Shown here one piece after another: positions 1 through 64,000 of a stretch of 64,000 nucleotides of DNA. Origin of the DNA: Macrolepiota albuminosa (lineage: Eukaryota; Basidiomycota; Agaricomycetes; Agaricales; Agaricaceae); contig JAMWFC010000041.1 of assembly GCA_027475525.1 (NCBI GenBank), positions 1 through 64,000 of the forward strand, written 5' to 3'. The position numbers and the translations under genes are program-made. The notes under the pieces are model-generated. The model was not told where the DNA came from, did no database searches, and saw only the letters and a program-made list of their open reading frames with translations. The stretch's first letter is position 1. Every line of letters starts with the position of its first letter.

Positions 1-1700
1 TCCTGTAAGTCAGGCAGTGGTGTGTGTGGTACGCTAGGTGACAGGAGAAGTGTAGGCTCCAGTTGCCACTCCAAGTTAGCTGCAGATCCGGTGACTAAAG
101 CAGATCTGCCATCAGCGGCTCCATCATTACTGTTGCCATTGACTACTGCTGATGGTGTTGGCCTCTGTTTCCAATTTTTCCCTCTATTTTTGCATGTAGC
201 CTTATGTGCTGCTGCTGCTGCCACATTTTTTTTACAATTAGCTTGGATGCTGTACTCAGCAGCTATTGGCTGCTTGTGATGGTTGAGATAAACTGTCCAG
301 CGGAAGGTGTCACCAGATCTATACTGTCCTTGACGGTCTCTCCAGAAGTTCAGCAGATGCAATAGCTCAGGCCAACCAAGATTATGGGGATCTTGGAATA
401 TCAGACCCTCTGGAAGATACCTTGAATGTATGAATTGCTGATTATTGGTCCTCACTGCCTTGTAAGGAGCAGATTCATACCGGTAACCAGACGCAATTTC
501 TGACAGAGTGATCAGATGATGAGCAAAGGTGGAGAAAACTAGGATTCACTGTAATGAGTATTTAGATAGTCCTGGACAAGCATTTCCAATTCTGCCCAAG
601 TTTGAAATATATTTGGTCCTGGATCTGCTGGTAATATTGGGAATCCATCCCTATCCAGATCAAGGATGAGGTCATGGCGTGTAAGGATAGGAGGAGTCAA
701 ATCATGGGGTGATTGCATGTTGCAGATCAAGGATGAGGTCATGGCATGTAAGGATAGGAGGAGTCAAATCATGGAGTGATTGCATGTTGGACAGCATGTC
801 TCTACCAAGAAGAGCAGACATGTAATCCATCATCTTCTTGTTGAAGTCACTAACAAGGTCAGGAAAGGAGTCATGAAAGGTAGGTTGGTTAGCATAAGTC
901 AAGTATGACATATTGTCATGACTATAATTGGTGTCAAAATTGTTTAAAGAATGATGGCACCACATACATTCTAATAGTCATGCCTTCATCTGCATACCAA
1001 CCAACAACAGTCCAACTCAACATGCCCATCTCTCTAAATCAAAGCACATCTGCATCGTCCACACACTTCAAACCATGCTTTTAGGCCTTCCTGGAGAGAC
1101 AACGATTAGAAAGCGGAATCAAGCAGATGGATATACAACAAATAGAGGACAGATGGGGGACAGAAGAAGTACCAACTTGCGCTGAATTTCTGGCAGATTT
1201 TCTTTTTTGCTCCATTCTGCCATCATCTTTCATAAACAACTTTCCTCCTGCAGTGTGAGTTGATGCATAACATTTTTGACAGCCACATTATATTGTGCAA
1301 ATGCATCCAATCCCGAGGCGTTGTGATCCTTACCCCTCAACAAGTTCTGGATCTCCTCGTTTATCTCCTTTGCCATTGTCTGCCGGACAACATCTCGCAG
1401 TGAAGTTTTCAGGAGCACCTTTGGATCTTTATGCTGGTAATAAGGGCGCCAGCAATTCTTGATATACTGGACAACCTTCTATTCAAGCAAATGATGTCTA
1501 GTTCTTTGCAATGAGTTGCTGTACCTACTTTGATTCTCTCTGCCCACTCTTCCCCTGTCTTTGGCTCTGTCTCCTTAGTGGCCCAGTAGTTGAAGATATC
1601 TGTTAGGATTTTATCCTTTAAGATAGCAGTCTGAGTTTGAGGAGTAGTTGAGGAGTGGTAGAGTTCCTTGTATGGTTCAAAAATAGATCTTTCTTCTGCT
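1..1700 (-). pseudogene. Decayed hypothetical gene, open at window start
   Basis: On the minus strand a long stretch reads like protein but in several frames, so it is a broken gene or one with introns I could not place. An N-terminal part (about 1640-1490) includes the run FNYWATKETEPKTGEEWAER. The next part (1490-1230) includes YIKNCWRPYYQHKD followed by a helical charged segment. The C-terminal part (about 540-1) stays open to the window edge and ends in a low-complexity Ala/Asn/Pro-rich tail. Several Agaricomycete hypothetical proteins have this general plan, but I know no function for them. It is head to head with the KDZ transposase gene that starts near 2300, so the two may share an upstream region. 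A 67-bp tandem duplication (656-789) lies inside and repeats the peptide HDLTPPILT. Boundaries and exon structure are uncertain. Confidence 0.45.
656..789. repeat. Imperfect 67-bp tandem duplication
   Basis: Units 656-722 and 723-789 are about 97 percent identical, with two G/A differences visible. Because the copies have diverged, this looks like an old, real duplication. It is inside the minus-strand pseudogene and disturbs its frame (67 is not a multiple of 3). Confidence 0.8.
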
Positions 1701-2299
1701 GTAAATATTGGTTCTACTCATCTTTTTTTTGGTGCAAATATTGGTTCAGGCAGTTGCAGGAGGGCAGAAATGTTTGTAGACAATATAATTTTCTGCAACC
1801 ACACAGTTCTCAACCGAAGGATCACATGATAAAATATACATTTCTGTTCAGTGTCCGTTGATAACAAACAGATTCCATTTGTCCTTGACAGATAGAGTCC
1901 ACTGTCTGCTGGTATCTGGCCTGTCCAAATTGGAGCATATTGCCAATATTGATGAGTGGTCTCATTAGATCTCTGGTACAATGGCTAGGTCCTGGCTATA
2001 GATATTTTAATCATGAACCTGAACTCTCTGAAAAAACGCAAGCAACCAGAAACAACAGTCATCAGGCAAAGGAACCTCATCCTGTTTGCTGAGGAAAGGA
2101 CACGACTCACTCAGAACACATGAGGGTTGCCAGTCCTCATAACACAACGGCTACCACTGGGTCCCGCTCCCATTGTAACTGGTGCACCATCTGCGGCATT
2201 TGCAGATGATGATAACTTTGCACACTTGGACAATAATCCAACGGTAGATGATGTAGATGATACAATGCCCATATCTATAAGGCATGTAAAGGTGATTTG
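1701..2299. other. Intergenic space between divergent genes
   Basis: No convincing gene is visible between the minus-strand pseudogene and the KDZ gene. If both were once active their promoters should be here. I see no clear TATA box or terminal inverted repeat. Short open frames on both strands have no recognisable motifs. Confidence 0.4.
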
Positions 2300-3582
2300 A
2301 ATGTATGCTATTATTGAGAGTGAATTATTCAAATTCATACATAGACACAGGCAGATTATCTTAACAACTTCATCAACCATGTTCTACAGTTGCTCAATAG
2401 ATTGCTTGGTTGTGAATCAATGGATGACGTTACTGATTGCCTTGCTTGTCCTGACCATTACCCTGCACGATGGCGATGCCGTGATTGTGTTGGGTCAAGA
2501 ATATTCTGTTATAGATGTTTCTGCTGCATGCACGACTCCAACCCATTTCACCGACTTGAAGTATAAAATGGTAGGTATTTCCAACCAATGAATATGTCGG
2601 ATACTGGAGGGTATTTCTATATCAAACACAATTCATTGCATGCAAACTGTCATCAAGGGAAGGTTAGGATCAGGGCTCTTGAAGACCACAAGCGGAAAAA
2701 GGACATTCAGGAGCAAGAGTTTCTACGACTTGAATATCAGCTGTATGTTGAACTTTCATCAGCGGATAGCAACCTGGGACATCTGGCAGCACATCCATCC
2801 ATGACTTCAGATTTCCTGAGCAGACTTCAGGATGCCAGCCTTGATCAAATCATGGAAAAGGAAGAGAAACAGGAACCAGAGAATAATGTGCCAATAGAAG
2901 ATATTCCTGAAGATCAGCCAGCCACAAACAGGTTCCATATGGATAAATATGATTGCTTTGAGAATCCAATACAACAGATTGTTCACACAACTGGAGTACA
3001 CTACATCACTGTCATTTCACGTGAGTGTTCTGGGATAGATGTCTTGGTGGAGGATACCATCTGCTCACAGCTGGTCTCCAGTACATTTCATTGGACACAA
3101 ACATATTTTACAACGGCTGTGCTGGATGACTTCTGTCTGATGAATCTAGAGTGCAAAGCATCCGCCTACCAGTACTGGCAAAAAATTGCAAGAATAACTT
3201 CCCCAATTGCATCTTCTGGTGAGGTGGATAACCTTTACCATGAGCTACAACAAAATTCTCGTTCATGGTGGTGGCTGAAGAAGTTGAAGTGGGCAGGCTT
3301 TAGCCATGATGAATCAAGGCACCCCATGGTGCTGGACCGTGGTGAACTTGCAATATTCTGTCCAACTTGTCCCCAACCAGAAGTCAATCTTCCATCCAAC
3401 TAGGAAGAAGATCCTGCCTGGTAGAAGTTCAATCATTCTTTAATGATGGACGTCAACTTCAAGGTGGATCATGTCCGACATTCTAATCCTGCTCATGATG
3501 TATGGCATTCAGAAGGCGGTGGTATGATGGCCAGGAGGGATGAGCTCACCCACTATCTCAAGCACGCAAAGGAACAGCCAAT

Positions 3583-3671
3583 GGTGAGTGACATTCTTTA
3601 ACTCTACCTGTCTGCCATCTGCTCATCAATTCAATCCTGTCCATCGGCCGTCTGCTGGACCTCCGTCTGTC
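3583..3671 (+). other. Probable intron in KDZ gene
   Basis: The conserved reading frame leaves at CAGCCAATG followed by GTGAGT and resumes at GAGCCGCTTGTGAAAAC after a pyrimidine-rich CTGTCCAG. Its length (about 90 nt) and borders fit a basidiomycete GT-AG intron. This is inferred from protein continuity on both sides. Confidence 0.5.
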
Positions 3672-4524
3672 CAGAGAGCCGCTTGTGAAAACACATTCAA
3701 AGCTATTGAAAAGGCCCTGATAATGAACAAGTCATGTGACATTACTGGTATTGTTGCAACGGCATGTACACGGCATGGCTGCTTGTCAGAGATTGAGCCC
3801 AAAGCGACCCAACCTGGGTGGATCACGTGTCCACAGCTGCACCCCATCTTGAATGTTTTTTCTTAAATGTACCTCAGTTCGTTACCATCCCTATAACACA
3901 ACTGAGGTATGTTTCTTTGTGAATTACTGTTTATTACATATATAACTTACTCTACTCTAACTTAGCACGCTACAGCGTATACTAGGGACGGATCTCTCTG
4001 ATACTGCTTTGCTTCTAATAGTGTAACAAACTTGACCCATGATGCAGGCCAGGTTTACACAGACTTTTCCATCACATAGGCAGTTAAGACGACCAACATG
4101 GATGGGATTCAGCGTCTCCTACTGGTATATGACATAGCATGCCAGTGGTGTGTCAAATTTTCTGAACAGCTTGCTGAGGCCAGAGAAGTTCTGCTGGATA
4201 ATCTACTCATTGACTTTGCAATAGGATTTCTTCATGTCCATGGGCATAAGGAGGATTGTTTTTTCTGCTTTGCCCCATCCTTCATTTCTGGGGCTGGTCA
4301 TTTGGCTGAGAAGATAATTGAAAGTCTCTGGTCTATACTAAATGAAGTCTCACAGATGGCCCATATGGCTACCTTGGCACATCAGGCAGAAATCCTTGAT
4401 GATCACATGTGTGACTCAAACTGGAAGAAGCTGCTTGACATGGTTCCATTCCTATGTCGAAAGTACAGGACTGCTGTTGAGATGAGAGATGCAGCCGTTC
4501 AATATTTCACCGAGCGATCCGTCA

Positions 4525-4676
4525 GAATATCAACGGATTTACTAACAAGCTGGGAAGCCAGAATAGCTAAGGCAGAAAGGCTCAGAGAGGAGGGAAACCT
4601 GGAATATCAACAGATTTACTAACAAGCTGGGAAGCCAGAATAGCTAAGGCAGAAAGGCTCAGAGAGGAGGGAAACC
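4525..4676. repeat. 77-bp-period tandem duplication in KDZ core
   Basis: Position n matches n+77 from 4525 to 4599, with one mismatch (4535 G versus 4612 A). The extra unit shifts the KDZ frame because 77 is not a multiple of 3. It is one of eight period-77 duplications in the window. Confidence 0.85.
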
Positions 4677-5906
4677 ATAAAGCAATGAATATTCTCAAAG
4701 CTTGTACAATGACCTTCAATAGTGCAAGTGAAGACTGAGTGGCAGCAGATAGTGGAAACCACTCAATGGATGTTGCAGCAATGGATATTCATTTCTTCTG
4801 AATTCAACTTGCCCTTGACATTGAGGAGCAGCAGTAAAGTGTATTGCTGATAGCCCAACCTATTTCACTAATTGAAAGCTCAGAATTGCAATTCAGGACC
4901 ATGTTCGCCATTTGAATCGGCATGCAAGCAATAATGATTGGCAAAAGGTCAAGGTGAAAAGAGAACTATTAAGGGTTCAACTCAATGTCCTTGCTGCTTC
5001 TCAGGACAGGAGCAGGTTTATTGCTAGTGGAAGGCAGACTGCCCTCCTGGAACCAGATGAAGTTTCCAAAGCCTTTGATGACAATGAAATGGCAGAAGAT
5101 GGACAACCAGCAGATCTGCTGATACTGCCAGTAGATAACCTTGGACCAACAGATGTAGTTGTTCCAGAAGATTTTGAAATCTTCTTCCCATCTATGATCA
5201 TGGGTAATGTCTCACCATTGACAATGATAGAGCGCAATCTGCGCTTGATTCAAATTGAAAGGCTCCTGCAAGCCCTTTGGGAATTCATTGCAGAGAAATC
5301 ATTCCTATATTCTCACGTCGTCCGGGTCGCCCCAAGCAAGAATGTGAAAACTCGAGCTCGCGCATCTCTTCAAAGGATCCAGGCCTCAATCCTGGTGAAG
5401 ACTCGTGCCTATGCATGATGCCGCAGTGCTCTGCTGTGACTGGGATCGGACCCCAGCATTCAGAGAAAGTATCCAGTTCTACAGAAAGCGGATTTGAATG
5501 CAAGCACAGCTATACGAGATCCCAACATTCCTGGTTCATCAAGAATCAAGGTATCTTGGATATGGCACTCTAATTCTGATGCAGAAAATGAATCTGCAAC
5601 TATTTCTGAATGTGAGTCCTCTTGTTAACATTTCTGTTATCATTACATCCGTTCATGAACATCTCTCTTCAGTTAATCGTGTTCATTATCTATGTGCTAA
5701 AGCACAACACAACAGATAGACAGAGGAATGTCAGCTTGTCACAAGTGAAATGGAGTAGGCAGTTCAGTATTTCTTCAACCAGGCAGATATTTGGTTGAAG
5801 CGTGGTATGTCAGTGAAGAAAAGAGGTCTCCAGTCATATGCCCATAAAAAGGTGGCCATGTGGCAAGAATTGGCCTCAATAGCAATTCCACTCTCTTGAA
5901 AGCTTC

Positions 5907-8441
5907 TTGGCATGCAGCTGCTGGCTGCCCATGACATTGCCATCTGATGGATTGGTGTCCGTCCCAGCACCAGATGATTTGCTCTGTGTGTTTGCAGGTA
6001 GTGGATCTGCCAGGGGCCACCAGCAGATGCTTCTAGCCTTAGACAAGTGGCAGTCGCTGGATAGGATGGAACATGTGCCAACGGCCAACGATATGATCCG
6101 CCTGTTTGCTGGCAGCAAGTCTATTGCTGCTCCTGTTGTCAGTTCCATTGCCAGGTCTATGGATCCTGCTCAGATGGGCCAATTGATAGGCATCAAGTCC
6201 CATACCAACAGTATTGATGGTGAGCAGCTTAATTCTCAAGACTGCCTCTCCATGGCCCATTTTACCACTCTCCCTGATGTCAACTCTCTCCAATGGCCAT
6301 TCTTGATGCATATCAAACCCTCAAACACACAACATCCATTTCACCATTTCTATAGTCAGAGTAAACCTGGACTGGTGTATGGCCCTACAATGGAAAACTC
6401 TTGCATTGTGGTGATGACGCCCAAAGTTTTGGTCAGCAACAGATGTAACTATAGTGTTACCATACCAAGAGTTTGCGTTGGGCGCGCTATAAGTGATTTG
6501 AGGAGTCCCGGGCAGGTCCCAGAGAACGCGTCTGTGAAAAAGGGGAAAAGTCGGTAACGGGTGTCGGCAAGTGTCAAGCGCTAAGGTAAAGCGCCTAAGG
6601 AAATGCGGTAAGTCAACACGGCAAAGGTAAGCGGCAAGAGCACGATGAGCTTAGCGAAGTCTAAACGTCGATAATGCCTGCCGTAGTTGCAAGGCGCGAG
6701 GGTGTCGTATGTTAGCGAGAGTCTGCAACTGCCGACGAGTTCGACGTTGCCGACCGTAAATGAGCTCTTGAGCGTAAGGGAGACTGAAGTAAGTGGGGGA
6801 ACTCTGGTCTATTCGTCTGATGGTGTCCTATGTACAAGTCGGTAAGTACTTTTATACTACAATGAGTTCGCCGTCGCCAGTGGCTAATGACGCCAGAGTG
6901 CGGTAAACTGGAAAATTTCAAAGGGGTAGCTCCAACGGTTTCAGATCCCTACCGTCCATTCAAGAGCCTTAGCGACGCCAGGCGACAGATCGCGAAGCTA
7001 AACCATCACTCCATCACCCTTCTGTCCGTCAGAGCACCTAAGCGATGTCAGGCGCCAAATCGAGACGCTAAGCGGTGTCAGACGCCAAGGTCAAACGCCA
7101 AGCTGTCCGTCAGTTTTTGATAGATCATCAGGCTTCTCGCTAAGCGCTGTCGTCAGTGACTGATGCCATCTGTCAGTTGTCATTCTGTCTGCCGATCGGC
7201 GCTATCACTGATTGGATCTGCTTCTTGCCGTGCGCGGCCGTCAGAAATGGCTTAAAATAGGTAGAACGCATGCGCTAAGTTCGGGACGAGTGCAGCAAGG
7301 TTTCCGGAGCCGGTGCCGAGCCTGCCGTTGATGCACCTAACCTGTATAGGGTCCTATCAGTGGTTCAACCAGCATCCCAACTTCCTTCTGCCCCAGCAGC
7401 TCATATCTGCCGGACATTCATGGAGCTGGGGGAAACTGATGATGACCAGGTGGATATCCCTAATCCATCTATTAGTGACCCTGACTTAGAGGGTATCCCT
7501 TCTTTGTTCATTGTAGCGGATGACGAGATGGAAGATGAATCTTTGCTGCCTTTGTTCATTCCTGCAGAAGAGGAGATAGAAGACAAATCTTTGCCACCTT
7601 TGTTCATTCCTGCAGAAGAGGAGATGGAAGAGGATTCTTTGCCTTCTTTGTTCATTTCTGTGGAAGAGGAGACCACAGACAATGATTTGCCCCCTTTGTT
7701 CATTCCTGCAGAAGAGGAGATGGACAACGATTCTTTGCCACCTCTATTCATTGTTGATGAAGGAGGAAAAGGACTAACAGTGATAGAGACCGTGGCAGCC
7801 AGTGACAGCGGACAAACAGAAGTCCAGAGCAGTGGATGTATGGCAACCGAGGACAAAAAAAACCTTCCGCCACTATTTCTTGTGATGGCAGAAGAGATGG
7901 ATGGAGGCATGGCAGCCAATGACAAAGAAAATCTTCCACCGCTTTTTAATGTAACAGCTCTTCAATCCCAGTCTTCTCCCTTCCAACAATCTCCTTCTTC
8001 AACCCTACCTACTGGTAACAATGTCCAGGAGTGGGAGGAACATGAGACACATATGACTCGACGTGAGGATCAGAGAAGAATTAATGAATTGTATCAACAA
8101 CATGAGTATAATTTGGCACTAGTAATCATAGTTAATTTATTTCAACAGAACAAGAATTTTGTGCTAGAGCAAAACATGGTCAATGTAGGCCCATTGGCCC
8201 TTTCAATCAAGCTGGTTGTACTGATGATGTGTCTGTTGATATGTCAGAGTCACCCTCACCATCTTCATCGTCAGGCCTGATAGCAAACTATGAAGACATC
8301 ATACTTCCCAGACCTCAGAGGCCATATACACCGGACGACTTTGCATTTTTGACAGCAGACTACCTGCTTGATGAGGATTTGTTCTATTCAGATGCATTAC
8401 ATGAATCTAATGAAGAGGAGGAATGCACATCGGACAAGTAA
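5907..8441 (+). pseudogene. Unknown gene with acidic SLPPLFI repeats, split by a solo LTR
   Basis: I do not recognise this gene. Its reading frame runs 5907-6411, is interrupted by a solo gypsy LTR, and resumes at 7364. Removing the LTR and one copy of the 4-bp target duplication joins the two parts in frame (CIV then VQP). The second part holds six or seven imperfect repeats of about 21 residues at 7490-7960, each with a core like SLPPLFIPAEEEME, two of them spaced further apart. Such acidic repeats suggest a disordered or protein-binding segment. A shift near 8150-8190 moves coding to the frame ending at 8441 (FNQAGCTDDVSVDMSESPSP, then LPRPQRPYTPDDF). A 65-nt GT-AG intron starting near 8123 could explain it, or a frameshift could. 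The gene follows the KDZ transposase on the same strand and could be element cargo. Confidence 0.5.
6412..7359 (-). mobile_element. Solo gypsy LTR, family B, TSD GTGG
   Basis: A 948-bp solo LTR lies between identical 4-bp duplications, GTGG at 6408-6411 and 7360-7363. It begins TGATGACGCC and ends GGGTCCTATCA on the plus strand, so its transcriptional sense is minus if it follows the full gypsy element at 36555-49585. Related copies are at 30004-30971, 63395 onward and, reversed, 11012-13481. It contains repeated GCTAAG/AGCGC-type short motifs. It interrupts an open reading frame. Confidence 0.9.
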
Positions 8442-8590
8442 TTTAATCCTTAGTTACTATAATTCTTGGCTTTTCTGTTGGTTATTTTTTGTCAAGATTA
8501 ACCATCCTGTTGTAGTAATTTAATCCTTAGTTACTATAATTCTTGGCTTTTCTGTTGGTTATTTTTTGTCAAGATTAACCATCCTGTTGT
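8437..8590. repeat. Exact 77-bp tandem duplication
   Basis: Units 8437-8513 and 8514-8590 are identical. The first unit begins at the stop region of the upstream unknown gene. The exact period of 77 matches the other seven cases. Confidence 0.95.
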
Positions 8591-9034
8591 ACTGCTGATG
8601 AATCTATTATAAATCTGTTTGATCTGTTACCTCCAGTTGTGCACTAAAAGGAACATAAACTGACAATATTCTGCTAGACCACAGGACATTCTGTGGATTA
8701 TACATAAATATCACTCTAGTATTGTGTACTAGGCTACAGCACTTTACTACAGACATTTCAATTAGTTTGGACAGGACTCAGGTCCACTAAGATTAACCGT
8801 CCCATTGTTTTGTTCCATTATGCCACTCTCATGAATGCAAAAAACTACACACTATTCAATGATGACACAAGGGGGACTTAAACTCTTGAATTGTGCAGTA
8901 GAAAAAATATAGACTGACAATATTTTGCTAGACCACAGAACGTTGTAAAAAATTACAACCTTACTTTGTTTATCATACTGTGTAGCAAATAAAAATTAGT
9001 AAAATGAAGTTATGTCATGTCTAATGTGCACTAG
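8591..9034. other. Non-coding AT-rich spacer
   Basis: No gene is visible. The phrase CTGACAATATT followed by GCTAGACCACAG occurs twice (near 8660 and 8910), so this is probably decayed repeat DNA. Confidence 0.5.
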
Positions 9035-9440
9035 CAGGATTCGAACCTGCCTCTTATGCATAATATGAAATATCAATGTATCAATATTCCATTGGACCAC
9101 AGGTCCTTATCAGAAATCAGTACAGTGTACATGTAGCGCAAAAATGCAGCAGTATAAAAAGACACCATTATACGTCATTAAGGTGGACTAGAGGAGTCTG
9201 GACTAGGGGAGTCGAACCTGCCACTCCACACAATACTGAAAATTGAGTGGGTCGGATCAACTACCACAGGCGCTTACTACAGGTCAGTACGATGTACATG
9301 TAGAGCAAAAATGCACCTGTATAAAAACACACCATTAGACCCCGTTAAGGTGGAGTAGGGGGAGTAGAACCCACCACTGTACACAATATTGAATATCAAT
9401 AAACAAATATTCCACTGAACCACTGGGACTGGTTGCACCG
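9035..9440 (-). mobile_element. Tandem tRNA-derived SINE units (three)
   Basis: Three related units of about 165 bp follow one another. Read on the minus strand, each has a pol III A-box-like segment (TGGTCCAATGG or TGGTTCAGTGG) about 60 nt before a B-box/T-arm (GGTTCGAATCC, GGTTCGACTCC, or degenerate GGTTCTACTCC). The plus-strand T-arms are at about 9041, 9211 and 9369. Between units is a conserved block with GTACATGTAG and GTATAAAAA. Degeneration of the tRNA arms argues for SINEs rather than working tRNA genes. A fourth, more decayed unit lies near 33550. Confidence 0.65.
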
Positions 9441-10124
9441 CTGATGTCAGCTGGCTCACATGCCGACGTCAGCTACCGTCCGCTACCGTCCGCTGGCATG
9501 CCAGCGGACAGCGGACACTCACGCACCCTCTTCCGCCCTTCCCCCTCTTTCTCCCCAGTGCCATCCTCTCCACTCCCCACACTACCTCACACACCACCCC
9601 CGTCCACCACATGCACCCTGCTTCCCTCCTCCCCTCTGACCTGACATCCAATGTCTGCTATGTCTGCTGGTATGCCAGCGGACACCCATGCTCCTCCCCT
9701 TCCCCCTTCCCCCTCTTTCTTCCCACCTCCATCCCTCTTCCACCACCCCCCACACTTTCCAAGATGCCACCCCATGCGGTGGACGCCCATGCACCCTGTT
9801 TCCTTCTCTTCTGCCCTGATGCTGGACGATGCCAGAGGTTGCCAACAGATTCCCGTGGATGCCGACAAATACCAGCAGATATCTGGCAGATGCCGATGCA
9901 TGCCAACAGATGCCAACAGATGCCAGTGGGTCACGACGGCTGCCGACAAACTCTGATGAATGCTAGCTGATGGCTGCTGATGCCAACGCCCCTTTCAAGC
10001 CACAAAAACTCTTTTGGGAGGTATGCCACCCCCCTTCCACCTCAAAAAATCCATACGAGAACCTGCAGAAACATAGGTGGGCATCTGTTCATTGTGTTAT
10101 CCGACCTTTGAATCTATTTCTTAG
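9441..10124. repeat. Low-complexity DNA with palindromes and GATGCCAACA repeats
   Basis: This is a C/T-rich then ATGCC-rich stretch. It holds a perfect 22-bp palindrome at 9488-9509 (GTCCGCTGGCA followed by its reverse complement), a near copy at about 9660-9682, and a run of GATGCCAACA-type repeats at about 9880-9930. Open frames here are by-products of composition; I see no gene. Confidence 0.6.
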
Positions 10125-10126
10125 TA

Positions 10127-10345
10127 ATGGACCTGTGGTGCAACGGTTAAATGTGTGTTCCATTGCTGAAGGCTTTCCCAAGGCTGGGAGTTTGATTCCC
10201 CTCCACAGGCATACGGCGGGCAAGACAAGTTACCTTTTTCCTTGGTCCAACCAGCCTCCATAGACCTGCGTAGGCCTCTGTGGATATCTGCTGGTGGCTT
10301 GCGTAGGCCTGCATAGGTCTGCAGGGCCCTTTTGTGGATGTATGC
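10127..10345 (+). mobile_element. tRNA-derived SINE, copy 1
   Basis: The tRNA-like head is at 10132-10209. A 7-bp acceptor-like stem (CCTGTGG with CCACAGG) encloses an A-box-like TGGTGCAACGG and a T-arm loop GTTTGATTCC. The tail (10230-10340) includes TTGGTCCAACCAGCC and repeats of CCTGCGTAGG/CCTGCATAGG. A second copy in reverse orientation at 31426-31880 confirms a repeated element with the same head and tail. Confidence 0.75.
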
Positions 10346-10849
10346 TGGCATTGGGGGTGGAAAAAGGAGGGAAGGGGAGGTGCACAGCCTTGAGTTATTG
10401 CAGGGAGGAAGGGAGAGGGGAGGGAAGTGGGGAACCTCAAGAAGGGTTTATTCATGCCATGACATCCACCAATGGAGGAGGTTTTCACTTGTGGGCTGAT
10501 GCCCGCCAGCGGCCACTGATGCACATTGACGTCTGCTAGTGTCCGCTGGCATCTGCCAGGCCTGCATGCACATGTGTGTGCCCACCTTTGATTCATCCAC
10601 TGGACCATGTCATACAGCACATTGTGACATGTCCGTGGCTCTGTCTTCTATGGCACTGTGGAGACTGCTCTGCTCCAGTGTAGCAGACTCTGCTGGACAC
10701 ATATGATACAACACAAAGCGAGCTCCTGTACAACATATGACATGTACTATTGTGATGTCTCTATGTGTCAATTGCATGCTCTGCCACTGACCTTCCACTC
10801 TCTCAACTAGCTCCAAGGCTTTCAACAGGTTGGAACTTCAAGAGTGACA
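10346..10849. other. Spacer without recognisable gene
   Basis: Mixed low-complexity DNA with another GTCCGCTGGCATCTGCC motif near 10540. No coding region or structured element can be supported. Confidence 0.4.
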
Positions 10850-11374
10850 AACTTCTAAAGGTACAACAGAGGCTCTTGCAGAATGCCTGCACTGTCCTGG
10901 TCTAGCTAGCCCCAAATGGTATGCTAGCCCCCAATAACACATTAGCCATGTTGCTATTTAAGTTGAGAGATGACCTGAATGATGCCCTCTACTCTCTGGA
11001 TGTGCAGATGGTGATAGGACTCCACACAGGCTAGGTGCATCAATAGCAGGCTTGGCATCAGCTCTGGGCACCTTGCTGTGCTTGTTCCAAACTTGATGCA
11101 CACAATTTATCCATTTCAGGCCTTACCCAATGGACACACATGGTGATAGGCTTCTACTCAGATTGAGCACATCAAAGAACATTATAAGTTGGCTGACACT
11201 TGACATATGGGAGACTTTAGCAACCAGATTGGATACAGAACAGCTCTGGCTTGGGCACTCTATTGCAGGTCTTACCCATTTACCTTAATCACTATTTATT
11301 AGTCCTTCAGCATCCTCTATTCACCAACTTCAAGGATTTGGGAAACTTGGGACGTATAGTGCTAATACAATGAT

Positions 11375-11874
11375 TGTAAGGGGACCACTTCACTATATAT
11401 AGAGCCAGTCACCATGTCCAACAGCTTGGACATTGCACCCTTTTGGGCCAGTTGGTAGAGCACTTGGACTGGCAAGTGTTACTCTCACAGAATGTCCAAG
11501 CTGCAAGGTCATGAGTTCAATTCTCCTAAGATGCACTTTATTTGGGGTCATGTGATTAGAGGTTGCTGGCCTAATTATGTGATAGTACCTTTGATATTGT
11601 GCATTGCAGGAGATACTTGACTATGGCTTACAGGCAAATGTCTGGGGGGTAACTATATAATGGTGTAGTCTTTCCTCTAGTCCAGCTCTCCAATTCTTAC
11701 AGATGTGTGACCCCCCTGCTGAAGGTAGCCGGGTCGTCCACCTCTAGAAAAGGGGCTGATGTAAGGGGACCACTTCACTATATATAGAGCCAGTCACCAT
11801 GTCCAACAGCTTGGACATTGCGCCCTTTTGGGCCAGTTGGTAGAGCACTTGGACTGGCAAGTGTTACTCTCACA
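11375..11874 (+). mobile_element. TRIM 1: miniature LTR retroelement, TSD ATGAT
   Basis: Two 115-bp direct repeats, 11375-11489 and 11760-11874, begin TGTAAGGGG and end CTCTCACA, with only one difference noticed (CACCC versus CGCCC). They flank 270 bp of non-coding DNA. ATGAT occurs on both sides (11370-11374 and 11875-11879). A purine tract AGAAAAGGGG precedes the 3' repeat. These are the marks of a terminal-repeat retrotransposon in miniature, which would need enzymes from other elements. The total length is exactly 500 bp. Confidence 0.85.
11435..11535 (+). tRNA. tRNA-Ala(GGC)-like structure with intron inside TRIM 1
   Basis: The segment folds like a tRNA. The D-arm/A-box is AGTTGGTAGAGCAC. 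The anticodon stem TTGGA pairs with TCCAA around CTGGCA, giving anticodon GGC. A 19-nt insertion sits at the usual intron site after position 37 (11475-11493). The T-arm is ATGAG-TTCAATT-CTCCT. The acceptor ends GCACCCT and AAGATGC pair at five of seven positions. The LTR border at 11489 lies inside the intron-like segment, so only the 5' half is repeated in the 3' LTR. Mismatches make it more likely a tRNA-derived promoter module or relic than a working tRNA. Confidence 0.55.
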
Positions 11875-14800
11875 ATGATGGAAGGTGGACTCTGACCAAA
11901 CCCCAATCACTTCCAGAAGGAGTCAGCATTAGACGCTGCCATTTGATAAGGCACCTCAATCAGAAGTCTAAAAGAATCAATGACAGCAGCACAGGATATA
12001 CTCAAACCCAACATCTGGACCTGTTAGGAATTGATACAATGCATAGCACCAACATTAGTGCTCATAGCATCTGTTGAGGATTTTCCAACCATACCCCAGA
12101 GTAGCCTGGCCAATCAGAATTATATTAAGAGTGAGCAGACCCATATAATTTTAAGTCAGTTTAGAGTCACCATTGGTTGCCATGGATTATAATACCATTG
12201 GTTACCATCATCCATGTGCTGCAGGTTGCTGTTGACAAGTCACCGTTAGAGGGAACCATGAGAAGAGGCACTAAGTGATAGCACTGCAAATGGACTTATC
12301 TTGGAAAATGCAGTAGCACATAGTATATAAGATAGCTACTTCACATGTACATCACAATGAATCGTAACCCTTGAGCACCCAAGTTACATTTAGTGTTCAA
12401 ATCATGCTAGCTCTGCCTGACTTTGTCTCTAAGTTGTGCGCTAGCTTTGTCTATCTCGTCTACATTGTTTACAGTGCCACCTATAGGCACATTATGCTGC
12501 ACTATTCATCTTCTTCTCTATATCCTTGCCTAAACTACAGCACTTACAGTTTGCTAGATAGCACCCAAGGCGCTATCATCTAGCACATTGTTCTATCACA
12601 TTTGCTCAAGCACACCAGGACCCTGTCAGGACTCCTCACAACTATGCATGCCAGGCACTGGAGATGGTGTTGTACTGTGTATACATCCAGCACACCCAAT
12701 CACAATTGGCATCATCAACAGCAAGCAATGGATCTGATCAGTGATAATGCCAATGGCAGCTGGAATGACAGCTGGCATCAATCAATTAGCATAAGGCACA
12801 GCTAGCTGACAACAGTGCTTACAAATTAAGAATAATGCTATTTACTTGTAACAGGCAGTTTGACATTTACCCTGGCACCTGATGCTTCATTTCTCAGTAT
12901 TTAGTTTAATGCATGACGTTTAATTACATTGCTTACAGTTCACCGCTCCTTGGCAACCTTTAGCTGCTTGGTGATGGAGAACTTACTTTTACTATAAATA
13001 CTTACCATTGTAACTAGTTACCAACAGAACAGAGTACCCCAGTTTACACCCCTCAGTTCACCTCACAGTACAGATTTCTTTTGAGCTAACTAAGTTCATA
13101 GTCACCAACTGTCTGGATGTCCTTAGCCTGCTTGCCACAGTTATGCTTATGGAACCTATGTGCCTTGCACCTATGGCAGGCATCATGCAGCTTAGTTGTC
13201 ACTAAGCCTCTAGTTTCCTTGCAGCATCCTCTGCTGCACTTACTCATATTTACCTCCCCTTATCCTTTAGGCACACTTTGTCATTGGTGCACCACCCTTG
13301 CCAAACATCCTTACCAACTATTGTTACTGACCTTCCCCAAATCTTACTATATAACTCATTTTCCAACTTGTTCTCTGGGAACTGCCTGGGACACCCTCAA
13401 CCCTTAGCACACCCAATATATTTTGTACAGGTCAGTAGCTGTAAACCCTATCTGCTACTGATCAACTTTTGGGCATCATCAACAGTGGTGAGCAGTACTA
13501 TGGAGAATGGCAAGATCACCCAACCTCCTGTCAAGATGTGCATCATAGCACTAAAGTGAACAAGCGGCAGTGCATTATTACTAGAGCTAGACACTGCTGA
13601 TTCTGCTTCCAGGTTTTGCAACTACATTGGGCAAGACCATTCCTCTTTACAAGGCTTACTAAGAATGAATGCAGACTCCATCAGCAAAGCCTACAACATC
13701 ATAGCCCACTTTGTACCATGCACTGGCATGTTCAACCCAGGAGAACCCACCTCCCTGCACATAGTTGAGTCTGAAAAGTACCTCCCAGCCAACTCACATC
13801 TCAGCCCATTGGCTGAAGTGACCTGCTTTGCAACATGCTTGGCAGGAAGTAGCCTCTCTCAAGATCTCTTGCTGTGACCCCAAAACTGCCAATCTCCTCA
13901 TCTGTGAGTGTGTATTTATTAGAGGCTGTCAAGTCACAATTAAGGAAGACATTCATAAGCTAATCTAGTGCAACAAATGCCAAAAGATTGAGCATTTCAG
14001 AGCTGTGTGCAAGAATGAAGAAACATGTGCTAAATGTGCAAGCTCCTCTCATACTGCCAATTCATGCCCAGCCACCATACTCAGGTGCATATCATGTGGT
14101 AGCAACTCTACTCATGCAAGCTCAGACTACAAATGCCCTGCCTTCATTGACCAGGGTGCTGAGTTCAATGTTTAATTTCTCAAAAACTGCATGCCATACT
14201 TCCTAGCTGATGACCCAACAACCTGGGCAACTGCCCCACCCAGAAGTGCCCCACCACCTCCACCACTCTCTCTCAAGGCAGCATCCCAGACCCAACAGCC
14301 AGACTCCTCCCCTCAGGACTGGTGGCAGATGCCCCACTTCACACTCCAACAGGAATTCTTCTTCACTCCATCAAGCACCTGTGCCCCCAGCCATATGGGA
14401 AACTTCACAGAGTTTGGATTCACAATGCAGCAGACCAGCCTAAAGCCAAAACTCAAAGCTACAAGCCACTGTTCCTCCTCACACAATGAATAGACTCACT
14501 CTATTAGCCCCTGACAGACTCTGCATTTGGCAGCAAAACACCAGGAAATCTGATTTGGCCCAAGCAGCAATAATTAACTTAGCAAACCTGGCTAACTGGG
14601 ATGTATTAGCACTGCAGGAGCCTTTTCTTGATTGCCTAAGCAACACACAGGCAAGACACAAGCACCCACTTCTGCTCAGTCCTTTTAATAAACACCAAAA
14701 TCTCTACAGATGCTTACATCTCTCTTCCAATCTCCTCTATTGACATCACAGCAACCCAATTCTAAGGTGAGAATGGATACCTGTCTCTGTTCATCTACAA

Positions 14801-15865
14801 CAACTGCCAGCACAACAAATTGTTGGCAGCAATGATGGCATACCTCTAAACTTCCTCAACAGTAGCAAAAGCATCAACTGACAACTATATAGTTTGGCTA
14901 GACAACCTGAATTTACATCATCTCCTATGAGAATCCCTGGACACCTGACACCTCAACAACAGCAAAATCTGCATCTAACCACTCCTCAACCTTCTCAACG
15001 AATAGGATATAGAGCTTGTCTTTCCCCCTGGCATACCTACACTCCAAACAGCCAAAACCCAATGGACAAGACCAGACAATGTCTGGTGCTCCCACTCTGC
15101 CCAGAACCCAATTGTTGTTTGCAACACATCCATATCTCTCCATCCTCTAGTCACTGACTACCTTTCAATTATTATGGAGGTCAACCCTGCTTATAGCACA
15201 CTCTCTGCCAAAACTGTATAAGGACTTCAAGTTGACAGACTAGCTGCTCCTCAACATTGTCCTAAAGGATCAACTTGACACCCCATCTCCAACAACTGAG
15301 ATCACCACAGAGAGTGCATTCCTAGACAAAGTCTCACAACTAACCAATATTGTTCAGGAGATTATTGCCAAGACAAAAGAGTGCCAGTCAGGAAACCATG
15401 TCTCTATTCTAAGAGGTGGTGGAATGAAGACCTCTTGAAGCTGCATGCAAAATGGCAGAGAGCATGCAACCAGGAATACAAATTCTGTGACATCCCTGAC
15501 CATTTAGCTAAAGACAAGGCATCACAACTATCCTGTAAAATGGCAGAAGCAGTCAAGAAGGCAAAAGAGGAGCATTGGAATGACTTGCTAGAAACAATCA
15601 GCACCCAACAAATCTATCTTGCCAACAAATACATTACATGAGAGCCATCTGACCTCTTCTGTGAAAGAACCTCCACAACACATTCCACCAATGATAACAG
15701 CAGCCCCCTCCACATGTTAACCTGCAATGACAAGAAGGCCACAATCTTTGCTAAGTCCCTTGCCCCTCCCCTACCCACTACTTACCACTAGCACTTAGAT
15801 GACTCTTCTGTGTTTTCCAGGAACTGCATTACCAAGGCAATAGCTGATCTTTTGCCAATGAAGGC

Positions 15866-16242
15866 TGTTAGAATATCAGACAGGTGGACGTCACAACTAA
15901 GTAGATCAATATTAGTTAAAGATCCTCAGTCCCGTATAAAAGACTATATTTCACTGTACCTAAGTAGATCGATATTAGTTAAAAATCTACTAGAGTGGTA
16001 AGTATAGTGCGTAGATAAAGTTAATATGGTTGCTCACCCTCAGTCCCGTATAAAAGACTGAGGGTGCTGTATGTACTATCTTGTATATATATGTATAGTG
16101 AGTGGACAATGGCCATTGTCAATATCTGGTGGCCATTGTGAACGTCTCATATATGTTAGCAGCCAGGGCCAGATACAAAGGAGTGTGATATTGAACAAGG
16201 GAGGTGTGATGTGGTGTTTGGTCAGTAGGTTAATTCCTAACA
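15866..16242 (-). repeat. Copia 1 3' LTR
   Basis: 377 bp, about 95 percent like its partner. It contains an internal duplication (GTAGATCAATATTAGTTAAA, again at 15964) and the conserved hairpin at 16035-16066. The next bases, read on the minus strand, are the purine tract GTGAGGAGGAG. It is about 20 bp longer than the 5' LTR, mainly because of an extra segment around CAATATCTGGTGGCCATTG. Confidence 0.9.
16035..16066. promoter_or_regulatory. Conserved LTR hairpin (copia 1, 3' LTR)
   Basis: An 11-bp perfect stem CACCCTCAGTC / GACTGAGGGTG closes a 10-nt loop. The same stem is in LTRs at 21684, 22850, 57755 and 58257. A half copy (CCTCAGTC...GACT) lies upstream at about 15931. Confidence 0.85.
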
Positions 16243-16267
16243 CTCCTCCTCACATATGGACATGGTG

Positions 16268-17059
16268 CTACATGAGGCCAAGTTGAGGGTGAAGGGACTG
16301 GAATGTGGGGTTAGGCAGTGCTTTCATGAATATATCTGCGGTATTGTCTTTTGAAGGGACTCGGTGTAAGGCTATCTTGTGTGTCTGGACGTGCTCGCAG
16401 AGAAAGTGGTACTTTATGTCGATGTGCTTGACCCTTGCGTGCAGAAGGGGGTCTTCAGATAGCACGATGGCAGAATTGTTGTCACAATACATACGTGTAG
16501 GCTGAGACGTGAAATCATGACCAATGTCTTTGAACAGTGCTCAAAGCCAAATGCACTCCTGCACACATTCAAAGGCTGCCATGTATTCAGCTTTGCATGA
16601 GGATGCTGCGACCGTGTGTTGCTTTCTGACCGCCCATGAGACTGCGCCGGAATCGAGGTTCCACACATATCCACCAACACTGCGCCTGGTATATATACAG
16701 CTAGCCCAGTCCAAATCCATAAAGCCCATGAGATTTACGTGCTCCTCCTTTCCTCCGAGATGGAGGCAAAGATGGCGAGAGCCCTTGAGATAGCAAACCA
16801 GGCAGATAGCGGCATTCCAGTGGATAGACGTTAGGTATTGCATTAACTGCTGTACTGCAAACACAATGTCTGGGTGAGTGGAGATAGCGAGGTATAGAAG
16901 GCATCCAACCAACTGGCGGTATGGAGTCTTCTCGAGTGTGCATTGTTCTTCCTGGGATAAGATGCTGTGATCAATGCATTGTAACTTCGAATTGGGGTCC
17001 ATAGGCAAGGAGAGGGGGTTGTCAGGTTCCCCTGAGTCAGGGGCTTTCTGGGAAAGCAA
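16268..17059 (-). pseudogene. Copia 1 pol: end of RT and RNase H
   Basis: This is the C-terminal end of copia pol. It reads TPYRQLVGCLLYLAISTHPD, then DSGAVSWAVRKQHTVAASSC and KAEYMAAFECVQE, then YCDNNSAIVLSEDPLLHARV and KHIDIKYHFLCEH, and ends PSKDNTADIFMKALPNPTFQ. These are the conserved RNase H blocks of Ty1/copia. A frame change near 16520 splits it. It is separated from the RT block by the 17060-17865 insert. The element's 3' LTR follows directly after the stop at 16268. Confidence 0.85.
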
Positions 17060-17865
17060 TGCCCTTACGAGGTGGACTTGACCTACGGATAATCGGGTGT
17101 CTAGAACTCTGGGGCTAGGACTCCGGGGTTTGAGATGCAGACAGGGGTGATCCCAGGGAAGGGAACTTGGTCCAGGGGTCTTGGGCTTTAGAGGCCAGGA
17201 ATTGGGTGGGGGTCGAGTTAGGAACTGGGGGTTCTAAGACAAGACCGGGTTAACAAATTGCAAGTCGCGAAGTGCATACCAAACTTAAAGCACACGGTTG
17301 TTCAAGTGTGCCAGTCAAAGCATGCCAGTCAGTGCATACCAATCAAGCAGAGGGCATGCAACAATTCAAGTTAATATCAAGACTAGCGAAGTCAAAGCAT
17401 GCCAGTCAGTGCATACCAATCAAGCAGAGGGCATGCAACAATTCAAGTTAATATCAAGACTAGCGAATACAATGGGGAGCTACACTATAAGTACTACGGG
17501 GCCAGGTCCGGGTTTCTGGAGTTCTGGGGTGTCTGGGATAAGTTCTGGGGGGCATTGAGTAGCCAGAGGGGGACTGTATACCGGGATCACACATGTGGGG
17601 CACGCGATCAATTGGTGTGGAGAGAGCCATGATGCGTGATGCGTGATGGCCCGGAAGCGGTTGGCGTGATCTGGTTGTTGATTGGGGGTTGATGGCGGTT
17701 GATCCTGGGTCCGTGATGTGGGGTTGCCGGGGGGTGCTGGGTGATGGCAGTCCTTGATGCATGTGATGGCAGGGCGCATTCTGTGGGGTCAGAGGGAGGG
17801 TCCCAGACGGGGTTCTGGGGGTGTCCTGGGGTGGATCCGGAGAGGAGGGGTCATGACAGGGGTGA
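17060..17865 (-). other. Proline-rich insert between RT and RNase H of copia 1
   Basis: In related copia proteins the RT stretch ending QKDAHP is followed closely by a PMDPNSKLQ-type motif. Here about 800 bp separate KDAHP (17865) from PMDPNSKLQC (near 17000). Part is open and proline-rich on the minus strand (PDPPQDTPRTPSG, PLTPQNAP); the rest has stops and a 77-bp tandem duplication. It may be an inserted fragment. I do not recognise its source. Confidence 0.45.
17314..17467. repeat. Exact 77-bp tandem duplication
   Basis: Units 17314-17390 and 17391-17467 are identical and lie within the insert in copia 1. Removing one shortens the insert but does not explain it. Confidence 0.9.
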
Positions 17866-18770
17866 GCATCCTTTTGACTAAATTGGCGGATGATTTTGTC
17901 GATAAGAGCTGTCTGTGAGAGTTTCATGGTGTGATTAGGGCGATCCCATTCTACAGCAATGCTGACAATGTATCGTGGGGTTCCAAGATTGGAGATAGTC
18001 CAGGCTTGCCTCATTTGGTCCTTAAAGCGCTCATTTTCTGCTTTAGAGCTGGCAATCAACAAGAAGTCGTTGACGTGAAGTGCTGCGATGACTGTGCCCT
18101 TGTCAGTAGAACGGTAATAGATGCAGGATTTGCATGGTAGTCTGCTGAAGCCCCAAGAGATCATCTTGTCATTGACTGTCTTGTTCCAAATCCGGCCTGC
18201 CTGTTTTATCCTGTAGAGTCATTTCACCAGCATCCACACCCAGTCTTCCTTCCCCTCTTCTTTGAAGCCTTCAGGTTGTTGCATGTATTGGACCTCGTCG
18301 TCTGGGAGGATGCCGTATAGAAAAGCTGTTTTGATGTCAATTTGTGTCATGTCCCATTCCCTTCACGGTTGTGAGGTGTAACAAGATGTGCCATGACTCC
18401 ATACATGCCATTGGTGAGGTTGTCTTTGTGTAGTCCCGCCCTTGTATTTGCTCATAGCTGTGGAATATGAGTCTCATCTTGAATCTGACTGCTTTCCCAT
18501 GTTTGTCTCGTTTAATTTTGAAGACTGGTCTGCCGGACCTGATCTTCTGACCAGCAGGGACCACAGAGCACGGGTCAAGTTGATAGACTCCCATCTCCTG
18601 TAGAGACCTGAGTTCATCCCTGTACGTGTTTTCCCATTTTGGGTAGTCTCCTGACTCCTTTGCCTCTTGCCAGGTTCAAGGCTCGTTGCTGATTTCTGAA
18701 GTGGTGTAACCACCATCAATTTCACCCATAGCAGCAAGAAGGTGGTCAAGGTCATTGTCTAGGTATGTCT
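17460..18770 (-). pseudogene. Copia 1 reverse transcriptase
   Basis: Conserved copia RT blocks are visible in several frames. The first half (18755-18337) has FKIKRDKHGKAVRFKMRLI and ETTSPMACMESWHILLHL-like sequence. The middle part is frameshifted. The second half (18164-17870) has SWGFSRLPCKSCIYYRSTDK, then ALHVNDFLLIASSKAENERF and DLGTPRYIV-like sequence. The catalytic VDD motif reads VND, so one aspartate is lost. With stops and frame changes, the enzyme is dead. Confidence 0.8.
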
Positions 18771-19099
18771 GGATCTGAGTCCGCATCCCTGGTCCCATGA
18801 TTGTGTGCTCCTGGTTCCTGATCAACTCCCTGTTGGGCGGGATCGGGTGTGTCCATGATGCTATTGATCCTTCGACTCGCTCTGGCAGCTCTCAGGTGTT
18901 CACCTGCCTCAACAGATTCTTGTACTGCCTTCTGAACTCACAACGGCACATTCTCTGAGTCTGCTCTGGCTGTCAGAATCAGGACACAACTTGACCTGCG
19001 AGGTGGAGGCAGTGGCTGATACTGGTTATCTTGCTCATCAGCTCTGGGTTGAGGATGCAACAGAGGCATGCTGATGTCATCATCATAGGTCAATATCTG

Positions 19100-19788
19100 G
19101 GGTCTTTCAAGCTGGTGATCGGGAGGTGGGTCACTCTCGGGTACGGGTGAGGAGAGTTGAGTAGCATTATCAAAACTTTTGCAGAACTTAACATGGTATG
19201 TCTCATCGATCTTTCCGGTGCTTCGCTCGTAACACCTGTAGGCTTTGGAGTTCTGGCTGTATCCTATAAGAATGCATTCAATGGAGCATGCATAGATTTT
19301 GGGATTGTGGGAGTTTAATATCAGTACGAACCATCGTGTCCTGTTCGGTATACTCTGAGCTTCCCTTGGATCTCGTTTTCTCTAGTGATCTGCCAAGCTT
19401 TGAGGTGTGTCAATGTGTCTGCCTTTCATCTCAGAAGGATAGTCCAGTGCTTGTTTGTAAAATCATCAACTAGATTCATTATATATAGGTATCCATTATG
19501 CAATACAACTGTCTGCAGCCCTGTCAGGTCTGCCCAGACTATCTCTAGTTTACGTGTTGCCCTTTGCCCCTCCTCCCGCACTTTTGGGACTGCATTTCTG
19601 GTCTGTTTACTGAGAATGCATGAGTCACATTTGGGTGGTTTGGAGGCAAAGGTAGAGGGCATACCTAGAACTAGTCCAGTTCTTGCCATCTCTATGACCA
19701 TTTGATAGCTGGCATGCCTGAGTTGGCGATGCCAGGTTTCTAGGTCAGCAGCATCCTGGGATATGAGGGCGTGATGTCCAGTTTGCAC
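19100..19788 (-). pseudogene. Copia 1 pre-integrase and integrase, partly deleted
   Basis: The GAG-pre-integrase/zinc block reads DLETWHRQLRHASYQMVIEM, then CDSCILSKQTRNAVPK. The integrase core begins VWADLTG and continues NLVDDFTNKHW. After about 19380 the core looks shortened: the usual second Asp and Glu blocks are not found before sequence resembling the integrase tail (19080-19270). This suggests an internal deletion of several hundred bases. Confidence 0.75.
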
Positions 19789-19815
19789 AGTATTGAGTGT
19801 GAGAGAATAAAGTCG

Positions 19816-20625
19816 CTAGTTGGGGATAAGAGGTCCTTGTGCCACGAGAGTACGAGTGGAATGGTCGATAATTCTAACAGATGAGTTGTTGAACAAGCAG
19901 TCTAAACCTGAGCGGTTTGCAAGTGAACTGACAGATACAAGGCAAACTGTGGCATTAGGAATGTATAGGGCATCTTCCAGCAGGATGTCTGCCCCTTTTG
20001 TGATGTGGAAACGAATGGTTCCCACTCCTATCGCTGTGACAGATGAACCGCCGAGACCTTTGACAAGTCGATGTGGAATGGGATGTAGGGTTGCAAAATT
20101 GTTCTGACATGGTGAGATGTGTACAGCTGCACCTGAGTCAATTAAGAAGGGGATACTGTCGATGGAAGTGATTGGATTATATTTAGATTGCAGTACAGGA
20201 GCAGTGTTGGCAGACAGGATTTGTTCCTTGATTTCTGACACCTGTTCCTTCCAGTTTATGTTGGTATCTGTGCTATCAAAGGCTATGAATCCGGTGTGTT
20301 TCCAAGCCTCTGTGCTGTGTGATGACACGGTCAGAGGTGTAGCAACGCTGGCAAGTGCTGCTGTCTCTGTAGGGGTAGGGAGTTGACCTAGCTGGGTCTG
20401 GTCGACATACCACAGTTTTCCATCAAGTCTGGTCACAGCCATGAAGGTCCTTTCCAGAGTTGGCTTGGACATCTTCTCACTAGTTTTGTTTTCTCTGGAT
20501 GCTCTCTGTGCAGCTTGTGCATTGGTGACAGATTTCCCAGCCATACCTCCTCCCTTTTGCACACAGAAAAGCTTTGAGTGTCCACAGCATGGGCGTTTGA
20601 GTGCATGACAGTTTTCACAGCACAC
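19816..20625 (-). CDS. Copia 1 zinc knuckle and aspartic protease region
   Basis: This is the longest intact frame of the element, 269 codons. It starts with a Cys/His cluster (CCENCHALKRPCCGH) resembling a modified gag zinc knuckle, and the retropepsin active site FLIDSGAAVHISP is near residue 160. In copia this protease cuts the Gag-Pol polyprotein. It ends just before the pre-integrase block, with a frame break between them. The start is arbitrary because the natural protein is part of a polyprotein. Confidence 0.8.
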   Translation of the reverse strand: MCCENCHALKRPCCGHSKLFCVQKGGGMAGKSVTNAQAAQRASRENKTSEKMSKPTLERTFMAVTRLDGKLWYVDQTQLGQLPTPTETAALASVATPLTVSSHSTEAWKHTGFIAFDSTDTNINWKEQVSEIKEQILSANTAPVLQSKYNPITSIDSIPFLIDSGAAVHISPCQNNFATLHPIPHRLVKGLGGSSVTAIGVGTIRFHITKGADILLEDALYIPNATVCLVSVSSLANRSGLDCLFNNSSVRIIDHSTRTLVAQGPLIPN

Positions 20626-20844
20626 TGTAATGTCCTGGGAGATCAGTGGTGCAAGGACTACTACCCCCTCTTGCGCTCAATGCCATGGCATAGTTGAACT
20701 TGGCTTTTGCATTGATGATATTCTGGGCATTTTCCATGAGGAGGTGAATCGCTGTAGGGTCGCACGGAGATTTCTTGGTGCTGCCACTGATGAGGGTGGA
20801 AACAGAGTTCTGAAGAGCCTTGAAAGATGGATTGTTGAGGCTAT

Positions 20845-21327
20845 TTAGGAGTGCAATGCAGGTGAATAAGTCCCTGTCAACCTGTCCGATGGTTCAGAGA
20901 GCGAGCAATAGGTTGACAGAGCCTCCTGAAGGAGAGCAATCTGTTTGATTGGGCCCTCACGCTGTGCACGGGCCTTGAGGTCAGCAAAACACTGCATGGC
21001 CCCTTCATCCATTACAAGGTCATGGTGTTCTGAACTGTCAAGGGCTGACTTGATGAAGGTGATGGCCAGACGGTCATTCAGACCCCAGTTGGTGTGAGCA
21101 CAAGGTTTGGATTCAATATTCAGGCGCGTAATGACAGCGTCAAAAACGTAGGCATAGAGGCTGTTAAGGATCAGAGCGTCCTTCAAGCTATCCATCCACT
21201 GGGAAAAATTGCCATCAGCACACTTGTATTTCATCTCCTCCCATCTGTGGTGAATGATCTGCTTGGGGATGGAAGGGTTCGTTGTGTCAGTGGGTAGAAC
21301 TGATTGTGAAGGAGATATGGAAGCCAT
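20845..21327 (-). CDS. Copia 1 gag N-terminal part
   Basis: A 160-codon frame from MASISPSQS. It contains the run YKCADGNFSQWMDSLKDALI and later KARAQREGPIKQ, giving a helical capsid-like domain, as in UBN2-type copia Gag. It lies just downstream of the 5' LTR and primer site. An upstream in-frame ATG adds five residues; I prefer the inner start, which gives MAS. The zinc-knuckle part is in another frame (20625), so a break separates them. Confidence 0.7.
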   Translation of the reverse strand: MASISPSQSVLPTDTTNPSIPKQIIHHRWEEMKYKCADGNFSQWMDSLKDALILNSLYAYVFDAVITRLNIESKPCAHTNWGLNDRLAITFIKSALDSSEHHDLVMDEGAMQCFADLKARAQREGPIKQIALLQEALSTYCSLSEPSDRLTGTYSPALHS

Positions 21328-21500
21328 TGCAGAGAGAAACACAGGCTAATCAGAGGTGGTGAAGGCCCAAAAGCTGGAAAGAAGAGACAAGAGGCAGAGG
21401 TATGTGATGCGATGCATAGTAAGATGAGGAGTGGGTGCCTGAAGACGGTCTGGAGGTCTGGTATTCTTGTGATTGACATATCTTTGGCCAAAACGTCGTC

Positions 21501-21514
21501 AAATGCCCATAACC
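21501..21514 (-). promoter_or_regulatory. Primer-binding site of copia 1
   Basis: Read on the minus strand directly after the 5' LTR: GGTTATGGGCATTT. It resembles the primer site used by copia elements that prime from a half-molecule of initiator tRNA-Met (GGTTATGGGC core complementary to the anticodon region). The inference rests on that known copia feature. Confidence 0.6.
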
Positions 21515-21871
21515 TGTTAGAATATCAGACAGGCAGATGTCACAACTAAGTAGATCAATATTAGTTAAAGATCCTCAGTCCCGTATAAAAGACTATATTT
21601 CACTGTACCTAAGTAGATCAATATTAGTTAAAGATCTACTGGAGTGGTAAGTATAGTGCATAGATAAAGTTAATATGGTTGCTCACCCTCAGTCCCATAT
21701 AAAAGACTGAGGGTGCTGTATGTACTATCTCATATATATATGTATGGTGAGTGGACAATGGCCATTGTGAACGTCTTGTATATGTTAGCAGCCAGGGCCA
21801 GATACAAAGGAGTGTGATATTGAACAAGGGAGGTGTGATGTGGTGTTTGGTTGGTAGGTCAATTCCTAACA
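21515..21871 (-). repeat. Copia 1 5' LTR
   Basis: 357 bp, TGTTAG to CTAACA on the plus strand. It contains the hairpin at 21684-21715 (stem CACCCTCAGTC / GACTGAGGGTG). The target duplication AAGGC follows. Confidence 0.9.
21684..21715. promoter_or_regulatory. Conserved LTR hairpin (copia 1, 5' LTR)
   Basis: An 11-bp perfect stem with a 10-nt loop, identical in the stem to that of the partner LTR. Confidence 0.85.
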
Positions 21872-22680
21872 AAGGCACTGAGCCTGGATGACATCCCTAA
21901 CATTGTATTTAAGAAATGCTCATGACTCTCATTGATCATCTCTTCTACATTCCAGGCAGTATTCAATCTCAATACATACCCTCCCAAATAACAGAAATTG
22001 ACCACCCCAGTCCTTCAAAAACCAGGCAAGCCCAACTATAGTGTGGCCAAGGCTTACTGTTCCATAGGCCTTTTCAACACCATGGGTAAACTTTTCTTGA
22101 CCCTAGTCACAGCTGACCTTTTGCACCTGGCTGAGAAGCATGGAATGCTCCTCTCAGGCCAATTTGGTGGCTACCCAGAGCAAAACACCTCTGATGCAAT
22201 GCACCTTTGATGGTCAAGACCATCAAAGATGGTGGCAATCAGGAAAGGTGGCCACAGCCCTGTTCCTAGACATCTAGGGCACCTTTCCAAACACAGTTTG
22301 AGAATGTCTGATCTACAACCTGAGGGAATGCTGTGTTCTCCCCATTATTACCCAGCTCACAGAGTAGATGTTATCCAGGTGCAGGACACAGCTCAACTTT
22401 GATGACTATGTGTTGGACTAGTTTGATATAGACAATAGTACTATGCAGGAATGCCCCCTCTCAATGATTTTCCATGCCTTTTACAATGCTCCACTTATAT
22501 CTACAGCAGCCCCTGGCAACAAAATTGAGGCCTCCTTTGGCTTTGTCAACAATGCCATGGTGCTAGCTGTGGCTAACTCCTTCTATGGCACTCATGCCAT
22601 CATCAAAGACATGATGCATTGCTTGCAAGGTGTGCTCAATTGGTCTACATCCCATTACTCTCCATTTGAATTATCCAAGC

Positions 22681-22989
22681 TGTTAGAAATCAAGCAGAGA
22701 CGCTGTCAGACCTAAGATCAATGTAAGTATGTTAATCCTCAGTCTTGTAACAATTGACTCTATTGCACTGTACCTAAGATCAATGTAAGTACATTAATCT
22801 AAAAGTACAGCAAGTCTTCTATCACAATAATAAATATGTTTGAGTACTTACCCTCAGTCTCGTAACAATTGACTGAGGGTGCTATCCATGTAATGTATCT
22901 CTATATACTTGTACCATGAGACAATGGCCATTGTCTGGTCAGAGTGACCATACAAAGCAGAGGTGGCCCAGGCAATTTTAATTCTAACA
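22681..22989. mobile_element. Solo copia LTR, TSD CAAGC
   Basis: 309 bp, starting TGTTAGAAATC and ending AATTCTAACA, between CAAGC (22676-22680) and CAAGC (22990-22994). It shares the layout of the copia 1 LTR: a duplicated block (TAAGATCAATGTAAGTA twice) followed by the hairpin at 22850-22880. Overall sequence is different, so it is a separate family. It interrupts the LINE RT. Confidence 0.9.
22850..22880. promoter_or_regulatory. Conserved LTR hairpin (solo copia LTR)
   Basis: A 10-bp stem ACCCTCAGTC / GACTGAGGGT with an 11-nt loop. Confidence 0.85.
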
Positions 22990-25122
22990 CAAGCTAACAC
23001 TAATGAACTTTCCACACTCTCAAAGCAATAGTGTCCTCACTGACCTTGTACTCAGGCACCTCATCTCTGAGAGACTATTGGCATCCCAGACAATCTCAAT
23101 GGTACAATCCTACAAGGAGTTGAGGTATATTTTGACCCTTGCCTTTGCTGGTCTACCCACTACCAGAAAGTGAAAGCCAATGCAGCCCAGTGGTCCTTCC
23201 AAACCTTCCACCTCTCAAAAATATTGGGTGGAATGCTGGCACACCACATACAACAACTGTACAACACCATGACCATCCTAGCATTCACATATGCAGCAGA
23301 TGTGTGGTATTCTGGCATTGAATCTGCTCACCCAGGCACCAGAAGGTCAGGCTCAGTCTCAATCATAAAAGCAATAACCACTTTACAGTGCCAAATGGCA
23401 AAAACAATCACCAGAGCACTAAGCACCATGGTAGGCAACGTCATGGAGGTACATGCCAACATACTTCCAGTAGACCTACTCTTCTGCAAAATCGTCACAA
23501 GAGCTGCCCTTTGCTTTTCCTCCCTTTTACCCACTCACTCCTTACACAAGCCAGTACAACATGCAAGCAACTGCCCAGTCTGGAAATACTACATGCTATT
23601 GCATAGCCTCCTTGCCTTTATCATGGTAGACCCTGACACTATCAAGACCATCTAAGCCACCTGTAGGCATCCTAGCTACAAGCTGGCCTTCACCATCTTT
23701 ATTCCTGAATTCAAGGAAGCTGCACTCATCAGCATAGAATCTATATTTGACAGAGCAGTAATGATGGTCTTCTGTGATAGATCTGGCTATAAAATAGGTA
23801 TTGGTACATCAGCAGTCCTATATATGAATGGCAAGAAAAACTCAGCATTGAAATACCACCTAGAGGCTGCCTCAGAACATACCATCTATAAAGCAGAAGT
23901 AGTAGGCCTCTTTCTCAGCATCCATATACTGACATCTCTATGCTGACAGCTCAACAGCTTCAACATCATCAGCAATGATAGTCAGGTGGCCATACAGGCT
24001 CTAATAAACCAAAGATCCCACCCTGCACACTACTTCCTTGACCATATCCATGACAGAGCAGAGGCCCTTCACAGGCTGCAAGACCAACTCTGCAATCCTG
24101 CTGCCCTTGCAGAAGGGAGAAGCTGGTCCTCTCACTCCAGGGGTGCTATATGCCTTTAGATATACTGGGCTCCTGGACATGATGGCTTTGATCCAAACAA
24201 AAGGGTGGATCAACTAGCCAGGGAGGCAGCCACAGGCTCATCTAGTGACACTAAGTCTCTTCCTGTCTTCCTTCATACTAAACCTCTCCCCCACAGCCTC
24301 CTGGCTATCTGGCACACCTATCTAGTTGCAATGCACATCCTATAGAAGCAAAAATGGAAGAAATCTAGCAGAGCTGCCCATGTCAGGACCCTTGACAGCT
24401 CACTCCTCTCCAACAGCTATATGTGATTAATTGATGGCCTCTTTCAGCTCTATTCCATGATCTTGTTCCAAGCCAGATCTGGCCACATCCTGATCAACCA
24501 TATCCTCTTCCACATCAAGAGATCTGAGTCCCCAGTGTGCCCAAACTGCCTTGGCCTGACTGTTGAGACCCTCCACCATTTCCTTCTCAAATGTTCCCAC
24601 TACTGCTTTGAATGCCACATACATCTCACCTGCCTCTTGAAACAGAAAGCTGAGTCTCTATATATACTCCTATCCTCATGCATCAGCCTCAAGCAACTTT
24701 ACAGATACATCCTTGCTATCAAGAGGCTCTCCACTGAGAACAAGGAAATCTAGCAGCTACTCACACTATATTACATCCTATGACTAATAATAGCACTCAG
24801 CCATAAGTTGTTCTCTACATACACCCTGCTATCTGTGAGACCTTGGCCCAGATGCTTGTCCTGAACCACCTGCCTACATGTAGGCATCTGTCAAAAGCTA
24901 TCCATCCCCCACTCCCTCAGTGCACTATACTTTATTTGGGCTTAACAGGGGAGCAGCATCTGGAAAGCACTGAGAAGTACCAGCCAGCTCTTTTTCCACA
25001 TAACTGGAGGGGGCAGAGAATTTGCTGGCTCTCATAGTTAATGTAACTGTCCATAGTACTGAGCAAAATAGGTGCCAAGTGCCTTATGCTTGCAATAAAG
25101 GATTTTTTTTTTTAAAAAAAAT

Positions 25123-25842
25123 AGTATGCAGTATTGTGTAGAGGCCATACAGTGTGATCATTGTCAGGGACTGCTGACTTTGGGGCTCTTTTCAGAGCAA
25201 ACAACCTGCTGATCAGAGGGATATGAAGGCAATGGAGTGGTAGTATGGAGACACTGCTGGGCTGAGTCCAAGGGGCTCCAAGGGCTCTATAGACATCAGG
25301 TAGTGAATACAGGCCAAGAGAGAATCTCTAGGGCATGGATTCAGAGTAGAAGAGGTAGACCAGACAGTAATTGAGAGAGAAACAAGTTTATTGAAAGGAG
25401 GGGGAGAAATAGAGACAGAAATAGTAAGAAAACTGAGTAGGAAAAATAGATAATACTAAGACTAGTGTACTGACTACATGGGCAAGCCTTTTAGCCTGCT
25501 GGAGGATTCCAGGCCTAGACTTGGGCAATTGATCCAGAGTTCTGAAGTGATCTGTGTAATGGAGCTGGCTTGGACTGGAACTCCTGGAGGGTGGAGCATA
25601 TGAGAAGGAGGAGGAAAAAGTAGGTAGATTGTGACATTTGCCTCTCCCTAGCACTGAGGTTCCTCAAGGCATGGACAATAGTGAGTGGGCATCTCAGAGG
25701 GGGTGGGAATTTTTCTCTAGATCCTTGGTGTTGATGGGTCCCTTCCTATGCTTGCTCATTGACTGCCATGTAATCTCTCCTCCACTAACCCCACCCACTA
25801 TACCAGCTACTAACCATGTCAAAGATTGGATACACTACAATG
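25123..25842. other. Spacer between LINE and TRIM 2
   Basis: No gene or element can be named. The sequence has long purine-rich runs (about 25380-25440 and 25600-25625) and short open frames with no motifs. It may be decayed retroelement DNA. Confidence 0.4.
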
Positions 25843-26873
25843 TGTCAAAACCTCGTTGGAGGCGCTAGTGGTCCCGTTATGACTGGCGGTTAGACTCAGT
25901 GGAAAGGGCGGAGAATAGCATGTCTTCGCAGATAAAGAAGACAAAAAAATTGTAAGTAATGTATATGTAAACCGCAACCAAAATGTTCCCACGCTAATGC
26001 TGCAAGAGCACACCTTCAACTCCTGACACCCTCCCTCGAACGAAGCAGCGGAAAGATATAGAGTGAGATTGTATATATGATGCAGACTGAAAAAGGGGAG
26101 CAAAATGAAAAGGAAATTTTACCTAAAAAACAATTCTAAGTGACTCCTAGAGTGATCTGGCATGATGCTCCTCCCTGAACCAGTAATCCTTTATAACTAG
26201 CATTCTTCAGCCCTCCCTGAATCCAAGGTCCCTCCTTGTCTGAGAATAAAGGCAATCCAATTATGCAGAATAGCAGTGCGATGGCAATTTTGAAGAAAAT
26301 CGAGCAGTTGGCAAAAGCTGATTGTATGAAAGCTAAGGTTGATTCCAGATGAAGGTAAGAGATCCCAAAGCAGGACAATTGGTGAAAGAAGATTGTAAGA
26401 ATGGAAATAAATAGAAAGATGCCGTGATGGTGTCCAAATATGATGTGCCATGAATAGAAGCAGATGACCGTGATATGGGTGGGTGTTACAAAGAACACCA
26501 CGCCGGGAAATGTCCCGCAAAGCTGACCGAAAGATATGGGTGGGTGCTACAAAGAACACCACACCGGGAAATGTCCCGCAAAGCTGACCGAAAGAATCTT
26601 GACAATAAAATGTCGAAAGGATTTTGATAATGCAGATTCAGACTGCATTGTTTTGTTGTAGCTGACAATACAGCAATGACCTGCGAATGTCAAAACCTCG
26701 TTGGAGGCGCTAGTGGTCCCGTTATGACTGGCGGTTAGACTCAGTGGAAAGGGCAGAGAATAGCATGTCTTCGCAGGTAAAGAAGACAAAAAAATTGTAA
26801 GTAATGTATATGTAAACCGCAACCAAAATGTTCCCACGCTAACGCTGCAAGAGTGCACCTTCAACTCCTGACA
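25843..26873 (-). mobile_element. TRIM 2: short LTR element, TSD CAATG
   Basis: Two 186-bp direct repeats (25843-26028 and 26688-26873) begin TGTCAAAACCTCG and end CAACTCCTGACA, with a few differences. CAATG flanks both sides (25838-25842 and 26874-26878). Read on the minus strand, the purine tract CGAGGGAGGG directly precedes TGTCAGGAG, so the element is minus-oriented. The 659-bp interior has no protein motif. The total is 1,031 bp, so it needs enzymes from elsewhere. Confidence 0.85.
26472..26593. repeat. 61-bp imperfect tandem duplication in TRIM 2
   Basis: Units start at 26472 and 26533 and differ at two positions at least (GTTAC/GCTAC; CACGCC/CACACC). The divergence argues for a real, older duplication. 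Confidence 0.8.
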
Positions 26874-26984
26874 CAATGAGGTGCAGAGCCATGTGGAAAA
26901 GGCCCACAATCTGGCATGTGTTGGGGCAATGTGTGAGTGCATGGGCTTGTTCCAAGATCTAGAATAGATCGAGGTTTTTCTGTG

Positions 26985-27380
26985 CAGCAGACTATGTGTG
27001 GGAAAAATGTCTTCAATTTTTGCTGTCATGTGATTTATTAGACTGTCATTTATCTGAATTGCTTGTGTAAGCAGCAGTGTGTGTCAGTGTGCAAAAAATG
27101 TCTTCGATTTTTGCTGTCATGTGATTTACTGGACTGCCAGATGCTTGTGTAAGCAATAGTAGGTCCAGACACTTAGTAAGCAGTAGCCTGTGTCAGTGTG
27201 TGAATATTGTCTTCAATTTTTGCTGTCATGTGAATAGCCTATGTCAGTGTGCAAAAAATGTCTTCAATTTTTGTTGTCATGTGGTTCATTAGACTGTTCG
27301 TCTATCTAAATGCTTGTGTAAGCAGCAGCCTGTGTGCAGATGCTTATATAAGCAGTAGACTATATCAGTATGAAACAATG
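26985..27380. repeat. Degenerate minisatellite, about 100-bp units
   Basis: The phrase AATGTCTTCAATTTTTGCTG followed by TCATGTG recurs about every 80-120 bp (near 27007, 27098, 27208, 27258), along with TGCTTGTGTAAGCAG and TGTGTCAGTGTG. At least four units with insertions and deletions are visible. Confidence 0.8.
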
Positions 27381-28789
27381 TCAACAAATAGATGTTGAAC
27401 ATGCCATGCTAGCAACAGCCCATACAAGCAAGTCTTCTGCTAGTACTGACCTGCTTCTTAGTCAAGGCTTGTGTCACCGTGAGGTCCTCTGCTATACCTA
27501 CACCCACTACTGACCTTGCAGGTCCTGGTATTCTGCCCATTCCATGCCCCAACCCCTCCACCACCACAACAGAGGCAAGTCTTGGTGACCCCCCATGCCC
27601 TCACACCCACCACTGTGGGGCAGGTGGAGAGTGCATTCAACAACCTGTCCTCTTCCTCTCTCCTGCCCTCCTGTGACTGGTGTTGTGCTAACACTTCCTG
27701 CAACTCATGCCTTGTCCATGGCCAATTCTGCAAACTTCCTGGGAGGGAGACTCCAATCCTGGCGAGGAGCCACCTGTGAGGCCTGCTATATCTGCCATGC
27801 TTGCTGCTTCTTCCAGGTATTGTGGGCCACCACTCAAATATTGGAAATGAGGAGATGGCCATTGGATTATACACCCTGTTTGGAGGTTGTGCTAGGGTGA
27901 GTAGCATGTGCACTGCATTGGATGCAGGATCAGGGGATTCAGAGGGGAGCTGAAGCAGTATTGAGGAGAATAGAGAAGTTAGAGAGGAACATGGTTTGAG
28001 GATGGTGAAGGAGGGTGGAGGTGCTGAGGGGGAGTGCATTATGGAGAAGTCAGGAGCATCCCATTTCCAGGCAAGGCCATCTGCTATTGCACTGGGCAAG
28101 AGGTGGGCTGTGGAGAAGGGGCAGGCTCTGGGTGGCAAGAAGCAGGTCTATCAAGAAGCAGAGGGGCTGTCATAGTTGGGTGGGCAGTTGCAGGTGAGTC
28201 AGAAGAAACTCTAAAATTGGTGGTGCATGCAGGACCCTTGACAAGATCTTGGGCCTGGCAGGCTGCCATGGTGGCTGAGGGCAGGGCTGGGGTAGGTCCT
28301 ATGCCTCTGGACCTGGCTCCAGGAGTGGAGGCTGTAGAGGAGGCACCCCTCTTTACCCAGATGTTCTACCCTGCCACAAGTCATGTCCATCAACTGTTGA
28401 CTGCTCAGACCCTCCAGGCCCAGGTTATCTAGCTGGAGGAGCAGCTTGTCACATATTGTGGATGGGAGGTGGCATGTGAGGCTGAGGTGCAATTCCTGCA
28501 CATAGCATATGTCTAAGCTATAAATGACATTGCCCAGGCCCAGGCTGTCCTATTTGCCTGGAGATGCCAGGAGGAGTAACATTTGTGCCAGGATGTAAGT
28601 GTGGAGATGAAAGAAGGGAAGGAGATGTCAGTCGTCTCTACTTGTTGCAACAATTGAGGGTATGTTACACTTACCTTACTTTTCATTGCTCCGTAAATTA
28701 ATCATTGGTACAGTCTGATTACTTACAGGTACAATATACAGTTGTCTCTACTCATTGTGACATCTGAAGTCTGATTACTTACAGGTTAT
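27381..28789 (+). pseudogene. Unknown plus-strand remnant with a cysteine cluster
   Basis: Coding-like composition runs in shifting frames. At 27666-27730 the reading CDWCCANTSCNSCLVHGQFC is a Cys cluster like those of fungal Zn-cluster proteins, followed near 28380-28580 by a charged helical stretch (QLVTYCGWEVACEAEVQFL). The pattern of Cys cluster, spacer and coiled coil is similar in outline to the cargo gene in the gypsy element (37772-40253), but I cannot show homology. A low-confidence remnant. Confidence 0.3.
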
Positions 28790-31425
28790 TGGCCCCATAG
28801 CTATTCCTTGCAAAAGAATCCAGCTCTTGCACAACATACTGGGGTTAATTGTGTACAACTGTAAAAATCCAGCTAGACTAGGCATCAAAATAAATGGAAC
28901 TGCAGCCAAGGCTTAGAACTCCCTCACCAATGCATATGGCAGGATGTCTGAGCTGGCAGATATGGGAGCAGAAAATGCATTCAGGTCCACAAGATTCACC
29001 AATGGAGCAGACTTCCCAACACATATTGCAGACCTGTGCACAAAATGGCTAAATGCCACCAAAAAGGGGGCAAAAATCACTGATCTAACAGTTAGGTTGA
29101 TCATCATGATGTCCTTACCAGAATTGTAGAATACCATTTTGGCAAGCATGTATGTAATGACAATGTCCACTGACTTAGTAGCAGGACTTCTTATACATTG
29201 GAAATGTCTGAGACTCCAAAAAGCCCTGACACCACTAGTCACAGCTCTTCAAGCAGATGTGAGACCCCAGAAAGAAAAGTTAGTCTGTACAGACTCAAAT
29301 TGTAGATGCACTGGCCATATCATTGAGAGATGTTATTGGCAAGGAGGCAGCAAAGAGGGACAGTTCCTAGCAAACTTTTGAAATTGCAGAGCACAAGCAC
29401 AACATCCAAGGACATGGAGAATCCCACAGCCCACCTGGCAGACATAAACACAACAAGTATGACAGGCACACTACAGATTACATATGCACTTGCTGCAATA
29501 ATGCTACATATCACTCTAACTATAAATCAACCCCTGGTGACCCTGACCCTGACAATGACAAATGAGACAGTACCTACATTGGCAGACTCTGGTGCCACTG
29601 ACCATTGCTTCATCAATTGCAAGGTGTTCTTGGAGTACAAGCTATTTGCAACACCTCAACATAGCTAGGCCACATTGAAAGATAATGTCTTTTGCATCTT
29701 GGAGTCAGAACAGTTAAAAGAATGGTCAAGACTGACCAGAGAAGCATCAAACTCATGTTCAGGGATGCACTGCATATGCCAAATCTATCAGCCAATTTAA
29801 TCTCAATCAGAAAATTTGACCATGCAAGGTTCTTAATAGTTTTTATGCATGGAAAGGCCATGTTCAGGAACTCAGAGGGGAAGGTTGTAATTGTAGGCAA
29901 GAGGAATAAAGGAATGTATCTCCTTGACAACTTCAACCAAGCCCAGCCAACTACTGCAATGATAGCCACCCCATTAAAAATACCAGTAGATCTGGATGGC
30001 TGGTGATGATGCCCAAAAGTAGATTAGTAGCAGATACGGGTTACAGCTACTGACCTGTGTAACAATGCGTTGGGCATGCTAAGATTGAGGGAGTCCCGAG
30101 CAGTTCCCAGAGAACAAGTCAGAAAAATAGTTAAATAGCAGGATTCAGTGAAAGTTGGTAATGATAGTTGGCAAGGAAATGCGGTAAGGAGGGTGTGCCA
30201 ATGACAAAGTGCATCTAAAAGGGTAGGAAGATGAACATGGTTAAATGCGGCAAGAGAATGTGGGAAGGAAACTAGAGGCTTAGCAATGACTAAGCTGTGT
30301 GATGCCTGCCGTAGGTGCAAGGCATGTAGGTTCTGTAAGCATAACTGTGGCAAGCAGGCTAAGAGTGTTCAGACAATTGGCGACTATGAACTTAGTCAGC
30401 TCAAGAGAAATCTGAACCATAGGGTGAACTGAGGGGTGTAAAGTAGGGTACTCTGTTCTGTTTTTCAACTAGTGACAATGGTAAGTATTTATAGTGAGAA
30501 CCAAGTTCCCCACCGCTAAAGGGCTAAGGGTCATCAAGGGACGGTGAACTGTAAGTAATGTAATTAAACATCTTGTATTAAACTAAATGTTGAGAAATGA
30601 AGCAAGCAAGCTGTCCATTTCTCCGAGGGGGGGGGCGCCAAGAGACGTCAGGTGCCAGAGTAAACATTCCTCTGTTCATCATAAGTAAATGACATTATAC
30701 CTAATCTGTAAGCACTGTTGCCAGCTAGCCATGCCACGTGCTGATTGATTGCTGCTACCTGTCAATGTTGGCTGGCAGCATGATGCCAGCTGTCATTTCA
30801 GCTGCCACCAGCGCTATCACTGATTGGATCCATTGCTTGCTGTGCATGGCCATTGGCTAAGGCCTAAAACGGTTAAATTGTGTGTGCCAGGTTCAGCCCG
30901 CACATGACAAGGTATTTGGAACCGCTGCTGAGCGTGCTGTTGATGTGCCTAGCCTGTGTGGGGTCCTATCACTGGCATTATTGATTTGGGCATGCAGGAG
31001 TCAGCATGATCAGAAAAGTAGTGCAAAGAAAACTATTAGATGGCTTGGCTATCAAAGGAGACCTGGAGTCAGAGGATTATGTGAGGACCATGTTCATAGC
31101 AAATACACTTTTTGGCAATATGACAGTAAATGTAATGTTGAAGTGTATCTAAACAATTGCATCTGCATAGATCACCATCAACCAAGCTGTCATTGGAAGG
31201 AGCATCATACATGATGCTGATGACAGACAGATATACTTCAAAGCTCACAAGTTATTTCTTGACCAGAAAAGATGCTGCCACAACCCTTACCATTTTTACC
31301 ACCTATCATGCCAAGTCTGAAAGACAGACAATGAGGAAGTTAAAAATGGCATGTGTAGATACTGGTAGGGAATGGCTCAATGAACTACAGGAGGAGTACT
31401 GCTTGAATCACAGCATTATAATCAG
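28790..31425 (+). pseudogene. Truncated copia element 3 (gag, protease, integrase)
   Basis: Gag starts near 28830 (ARLGIKINGTAAKA) and runs through AYGRMSELADMGAENAFRST and STDLVAGLLIHW. A zinc knuckle follows (CTDSNCRCTGHIIERCYWQG, 29287-29346). The protease site TLADSGATDHCFI is near 29575. A pre-integrase region follows (LHMPNLSANLISIRKFDH). A solo LTR at 30004-30971 splits the next frame; without it the protein continues FGHAGVSMIRKVVQRKL. The integrase core is seen at 31190-31420 (MLMTDRYTSK, DTGREWLNEL, EEYCLNHSIII). Neither LTR nor RT is present, so both ends are truncated. A TGA replaces an expected Arg codon near 30982. Confidence 0.8.
30004..30971 (-). mobile_element. Solo gypsy LTR, family B, TSD CTGG
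   Basis: 968 bp, starting TGATGATGCCCAAAAG and ending GGGTCCTATCA. CTGG flanks both sides (30000-30003 and 30972-30975). Joining the flanks restores the copia 3 frame (DLDGWHY). It is a sister of the copies at 6412 and 63395. Confidence 0.92.
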
Positions 31426-31880
31426 ACCTATGCAGGCCTATGCATGCCACCAGCAAACATCCACACAGACTTACATTGACCCACTCAAACCTACACAGGC
31501 CCATGCCAGCCTATGCAGGCCTATGGGGGCTGGTTGGACCAATTGGACTAAAAAAAAAGTAATGTTCACCTTGTCCTACATATTCTGTGAGGGAAAATCA
31601 AACTCCTGGCCTTGGAAAAGCCTCCAGCAATGAAACACATTGACAATTTACACTGCTGATGCCAGAACCTGTTTACACCAGAAAATGTGACAAAGAAGTG
31701 TGTCATACCATTTCTTTGGCAACTTTTTGCCTTACAAAATGGCATTTTTCTATTGTCTCAAATCTTTTTTCCTTGGAAATATGTATGTTGAAAATGGCAT
31801 AACACATTTCTTCAACAATTTTTTTTTGATGGAAACAGGTTCTGGTGCCAGCAGTGTTATTTGTTGCACCACAGGCCCAT
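31426..31880 (-). mobile_element. tRNA-derived SINE, copy 2, carrying a MITE
   Basis: On the minus strand the head CCTGTGGTGCAAC (31875-31863) and, after the MITE, TTTCATTGCTGGAGGCTTTTCC and GGAGTTTGATTTTCCC match SINE copy 1 (10127). The tail with GTCCAACCAGCC and repeated CCTGCATAGG ends near 31430. The SINE abuts the broken integrase of copia 3. Confidence 0.75.
31651..31856. mobile_element. 206-bp MITE with TTA target duplication
   Basis: Terminal inverted repeats of about 75 bp begin CACTGCTGATGCCAGAACC on the left and CACTGCTGGCACCAGAACC on the right strand. TTA lies on each side (31648-31650 and 31857-31859). A TTA duplication and CACTG-type ends fit the PIF/Harbinger group. It is inserted in the tRNA-like head of the SINE at the site that reads GGTTAA in copy 1. 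Confidence 0.88.
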
Positions 31881-32238
31881 TACTAGTGGATAGAATTGAA
31901 GGTCAGATAATACAATGAATAGCAGCCCTCCAACATCTCTGCAGTTGTAGCAGAGCATGCTATGTAGCCACAGCCACATAGCTTTTAGTTAGTAAAGTTA
32001 GTTAAAATTGTATTATATTATTATTTTATTTATATCATTATAAATACATATTTACACACTGCTTAATAAGCAGCTTAATTTTTGTTTACTACATAGTCAA
32101 TAGACCAGTCTGGTCTGATTCTGTGTAGCATGAACACTTAAGCTATATCAACCCCATAACTTTGTTACATTTTTTTAAATTTGCCAGCTAGGATCTATTG
32201 TCTAGCATCTGATGTTAGTTGCAGAGTTTGTTGACAGA
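31881..32238. other. AT-rich spacer
   Basis: No gene is seen. The stretch at 31990-32080 is nearly pure A/T with TTAGTTAGTAAAGTTAGTTA repeats. Confidence 0.4.
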
Positions 32239-32248
32239 TGTCAGGAGA

Positions 32249-32402
32249 CTCCTCATTTCTTCCTTTTCTCACTCCTTATCTCTTCACTCTCCTTTCATTC
32301 ATTCTCTTATTTCTTCTGACATTATCTCCTCATTTCTTCCTTTTCTCACTCCTTATCTCTTCACTCTCCTTTCATTCATTCTCTTATTTCTTCTGACATT
32401 AT
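32249..32402. repeat. Exact 77-bp tandem duplication
   Basis: Units 32249-32325 and 32326-32402 are identical. LTR-C copy 2 (54697) has the unit only once. Confidence 0.95.
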
Positions 32403-32616
32403 TTTATTTTACTGTTTTTATTTTTTCAACACTATCTGTTAGTACTACTCTCAGCTCTTGAGGTGCTCTGGTTTTTTAGCTACAATTCAGATAAGTGTGG
32501 GCCCTTCAGCACTGCTTTCAGACTGCTTATATAAGCCAGAGTTTGCCAGAGTTTGCCCTTTATTTGTGCAATTGTTTGTATAGGCAATTTTTGAGTTTTT
32601 AAGGTTTTGTTATACT

Positions 32617-32770
32617 GTACAGTTGTTTCCCATGCTTCAGAGGCCCCAGAAGCATCCAACCTGGCATAGGGAATTCCTAGACTTGTTCTCTTTGTACAGT
32701 TGTTTCCCATGCTTCAGAGGCCCCAGAAGCATCCAACCTGGCATAGGGAATTCCTAGACTTGTTCTCTTT
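32617..32770. repeat. Exact 77-bp tandem duplication
   Basis: Units 32617-32693 and 32694-32770 are identical. LTR-C copy 2 has the unit only once. Confidence 0.95.
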
Positions 32771-32890
32771 GAATCTTCCTCTGCCAGGTGAGTAGTTATT
32801 ATGATATTGTCAGTACATACTCTAATACACTTTGGATCTTTCTCTGCCAGCTGTGTGACTGAGCCACAGCCTCTAGAGATCGCCCTTACA

Positions 32891-34989
32891 GTGTTGAGAG
32901 AAAATAACAACCATGTATGGTTATTTTTATATAAGTGAGTGAGTGTTCACTAAAATCATACTTCACAATGTCAACTAAACATCTTGATTGTTTTAGCAGG
33001 TTGGTATAGAAGGCTTCATTGCATAGTTGTTCGAGTAATACAACAGTTTTTCCATGGTTATATTTGCAGAAAATGTTTGTTTCAAGCCATATAGATCTAT
33101 AGATTGACCAGGCTGAAGTCATACTTACATTATACTAATTGCTAGAATTTTACCTATCGAAGCATTCTAGTTCGCAACAAGTAGTAATAAGTACCAAGTT
33201 ACACCACAGTAATAGTGTTTGCCTCTAGTAGGTGTCCGTTGAGTGAGTACATGACAATATAGACTGATGGTACCAGTTTGTTATAGCAGAAGAAACAACA
33301 AAGATATAGCATTTCCAGAGTTGTGCAATAATATGCCTTATGAGCAAGCTAGTGGTAAGATAGTTTGAAATTAAAAATTTTAAGAAAAGACAGGGAAGAA
33401 AGAAAAAAATATATGTATTACATATAATGATGATTATTACATACAATATAATAATAATAATAAAATCATTATATAATTTTTCATGTAGATGAACACTTAT
33501 ATAATGATTTAAAAATAAGAACGGTTAAAAGGACAACTATATACCATGATGCATTGCAGAAGAGTCGAACCCACTGGTTGTGCACAATATAGAATCAATC
33601 AATTTATATAAATATTTTTCACTGAACTACAGCAGAGTCTTATTACAAGGGTATGATGTACATAAAGATTAGTCAAAAGACAACATTACATGTCATTAGG
33701 TCAGAATATTGTTTCAAACTTTATATGTGTGATCTAACTATTTTATATCATTGTATCACAATCTCATGGTCATATTATCTTTCATCATCATCTATACTCA
33801 AGACTTCCAGACAATACTAAGGTTCTTGTTGACTTTATTCTCAGCAGCTACAATTGTATACATGTGAGCACAAGGCATGTATCAGCTGTGCTATTTTCAT
33901 CAGCAATGAACATGATGATATAGAGTTTACTTGTTTTATTCTGTGATTACAGTCACTACAGATCTGTTTTCAAATGTGTGATTATATATTGTCCACACAA
34001 ATAATTATATAAGTGTTTGTCCATATGAACAATTATATAATGATATTATTATTATTACTGTACATCCTCGACTCTCTTAATATATATAAGAGTGAGAAAA
34101 TAAGAGAATATAAGAAAATTGATTTTTTTTTTCTTTTACAAAATTGAATGTCTTGAGTTCTCCTTCAAATTTACCTTAAATCATATGATGTTTTAGAAGT
34201 TTCTATAAGATTCCTTATTAGTGCTTGTATTGTCTTATTTACTCTTTTCAATTCAATCATTATTAATATTTACAACTTCATACTTGTCTATTTTGTTACC
34301 ATTGTCTGCTACTGCTATTCAGAAATTATTTTGTTATATTGATATGTTTTTTATTAATACTAGTGCTTTAATCCTTTATAATATAACCATTTTCTGCTGC
34401 AGCACTGTCTGTCAGCCTTTTATAAGTGTTGTCTTTATTTATTTTACATCTGCCTATTGCAGTCATTTGTTTATTGTAGTGCTTGTCATCTGTTGCAGTA
34501 CAATTTTGTGCTGTCTGTTTGCTGCTGTTCTGCACTGCTTGTTCAACTACTATTCCACACCGTATGTTTCTTGCATTGCAGTGTTGTTTGTTTGTTGTCA
34601 TTTTGTGACACCTGTTTGTTGCTGTTCTGTAATCACTTGTCTGCTACTAGCACACATTATTTGTTTGTTTCTGTTTCAACATTATGTGTTTGCTACTTTT
34701 CTGTGCCACTTGTCTGTTGTGATTTCACTTGTCTGTGTTGTTTGTCTGTTGTTATTTTTTGTGCCATTTATATTTTGTATAATATTGCTTTTCAAGTTTT
34801 AGTTATATAAGTTTTGTCTATTTTTTTTTCCTTTAATTTTGCTTTCTTTTACTAATGCTGTTTCCTTAGTCTGTGCTATAGTATTTTTTTATCTGATCAT
34901 CTATATTAATTACTTGTGAAATTCCACTGAAATAAACATGAACTCCTATTGAATTTTGTGTACTACTATTAAAATTAGTACTCTCACAT
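32891..34989. other. AT-rich non-coding region before the Helitron
   Basis: A decayed SINE unit lies at about 33550-33705 (minus strand; GAGTCGAACCC with GTATGATGTACAT, as in the 9035-9440 array). At 34230-34800 T-rich DNA repeats phrases such as CTGTTTGTTGCTGTTCTG; its open frame is a composition effect. At 34071-34110 the phrase CTCTTAATATATATAAGAG forms a hairpin. I see no gene. Confidence 0.5.
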
Positions 34990-36554
34990 TATTAGCATGT
35001 TTTCCTTGATAAAATTGCTATGTCATGCATCTAGAGTACTTGATGAAAAAGATTGCCCTTTGCTGCATGCTGAGTTTTTACCTAAGAAATATCTAAAATA
35101 TTATAATATTTTATACTTTCCAAATTCTTCTAGTTTTGATTCTTCAAATTCTGTAATTGAATAGTTGACTAATGTTTTTAAAGATAAAAATTCCACATTT
35201 TTCTACTTTGTCACTTACACAACAGAAATATTTATTGTATGCAATCTTGAAGAAAGAACATTTATTACTTTGGATTGTTATGATATTTGTTCTTCTTTTT
35301 TTCATTCTTACAAATATTTTTCTTTGTTTTGCACTTATCTGCACACTATAAAAACTACCCTACATGGTTGTATTATACTCAAGATCATTATCTTGCATCT
35401 TTGAATGAATTTTTTTGGAAAGACTTAAAATCTGCATTTAATTCAGAATTAATTATGCCTAAATGTCGGGATAAAAAAGCTCTTGCTAGCACTATTTTGT
35501 CTCATTTCTTGAAATATAGGCAGTAATGTCTTACTCTTACATCAAATCAAATAAATAAGCAGTTTTTTTTTTTAAAAAAAAAATTCTTCTTCTGAAATGC
35601 TTTCTAAAATTTTTTATAACATTGCTCTTCAGTTATTTGATGAAAAAGTTTTGCATGCTTTACTAATTCCTTCCTTTGTTACATTATAAAAATTGTCAAA
35701 TATATAAGCCTATATTGCATCAGTTGTTGGAAAATACTGAGAACAATAATAATGTAAGCTTGTTACCTTCACAAACATTTTCAAAAAAATCATTGTATTC
35801 TATTTTAAAATATATTCATCCTTCTTGCCATCTTTCTTTTGCAAAATTACATAGTGAAATGGTAAAAGCTATTAATGAAAGCTTTTGCTCTCAGTGTAAA
35901 GCATTAATATCTTGCAACATGTCAGATATTCATCAATATATTACTTGTTTATTATCAACATATACTATATTTTCTTCTGATTTTTATAAGCCAGTGTGTT
36001 TGCTATTGGAAATTCAATATAGTATTAATGTATTTGTACATTTGACAACTTGCATAAAAGTTTGTAAGCAAAATAAAAAAAAAATATGAGTAAAATCTTC
36101 AAAAACAAGTTATAATCAGTGTGAATACAAAATATTAAAGTGAAATTGTTTCTTCATGGCCAACTGTTCTTTCTGATAATCTTATTATGAGCTGTGCACA
36201 TAAATATTGTGAAGCAACAAATTGAATTATTCCTTTTATTTGTACTGTATATGCTCTTCAACAAAATAAGTCAATTATTTATTCCATATCAATTGATTCC
36301 AGTAGTAATCTTTATAATCTGAATTTATTTGTTCTAAAATTTTCTGATACTCATTTTAATAATGATTTTATATATTTGCCTCAAAATTATACTAGGTTAA
36401 TGTTAGATGTTCATGGGATTAAATCAAATCTGAATTTAATTCAAATTTGCAATGACTCTTATTTTAAATTGCAAAAAAAGCAGATTCCAAAATTTTTTTT
36501 TAGCAAACAAGTTATATTATAAAAATTTACTACAAGAATTCACAGATCTAACGT
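34990..36554 (+). pseudogene. Helitron protein, N-terminal part
   Basis: Protein-like sequence in at least three frames: PLLHAEFLPKKYLKYYNILY, then HYKNYPTWLYYTQDHYLASL, then SILKYIHPSCHLSFAKLHSE (35790-35850), then NYTRLMLDVHGIKSNLNLIQ near 36390. The part before the gypsy insertion reads into the DUF6570/Helitron N-terminal type of region. Frames shift at several places, and poly-T and poly-A runs (35560-35590) look like slippage sites. Function: N-terminal part of the Rep-helicase transposase, now inactive. Confidence 0.6.
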
Positions 36555-37625
36555 TGATGACGCCTACTGTGGTTGGGTGTGCTGGACGTATACTCAGTAC
36601 AATGCCGTCTCCAGCGCTTGGCATGTGTAATTGTGAGGAGTCCTGACAGGGTTCCAGTGTGCTTGAGCGGAGGTGATAAAACGATGCGCTAAATTATAGC
36701 GCTGCGGGGGCTACCTGGCAGATGGTAAGCATCGTAGTTTAAACAAAGATATTGAAGAAAAGACGAGTAACACAGTGTATTGTGCCTGTAGGTGGCACCA
36801 TAAATGACGAAGACGAGATAGACAAGGCTAGTGCCCGACTTAGTGATGAAGTCAAAGAAAGCTAGCACGGTTTGAACGCTAAGTGTAACTGTATGCTCCA
36901 GGGGTTACGATTTGTTGTTATATACATGTAAAGTAGCTATTTTATATACTATGCGCTACCGTATTTGCCAAGATACAAGTCTATTTGCAGCGCTACCTCC
37001 TAGCGCCTCTCCTCATGGTTTCCTCTAATGGTGACCTGTCAACAGCAACCTTTTGCACATGGATGATGGCAACTAACGGTGTTATGACCCACAGCGACCA
37101 GCGGCGACTCTATATTGGCTTAGAATTGTATGAGTCTGCTCACTTTTATTATAACTCCGATTGGCCAGGCTGTTCCGGGGTATGGTCAGAAAATCCTCGA
37201 CAGATGCTGTGAGCGCTAATGTCAGCACTACTCATTGTATCAGTTCCTGACAGGTTCAGATGTCGGATTTAAGTATATCCAGTGCCGCCATCATTGATCC
37301 TTTTAGACTTCTGATTGAAGTGCCTCGTCAAATGGCAGCACCTGCTGCTGGCTCCTTCTGGAAGTGATCGGGGTTTAGTTAGAGTTCTCTCCCGCCGTCG
37401 TGTTAGCGCTATATGTTATGAGCCTCCTTCGTCCTTGGGATAAGTGAATGGAGTGTGCTGAAGGCCTGGTAGCTAGTGGTTGGTGTAAATGGCTAAGTCC
37501 TGTAGTAGGTTGCCAGAGCTAGGGCTGCTCTATATTCCCAACTGGTTGCTAGAGTCCTCAGTATGTCAAGTGTTGGTTGGCCTATAATGTCCCTTGATGC
37601 ACTCAGTCCGAGTAGAAGCCTATCA
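36555..37625 (-). repeat. Gypsy 3' LTR (family A)
   Basis: 1,071 bp. It is longer than the 5' LTR by about 185 bp present here at about 36858-37042. That block also exists in the solo copy at 56467-57478, so it was lost from the 5' LTR. The remaining parts are about 95 percent identical. Confidence 0.9.
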
Positions 37626-37637
37626 TCTCCCCCCAAC
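37626..37637 (-). promoter_or_regulatory. Polypurine tract of gypsy element
   Basis: On the minus strand GTTGGGGGGAGA directly precedes the LTR start TGATAGG, as needed for plus-strand DNA priming. Confidence 0.8.
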
Positions 37638-37771
37638 TGAAAAATTGACTGTCCTCAGTCAAACGCCGTCATTAATTTGACTGCGCTACGGTCCATATGA
37701 TGCTGCCGGCACCTTATAAAAATTGTTTTCAGCATTTCATCTTCTTGTGTTTTTCTTCCCATCTTTTCAGC

Positions 37772-40253
37772 ATGTCCACTCCTTTCGATGCCTCTGCTCT
37801 CCGCAATTTCCTGGCTAAGGCCTCCTATTTATTCGATCACGCTAAGTTTGTCGGTCCCACCAATGCGCCACAAACCGTCCCTAGCATTATGCAACTCTAT
37901 TAGCGCTGGCTCATGGTCCGCGGCTCTGACAGTTTCTGGGCACAAGGCGTTGAGGTTTGTGAATGGTGCATGGCTCGGTACCACAAATATGAGGGTGCTG
38001 ATTGGTTATGACCATTTGCGGACTTGTTCATAAGTTTTTTTAGGTTTGATTTTGGATGCATGGCGCTAAGGTTCAGCGCCCATACTAGGCTCCTTCTCTG
38101 TCCGATGAGATCGATGCCCTGCTGGCTAGTACCAAGGTTGGCGAAGTGAGTTCCCTCCTCTTCTTCCTCATGTTTCCCATGTTAACCCTGAGTAGTCAGT
38201 TGCTATGTCGCCCACCGTCGCCAGTCTTCCTAGTGATCCGTTGGCCTCTACCGTTCCTTCTGATCTGGCCGCTCCTGCTGCTCCTGTCTCTGTCCTGCCT
38301 CCCCCTGTTCTTGGTAGTCCTTTTTGTGGCAATGCTTCTCCTGCTTGTACTGCGCCTCCTCATTTGGCCATCAAATGAATTGCCGTTACCTCCAGTGAGC
38401 CTCGGCCTGGACCCACCCATACTATTTCTTGCCTTCCCCCCCGTAACTTTGCCATTGTCATTAACCGTGCGCCCCCTACTCTTGCTAGCCCTCCCAAACG
38501 TACTGTGCATCCTTGTTTACCTGCCACTAGCTCTTCTACTAACTTTGCTTCCCAGATCAATCTTCCTGCTCATGTTGCCCCTTTGTATGTCATAAGTGTT
38601 TCCTTTTAAGATTGCTAGGCTCTAGCACCTGATCGGGCCCTCCTTAGGCGCCCAACCAGACTATGTTTACCAATGCGGAGCTTCATGATTTGTTACGCCT
38701 TTGTCGTGATACTACCGTTATTGATATCGGCCTCCTGGCTGGTGTCCAAGTACTCGGCGCTAAGAAGAAGGTTATGGTGGCACCTATGGAGCGTCACACT
38801 TTTAGGGTGAAGATTGGCGCAGTAAGTGCTTGTTCATCTCTGATAGGTTGATGACATCGCTAACTTCTTTCTCAGTGTGATAAATGTTGGTCTGAGAACG
38901 ATCCCAAGGGTTGCTGGTTTCCTACCGCCTCTCTTCCCTGCTACCCCTGCAATGCGTTGAAACGGGGCTGTGCCTTCAATGGGATTTGTACTCGTGAACG
39001 TGGTAGGGACACTATCATACAGCGAAATTAGGAGCATGCAGTCTTGGTTTGTAATGCCCAGGCCTTTGTGCTGCAGCAACGCGATCTGGCCACTACTCGT
39101 CAGCCCACTGTGATTAGCGCTGCAAGCCTAGTGCTCCCCATCACCCAAGATAGCACCACCATGGCAGCCCCCTTTGCCCGCTCTCTCCGTTGTCCCGTCC
39201 CTTCAAAGCATAAGCCCGTTGTTGCCTCTCCTAGCAAGAGTCCCAGTAAGCGCCGGGAGCTAGCGCCTGCTACTCCCATGGTCTTGACTTCTACCGAGTT
39301 GTCTACTGATGAAGGCAAGGATACCGAGAGGGATGCTGAGGGTGAGGATGATGATGAGGCTGGGCCTGTAGTCAACACCGATGCGCTGTTGGTGGTACAC
39401 GCTCTTCTGCTTTGCCTTACTCCCCCTATCACTGCTAACCCTTACCAGAGCGGCCCCAGTGGTAATCGATGCATAGTCCTCATGTTTTCTTTTTAGGTCA
39501 CACTAACCTCTTTGTTGCCAGGTCCCCTACTCCTTCGCTTCCCATCATAGTGAATATTCCTCCTGCCAAAGATGTTGTGATGTCTGTCACCGGCGCTACC
39601 TCTGCTCCTGAGCCTGTCGTGGCTAGCGCCTCCCCCGTTGCCCTTCCTATTACCACGTCTCTTACTCCTCCTCATAGCCTCTCTTTCTTCCCCAGTACTT
39701 GTGAGTCCTCCACCATGCCTGAGTCTGAAGGGACCTTAGTGGCTCAGAGTGAGCGCCATCGCTGCTGGAGGTACTTGCCCTCTTATGGCATCCACCTTTC
39801 CTCCACTAGGGCCATGTCCCCAGGCGATGAGCACCATGAATAGACCCCCCACGCTCCTGTAACCGTTTGAGTAAGTCTGCATTTCTTAGTTAGTTTGTCT
39901 TTTCTCTGACCTCTGCTAAGTTCGATCCCTTCTGGACTCCTCCCCCCGCCATGCGCATTTCCAGCGACGCCTACCCTTGGCTTGGGGATGAGTTCTCTTA
40001 TCCCATCACTCCCCTTTATCCTGCCGCCGATCTCTGCCAACAACTTTGCCAGGTCAAGGATGCGACCAACGTCATCGGTAGTGAACTTGCCCTCCTACAT
40101 CCTCGTGTCTCCACCTTAGTGCGCCATGAGCTCCTCCTGCTTGAGCTCCATGACAACATCACTGATGCGCTTGAGTGGCAAGCAAGTAATGCCATTCAGG
40201 ATGGGGACTTGCTTTCTTTGGGTAATCCCGCTCCCTCTGAGTCTGATGCATAG
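37772..40253 (+). CDS. Gypsy cargo gene 1: Zn-cluster-like protein, spliced, opposite strand
   Basis: A multi-exon gene on the plus strand. Exon 1 begins MSTPFDASALRNFLAKASYL and continues, with a stop at 37902, towards ARYHKYEGADWL. A cysteine cluster at 38876-38990 starts right after a CTCAG acceptor: CDKCW, CWFP, CYPC, then KRGCAF, similar to Zn-cluster motifs in many Agaricomycete proteins of unknown role. A Pro/Ser/acidic middle follows (SPSKSPSKRRELAPATP, EGEDDDEAGP), with GT-AG introns suggested near 39450-39520 and 39840-39950. The last exon holds a helical segment (YPAADLCQQLCQVKDA; LVRHELLLLELHDNITDALE). The composition is GC-richer than the Helitron. At least one stop suggests decay. 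Exon borders are not fixed. Confidence 0.5.
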
Positions 40254-40778
40254 TCGCCGGCCCATAGCGCTTCGAACTTTGTGGACTTTGAAATTTTTGA
40301 TACATATTTTGTGATAGCCCTACTAAAATAAACGCTCCCCCCCCTTTGTTCCGAAATTGTCAGTTTGTAAGTAATCAAATACAAAGTAAGAAAAAGGGAA
40401 AACACTCAGTAAATCATCATAGCATAGAAAACCCCTATTACCAGCGCGATCCAATAGCCAATATCGCACCAGCCTAGGAAGAAATAGGTATTGTCTGTAG
40501 AAAAATAAGTCGATTCATGCAAGAAGTTTTAATGTATAAGAAATAGAGTGCCACTGATTGCTTGTGGTTATTCGGTGATGGTGGCTATAAGCGCTAGATT
40601 TTGAAGGTTAACTTCCTCTTTGTATGACCTAAAAATGAGTTGAGCGCATCCTATTGGTTCGTGTCCACGTCAGGGTCCAAGCCTCTTGAGAAGTGCCCTC
40701 CCATGCTGTTGCTAGTTGAAACACTGCCTGAATCCTATAAATTGCCCATGCCTCGACAGCATCTCATCAGTCTTTGCG
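40254..40778. other. Spacer between the two cargo genes
   Basis: About 525 bp with AATAAA-like sequence near 40326 (terminator/poly(A) region for cargo gene 1) and a likely promoter for cargo gene 2, with CCTATAAATTG at about 40734. Confidence 0.45.
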
Positions 40779-42177
40779 ATGGAAAGCCCAACTGGCCTCA
40801 TGTGGTCTCCCCGCTGTGATTGTGCTCATGTCATGATTGATCCCCCCACTTTCCTAGAACGCGCTACCTCATTCTTCCACCACTACCCGGCGGTCAGCAT
40901 GACCAACAAAGTCATTGAGTTAGGTCGTTGCTGCCAGCTACTTTGTGCGGCTTGTGAGATTTGGAACGATGACCTGCCATTGACCCGTTTTGGTATGGAG
41001 AAGAACTGGAGTCGGATTTTTCAGGTGCGCTATTGCTTTTTTCGCCCTCCTTCTCTTCTGATAGTTGCCAAATAAAGCAAATCATGACCAAGGAAATGAA
41101 AGAGCATCTTGAGTTGCTGCTGAAGGAGAGTCACTATCTGTTTTGTCGCTTTACTACCTCGTTTTCCTCCTTCTAACACGTTGCCTTGCTAGGCGCCCTG
41201 CTTGTCTACTGGTGGCCGGCTTTTTCGTGGTCCTGCTGAAGGCTGGAGGCCTCCCAGGCCTCTCCTTTTGCCTGGTCCTTGATGCTTGTCCATCTCCCAT
41301 GTTGTTTATGTAAGTTGGCTCCTTCTTTTCCATGGCGCCACTGGGCTGACAGATTTTAGATACTTGATTTCCTTGTCATAGTTTTATGAATTGCATCATT
41401 GTTGTTGCCCCCCCCTTGTGATTGTTTTGTGCATGTAAGAATTCCCTAGTATCTGCAACCCTGCAAGTAGCTTGAGGTACTTTATAGATTCTGGCGCTGT
41501 TACCCTGGTCAGTATCACATCATGCCAGAAGTTCCCCTTCTCCTTGATAAGCCCAAACGTCTTTACCGTCCCGCTATCCTAGACTGATTGGAGCAGTTCC
41601 TTGCTCTAATGCCTACTGGTGGCTTTCCACATGAGAACGGCAATACTATAACCCTGATACGCAGATACCGAATTCTTCTCACCGCTTCTGAAGAGTGGAT
41701 GGTTGCCATCAACCCATCCTTAGTTACCATACGCCTCCCCTTAGCGTGGGTTGTGAGTAATGCTCATGTGTTGTGTAGGAGCCAGTTATGGATACCGCTC
41801 TGAGTCTGGCCAGCCTACTCCGTGAAACGGGAAGCTTGGTGAGTTCTTATCTTTTCCTGACCTAAGGTTGTTAACTCCATGCTGTCTCTAAGAGTCTCTC
41901 CTGGCTTCCCCTTCCTCCTCTCATCAACCTTGATGCATGTAGAGCCATCTTTGAACACACGGTCTTTTCTTTCCCATTGTTTGAGTCCTGCCCAGATGAG
42001 GATGGGTGGTACTCATCCCCTAACCCCTCTGCCGCTCCTCATACTCCTTATCCAGGCGCTCCTCCCACGTCTCCTCCTAGCCTTCCTGTTCCTCCCATTC
42101 CATCTGCTAACGCGCTGCCTCCAGGCACTCCTCCCACCTGCAGGCGACCTAAGGATCAAGTTAAAGGTCCGCGCTGA
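40779..42177 (+). CDS. Gypsy cargo gene 2: unknown spliced gene, opposite strand
   Basis: Exon 1 begins MESPTGLMWSPRCDCAHVMI and runs to RIFQ, where a GT donor follows (41025). Coding resumes near 41081 (IMTKEMKEHLELLLKESHYL). A further exon near 41588-41755 reads EQFLALMPTGGFPHENGNTI and INPSLVTIRLPLAW. The last exon (about 41980-42177) is proline-rich (GAPPTSPPSLPVPPIPSAN) and ends in a basic tail. A TATA-like CCTATAAATTG lies about 45 bp upstream. I do not recognise the family. It converges on the end of pol, whose stop is only about 165 bp away. Confidence 0.45.
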
Positions 42178-42340
42178 TGGTCTTTCTCTTTGGGGTAGCT
42201 CAATTAGATGTAGTCGTAGTCGGATTGCTGGTTTGTCGTGTATTAGTCCATTTATTTATTTATTCATTTTCTGGTTGTCGGGTTGCCTAAGTCTGTTCAA
42301 GGGGGGCGCTAACGGTTAGCACCTCGCATTTTGTATAAGT

Positions 42341-43560
42341 TTATTGCTCCTCTTCTTCATCTGAAGGGGTCTTGTCATCGTCCACTAACTCGGTCTCTTC
42401 CAACTCTTGAAGTTTGGCAGTGTCGATGTCCAGCACCGGCAAAGGTAGTGGAATATGTTCACGTGCTAAGTAGGGAATGAGTCGAAACACCACTACCAGT
42501 CAATGCAAAACTGAGCCGTCCAACTTGCAGAGTACGTAGGCACCTCCCCTATTGTGAAAAACTACTATGAGGGGTCCTAGGTATCAAGGTCGCATCTTTT
42601 TGTTATGGGTAACTTCGATTTTTGAGTTGCACATTAATACTAAGGCACCAGTGGTAAAGTTGTAGTCTCTGATGGTAGCGCTATACTTGTTCTCAAATCG
42701 CAAGGTGGCCTGTCATCTAGCTTGAAATACCACCTCGTGTAGGCGCTCAAGATCCTCCATGCATCGTTGTAAGTCAATAGCGTGTCTAGCCATCAGATCA
42801 GTAGAAGACAGAATTGAGTTAGGCGGGGATTGTAAGTACGTCGCTTCCACAACGTCCGCTGGGAGCAGAGAATGGGTGCCAGTCACCGCGTAGTAAGGAG
42901 AACAGCCCATCCTTTTCCGTATGGTAACCCATTCAGACCAAAAGACCAAATAAGTCGCTTCACTCCAGCAACTTTTGTCACCGTCTACTGCCTTGAATAG
43001 CGCCTGTTGTACGTCAAAATGTGGCCTTTCCACTATACCATTAGCACGTTTGTTGTATCCTGAGACTCAAATATGCTGTATATTGTATTTCTTTGCGAGG
43101 TAGGTAAGCGCCTTAACTATCGGCGCTCCATTGTCTGTAACAATCTCGTGAAGAGCTCCCCATCTGCAAATAACATCTTCAAAGAGCCACTTAGCTATAG
43201 CGTCTTTATTCTCTCGCTGGAGCATTTGGAACTCTGGCCAATGTACCAAAGAACACCTTCCTTGGATAATGTACTTGTAGTGCCCTGACTTGGGCATGTG
43301 CATAGTGTCGATATATATCTTTCTGAACAATGGTGCTGGAGTTGCTATGGTTGGGGGAATAAGAACTTGGCACGTCTGCTGGATTTGGCAGAGATGACAA
43401 GTGCAAATATACCATGCAATATCGGTGCTAACTTGAGGCCACCAAAAATGTTCCAATAGATTCGCCCACGTCGCATAGAGTTCTCTATGTCCCAAGTCGT
43501 CGTGCATAGCGCACAGAATCCTGATTTGGCCATCTGGTTTGATTACCAATTTGTAAGCAC
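42341..43560 (-). pseudogene. Gypsy integrase and pol C-terminus
   Basis: The zinc-binding part has HDDLGHRELYATWANLLEHF, WWPQ, then CTCHLCQ. The catalytic core shows the first Asp in YIDTMHMPKSG and the second in VTDNGAP, with the Glu in NGIVERPHFDVQQ after a stop at 43067. The segment to 42341 continues with an integrase tail and an acidic end (ELVDDDKTPSDEEEQ). All three acidic residues are present, but stops interrupt the frame. Confidence 0.82.
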
Positions 43561-43599
43561 CAGCCCTATTTTGTCACCAAAGCTGATTCTCAACCATAA

Positions 43600-44500
43600 A
43601 GAAAGTCATTGTGTATCGAATGAAGGTGGCGTATTCTGTATCCGTAAGATCTGATGGTCAGCACAAATCCTGTAGCCACTTCCTAACCTGATCAACTCGT
43701 TGGTCTTCTGACTTAGCCTTGGCACTACGAGGTACTGCTGAATATAGGAGGTTGCGACTATCTTCCCATAAGGGTCTGGATTCCTCAACTATCTTTAGAT
43801 CATGAGATGGCTTAGCGACGTTATAGATACTGGCCGTGTAAAAAGTCAATGGAGCCTGATACGGTTTAGGTTGATATGGGATGCTAGGGTGTAGCCATGT
43901 TGAGATAGGTTGGTCTTCATGAAGCGCCAAAATAGGCAATTGAATACATTAAAGGAATGCTCCAGAATCCAGACATTCAACCTTTGGCTAGCATGAATCG
44001 CTAGGTAGTAGCGATACTGATGTTCCACTTTGAGCTCATGCATGTCAAGAGTGCGTTTTATGGACCTGATGGACTATCTAGATGACATAGGCAACCAGAA
44101 GATGAAGCGCTAGATGAAAGCGACAATGACGTATTTGACGACTGGATTGACCGGCTGCATGGTTTCATACATATTAGCGTGTGTCAACTTTGACAATCAG
44201 GTTTCAAACCCCAATAAGATACATGCGTAGCGCCTGAAACGCTCAAAACAATCCATACAATTCCAGTTTGGGCTGACTATAGCGTGATTCTCTGTCGTTA
44301 AAGGTAATCAATCCAAAGCGATTGTAGTGTCTAATTTTTCGATTCACACCATCACATTGACATAAAAAGAAGCCGACTGCAATGTAAGAGGTGTCAACAG
44401 CAAGTATAACAGGATCAGAAGTAGTATAGTCAATGGGTACCAATGGCTTCGCTTCCTGCAGCGCCTTCACTAAATCCTTTTGGGTGTTAATTTGGTCGGG
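43600..44500 (-). pseudogene. Gypsy RNase H and connector
   Basis: The RNase H-like start reads PVILAVDTSYIAVGFFLCQC with ESRYSQPKLELYGLF, typical of the gypsy RT/RNase H junction. Downstream (44043-43846) is HELKVEHQYRYYLAIHASQR. Frames change at about 44240, 43850 and 43600. Confidence 0.75.
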
Positions 44501-44551
44501 TCCAAATTCAAAGAGGACCCCAGAACGAGTTAAGCGATTAAGTGCGTGCGC

Positions 44552-46051
44552 TCAATGTGAAAAATGGTGTATGAACATGCACAGCATGCCCACCGTGCCT
44601 AGAAATGCACAAACTTCCGAGAGGTTATGGCAGACTCCCCACTTTTCCAGAAGCGCTAATTGGCTCTCCTCAGGGATCCTGCCCTCTGGCATGCAAATGT
44701 GCCCTAAAATTTTAAATTGCGGTGCGCAAAGAACCAACTTGTGTCCTGAGAACGTTCCGCCACAATACTTCATGCGCTGAAGCACCCAGTTAACCAATTG
44801 GAAGAAGTCCCATAGCGCCATGCGGATATTGGGATTTTCCAGGTGCACTTCGGGCTTGCCATTTACAAGGTGCCAATCTTTTGGGCTCTTAACGTCTATG
44901 TTGTCGATAAAACTAGGCACATGGTGGGGTATCTCGGGTTGTAGAATAAACGTAATGTTGTCGTAGAATATGGGTACTGAATTTGTCCATCCCATGGGAA
45001 GTGTAACCAGTCGTAGCGCCCTGAATGGCATTTGAAATGTCGTCAAGTTGCGAGAGGAAGGGTGAATTAAGCGCTTGTCATAGCCAACGTACAGATCCAG
45101 GGTAGCGCCACATATTCGTTCCACAAATGATTTAGCGACATGATTGGGGAAGGGCGGTACCCCTGAATGATGAATCGTGACTTTGTTTAGTGGTTCCAAA
45201 CTATGAACTATACATAGCTTCCCATTTTTCTTTAGTACACAAAACCATTGTGACCTATAGGCCAAATTGGAAGGCTCATAAACTCCTGCCGCTATCTTGG
45301 AGCGAATGATTTGGCAAACCTCAGCTTCAATGCCTGGCGGTATAGGTCGGTTATGCTCGGTCCAAGGTACGTGAGGTATTGTTGGTATAACCACTGGTAG
45401 AAAGAAGTCAGTTCTAAGTTTACCGCATTCTGAATCCTCCCAAGCAAATGCTTCGTTTTGCTTTTGCATAATGTTGGTCAATATGTCTAGTTCCGCCATT
45501 GATAGAAAGCCTGTATTATGGGCGCTAAGAAATAGCACCCGACATTCTTCTGTAAATTGTCTGGTAGGTTTGAAAGGTGGCGGATTCAGATTAAGTTCAG
45601 GAAGGGTTGCTAACAGGTTGCCAATGATCTTTCTCTCGATGCAAAATTCTTCGGGTACGCCGCTCACTACCGGTTTTGTTTTAAGTGCTACTGGCTTATA
45701 CTTCTTTTTAACCTGAACCCCTTTGCGCTTAGGGGTACTGTTGTTAGCAAACGTATTATAAATGGAACTTTGGTTTCTAGTGAAACCGGATATCAAAGGT
45801 TCTTTAGAATCAGGAGTAGAAACAAAGTAAGTGTCTGTCAAAAGATTTTCAGTAATATCGGATGCAGTGAGGTATAAATAGGATAAAGCTTCGCTAGTAA
45901 GCAACGTAGAAGTGTTCAAGATTTCAGGGGCTAAAGGGGTATGTGATATAAAGGTTACTTGCCCAGTCCGATGATTATAGTCCAAGATAAGCGCTTCATC
46001 TCCATGATCCTCATCACTCATCTCCTCGATGGCGCCGGAAAACACTCGCAA
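44552..46051 (-). CDS. Gypsy reverse transcriptase (altered active site)
   Basis: An open frame of 499 codons. Its N-terminal third is a linker that overlaps the protease frame by 34 nt. RT blocks follow: IPPGIEAEVCQIIRSKIAAG, SQWFCVLKKNGKLCIVHSLE, ATLDLYVGYDKRLIHPSSRN and FRALRLVTLPMGWTNSVPIF. The catalytic box reads FIDNID where F/Y-I-D-D is expected, and the usual VHDL is VHSL, so key aspartates are changed. The end has GHICMPEGRIP, typical of the thumb/connection. An open but probably inactive enzyme. Confidence 0.85.
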   Translation of the reverse strand: MRVFSGAIEEMSDEDHGDEALILDYNHRTGQVTFISHTPLAPEILNTSTLLTSEALSYLYLTASDITENLLTDTYFVSTPDSKEPLISGFTRNQSSIYNTFANNSTPKRKGVQVKKKYKPVALKTKPVVSGVPEEFCIERKIIGNLLATLPELNLNPPPFKPTRQFTEECRVLFLSAHNTGFLSMAELDILTNIMQKQNEAFAWEDSECGKLRTDFFLPVVIPTIPHVPWTEHNRPIPPGIEAEVCQIIRSKIAAGVYEPSNLAYRSQWFCVLKKNGKLCIVHSLEPLNKVTIHHSGVPPFPNHVAKSFVERICGATLDLYVGYDKRLIHPSSRNLTTFQMPFRALRLVTLPMGWTNSVPIFYDNITFILQPEIPHHVPSFIDNIDVKSPKDWHLVNGKPEVHLENPNIRMALWDFFQLVNWVLQRMKYCGGTFSGHKLVLCAPQFKILGHICMPEGRIPEESQLALLEKWGVCHNLSEVCAFLGTVGMLCMFIHHFSH

Positions 46052-47133
46052 GGTTCATTGCTAATGTAAGGTCGCTTTCTCGGTCCAGGCTTCTGGAACC
46101 TTCCTTGGGGAAACGTCGGTACCATTCTCCTGACTCCAGAATTAGGGTCACTAATAGTTAGCGTTGTTTCTTCTTCGGACGTTGTCTTGACTACTGATTG
46201 CACTAGCACATCGAAGGGCCTCCCCAATAGTAAATTGTATGCTGGCAATCTAAGTATGTGAATTTGCAGATAGAATGTAAGATTGCCAATAGCACATGGC
46301 ATGTTCCGTGCCATCTCCAAGGATCGATCAATCATGCTGTTAGCGCTCTGCATGTTAAGAATGATTGTTGGGTCGTAAATGATGCCCAGCTTGTTAGCAA
46401 CGTCAGCAGCCATTGAAATAATTTGTGATCCGCTGTCCACGATAGACTCTATTTCGCTTTTCCCATCCACTGTCAGCATAATTGAGCGAATCACGTGAGA
46501 GTCTTGGGCTACAGTCAGGATGGCAGGATCGTCACTAGATCTTAGCGATTTGAGGTATGTTTTGACCAGGTCTATGGATGTGGCTTCTTTGGGTGGTGTG
46601 GCCTCTTCCTTGATTTCTGGGGCTACCATCTCCATTATGTATGCGAATCCAGGCAGCATGTTGTCACATTCATCAACCATTGTTACATTGTTAGCTACAT
46701 TTTGTCGAGGAGTGACTGCAGTACGCATCTGGTTCCTGACGTCTGGCACCACGCTGCATAACTCTCCTACCGATAGTGTAACCTGACTTTGCATAATGCG
46801 ATCAAAAACTACCTTAGACTTTTCCAGATCATATATAGGCGCTGTGAGTCGATATCCTCCCATAGGTTTATCTGGCGCTCTGAAGTTGCGATTAAGGGGC
46901 AGGTCATAGTTGCCCCCAAGGCCAGCATAAGGATGCAGCGGTGGCTCCGTAACGGCCAGCACTTTGGTTGCTTCGGGTACTTCATCGTTAACGCTAGAGG
47001 TTGAGGCTGGTGCTGGGGCGAGACCTGTCGTCGTGCCCGATGGTCTATAATCTTTCAAAGGCTGCTTGCCCTTTTTGATCTCTACCCCATCAAAGACCTG
47101 ATTCTTTAGCAACTTCAGCTCCTTCTCTAGCAT
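46018..47133 (-). CDS. Gypsy retropepsin-like region
   Basis: 371 codons. The C-terminal half carries the aspartic protease: IESIVDSGSQIISM (active site DSG) near residue 237 and LLLGRPFDVL near 308. The N-terminal half, with FRAPDKPMGGYRLTAPIYD, resembles the DUF4100-type region that precedes the protease in fungal gypsy elements. It overlaps the RT frame by 34 nt, suggesting a frameshift join or mutation. Confidence 0.8.
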   Translation of the reverse strand: MLEKELKLLKNQVFDGVEIKKGKQPLKDYRPSGTTTGLAPAPASTSSVNDEVPEATKVLAVTEPPLHPYAGLGGNYDLPLNRNFRAPDKPMGGYRLTAPIYDLEKSKVVFDRIMQSQVTLSVGELCSVVPDVRNQMRTAVTPRQNVANNVTMVDECDNMLPGFAYIMEMVAPEIKEEATPPKEATSIDLVKTYLKSLRSSDDPAILTVAQDSHVIRSIMLTVDGKSEIESIVDSGSQIISMAADVANKLGIIYDPTIILNMQSANSMIDRSLEMARNMPCAIGNLTFYLQIHILRLPAYNLLLGRPFDVLVQSVVKTTSEEETTLTISDPNSGVRRMVPTFPQGRFQKPGPRKRPYISNEPCECFPAPSRR

Positions 47134-47208
47134 ATCGATTCTCTCCTCACGGGACAGCGTAGGTTGGTCACTGATAGCGTTTAGCTGGAGTACTTCGTAA
47201 ATTAGTGC

Positions 47209-48609
47209 TTATTGAGGAGTTGCCTCAGCTTCTGTTGTCGCCATACTATTCAGGTTGCCTGTTGCTAAGTTCCTGGGGTTCCAATGGTGCCACTCATCAA
47301 TGCGTCCCTGGAACATCTTATGCTCAGGGTAAAGGGGAATGCTAGCACCTGAAGGTAAGACTAGTTTCCTGTCCATTTCGCAGCATGCCTTCCCTTGCTG
47401 CAAATACTGTTCAAGGATAGTGCATCTACCCCTGGTCATGGTATGTCCTGCCTCGCCACAAAAATGGCAAAGTCCTGTCTGTACGTTGTTTCTAGGCGCT
47501 GAAAAACTAGTTGAGATCAAGGTCTCCAGTTTATTCATGACATTAGCAACTGCATTGTTAACGGCATTTTCCAAATCCTCCTTTTTGACATATCTGTTGC
47601 AGTCATTGGCAGTGCTAGACGCTGGCAACTCCAGCTTCGGTGCCATCCCTCCATGGTCTGTGCCAGGTTGCTGTAAAGGTATACCTGTATCCATACCCTT
47701 TAATACCCACTTGCCTGCCTCAAAGACCTTTTCTATGTTGTATGATTCCTTGGGGTGATGGTCATGCATATTGATCTCCAAGCATCACACAATCTTAGTC
47801 CATAACAAAGTCGGGAATCCTTGTTGAAACAAACGGTGCTTCTTGTTCCCGTATAACTTCCCATTTTGGACCAGCCATCTCGCTATCCGCTGAAAACCTC
47901 AGTAATAAGTTGATAACGCTCCAAGAGTATAAATTCCTGCCACAAAGGTGTCCTGTACTAGCTTCTGGATTTCCATTACTGTATAACGTGTAGCTTCTTC
48001 AGCGCCAGGATATAAATGAATGATAGCCTTTTTCCATTCATTATAGGTAAAAGGCCTTGGCACTGCATCACTGGTAAGCCCTTGGAACTCCTTCAACCCT
48101 GTCCATGATTTGGCTGTATCGTATGAGACATATCTGGCGGCATATTCCTTTATCTGTGTATCGTCGGTCACATGACAGTTGCATAGCAAATACTCCAATT
48201 CTTTGAAATACTGCGTTAGTTCACGGGGCTTCGTTTTGTCCCATTTTGGTGACGAGAAGTGGTTTCTGGGTGGCATGCACTGATTGTTCGGCTGATCCAT
48301 ACCGATAGGTGTGTTTGTCGAAGTAGGAAGGGTGGTGGTGCTCGTGTTACTTAGCATCGATGTCGTAGGTAACAGCTCAGTTGGCTCTGAGTTGCTAGGT
48401 TCTGGCGATAATAACCTAGATAACTCTTCTAGAGGAGTAAGCGGCGTATGGTTTTCGCCTGCTAAGTATTCAAACGGTCGGGAAAAAGGGAAAAAGCTTT
48501 CGGCTAGGCTGTCTGGGGCGGCCTCAAGCTCCTGATCCAAAGTCTGTCTTGGTAGCATGCCTGGTAAGTGTGGTGAGTCAGTAGTGTTTGGTTCAAATGT
48601 GCTTTCCAA
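47209..48609 (-). pseudogene. Gypsy gag with CCHC knuckle
   Basis: Two frames make up gag. 48609-47899 holds the disordered N-terminus and the capsid domain (LTQYFKELEYLLCNCHVTDD; PFTYNEWKKAIIHLYPGAEE). 47781-47209 holds KEDLENAVNNAVANVMNKLE and the zinc knuckle CHFCGEAGHTMTRGRC at about 47440-47487. A stop at 47899 and a frame change separate them. Confidence 0.82.
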
Positions 48610-48667
48610 CAGGAGGTGGCGCTGTCGCTGGGCTCGAGTTTCCAGCAGAATTCTGTCTCAGAAGAAC

Positions 48668-48685
48668 CCCTCGTGGTGGGCTCCA
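48668..48685 (-). promoter_or_regulatory. Primer-binding site of gypsy element
   Basis: Three bases after the 5' LTR the minus strand reads TGGAGCCCACCACGAGGG, which would pair with a tRNA 3' end finishing in CCA. I cannot name the tRNA from the window. Confidence 0.65.
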
Positions 48686-48688
48686 AAA

Positions 48689-49585
48689 TGATGACGCCTA
48701 CTATGGTTGGGTGCGCTGGACATATACGCAGTACAACGCCATTTCCAGCGCTTGGCATGCATAATTGTGAGGAGTCCTGACAGGGTCCCAGTGTGCTCGA
48801 GCGGAGGTGATAAAACGATGCGCTAAATTATAGCGCTGTGGAGGCTACCTGGCAGACAGTAAGCATCGTAGTTTAAACAAAGATATTGAAGAAAAGACGA
48901 GTAGCACAGCGTATTGTGCCCGTAGGTGGCACCGTAAATGATGAAGACAAGATAGACGAGGCTAGTGCCCAACTTAGTGACGAAGTCAAAGGAAGCTACG
49001 GCAACCTTTTGCACATGGATGACAGTGACCAACGGCGTTATGTATGGCCTACGGCGACCAGCGGCGACTCTATATTGGCTTAGAATTGTACGAGTCTGCT
49101 CACTTTTATTATAACTCCGATTGGCCAGGCTGTTTCGGGGTATGGTCAGAAAATCCTCAACAGACGCTGTCAGCGCTAATGTCAGCGCTACTCATTGTAT
49201 CAGTTCCTGACAGGTCCAGATGTCAGATTTAAGTATATCCAGTGCCGCCATCATTGATCCTTTTAGACTTCTGATTGAAGTGCCTCGTCAAATGGCAGCA
49301 CCTGCTGCTGGCTCCTTCTGGAAGTGATCGGGGTTTAGTTAGAGTCCTCTCCTGCCATCATGTTAGCGCTATACATTATGAGCCTCCTTCGTCCTTGAGA
49401 TAAGTGAATGGAGTGTGCTGAAGGCCTGATAGCTAGTGGTTGGGGTAAATGGCTAAGTCCTGTAGTAGGTTGCCAGAGCTAGGGCTGCTCTATATTTCCA
49501 ACTGGTCGTTAGAGTCCTCAGTATGTCAAGTGTTGGTTGGTCTATAATGTCTCTTGATGCGCTCAGTCTGAGTAGAAGCCTATCA
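48689..49585 (-). repeat. Gypsy 5' LTR (family A), 185-bp deletion
   Basis: 897 bp. The junction GGAAGCTA|CGGCAACC marks where about 185 bp present in the partner LTR are missing. It ends CCTATCA, followed by ACGT. Confidence 0.9.
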
Positions 49586-52500
49586 ACGTGGATTGAAGAA
49601 ATGACATGTGCTGTTTATTATAGTAGTGCATATGTTTCTCATCTTTATCAATCATCAGATCCTAAGCAACCTCAAGTTTTTCATGGTAATACTTGTGCAT
49701 ATGACATGAATATTGTTTCAACTACTTCAGTTCTTCCTCAAATCTCTGATTATATCAATAAATTAAAGATAAAGCAATGAACAATATATTTCAAGTTCAC
49801 AAATAAAAAATTTGGGCCTTTTTTATTTGGTTAAAAAATATTTCTAAAAATTTTTTGTATGAGAACATTAATTAGATAAAAGAATTGTAGATTTATATCT
49901 AAAAAATGCTGTTCTTTCAGGATTGGAGAATAGATTTCTACATAATACAGAACTTTTTGTTGAAAAAACTTTTGAAGAAAAGACAGCTGATTTATCAAAT
50001 CATTCTGCATTAGAAATATGCAAATCTAACACAGATGATGAAGCTACTGTACTTTTAGAACATATGGGAGTTTCAGATTTTAAAAGTGTGAAAATCCAAG
50101 GTTCTTCTTTGACTGCATCAGCTTTGCGATCTCTTGTATCAAATAATAATAAATTTAATAATGAACAACTTGATCTTATAATATATAAAGAAAATAATAA
50201 AATTAATGAATATAATAATCTGGTTTTGTTTTCTGGTATATTTTCAACCTTATTTCCTTATAGATGTGGTATCTTAGTCAACCAACATCATTTAGTATGC
50301 AACTTCATATAAATTATTTTATAGATCTAGCAGATCATGCTTTTCATTATCATTATTCTTTTATATTTATAGCTTTAAATATAATACAGCACAGAACTGC
50401 CTATTTTTATACAAGTTTACATATAAAAAGCTTATAGTTTAAAGCTATTGTAGAAAAATTGACATCAATCTCTTCTAAAACTCTTCTTTCTGTAGCAAAT
50501 CAATTAGAAAAAGATTATAATTATCAATCACTTTCAGATGACAAAAAACAAGTATTTACTCTTCTTAAATAGCAAATCAATTAGAAAAAGATTATAATTA
50601 TCAATCACTTTCAGATGACAAAAAACAAGTATTTACTCTTCTTAAAGAAGTTAATACTATTGCTTCTCATATGCCTGGTTCCCAAGCATTAAAAATAAGA
50701 TGTCAGAATAAAATTTGAAATTACTCAGGATATTTTAGAATGCTTATACTTTATTTTACTGCAAATCTGAGTGCAATACATAGCCTTATTTTTCAACTTA
50801 TATATGGTGATACTACTATTAATTTTGATAATCAGTTTCCACTTATTATTGATAATACTACAAGAGCTTTGAGATTAGCAAAAGATCCTGTTGCTGCAGC
50901 TGACTTTTTTTATTTTTCTATTCAATATATATTTCAATATTTTTTTGAATAGAATTTTGAAAAAGGCAAAAGTTTTTCAGAAGGTGGCATTTTAGGACAT
51001 CTTGCCACATTTTATAGATCTAATGAATTGACTAAAAGAAGACAATAGCATGCACACTTTTTTATATGGCTTATTAGTATATCTAATCCTTTTGATATTC
51101 ATATAAAACTTAAAACTGAAGCTGATTATGCTCAAAAGCTATTTCAATTTTTTAAAAATATTATTCATCATCATCTTCCTAATATTAAAATAGAAATTGA
51201 TCTAAAATATAAACTACAAATTGAAAGACCTCCTTATGTACTATTTTTAAGGTCTGATAAAGATATTTAAGATTGGAAAGATTTGCTTGATGTAGAAATT
51301 AAAAAATATGGAGAAGCTTTTCAACGTCATAATTGTAGAGCTGTTTGCCCTAAATTTGAAAATAATAATAAATATTGCTTTTAATTTCCACATAATTTTG
51401 TTTCTGAATCTAAATTTGATCCAAATACAAATTCTATTTATTTACTTTGTCAAGATCCTACTGTGAATTATTTTAATTCAATTATTCTTGTATATTGTTG
51501 CTATAATCATGATTTAAAATGTATATTATCTGGAAAAGCAGCAATGTTTTATATTACAAGTTATATTACAAAGTTAGATTTAAAAACTTATCAAATATTG
51601 TCTCTTCTATCTTGAGCAGTTCTTAATATGAAAGATACTATAAATTTTTCAAATTCTAAAACTAAATCCAAATTGCTTTTTTATAAATGTTTATTTTAAT
51701 TAATTAAGCAACAACAAATATATGCTCAATAAGCAGCTTGATATATTCAAAGTCAAAGTGATAGCTTTTCTTTTCATAAAACAACACCAATGTTATCAAA
51801 TCTTTTACTTTATTACATTAAAACTTCTATCAATGCTATGAAAAATACAAATAAAAAAAATAAAAATTGTAGTGATGAAGAAAACAATATTGAACCTATA
51901 TTATTAAAAATTGATGTAAATATTAATAAAAATCTTTTAAAAGCAACTCAGATAAATGATTATATTTATTGTGATCCAGACTTGTCCAATATCTGTTTTT
52001 ATAGTTTTGTTCAGTATTTTCGAAAAGAGCTTATAAGTATTTCAAAATATAAAGATACTAATACTATACAATTAGATGTGTATAAACGCTTGAGACTGAA
52101 AAGTCCTCATCCTTTATATGATACTTATTATTTAGTAAAGCATACTAATTTTGAGTGTGGAGATAGTTCTAAGCTACTTATACCTTATTTAATTAAAAGA
52201 AGTATTCCTCAATCTACTCATTCTGATTATAGTATTTTTATGCTTGTTCATTTCAAACCTTTTAGTGATATTGAATCTTTACTTTTTTTATATGAAAATC
52301 CTAATAATGTATTCAGTATGTATAAATTTACTGAAATGTCTAGAAATATTATGAAAAATTGGGATGCTATTTATAAATGTGAAGATGAAAGAAATGCCGA
52401 TAGACTTCAAAAAAAAGAACAAGCTTTAAAAGAATCAAAAGTATCTACTGAATTAGCAGCTTTTTTAAATAATATTTTATTTATTTTAGAAAACTCAGAT

Positions 52501-54696
52501 CAAGTAGTTCAAAAAGATTTTTAATTAAATCAAGAACTTTTCAGACTTCGAGGTGAATAGTTCTTAGTCAATGCAGAAGCTGATAAAAAGATAGACACTT
52601 CTATATTATTACCTGCAGTAAATATTAGTAATTTGAAAATTTAAAAAAGAAATGTCAAACTATAAGAAGAATCTTTAAAATGTCAACAAAGGAACATTTT
52701 AAATTCTTTAAATCAGACAGCAATTATCAATAATGCATCTGAAACCGAATTAGTTTCTACTTTATTTAATATAAAATATTTATTTTCTGCTAATATATCA
52801 TCAAATGCATCTGCACCTCAAACAAAAAGTTTAAATAATATTAATAATTTACATTTTGAAAGCTATAGCAATCTGATTGAGTGCATTATTTCAGAAGAAA
52901 CTTTAAATAAAAAACAATCAATTGCATTTAAAATTATTTGTAAAGCTTTTTTCAAATATATTAATGATGAAGTAGCCAGCATTAATAATATTTTATCACC
53001 AAATTATTAATTTTATTTGCGCCTTCATCTTTTAGAATCTAATAGTACTAGAAAAACTCATGTTGTTAAAGCTGTACAAAAATTTATGAAAGTTTATCAA
53101 CGCAAATAAAGATTGCGCTTTTTAGCACCAAGCGGTACTGCAGCTCCACTTATTGATGAATTAACTATCTATAAAGGTCTATCTATCAAAGTTCAGAAAA
53201 AAAATAAAGAAAAAAGTAATTGAATACCTGGTGATTTTAAAGAAGATTATTCTGTTATAATGACCATTGCTGAAAAAAATAATCTTTTTAAAGAATTTAA
53301 AAATGTTATAATGCTTCTTATTGATGAAGTATCTCTGCTTAGCTGTCATTTATTATCAGATGTAGATTGCTCTTTACAAATAGTAAAAAATAATAATGAA
53401 CTATTTGGTGAAATTTTGATCATTTTTTCATGTGATTTTTATTAATATCCACTTGTTGGAGGAACTTTTTTATATAAACCTGTAACAAATTCTACTAATA
53501 TGTCTTTTCAGCAATTATCAACTCATTTTAGTTGTAGTATAGAAATTAGTCACTGAAGTAATAAACTTGAAAGAGCAACAGCATATGAAAAAAAATCCTA
53601 AATATGCTGCAGCTGTTTTACAATTGCAAAAGAGAAAATACACAGAGAAAGATGTTGAGTTATTCAACAGTCAAGTGATTAAATCTTTCAAAAATCCAGA
53701 TGGATTAAATATGAGTTGTAATAATAGACAATATTCAACTGCAATAATACAAACTAATAATCTTTGTCAGGCTATAAATTTTCAAAAAGCAAAATTCATT
53801 ACTCAAGGTAACATTGATATTTGTGCTGCAAATAACACAGTTAAAAAAAAAACAATATCAGAACCTGCTAGATCTAAACTTTTAAAACTGAATGTTTCTA
53901 AGTTTGCTAATGAAGCCGCTTTACCTGATTTTCTTCTTTTATATATAGAAATGCCTATTGTTCTGTGCAATCAAAATCTATCTACTGAATTAGGTAATAT
54001 TAATAGTGCTCATGGAATATTGAAGAAATATGACATTGAAATTTGTTCATCTGGTTATACTTATTGCACTTGTGTGATTATTGAATTTCCAAGAAGCAAA
54101 GTATTTCTTTCAAATTTACTTAATCATTATTTTTCAATTGAATCCCTATCCTGAAAATTTCAACTTTAGTACAATTAAATAAAAATAATGAAAAACAAAA
54201 AATATTAATCATGTATTATTAATTGCCTTTTTAACCTGCTTTTGTTATTACAAGACATGCTGCACAAAAAACAAGTCTTCCACATATTTTAGGTTGGTTA
54301 CATCTTGGAGGTTTTGCTGCTTATATAACAGCATCTAGAGCTACTTACTACTTATGAAGATCTAGCTATAGTTCAAAAAGTCACTTTAAAAGATCTCAAT
54401 CAAAAGTTGCCATCTGACTTAATTATTGAAACATAAAAGCATGAAATTATGGAGCACAATACACTTATTAGACATGGATTTAAGAAGGGTTTTATTAGAG
54501 TTGTATCTAATTCTGAAGATGAGGATAAACATTTAAGTAAATATTCAAATATTAATATTAAATTATCTACTTATTGTCAACAATATTCTGATGATATTTA
54601 AAATACTCAAGATCAGTGCAAAAGAAAAGTAAATCTAGACAATAATAATAAAAGCAAAAAGAAATCTGCACCATGTAATTCATGCTATAATTTTAC
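49586..54696 (+). pseudogene. Helitron Rep-helicase, main part
   Basis: The protein is followed in one main reading with stops. It has QVFHGNTCAYDMNIVSTTS (49674), LFSGIFSTLFPYRCG, and the Helitron_like_N block ASHMPGSQALKIRC, LYFTANLSAIHS, RALRLAKDPVAAADFFYFS. The HUH part is HAHFFIWL near 51050, then HNCRAVCPKFENN and KAAMFYITSYITKLDLKTYQ. The PIF1-like helicase has RFLAPSGTAAPLID, LLIDEVSLLSCHLL, then DFYxYPLVGGTFLYKP where x is a stop at 53443. The C-terminus has ALPDFLLLYIEMPIVLCNQN and TRHAAQKTSLPHILGWLHLG. Stops include 50716, 51268, 51382, 51613, 51697, 51730, 51739, 52522, 52558, 53008, 53107, 53221, 53443 and 54434. A 77-bp duplication at 50493 shifts the frame. Confidence 0.85.
50493..50646. 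repeat. Exact 77-bp tandem duplication in Helitron
   Basis: Units 50493-50569 and 50570-50646 are identical, with mismatches immediately outside on both sides. Confidence 0.95.
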
Positions 54697-55195
54697 TGTC
54701 AGGGGACTCCTCATTTCTTCCTTCTCTCACTCCTTATCTCTTCACTCTCCTTCCATTCATTCTCTTATTTCTTCTGACATTATTTCATTTCACTGTTTCT
54801 ATTCTTTCAACACTATCTGTTAGTACTACTCTCAGCCCTTGAGATGCTCTGGTTCTTTAGCCACCATTCAGACAAGTGTGGGCCCACTCAGCACCGCTTC
54901 CAGACCACTTATATAAGCCAGAGTTTGCCAGAGTTTGCCCCTTATTTGTACAAGTGTTTGTGTAGGCAATTTTCGAGTTTTTAAGGTTTTGTTGTACTGT
55001 ACAGTTGTTTCCCATGCTTCAGAGGCCCCAGAAGCGTCCAACCTGGCATAGGGAATCCCTAGACTTGTTCTCTTTGGATCTCCCTCTGCCAGGTGAGTAG
55101 CTACCTTGATATTGTCAGTATATATTCTAATACACTTTGGATCTCCCTCTGCCAGCTGTGTGACTGAGCCACAGCCTCTAGAGGTTGCCCTTACA
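54697..55195 (+). mobile_element. Solo LTR, family C, copy 2
   Basis: 499 bp from TGTCAGGGGACTCC to GCCCTTACA. It joins the Helitron end on the left and copia 2 RT on the right. Flanks TTTAC and CTGGC do not match, so it marks a rearranged junction or decayed insertion. It lacks the 77-bp duplications of copies 1 and 3. Confidence 0.85.
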
Positions 55196-57559
55196 CTGGC
55201 AAAGACTTCGATGAGATGTATGCAGTGGTGGTGTGCCTAGAATCCCTAAGAATGTCTGTGGCTGTGGCAGTGCAGGAGAATCTGGAGATATGGCAAGTGG
55301 ATTTTGTGTTGGCTTACCTAAATAGCATTCCAGAGCATGAAGTCATGAGGCTTCCTCCTGGTTTTCCAGGAGGGGAGGGGAAGTTAGTCAGGCTCCGGAA
55401 AACTATATATGGCCTCATGCATGGAGGTTTCGACTGGTACTGGACACTAGATGGTGCATACAGGGACTTAGGCTACAGGTGCTCAAGGGCAGACTCATGT
55501 GTGAGATCGAGGAGGATTGGCTCAGAAGTGACAATTACAAACACCTTTAACAATGACACATTCAGAATATCCATGAGAAGAAAGGGAGCTGACTTAGCAA
55601 AGAGGGAGTTGGCACAGGTATATGAGGTGAAGGACTTGGGGGATCCCACCTTCCTACTCGGTATGGCTATACATCGAGACTCACAGACAGGGTCAATCAC
55701 TTTATCCCAGAAGGCCTACCTCACCCGCATACTGGATTGTTTCAATATGGCAAACTGCAACTCTTGATACACCCCCTTACCTTCAGGGGTAGTCCTAACA
55801 AGTGATATGTCACCCAAAAACAAAGCTGAACAAGCCTTCATGGTTGACAAACCCTACCGCCAATTGCTGGGAGCCTTGATGTGGGCTCAGGCAGCCACTC
55901 AACCAGATCTGTCCTTTGCGGTGATGCTACTTGCTCGATTCCAGTCAAACTCAGGCCCGGCTCACTAGAAAGCCTTGTTGCATGTCCTTGCGTATATCAA
56001 AGGTACCTTTGATTATAACATTGTGTACTCTAAAGACCAAGGTGGATCTACAAAACCTATCGGATACATCGATGTGGATTACAGGGGGATTTAGACACGA
56101 GGCACTCCACCTCGGGTTATGTCTTCATGATGGCTGGCGGGCCAGTATCGTGGAGCTCAAAGCGCCAGCAAACCATTGCACTATCTACAACAGAAGCCGA
56201 GTACATGGCTATAACCCAAGGATCCCAACAAGCGCTCTGGATGCATAATTTTCTCGCTGAAATCGACATCATACAACCACTACCAGCCACCATATACATT
56301 GACAACAACTCTTTGATCTCTCTGGCACAGTCAACAAAAGGACATGCACAGGCCAAGCATATAGATATCCGCCACCATTAGATACGCAAGCATGTAACTG
56401 ATGGAGATATCTAGATCAGGCATATCCCATCCTCCGAGAACATCGCAGACATATGCACTAAGGTGCTGATAGGCTTCTACTCAGACTGAGCACATCAAGG
56501 GACATTATAGGCCAACTGACACTTGACGTACTGAAGACTCTAGCGACCAGTTGGGAATATAGAGCAGCCCTAGCTCTGGCAACCTACTACAGGACTTAGC
56601 CATTTACCCTAACTGCTAGCTACCAGGCCTTCAGCACACTCCATTCACCTATCCCAAGGACAAAGGAGGCTCAGAACATATAGCGCTAACACAATGGCAG
56701 ACGAGGCACTTCAATCAGAAGTCTAAAAGGATCAATGATGGCGGCACTAGATATACTTAAATCCGACATCTGGAATTGTCAGGAACTGGTACAATGAGTA
56801 GCACTGACATTAGCGCTCACGGCGTCTGTCGAGGATTTTCCGACCATACCCCAGAACAGCCTGGCCAATCAGAGTTATAGTAAAAGTGAGCAGACTCGTA
56901 CAATTCTAAGTCAATATAGAGTCACTGCTGGTCGCCGTGGGCCATACATAATGCTGTTGGTCGCCGTCATCCATGTGCAAAAGGTCACCGTTGACAGGTT
57001 GCCATTAGAGGAAACCACAAGGAGAGGCACTAGGAAGTAGCGCTGCAGATGGACTTTTATCTTGGCAAACACGATAGCACAAAGTATATAAAATTGCTAC
57101 TTTACATGTATATAACAATGAATTGTAACCTCTTGAGCACACAGTTACACTTAGTGTTCAAATCGTGCTAGCTTTCTTTGACTTCGTCACTAAGTCGGGC
57201 GCTAGCCTCATCTATCTCGTCTTCGTCGTTTACGGTGCCACCTATGAGCACAATATGCTGTGCTACTCGTCTTTTCTTTAATATCTTTGTTTAAGCTACA
57301 ACACTTACCATCTGCCAGGTAGCCCCCGAAGTGCTATAATTTAGTGCATCGTTTTATCACCTCTGCTTGAGCACACCAGGACCCTGTCAGGACTCCTCAC
57401 AACTACGCATGCCAAGCGCTGGAAATGGCATTGTACTGCATATACATCCAGCGCACCCAACCACAGTTGGCATCATCAGCGCTCCCCCGTGCCACACACG
57501 ATTATCTGGTGGGACTCATGGGCCTGAAAAGAGCGAACGGTCATGCAAGTCAGGGGGAG
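55196..57559 (+). pseudogene. Copia 2 pol (RT C-terminal half and RNase H), split by a gypsy LTR
   Basis: RT starts abruptly (FDEMYAVVVCLESLRMSVAV; WQVDFVLAYLNSIPEHEV; LRKTIYGLMHGGFDWYW) and continues through VKDLGDPTFLLGMAIHRDSQ. The expected VDD box is missing around 55530-55550, with sequence lost there. RNase H follows in other frames: [75 protein letters not shown]. The solo LTR-A at 56467-57478 interrupts it; the last codons at 57483-57559 read LPRATHDYLVGLMGLKRANG and end at a TGA inside the LTR start. A purine tract (CAGGGGGAG) precedes the LTR. Confidence 0.8.
56467..57478 (+). mobile_element. Solo gypsy LTR, family A, near-perfect TSD
   Basis: 1,012 bp, TGATAGGCTTCTACTCAG to TTGGCATCATCA. 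Flanks are GTGC (56463-56466) and GCGC (57479-57482). Using GTGC as the original restores the copia 2 frame (TKVLPRAT), so the right copy has one T-to-C change. Confidence 0.88.
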
Positions 57560-57855
57560 TGTTGAGAAGAACAACTTGCACGAGACAGGAAGCTATGTTG
57601 TTATGTTTTTACCTTGTTCCTATTTTTAATCTTAACATTCTATCGGTAGTATTGGGAGCTTGTCACCCATATGTGGTGAGCGATCAGTATTTGCAAATCT
57701 TTACTTACAAACTTTGTTTTTGTTTTTGTTAGAAACCGTAGGATAAACAAAAGGCACCCTCAGTCAAACCACATACTATGGAGTGACTGAGGGTGAGCTA
57801 GATTCACTTACTTACATTCTCACTATAGCTAATTCACAACCTGTAGACTTGCGTA
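57560..57855 (+). repeat. Copia 2 3' LTR (partial)
   Basis: It starts TGTTGAGAAGAACAAC right after the purine tract. It contains the hairpin at 57755-57795. Its end is unclear because copia 4 sequence begins near 57860. Confidence 0.65.
57755..57795. promoter_or_regulatory. Conserved LTR hairpin (copia 2)
   Basis: An 11-bp stem CACCCTCAGTC / GACTGAGGGTG with a 19-nt loop. Confidence 0.85.
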
Positions 57856-57857
57856 TA

Positions 57858-57981
57858 ACTCTACACGTCCGACGACATGGCAGCCGACCTCCTCACGAAG
57901 CCTTTAGCTTGGGATGTTGTCGATAGGCTCCGGAGGAAGATGGGAATCGTAGGCAAATTTTCTAGACAAGACTTACAGTGA
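57858..57981 (+). pseudogene. Copia 4 pol C-terminal fragment
   Basis: YTSDDMAADLLTKPLAWDVV followed by RLRRKMGIVGKFSRQDLQ and a stop: the conserved end of copia pol. A purine tract (CAGGTGGGAG) and an LTR follow. Confidence 0.75.
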
Positions 57982-58008
57982 CGCTGTGGGCACTTCGTCA
58001 GGTGGGAG

Positions 58009-58375
58009 TGTTGAACGCCTACCGGCATATGAGAAGCGCCCTTAAGCGCACGTGACCTGAGTATTATTTTCTTCCCGGTGTCGTTGTACACTTCATTCTG
58101 AAGTTCAACGACACTAGGTATGTGTTAACTATACAGTCAAATATATATTCATTCTGAAGTACAACGACACTAGCTGTCACATTACTTACTTAGTGTCTGT
58201 CCGTAACCGCTGTGCGTAACTTGCTTCAACAATATGTACCACAATATTCCATAAGAACCCTCAGTCTTCCATACACGACTGAGGGTGAGTCACTTACAAA
58301 CATACATATCATACGTATCCTGACGATGTACATACAGAATCGACTTACATACTCGTCAGGACTTAGGTTCTAACA
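58009..58375 (+). repeat. Copia 4 3' LTR
   Basis: 367 bp, TGTTGAACGCC to GGTTCTAACA, with the hairpin at 58257-58286 and a duplicated phrase CATTCTGAAGTwCAACGACACTAG (w = T or A; near 58092 and 58150). It ends about 80 bp from the stop codon of the host membrane-protein gene. Confidence 0.85.
58257..58286. promoter_or_regulatory. Conserved LTR hairpin (copia 4)
   Basis: A 10-bp stem ACCCTCAGTC / GACTGAGGGT with a 10-nt loop. Confidence 0.85.
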
Positions 58376-58455
58376 CTGGCCATGTAGCAAGAGTAGCAAG
58401 CTTATACACACGTTACATATACACTAGTGTCGACAAATAGCTGCCATGTTCGCAT

Positions 58456-59484
58456 TCATAGGGATGATCTCTGCTCAAGGAACAGTCCTGCGACAATCAA
58501 ATCAGTTTTTAAAAACAAGACCCAATGATGCTTGAACGAACCCATCGGTGGCTCCAGCTTATTCTGCCAAATGTCAACACGGCAACCAGGACTAACACAA
58601 AATATCTCAAACGTTGCAATCTTGTCAGCAGGGCAGCGAACTTCCCGCGATATGTGAGTACTATTAGGTTGGACCCGGAAGCTGAAGATGTGGCCTCTAC
58701 GCTTAGGACGAGTGTTGTACGAAAGGTATCGTGGGTCAATCCACTGAGAGGCTTCAAGCTCCCAAACTTCCAGGTCGTTCGTATCGCCCTCCAACAACCA
58801 GTTTCTCTCGCGCTCTATTTCGTTGTTTGGGCCACTCGGATTATACTGGGTACTTCCGGGAAGAGCCAACTTCAATGTGCACCACTCCATTCCGAAATCA
58901 CGAGCCCTAAATTGCATCACGGTAGAGACCTTCTACTAGCTTCAGTAAGCGTCACCGATCTGATAGTAGGTCGAACTAGCCTGGTTAGTAGCCAGGACGT
59001 TTCGATCGTCTGGCGAAACGGTCCCGAAATATGTGGACCTGCGACGAGGATCTACGGGATAGACAAACTTTGGTCGTGTACGGTCAATTTGAGCAATAAC
59101 GCCGGCGAATGTCGCTATCTTGACATTCGGGAAGGCGTACTTAGTATAGTTGACTCTGTCAAGCCCAATGAACTGATTCGGACGAGGGAGGGAGACTAAG
59201 TCTGGCTCTGTGTGCAAGAGATACGGTTGTGACATGTACATCAGGTACACCAGGTTGAAGACTGTGCATACAATCGCCAGCAAAGTTGCTATCTTTGGCA
59301 ACCTTGTCATCGGAACCACCGGCGAGGTGCCCTCTACACCAAAATCTGTCAGATGCTCTTCAATGGTTAGCCGATGAAACTGACTTTCAAGGAGACCTTC
59401 TTCGTCACCGAGGTCAGAGGTTGACAGAGTCACACGGTGACCGCGCCGTGTGAAGAACAGCATCTTTAGTACCAATGTATGCAA
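58456..59484 (-). CDS. Single-pass membrane protein of the Agaricomycete But2-like family
   Basis: The only gene here that looks intact. Two exons: 59484-58981 and 58929-58456, 325 codons, with a 51-nt intron in phase 0. The product has a basic cytoplasmic start, an acidic stretch, one membrane segment (IATLLAIVCTVFNLVYLMYM, about residues 82-101), then an outer domain. Family hallmarks are PNQFIGLDRV, PKFVYPVDPRRRSTYFGTVS and, across the intron, VSTVMQFRARDFGMEWC, then CRVDIWQN near the end. The family is common in mushrooms and is often annotated as 'ubiquitin 3 binding protein But2 C-terminal domain'; its role is not known to me. The start may instead be the Met at 59463 (MLFFTRRG). A 224-codon frame on the other strand is its shadow. 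Confidence 0.85.
58930..58980 (-). other. Probable GC-AG intron in membrane-protein gene
   Basis: On the minus strand CAG|GCTAGT ... GTAGAAG|GTCTC. The donor is GC, not GT. With this splice the protein matches the family spacing residue for residue; no GT donor nearby keeps the frame so well. Confidence 0.55.
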
Positions 59485-60202
59485 GCACCAGTCGATACAG
59501 GAAGAGATATGCTTATTGGTAGGGAGGTAGAATTTGAGCTTTCTGTTTTATCCACATCGACTTTTTGCATCAGATTGTTGATTGATCCTGATTTCATAAG
59601 GTTACCACTATCATGGTTCATAATAGCGCAGGAGACCGCGAGCCATTTCGACCGTACGTAATTGCAACACCAGGAGAATGTTTGCTAGGGATGAAACTGC
59701 ATTATCATTTCCTAATGTATTCACCATCGCTTATCAATTGTTGTATAGATCTGTCAATTTGACCAACTCCCAACCATTCTGCCAACAACCGATGACTTGA
59801 CGTGTATACTGATGGCATCCATCACCGGCAGTTGTTTGATTCCGACTGATGCTAGCCGAGTTCCTTTGAAAACCAAATGACACTTACAGCAGCGACTAAT
59901 CTATTCTCGTCTCGGAACAATATCCCTAACAGCCCAGATTTTTTTAACAATCTTTTTTCTGGTCGTAAAACCATGTAGTAGTGGTAGCTATATGTTGTCG
60001 TCCTACATATGAAACCAGCAGTCCACAATCCGAATGATCGGTCAAGTCATCAAATCAAGTGACAGAAATCACAAGTAAAAAGAGAGAATGTATCGACACG
60101 AGTCACTTGAGTCGACCTGTCAAGTAAGACACCTGTGAATCACTGTTGATTGACATCGCTTACCGGTCTATACCTTTCCAAGTTATGTGATGGTGTGAAC
60201 TC
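59485..60202. other. Upstream region of the membrane-protein gene
   Basis: Non-coding on both strands as far as I can tell. It should contain the promoter of the minus-strand gene. No other element is recognised. Confidence 0.5.
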
Positions 60203-60511
60203 TGTTGGAACAATAATGTGATATTGTGACAGGGTACCACATCACGACACACCTGGCCACCGGACTGCTTTGTCTACACACACCTATATTAAACGCATTA
60301 CGGATACCCAGTACCCTTAGTTCATTGACACGTTCTGATACACATTACTTACTCTCATACATACAGACAGACCGCTGACTATGATACCTAGGATTAACTT
60401 ACGTATTACTCACTAGGTATTCATCAATATAGCTTGTTGACACGTTCTGAGGGATTAACTTACATGTTACTCACTAGGTATAAACCGTGATAGACTGGTT
60501 AGATTCTAACA
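60203..60511. mobile_element. Solo copia LTR, TSD AACTC
   Basis: 309 bp from TGTTGGAACAATAATG to AGATTCTAACA. AACTC lies on each side (60198-60202 and 60512-60516). The phrase TTGACACGTTCTGA occurs twice. Unlike the other copia LTRs here, I see no CCCTCAGTC hairpin. It sits about 0.7 kb upstream of the host gene. Confidence 0.88.
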
Positions 60512-61027
60512 AACTCAAGCTTCAGCAGGCAAGTCCTTCAGTAATCCTCTCTTGACATTGCATGAAACATAATCTTTCATGGCCTGCTACATGCTCACAA
60601 GCTGTATAGGTTTGGAACTCTACAGAAAAGTTTGAAAGACAGTTGGGTTAGGGGTGCAGGATATCAGGGCATATAGCTGCTCATGACAAGTTTACAATGT
60701 TTCTGGGCATGCTCATTGCATAAAACCTTCAAAAGCATTGAAATTATGGCTATCAGCCACAATTATGCCAAGGATTTTTACTGAGCTAATTTTTAATAGA
60801 ATTCATATTTGTGCAAGAAGACACTTCATCATGGAAAGCTAAGCAAACACATGAACCACTCAGCTCAGCACCAAGGGAGAGAAAGCACCCTGTGAACACA
60901 GTGACAAGCAGCTGGCAAGCAAGAAGGCAGGCCAGCAACAAGGAGTAGAGTGGAAGGATGAAAGCAGAGGATGAGATCATCATTGAGGAGCTTACAGTCA
61001 TGCTAGTGTGTAGACCCAGAAGCTATA
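60512..61027. other. Non-coding spacer
   Basis: No gene or element can be supported between the solo LTR and LTR-C copy 3. Confidence 0.4.
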
Positions 61028-61681
61028 AGGGTGACTTCTGGAGGCTATGGCTCAGTCACACAGCTGGCAGAGGGAGATCCAAAGTGTATTAGAATATATA
61101 CTAACAATATCATGATAACTACTCACCTGGCAGAGGGAGATCCAAAGGAAATAAGTCTAGGAATTCCCTATGCCAGGTTGTATGCTTCTGGGGCCTCTGA
61201 AGCATGGGAAACAACTGTACAGTACAACAAAACCTTAAAATTCCCTATGCCAGGTTGTATGCTTCTGGGGCCTCTGAAGCATGGGAAACAACTGTACAGT
61301 ACAACAAAACCTTAAAAACTCAAAAATTGCCTAAATAAACAACTGTACCTCTGAAGCATGGGAAACAACTGTACAGTACAACAAAACCTTAAAAACTCAA
61401 AAATTGCCTAAATAAACAACTGTACAGATAAGGCAGGAAAACTCCAGACTTTGGAAGTCAGAAAGGCAAACTCCAGCTTATCTAAGCAGTCTGGAAGTGG
61501 TGCTGAAAGGCCCACACTTGTCTGAATGGTAGCTAAAGAACCAGAGCACCTCAAGGGCTGAAAATAGTACTAACAAATAGTGTTGAAAGAGTAGAAATAG
61601 TAAAATGAGAGAATGACAGAAGAAATAAAAAATGAATGAAAGGAGAGTGAAGAGATAAGGAGTGAAAGAAGGAACAGAAGC
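61028..61681 (-). mobile_element. LTR family C, copy 3 (decayed)
   Basis: The reverse complement of the LTR-C copies, from CACCCTTATA (inner end) to about 61675, where similarity is lost before the TGTCAGG start. It contains two period-77 duplications. Numerous substitutions show an older copy. Confidence 0.75.
61163..61424. repeat. Two period-77 tandem duplications
   Basis: 61163-61239 repeats at 61240-61316, and 61271-61347 repeats at 61348-61424. Both have a period of exactly 77 and overlap. Confidence 0.9.
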
Positions 61682-63394
61682 AATGCTATTGCCAGGACTG
61701 GGATGTTTTATCCACCAGTCCTACTTATAACTTGAATAAGCAACAGTCAGCATGAATAAGCCAGCCAATGGTATAAAGGCCTGCCAGCAAGTAGTATGGG
61801 TCTAAAGACTAGCTGACCTGTCAAATAATGATGTCAACACAATAAGGGAGTAGAAATAGGGCTGAGTAGTCTGGATGGTGGCTAAATAAGGGTGCCAACA
61901 TCAATACAGACTAAGCAGGGCTAGAGTAGATGGTCTGAGAACCAATTTCCTGACAAATTTGTCCAATATTCCATTGCAAGTTCTCTTTAATTACACATTT
62001 TATAGTCTTAGTTCTCAAAATAAATATCTGCTTCAAATATTGAACATATATAACATTAGATTTTTCAAAAGCTCTTCATGGGCTGTTTTGCACACAGCAC
62101 ATTTGATACATCAATATGTCAATGCATTCTCATGTGAAATAAGTTATTAACATACTCACATTCCAACAAGAATTGACAAAGAATTGCACAAAGCAACTTT
62201 TATATTCAGTAGAAGGATTATATTTCAAGTTGAGGTTTATTAGAGCCTTGTATATTTATATGAAATTGCCTTGGATACTAGGACAACATATACTTTAAAA
62301 TTTCATGATATGAGAACTATTCATGTCTCACCAATACTACTAATTATCTACATCTTTTTTTAGAACATGTGTTTTATCTTTCTAGCTTTTACAACTCTTC
62401 CACATTCTATGCTAATTTGAAGTATCTGTTATTGTTACATCATCTGCATATGCTTAAGTGTACTATCTCCTCAGCTAATACAAAGAAATCAACTGCTCAG
62501 ATACAATGTAGCATTGAAGAAATGAATAGGCAAATAAAATTCACTTTTTCTACAATAAAAGAAAATTGAATCAAGTTTATGAACAAGCTAATTACATTAT
62601 ACAGCCATTTACATTAGCTTCAGCACAATTTCTAATCAGGTTCTACATTTTCCTAGCAAAGCATGTATCAGAAGACTTCTTTCTTCTTCTATCAAATTCC
62701 ACCTCTCTCTCACTTAGTTGTATTTCTCTCTTGCACCTCCTCTTTTTAACTCTCTACTGGTAGCTCTCTGTAGATACACTCAAGAGACCACCTCTCTTCA
62801 GCTAGTCAGCAGCTGTCAAGGGACTTTTTTTCATTTTTTCTCTAGTCACTCTCTTTCTGTTTTTCCTTTGTACTCTGCTCATGTATTGGTTCCAGTTTAG
62901 CCCTCAGACTGCAGCAGTTCTCTTCCCACAATTTTGACAAGTGTTGGCTCTTTAAGCATTGCTACTCATTACCTCTATCTCATTGTCTTTTTTCATATGC
63001 CACTCCTTCTCCCATATTCTCTACATGGTTATCCTTTATAATTCTTAAGCTCTACTTGTCAGTTCTAGTTTTGACCCTCCCAACTGCATTCATTCTCTGC
63101 TCATAATTCAATGTTTGGCCCCTGGCATTGCCACATTACTCTTTTAATTCTTATTATATACCTTCAGGTTTGTTTGAATAAAAAATTTTTAAGACCAGGT
63201 CACACCTTTGTTTAAATTGATTGGAATGGTACAGTAATCTATGTTAGACTGGAAGTGATGACATCACCACAACAAATGCCATGCTGGGCCAGGCACTACT
63301 TTTCACATTGTGATAGGCCCAGGCACCACCTTTATTTCACACCTGGCCACCACCCATCATACTCAAACAATGGTACAAATATGCATATATATGG
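61682..63394 (+). pseudogene. Decayed AT-rich sequence with coding-like remnants
   Basis: At 61959-62150 the plus strand reads FNYTFYSLSSQNKYLLQILN and SWAVLHTAHLIHQYVNAFSC. More protein-like text follows in other frames to about 62700 (TRIDKELHKATFIFSRRIIF), then T-rich DNA. I do not recognise the protein. The many stops and AT shift resemble the state of the Helitron. It may be another old element. Confidence 0.3.
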
Positions 63395-64000
63395 TGATGA
63401 TGCCCAAATCGAACTGAGTACTGCATGCACTATCACTAGTACAGCTACTTAGCTGATATAGCTTTGGGCATGCTAAGTGTGTGAGAGAGTCCTGGACAGA
63501 TCCCAGAGAACACATGGCAGGCAAGAGGTTGGTGGCAAGGAAAGTGAGTGATTGAAGACACTTGTGTAAGGCTCCAAAACATAGCTACAGGATGCTAAGA
63601 GTTGCTAAGGGAAAGCGCTAAGAGGTGCAGGAAAGTCGCTAAGGAAGGTGCTAAGAGGTGTGGGAGAGGATTGCTAAGAGGTGCTAAGTGTTAGCACCTA
63701 GAATGAGATAATAAAAAGATGAGATTGCTTAGCAGATCTAAGCACAAATGCCAAGCCGTAGTTGCAAGGTGCTAGAGAGAGAGAGAAAACTAAAGCAGAA
63801 TCCTACTGCTGATATGGTCAACAAAGAGTAGTCTGTCGCATATAGTGACCAAAATGTTGGGATACAATCTCTTCCTGCCAGATTGATACTGTACTACTAA
63901 CAAAAAGTAAGTATTTATAATAAAGAAAGTTAGCCAATGCTAAGAGGCTAAGCACCGCTAGAGGGTGGTGAACTGATAAAAATGTAAGTAAATGCGGTGA
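63395..64000 (-). mobile_element. Gypsy LTR, family B, cut by window end
   Basis: It starts TGATGATGCCCAAATCG like the copies at 6412 and 30004 and continues with the same GCTAAG-rich text to the window end. Whether it is solo or part of a full element cannot be seen. Confidence 0.8.

Follow-up and report, generated by a model that had tools for sequence, protein, structure and literature searches.

Introduction

Circular contigs assembled from short reads carry terminal repeats of length k where the overlap has been left untrimmed. The repeats considered in this work would likewise be k bases long; however, they lie inside long contigs, whereas those repeats lie at contig ends.

A related effect has been described in de Bruijn assemblies, where a bias at the distance k from contig ends was traced to unresolved repeats (PMC5368935). 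In such places several path extensions are available, the first difference appears at position k as counted from the end of the contig, and the effect persists within scaffolds (PMC5368935). The likeness to the present case lies in unresolved repeats and branching at k; the difference is that the described effect consists of false variant calls and not of doubled k-mers, and the passages of that paper devoted to it do not mention doubled overlaps. Homotype false duplications, as portrayed in another report (PMC9516828), are similar in that one true sequence is written twice and is open to biological misreading, but they are attributed there to read errors or unseparated alleles, while here one fixed length is involved. 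A literature search for fixed-length or doubled-k-mer duplications gave no direct match among the entries listed, from which we do not claim that such reports are absent. The type of error proposed below is close to what is known.

In this paper, we analyze a stretch of 64,000 bases (bases 1-64000 of contig C9), referred to as the window, from the Macrolepiota albuminosa genome assembly. Judging from the sequence, we consider it very probable (about 98%) that the tandem repeats of period 77 found in the window are false duplications, produced when pieces assembled at k = 77 were joined with their overlap left uncollapsed, and that they are not biology.

Sequences and Scans

The assembly comprises 100,137,612 bases (100.1 Mb) in 129 contigs. 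Among the best 120 of 477 hits to an AlkB-like protein encoded in it (L031:6785-7855), one contig of the source 'lgn' matches at 99%, and the best named match is Termitomyces sp. T112, at 80% over 84% of the query; the DNA thus probably comes from Termitomyces or a near relative (family Lyophyllaceae). Outside the window, 20 stretches of 10 kb (200 kb in all) were taken at round coordinates from seven large contigs, which is a non-random draw. Exact tandem runs were counted in this sample for periods 30-999, while the window was scanned for periods 40-2999 at an identity of at least 90% over up to 60 bases. Neither the window nor any of the fetched stretches contains an N. Furthermore, 28 loci of the LTR-C family were fetched with a query that itself holds a pair, which biases the set towards pair-bearing copies; for this reason, the LTR-C density (55 pairs) was left out of the frequency estimate.

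Period-77 Pairs in the Window

Eight tandem duplications of period 77 are present in the window, each starting within 1 base of the position given in the preliminary description. Seven of them are exact, with runs of 77-79 identical bases when the sequence is compared with itself at a lag of 77; all eight are given here without strand. The imperfect pair (4525..4676) lies in a KDZ transposase region, and this label is borne out by PF18758 at 4098-4619 and CxC2 at 2588-3400. Its copies at 4525 and 4602 match over 75 bases with one mismatch, just as had been reported, and 74 of 77 bases are alike over the best 77-base unit. The next pair (8437..8591, run 78) is located in repeat-family DNA with no long open frame across it. 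The pair at 17313..17467 (exact run 78) lies in a copia-like element, whose identification agrees with RVT_2 at 17463-18164 and Pol_BBD at 19819-20625. The pair at 50493..50646 (exact run 77) belongs to a Helitron-like region; here the label derives indirectly from DUF6570 at 49523-49777, a domain that we take to be tied to Helitrons.

The remaining pairs are associated with LTR-C. One lies in an LTR-C region (32249..32402, exact run 77), another in LTR-C copy 1 (32616..32771, exact run 79), and two in LTR-C copy 2, at its first (61162..61316, exact run 79) and second junction (61271..61425, exact run 78). The last two overlap and represent two junctions 109 bases apart. When the two LTR-C copies of the window are aligned with each other, they match in several overlapping pieces. 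The duplicated units had been described as unrelated in sequence; this holds for the units outside LTR-C, among which no common sequence is visible, but the LTR-C units are alike.

Four other repeat pairs were found in the window, with periods of 61 (at 26468), 67 (at 651), 385 (at 11369), and 845 (at 25837), each occurring once. The 61- and 67-base repeats are diverged, as had been noted, with copies 96-97% alike. At positions 7502-7752, there is also a 48-base tandem repeat of about five copies that are 77% alike. It lies within the open frame 7360-8280 and hence corresponds to a 16-residue protein repeat; it looks like an ordinary minisatellite.

Period Spectrum and Unit Length

A genome-wide distribution of repeat periods lacking a peak at 77 had been set beforehand as a refutation of the artefact reading. 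The 200-kb sample gives the opposite outcome: 40 of the 41 exact runs counted in it have this period, one of the 40 being clipped by the edge of a stretch and one shortened by a mismatch, so coincidence can hardly explain the common period. Comparison of whole units in the same sample gave 39 pairs, 38 of them exact, spread over 13 of the 20 stretches (0-5 in each) and clustered among them (variance/mean 2.1, p about 0.004). A single length, regardless of sequence, therefore recurs on seven contigs across the assembly, and the variable period, copy number, and divergence characteristic of biological tandem duplications or minisatellites were not found among these pairs. The density in the sample is approximately one pair per 5 kb. 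Extrapolated by hand, this corresponds to perhaps 20,000 pairs in the genome, with a standard error of about a quarter and from stretches that were not drawn at random.

The length of the step is sharply defined. Among the 38 exact pairs, the match extends beyond 77 bases by 0, 1, 2, or 3 bases in 24, 8, 3, and 3 cases, respectively, while 21.4, 10.7, 4.0, and 1.3 are expected by chance at two edges. Since the observed extensions are close to chance, the step is exactly 77 bases and microhomology is not indicated. The copies are otherwise identical, the exceptions being the mismatched pairs: mismatches between units occur in 1 of 39 pairs in the sample, 7 of 55 pairs at the LTR-C loci, and 1 of the 8 pairs in the window. 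Period-77 pairs with one or two mismatches, more frequent at the LTR-C loci than in the sample, are located at L050:2631, L007:203, L008:1564, L022:1577 and 1706, L024:1577, and L030:1409 and 1531.

According to our own derivation, a graph with k = 77 permits no spacing below 78 between pairs. The least start-to-start spacing in the fetched sequence is 104, in a scan that may miss spacings below about 60. The gap of 109 bases between 61162 and 61271 is consistent with a graph piece of 109 bases.

Relatives of the Duplicated Loci

Four window loci, each with flanks of approximately 200 bases, were compared with the whole genome, and the counts that follow refer to the matches listed. At 4525, 34 of the 39 relatives listed split into two overlapping pieces and the other 5 align end to end; the two-piece relatives are short by 77 (30), 78 (3), or 76 bases (1). 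At 8437, two-piece alignment was found for 27 of the 39 listed, 25 of which are short by exactly 77 bases, with 9 further relatives aligning end to end and 3 partially. The corresponding numbers at 17313 are 26 two-piece and 13 end-to-end relatives among 39 listed. At 50493, both full-query pieces are present in 16 of the 30 listed (13 of these are short by exactly 77 bases), and 2 show end-to-end alignment; of the remaining 12, which are partial or more distant matches, four likewise fall into two overlapping pieces. When 4525, 8437, and 50493 are pooled, exactly 77 bases are missing from 68 of 77 two-piece relatives, and 75-82 bases from the other nine.

End-to-end relatives tend to have lower identity than two-piece ones. 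This fits relatives that carry a pair of their own elsewhere, which was directly seen for LTR-C only. There, a 77-base pair lies within the matched stretch of all 28 other fetched copies, a set that is biased as described above, and the pairs occur at 20 distinct offsets over the 28 loci (raw offsets, uncorrected for indels).

Test for Branch Points at the Unit Edges

If pieces of a graph are separate because a shared word branches, the base next to another copy of that word is expected to be different. Exact partners exist in the fetched sequence for 11 junctions, of which nine are left after two loci identical to each other (L014 and L015) are dropped. In six of these nine junctions, identity with one partner or more ends exactly at the edge; the figure is five of seven when reciprocal pairs are counted once. 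Under the same rule, 317 of 3478 control positions break at the edge (9.1%). With L014 and L015 kept, the figures are 6 of 11 junctions versus 317 of 9058 control positions. Among the five passing non-reciprocal junctions, two have a second partner without a break at the edge, and two of the seven non-reciprocal junctions fail. The unit at 61271 illustrates both outcomes: of its two other fetched copies, that in L029 stops matching exactly at the edge, while that in L024 matches beyond it.

Three window units were informative in a genome-wide search, and two of them gave a positive result. One further exact copy of the unit at 8437 exists; the bases on both sides of it are different, so the common block is exactly 77 bases. 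The unit at 50493 also has one other exact copy, with a different base directly to the left. Neither of these two sole copies is itself an exact pair. For the unit at 17313, one other exact copy was found genome-wide, with no break at the edge. Unit edges thus meet branch points as a strong tendency and not in every case. A word may also branch through the second nucleus, whose version is perhaps absent from the assembly.

An exact copy within the fetched sequence exists for 11 of 93 junction words versus 153 of 4349 control positions; as repeat content confounds this comparison, it was not counted as evidence. The 80-base pattern around the unit at 32249 occurs in 548 places in the genome within 3 mismatches and represents an abundant pyrimidine-rich sequence of LTR regions. 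The copy number of this unit is too high for the edge test to be informative, and it was kept out of the evidence.

Origin of the Duplications

The preliminary description had read the repeats as overlaps of k = 77 that were not collapsed, and both the period spectrum (40 of 41) and the branch-point test, which bears specifically on a k-mer graph, support it. The chance-level extension, the relatives short by 77 bases, the varied offsets within LTR-C, the junctions 109 bases apart, and the clustering of pairs also speak for it. The following course of events would account for them. Short reads would have been built into a de Bruijn graph, with an overlap of exactly 77 bases between neighboring pieces (k or k-1, depending on the program). 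The pieces would end at branches, where a 77-base word recurs with a different next base, either in a repeat copy or in the other nucleus. A later step may then have arranged these pieces as long contigs without gaps, with neighbors written end to end, and the shared word, left untrimmed, would appear twice at each junction. Such a second step must be assumed, as 129 gap-free contigs are unlike a plain short-read assembly. The identity of the program and the joining step are our inference; SPAdes with K=77 would presumably fit.

Besides the need for this second step, some observations count against this reading. An untouched copy would have no mismatches, while a few pairs have them; these were perhaps introduced by later polishing with misplaced reads. 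Other such observations come from the edge test, namely its failure for the unit at 17313 and two of the seven junctions, and the second partners without a break in two of the five that pass.

A variant of the artefact, in which the 77-base word was doubled by gap-filling, read correction, or graph threading and not by plain joining, is possible, if tentative. Long contigs with no N point to a hybrid or gap-filled assembly, and the imperfection of some units would agree with it; however, nothing separates this variant from plain joining, and it, too, needs units that end at k = 77 branch points.

A real mutational process that duplicates exactly 77 bases, for example when a replication or repair complex slips on its template, appears extremely improbable. 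It would explain why the pairs are uniform in length and widespread, and why a few are diverged. Against it, the match extends beyond 77 bases at chance level only, the offsets of the pairs differ between copies of one family, and the unit edges tend to meet the points where identity with other repeat copies ends, which, to our knowledge, no local process could read. A process of fixed step that copies 77 bases precisely where repeat copies diverge, for example through fixed-patch recombination intermediates at the ends of identity tracts, is given the same minimal credence.

Ordinary tandem duplications or minisatellites that share a period by coincidence, the least credible explanation of all, are refuted by the period spectrum: tandem duplications do occur, and 48-, 61-, and 67-base examples are found in the window, but other periods are nearly absent from the 200-kb sample (1 of 41), and the window units are without common sequence except for those of LTR-C.

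Reading Frames

The frame of the KDZ region comprises 174 open codons and stops 6 codons into the second unit, which means that the duplication breaks it. The phase carried beyond the unit stays open for 19 codons, and at 50493 the frames are short whether or not the second unit is counted. The earlier proposal that the frameshifts in the KDZ gene and the Helitron are non-biological is therefore only partly supported: it is right in kind, as the KDZ frame is broken by the duplication, but calling them so does not restore whole genes.

When the window was screened together with all 20 stretches of the sample, a long frame proved to be broken at the second unit in eight strand-specific cases at six junctions, and no window junction is among these eight. 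The one frame of these that was scanned across its junction, L036:60-1091, belongs to a retroelement, with a match to RNase H of reverse transcriptase; hence, these cases yielded no clean test on a single-copy gene.

Consequences for the Use of the Assembly

Used as a reference genome, the assembly would contain perhaps 20,000 false insertions of 77 bases, about 1.5 Mb in total (hand-extrapolated from 39 pairs per 200 kb). Since 77 is not divisible by 3, false insertions of this length would break reading frames. Uncollapsed pairs would also give rise to spurious pseudogenes and to LTRs that only seem to vary in length, and they would spoil the dating of elements. The period scan is a simple screen that can be applied to other public assemblies.

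Two larger repetitions were observed elsewhere in the assembly. On contig C114, copies of equal score lie at 2880172 and 3231654 and at 2890736 and 3242218, in both cases 351,482 bases apart; on contig C126, the loci L014 and L015 show full identity along 3270 bases. Such copies may have arisen by recent large duplications, or they may be duplicates that the assembly has retained.
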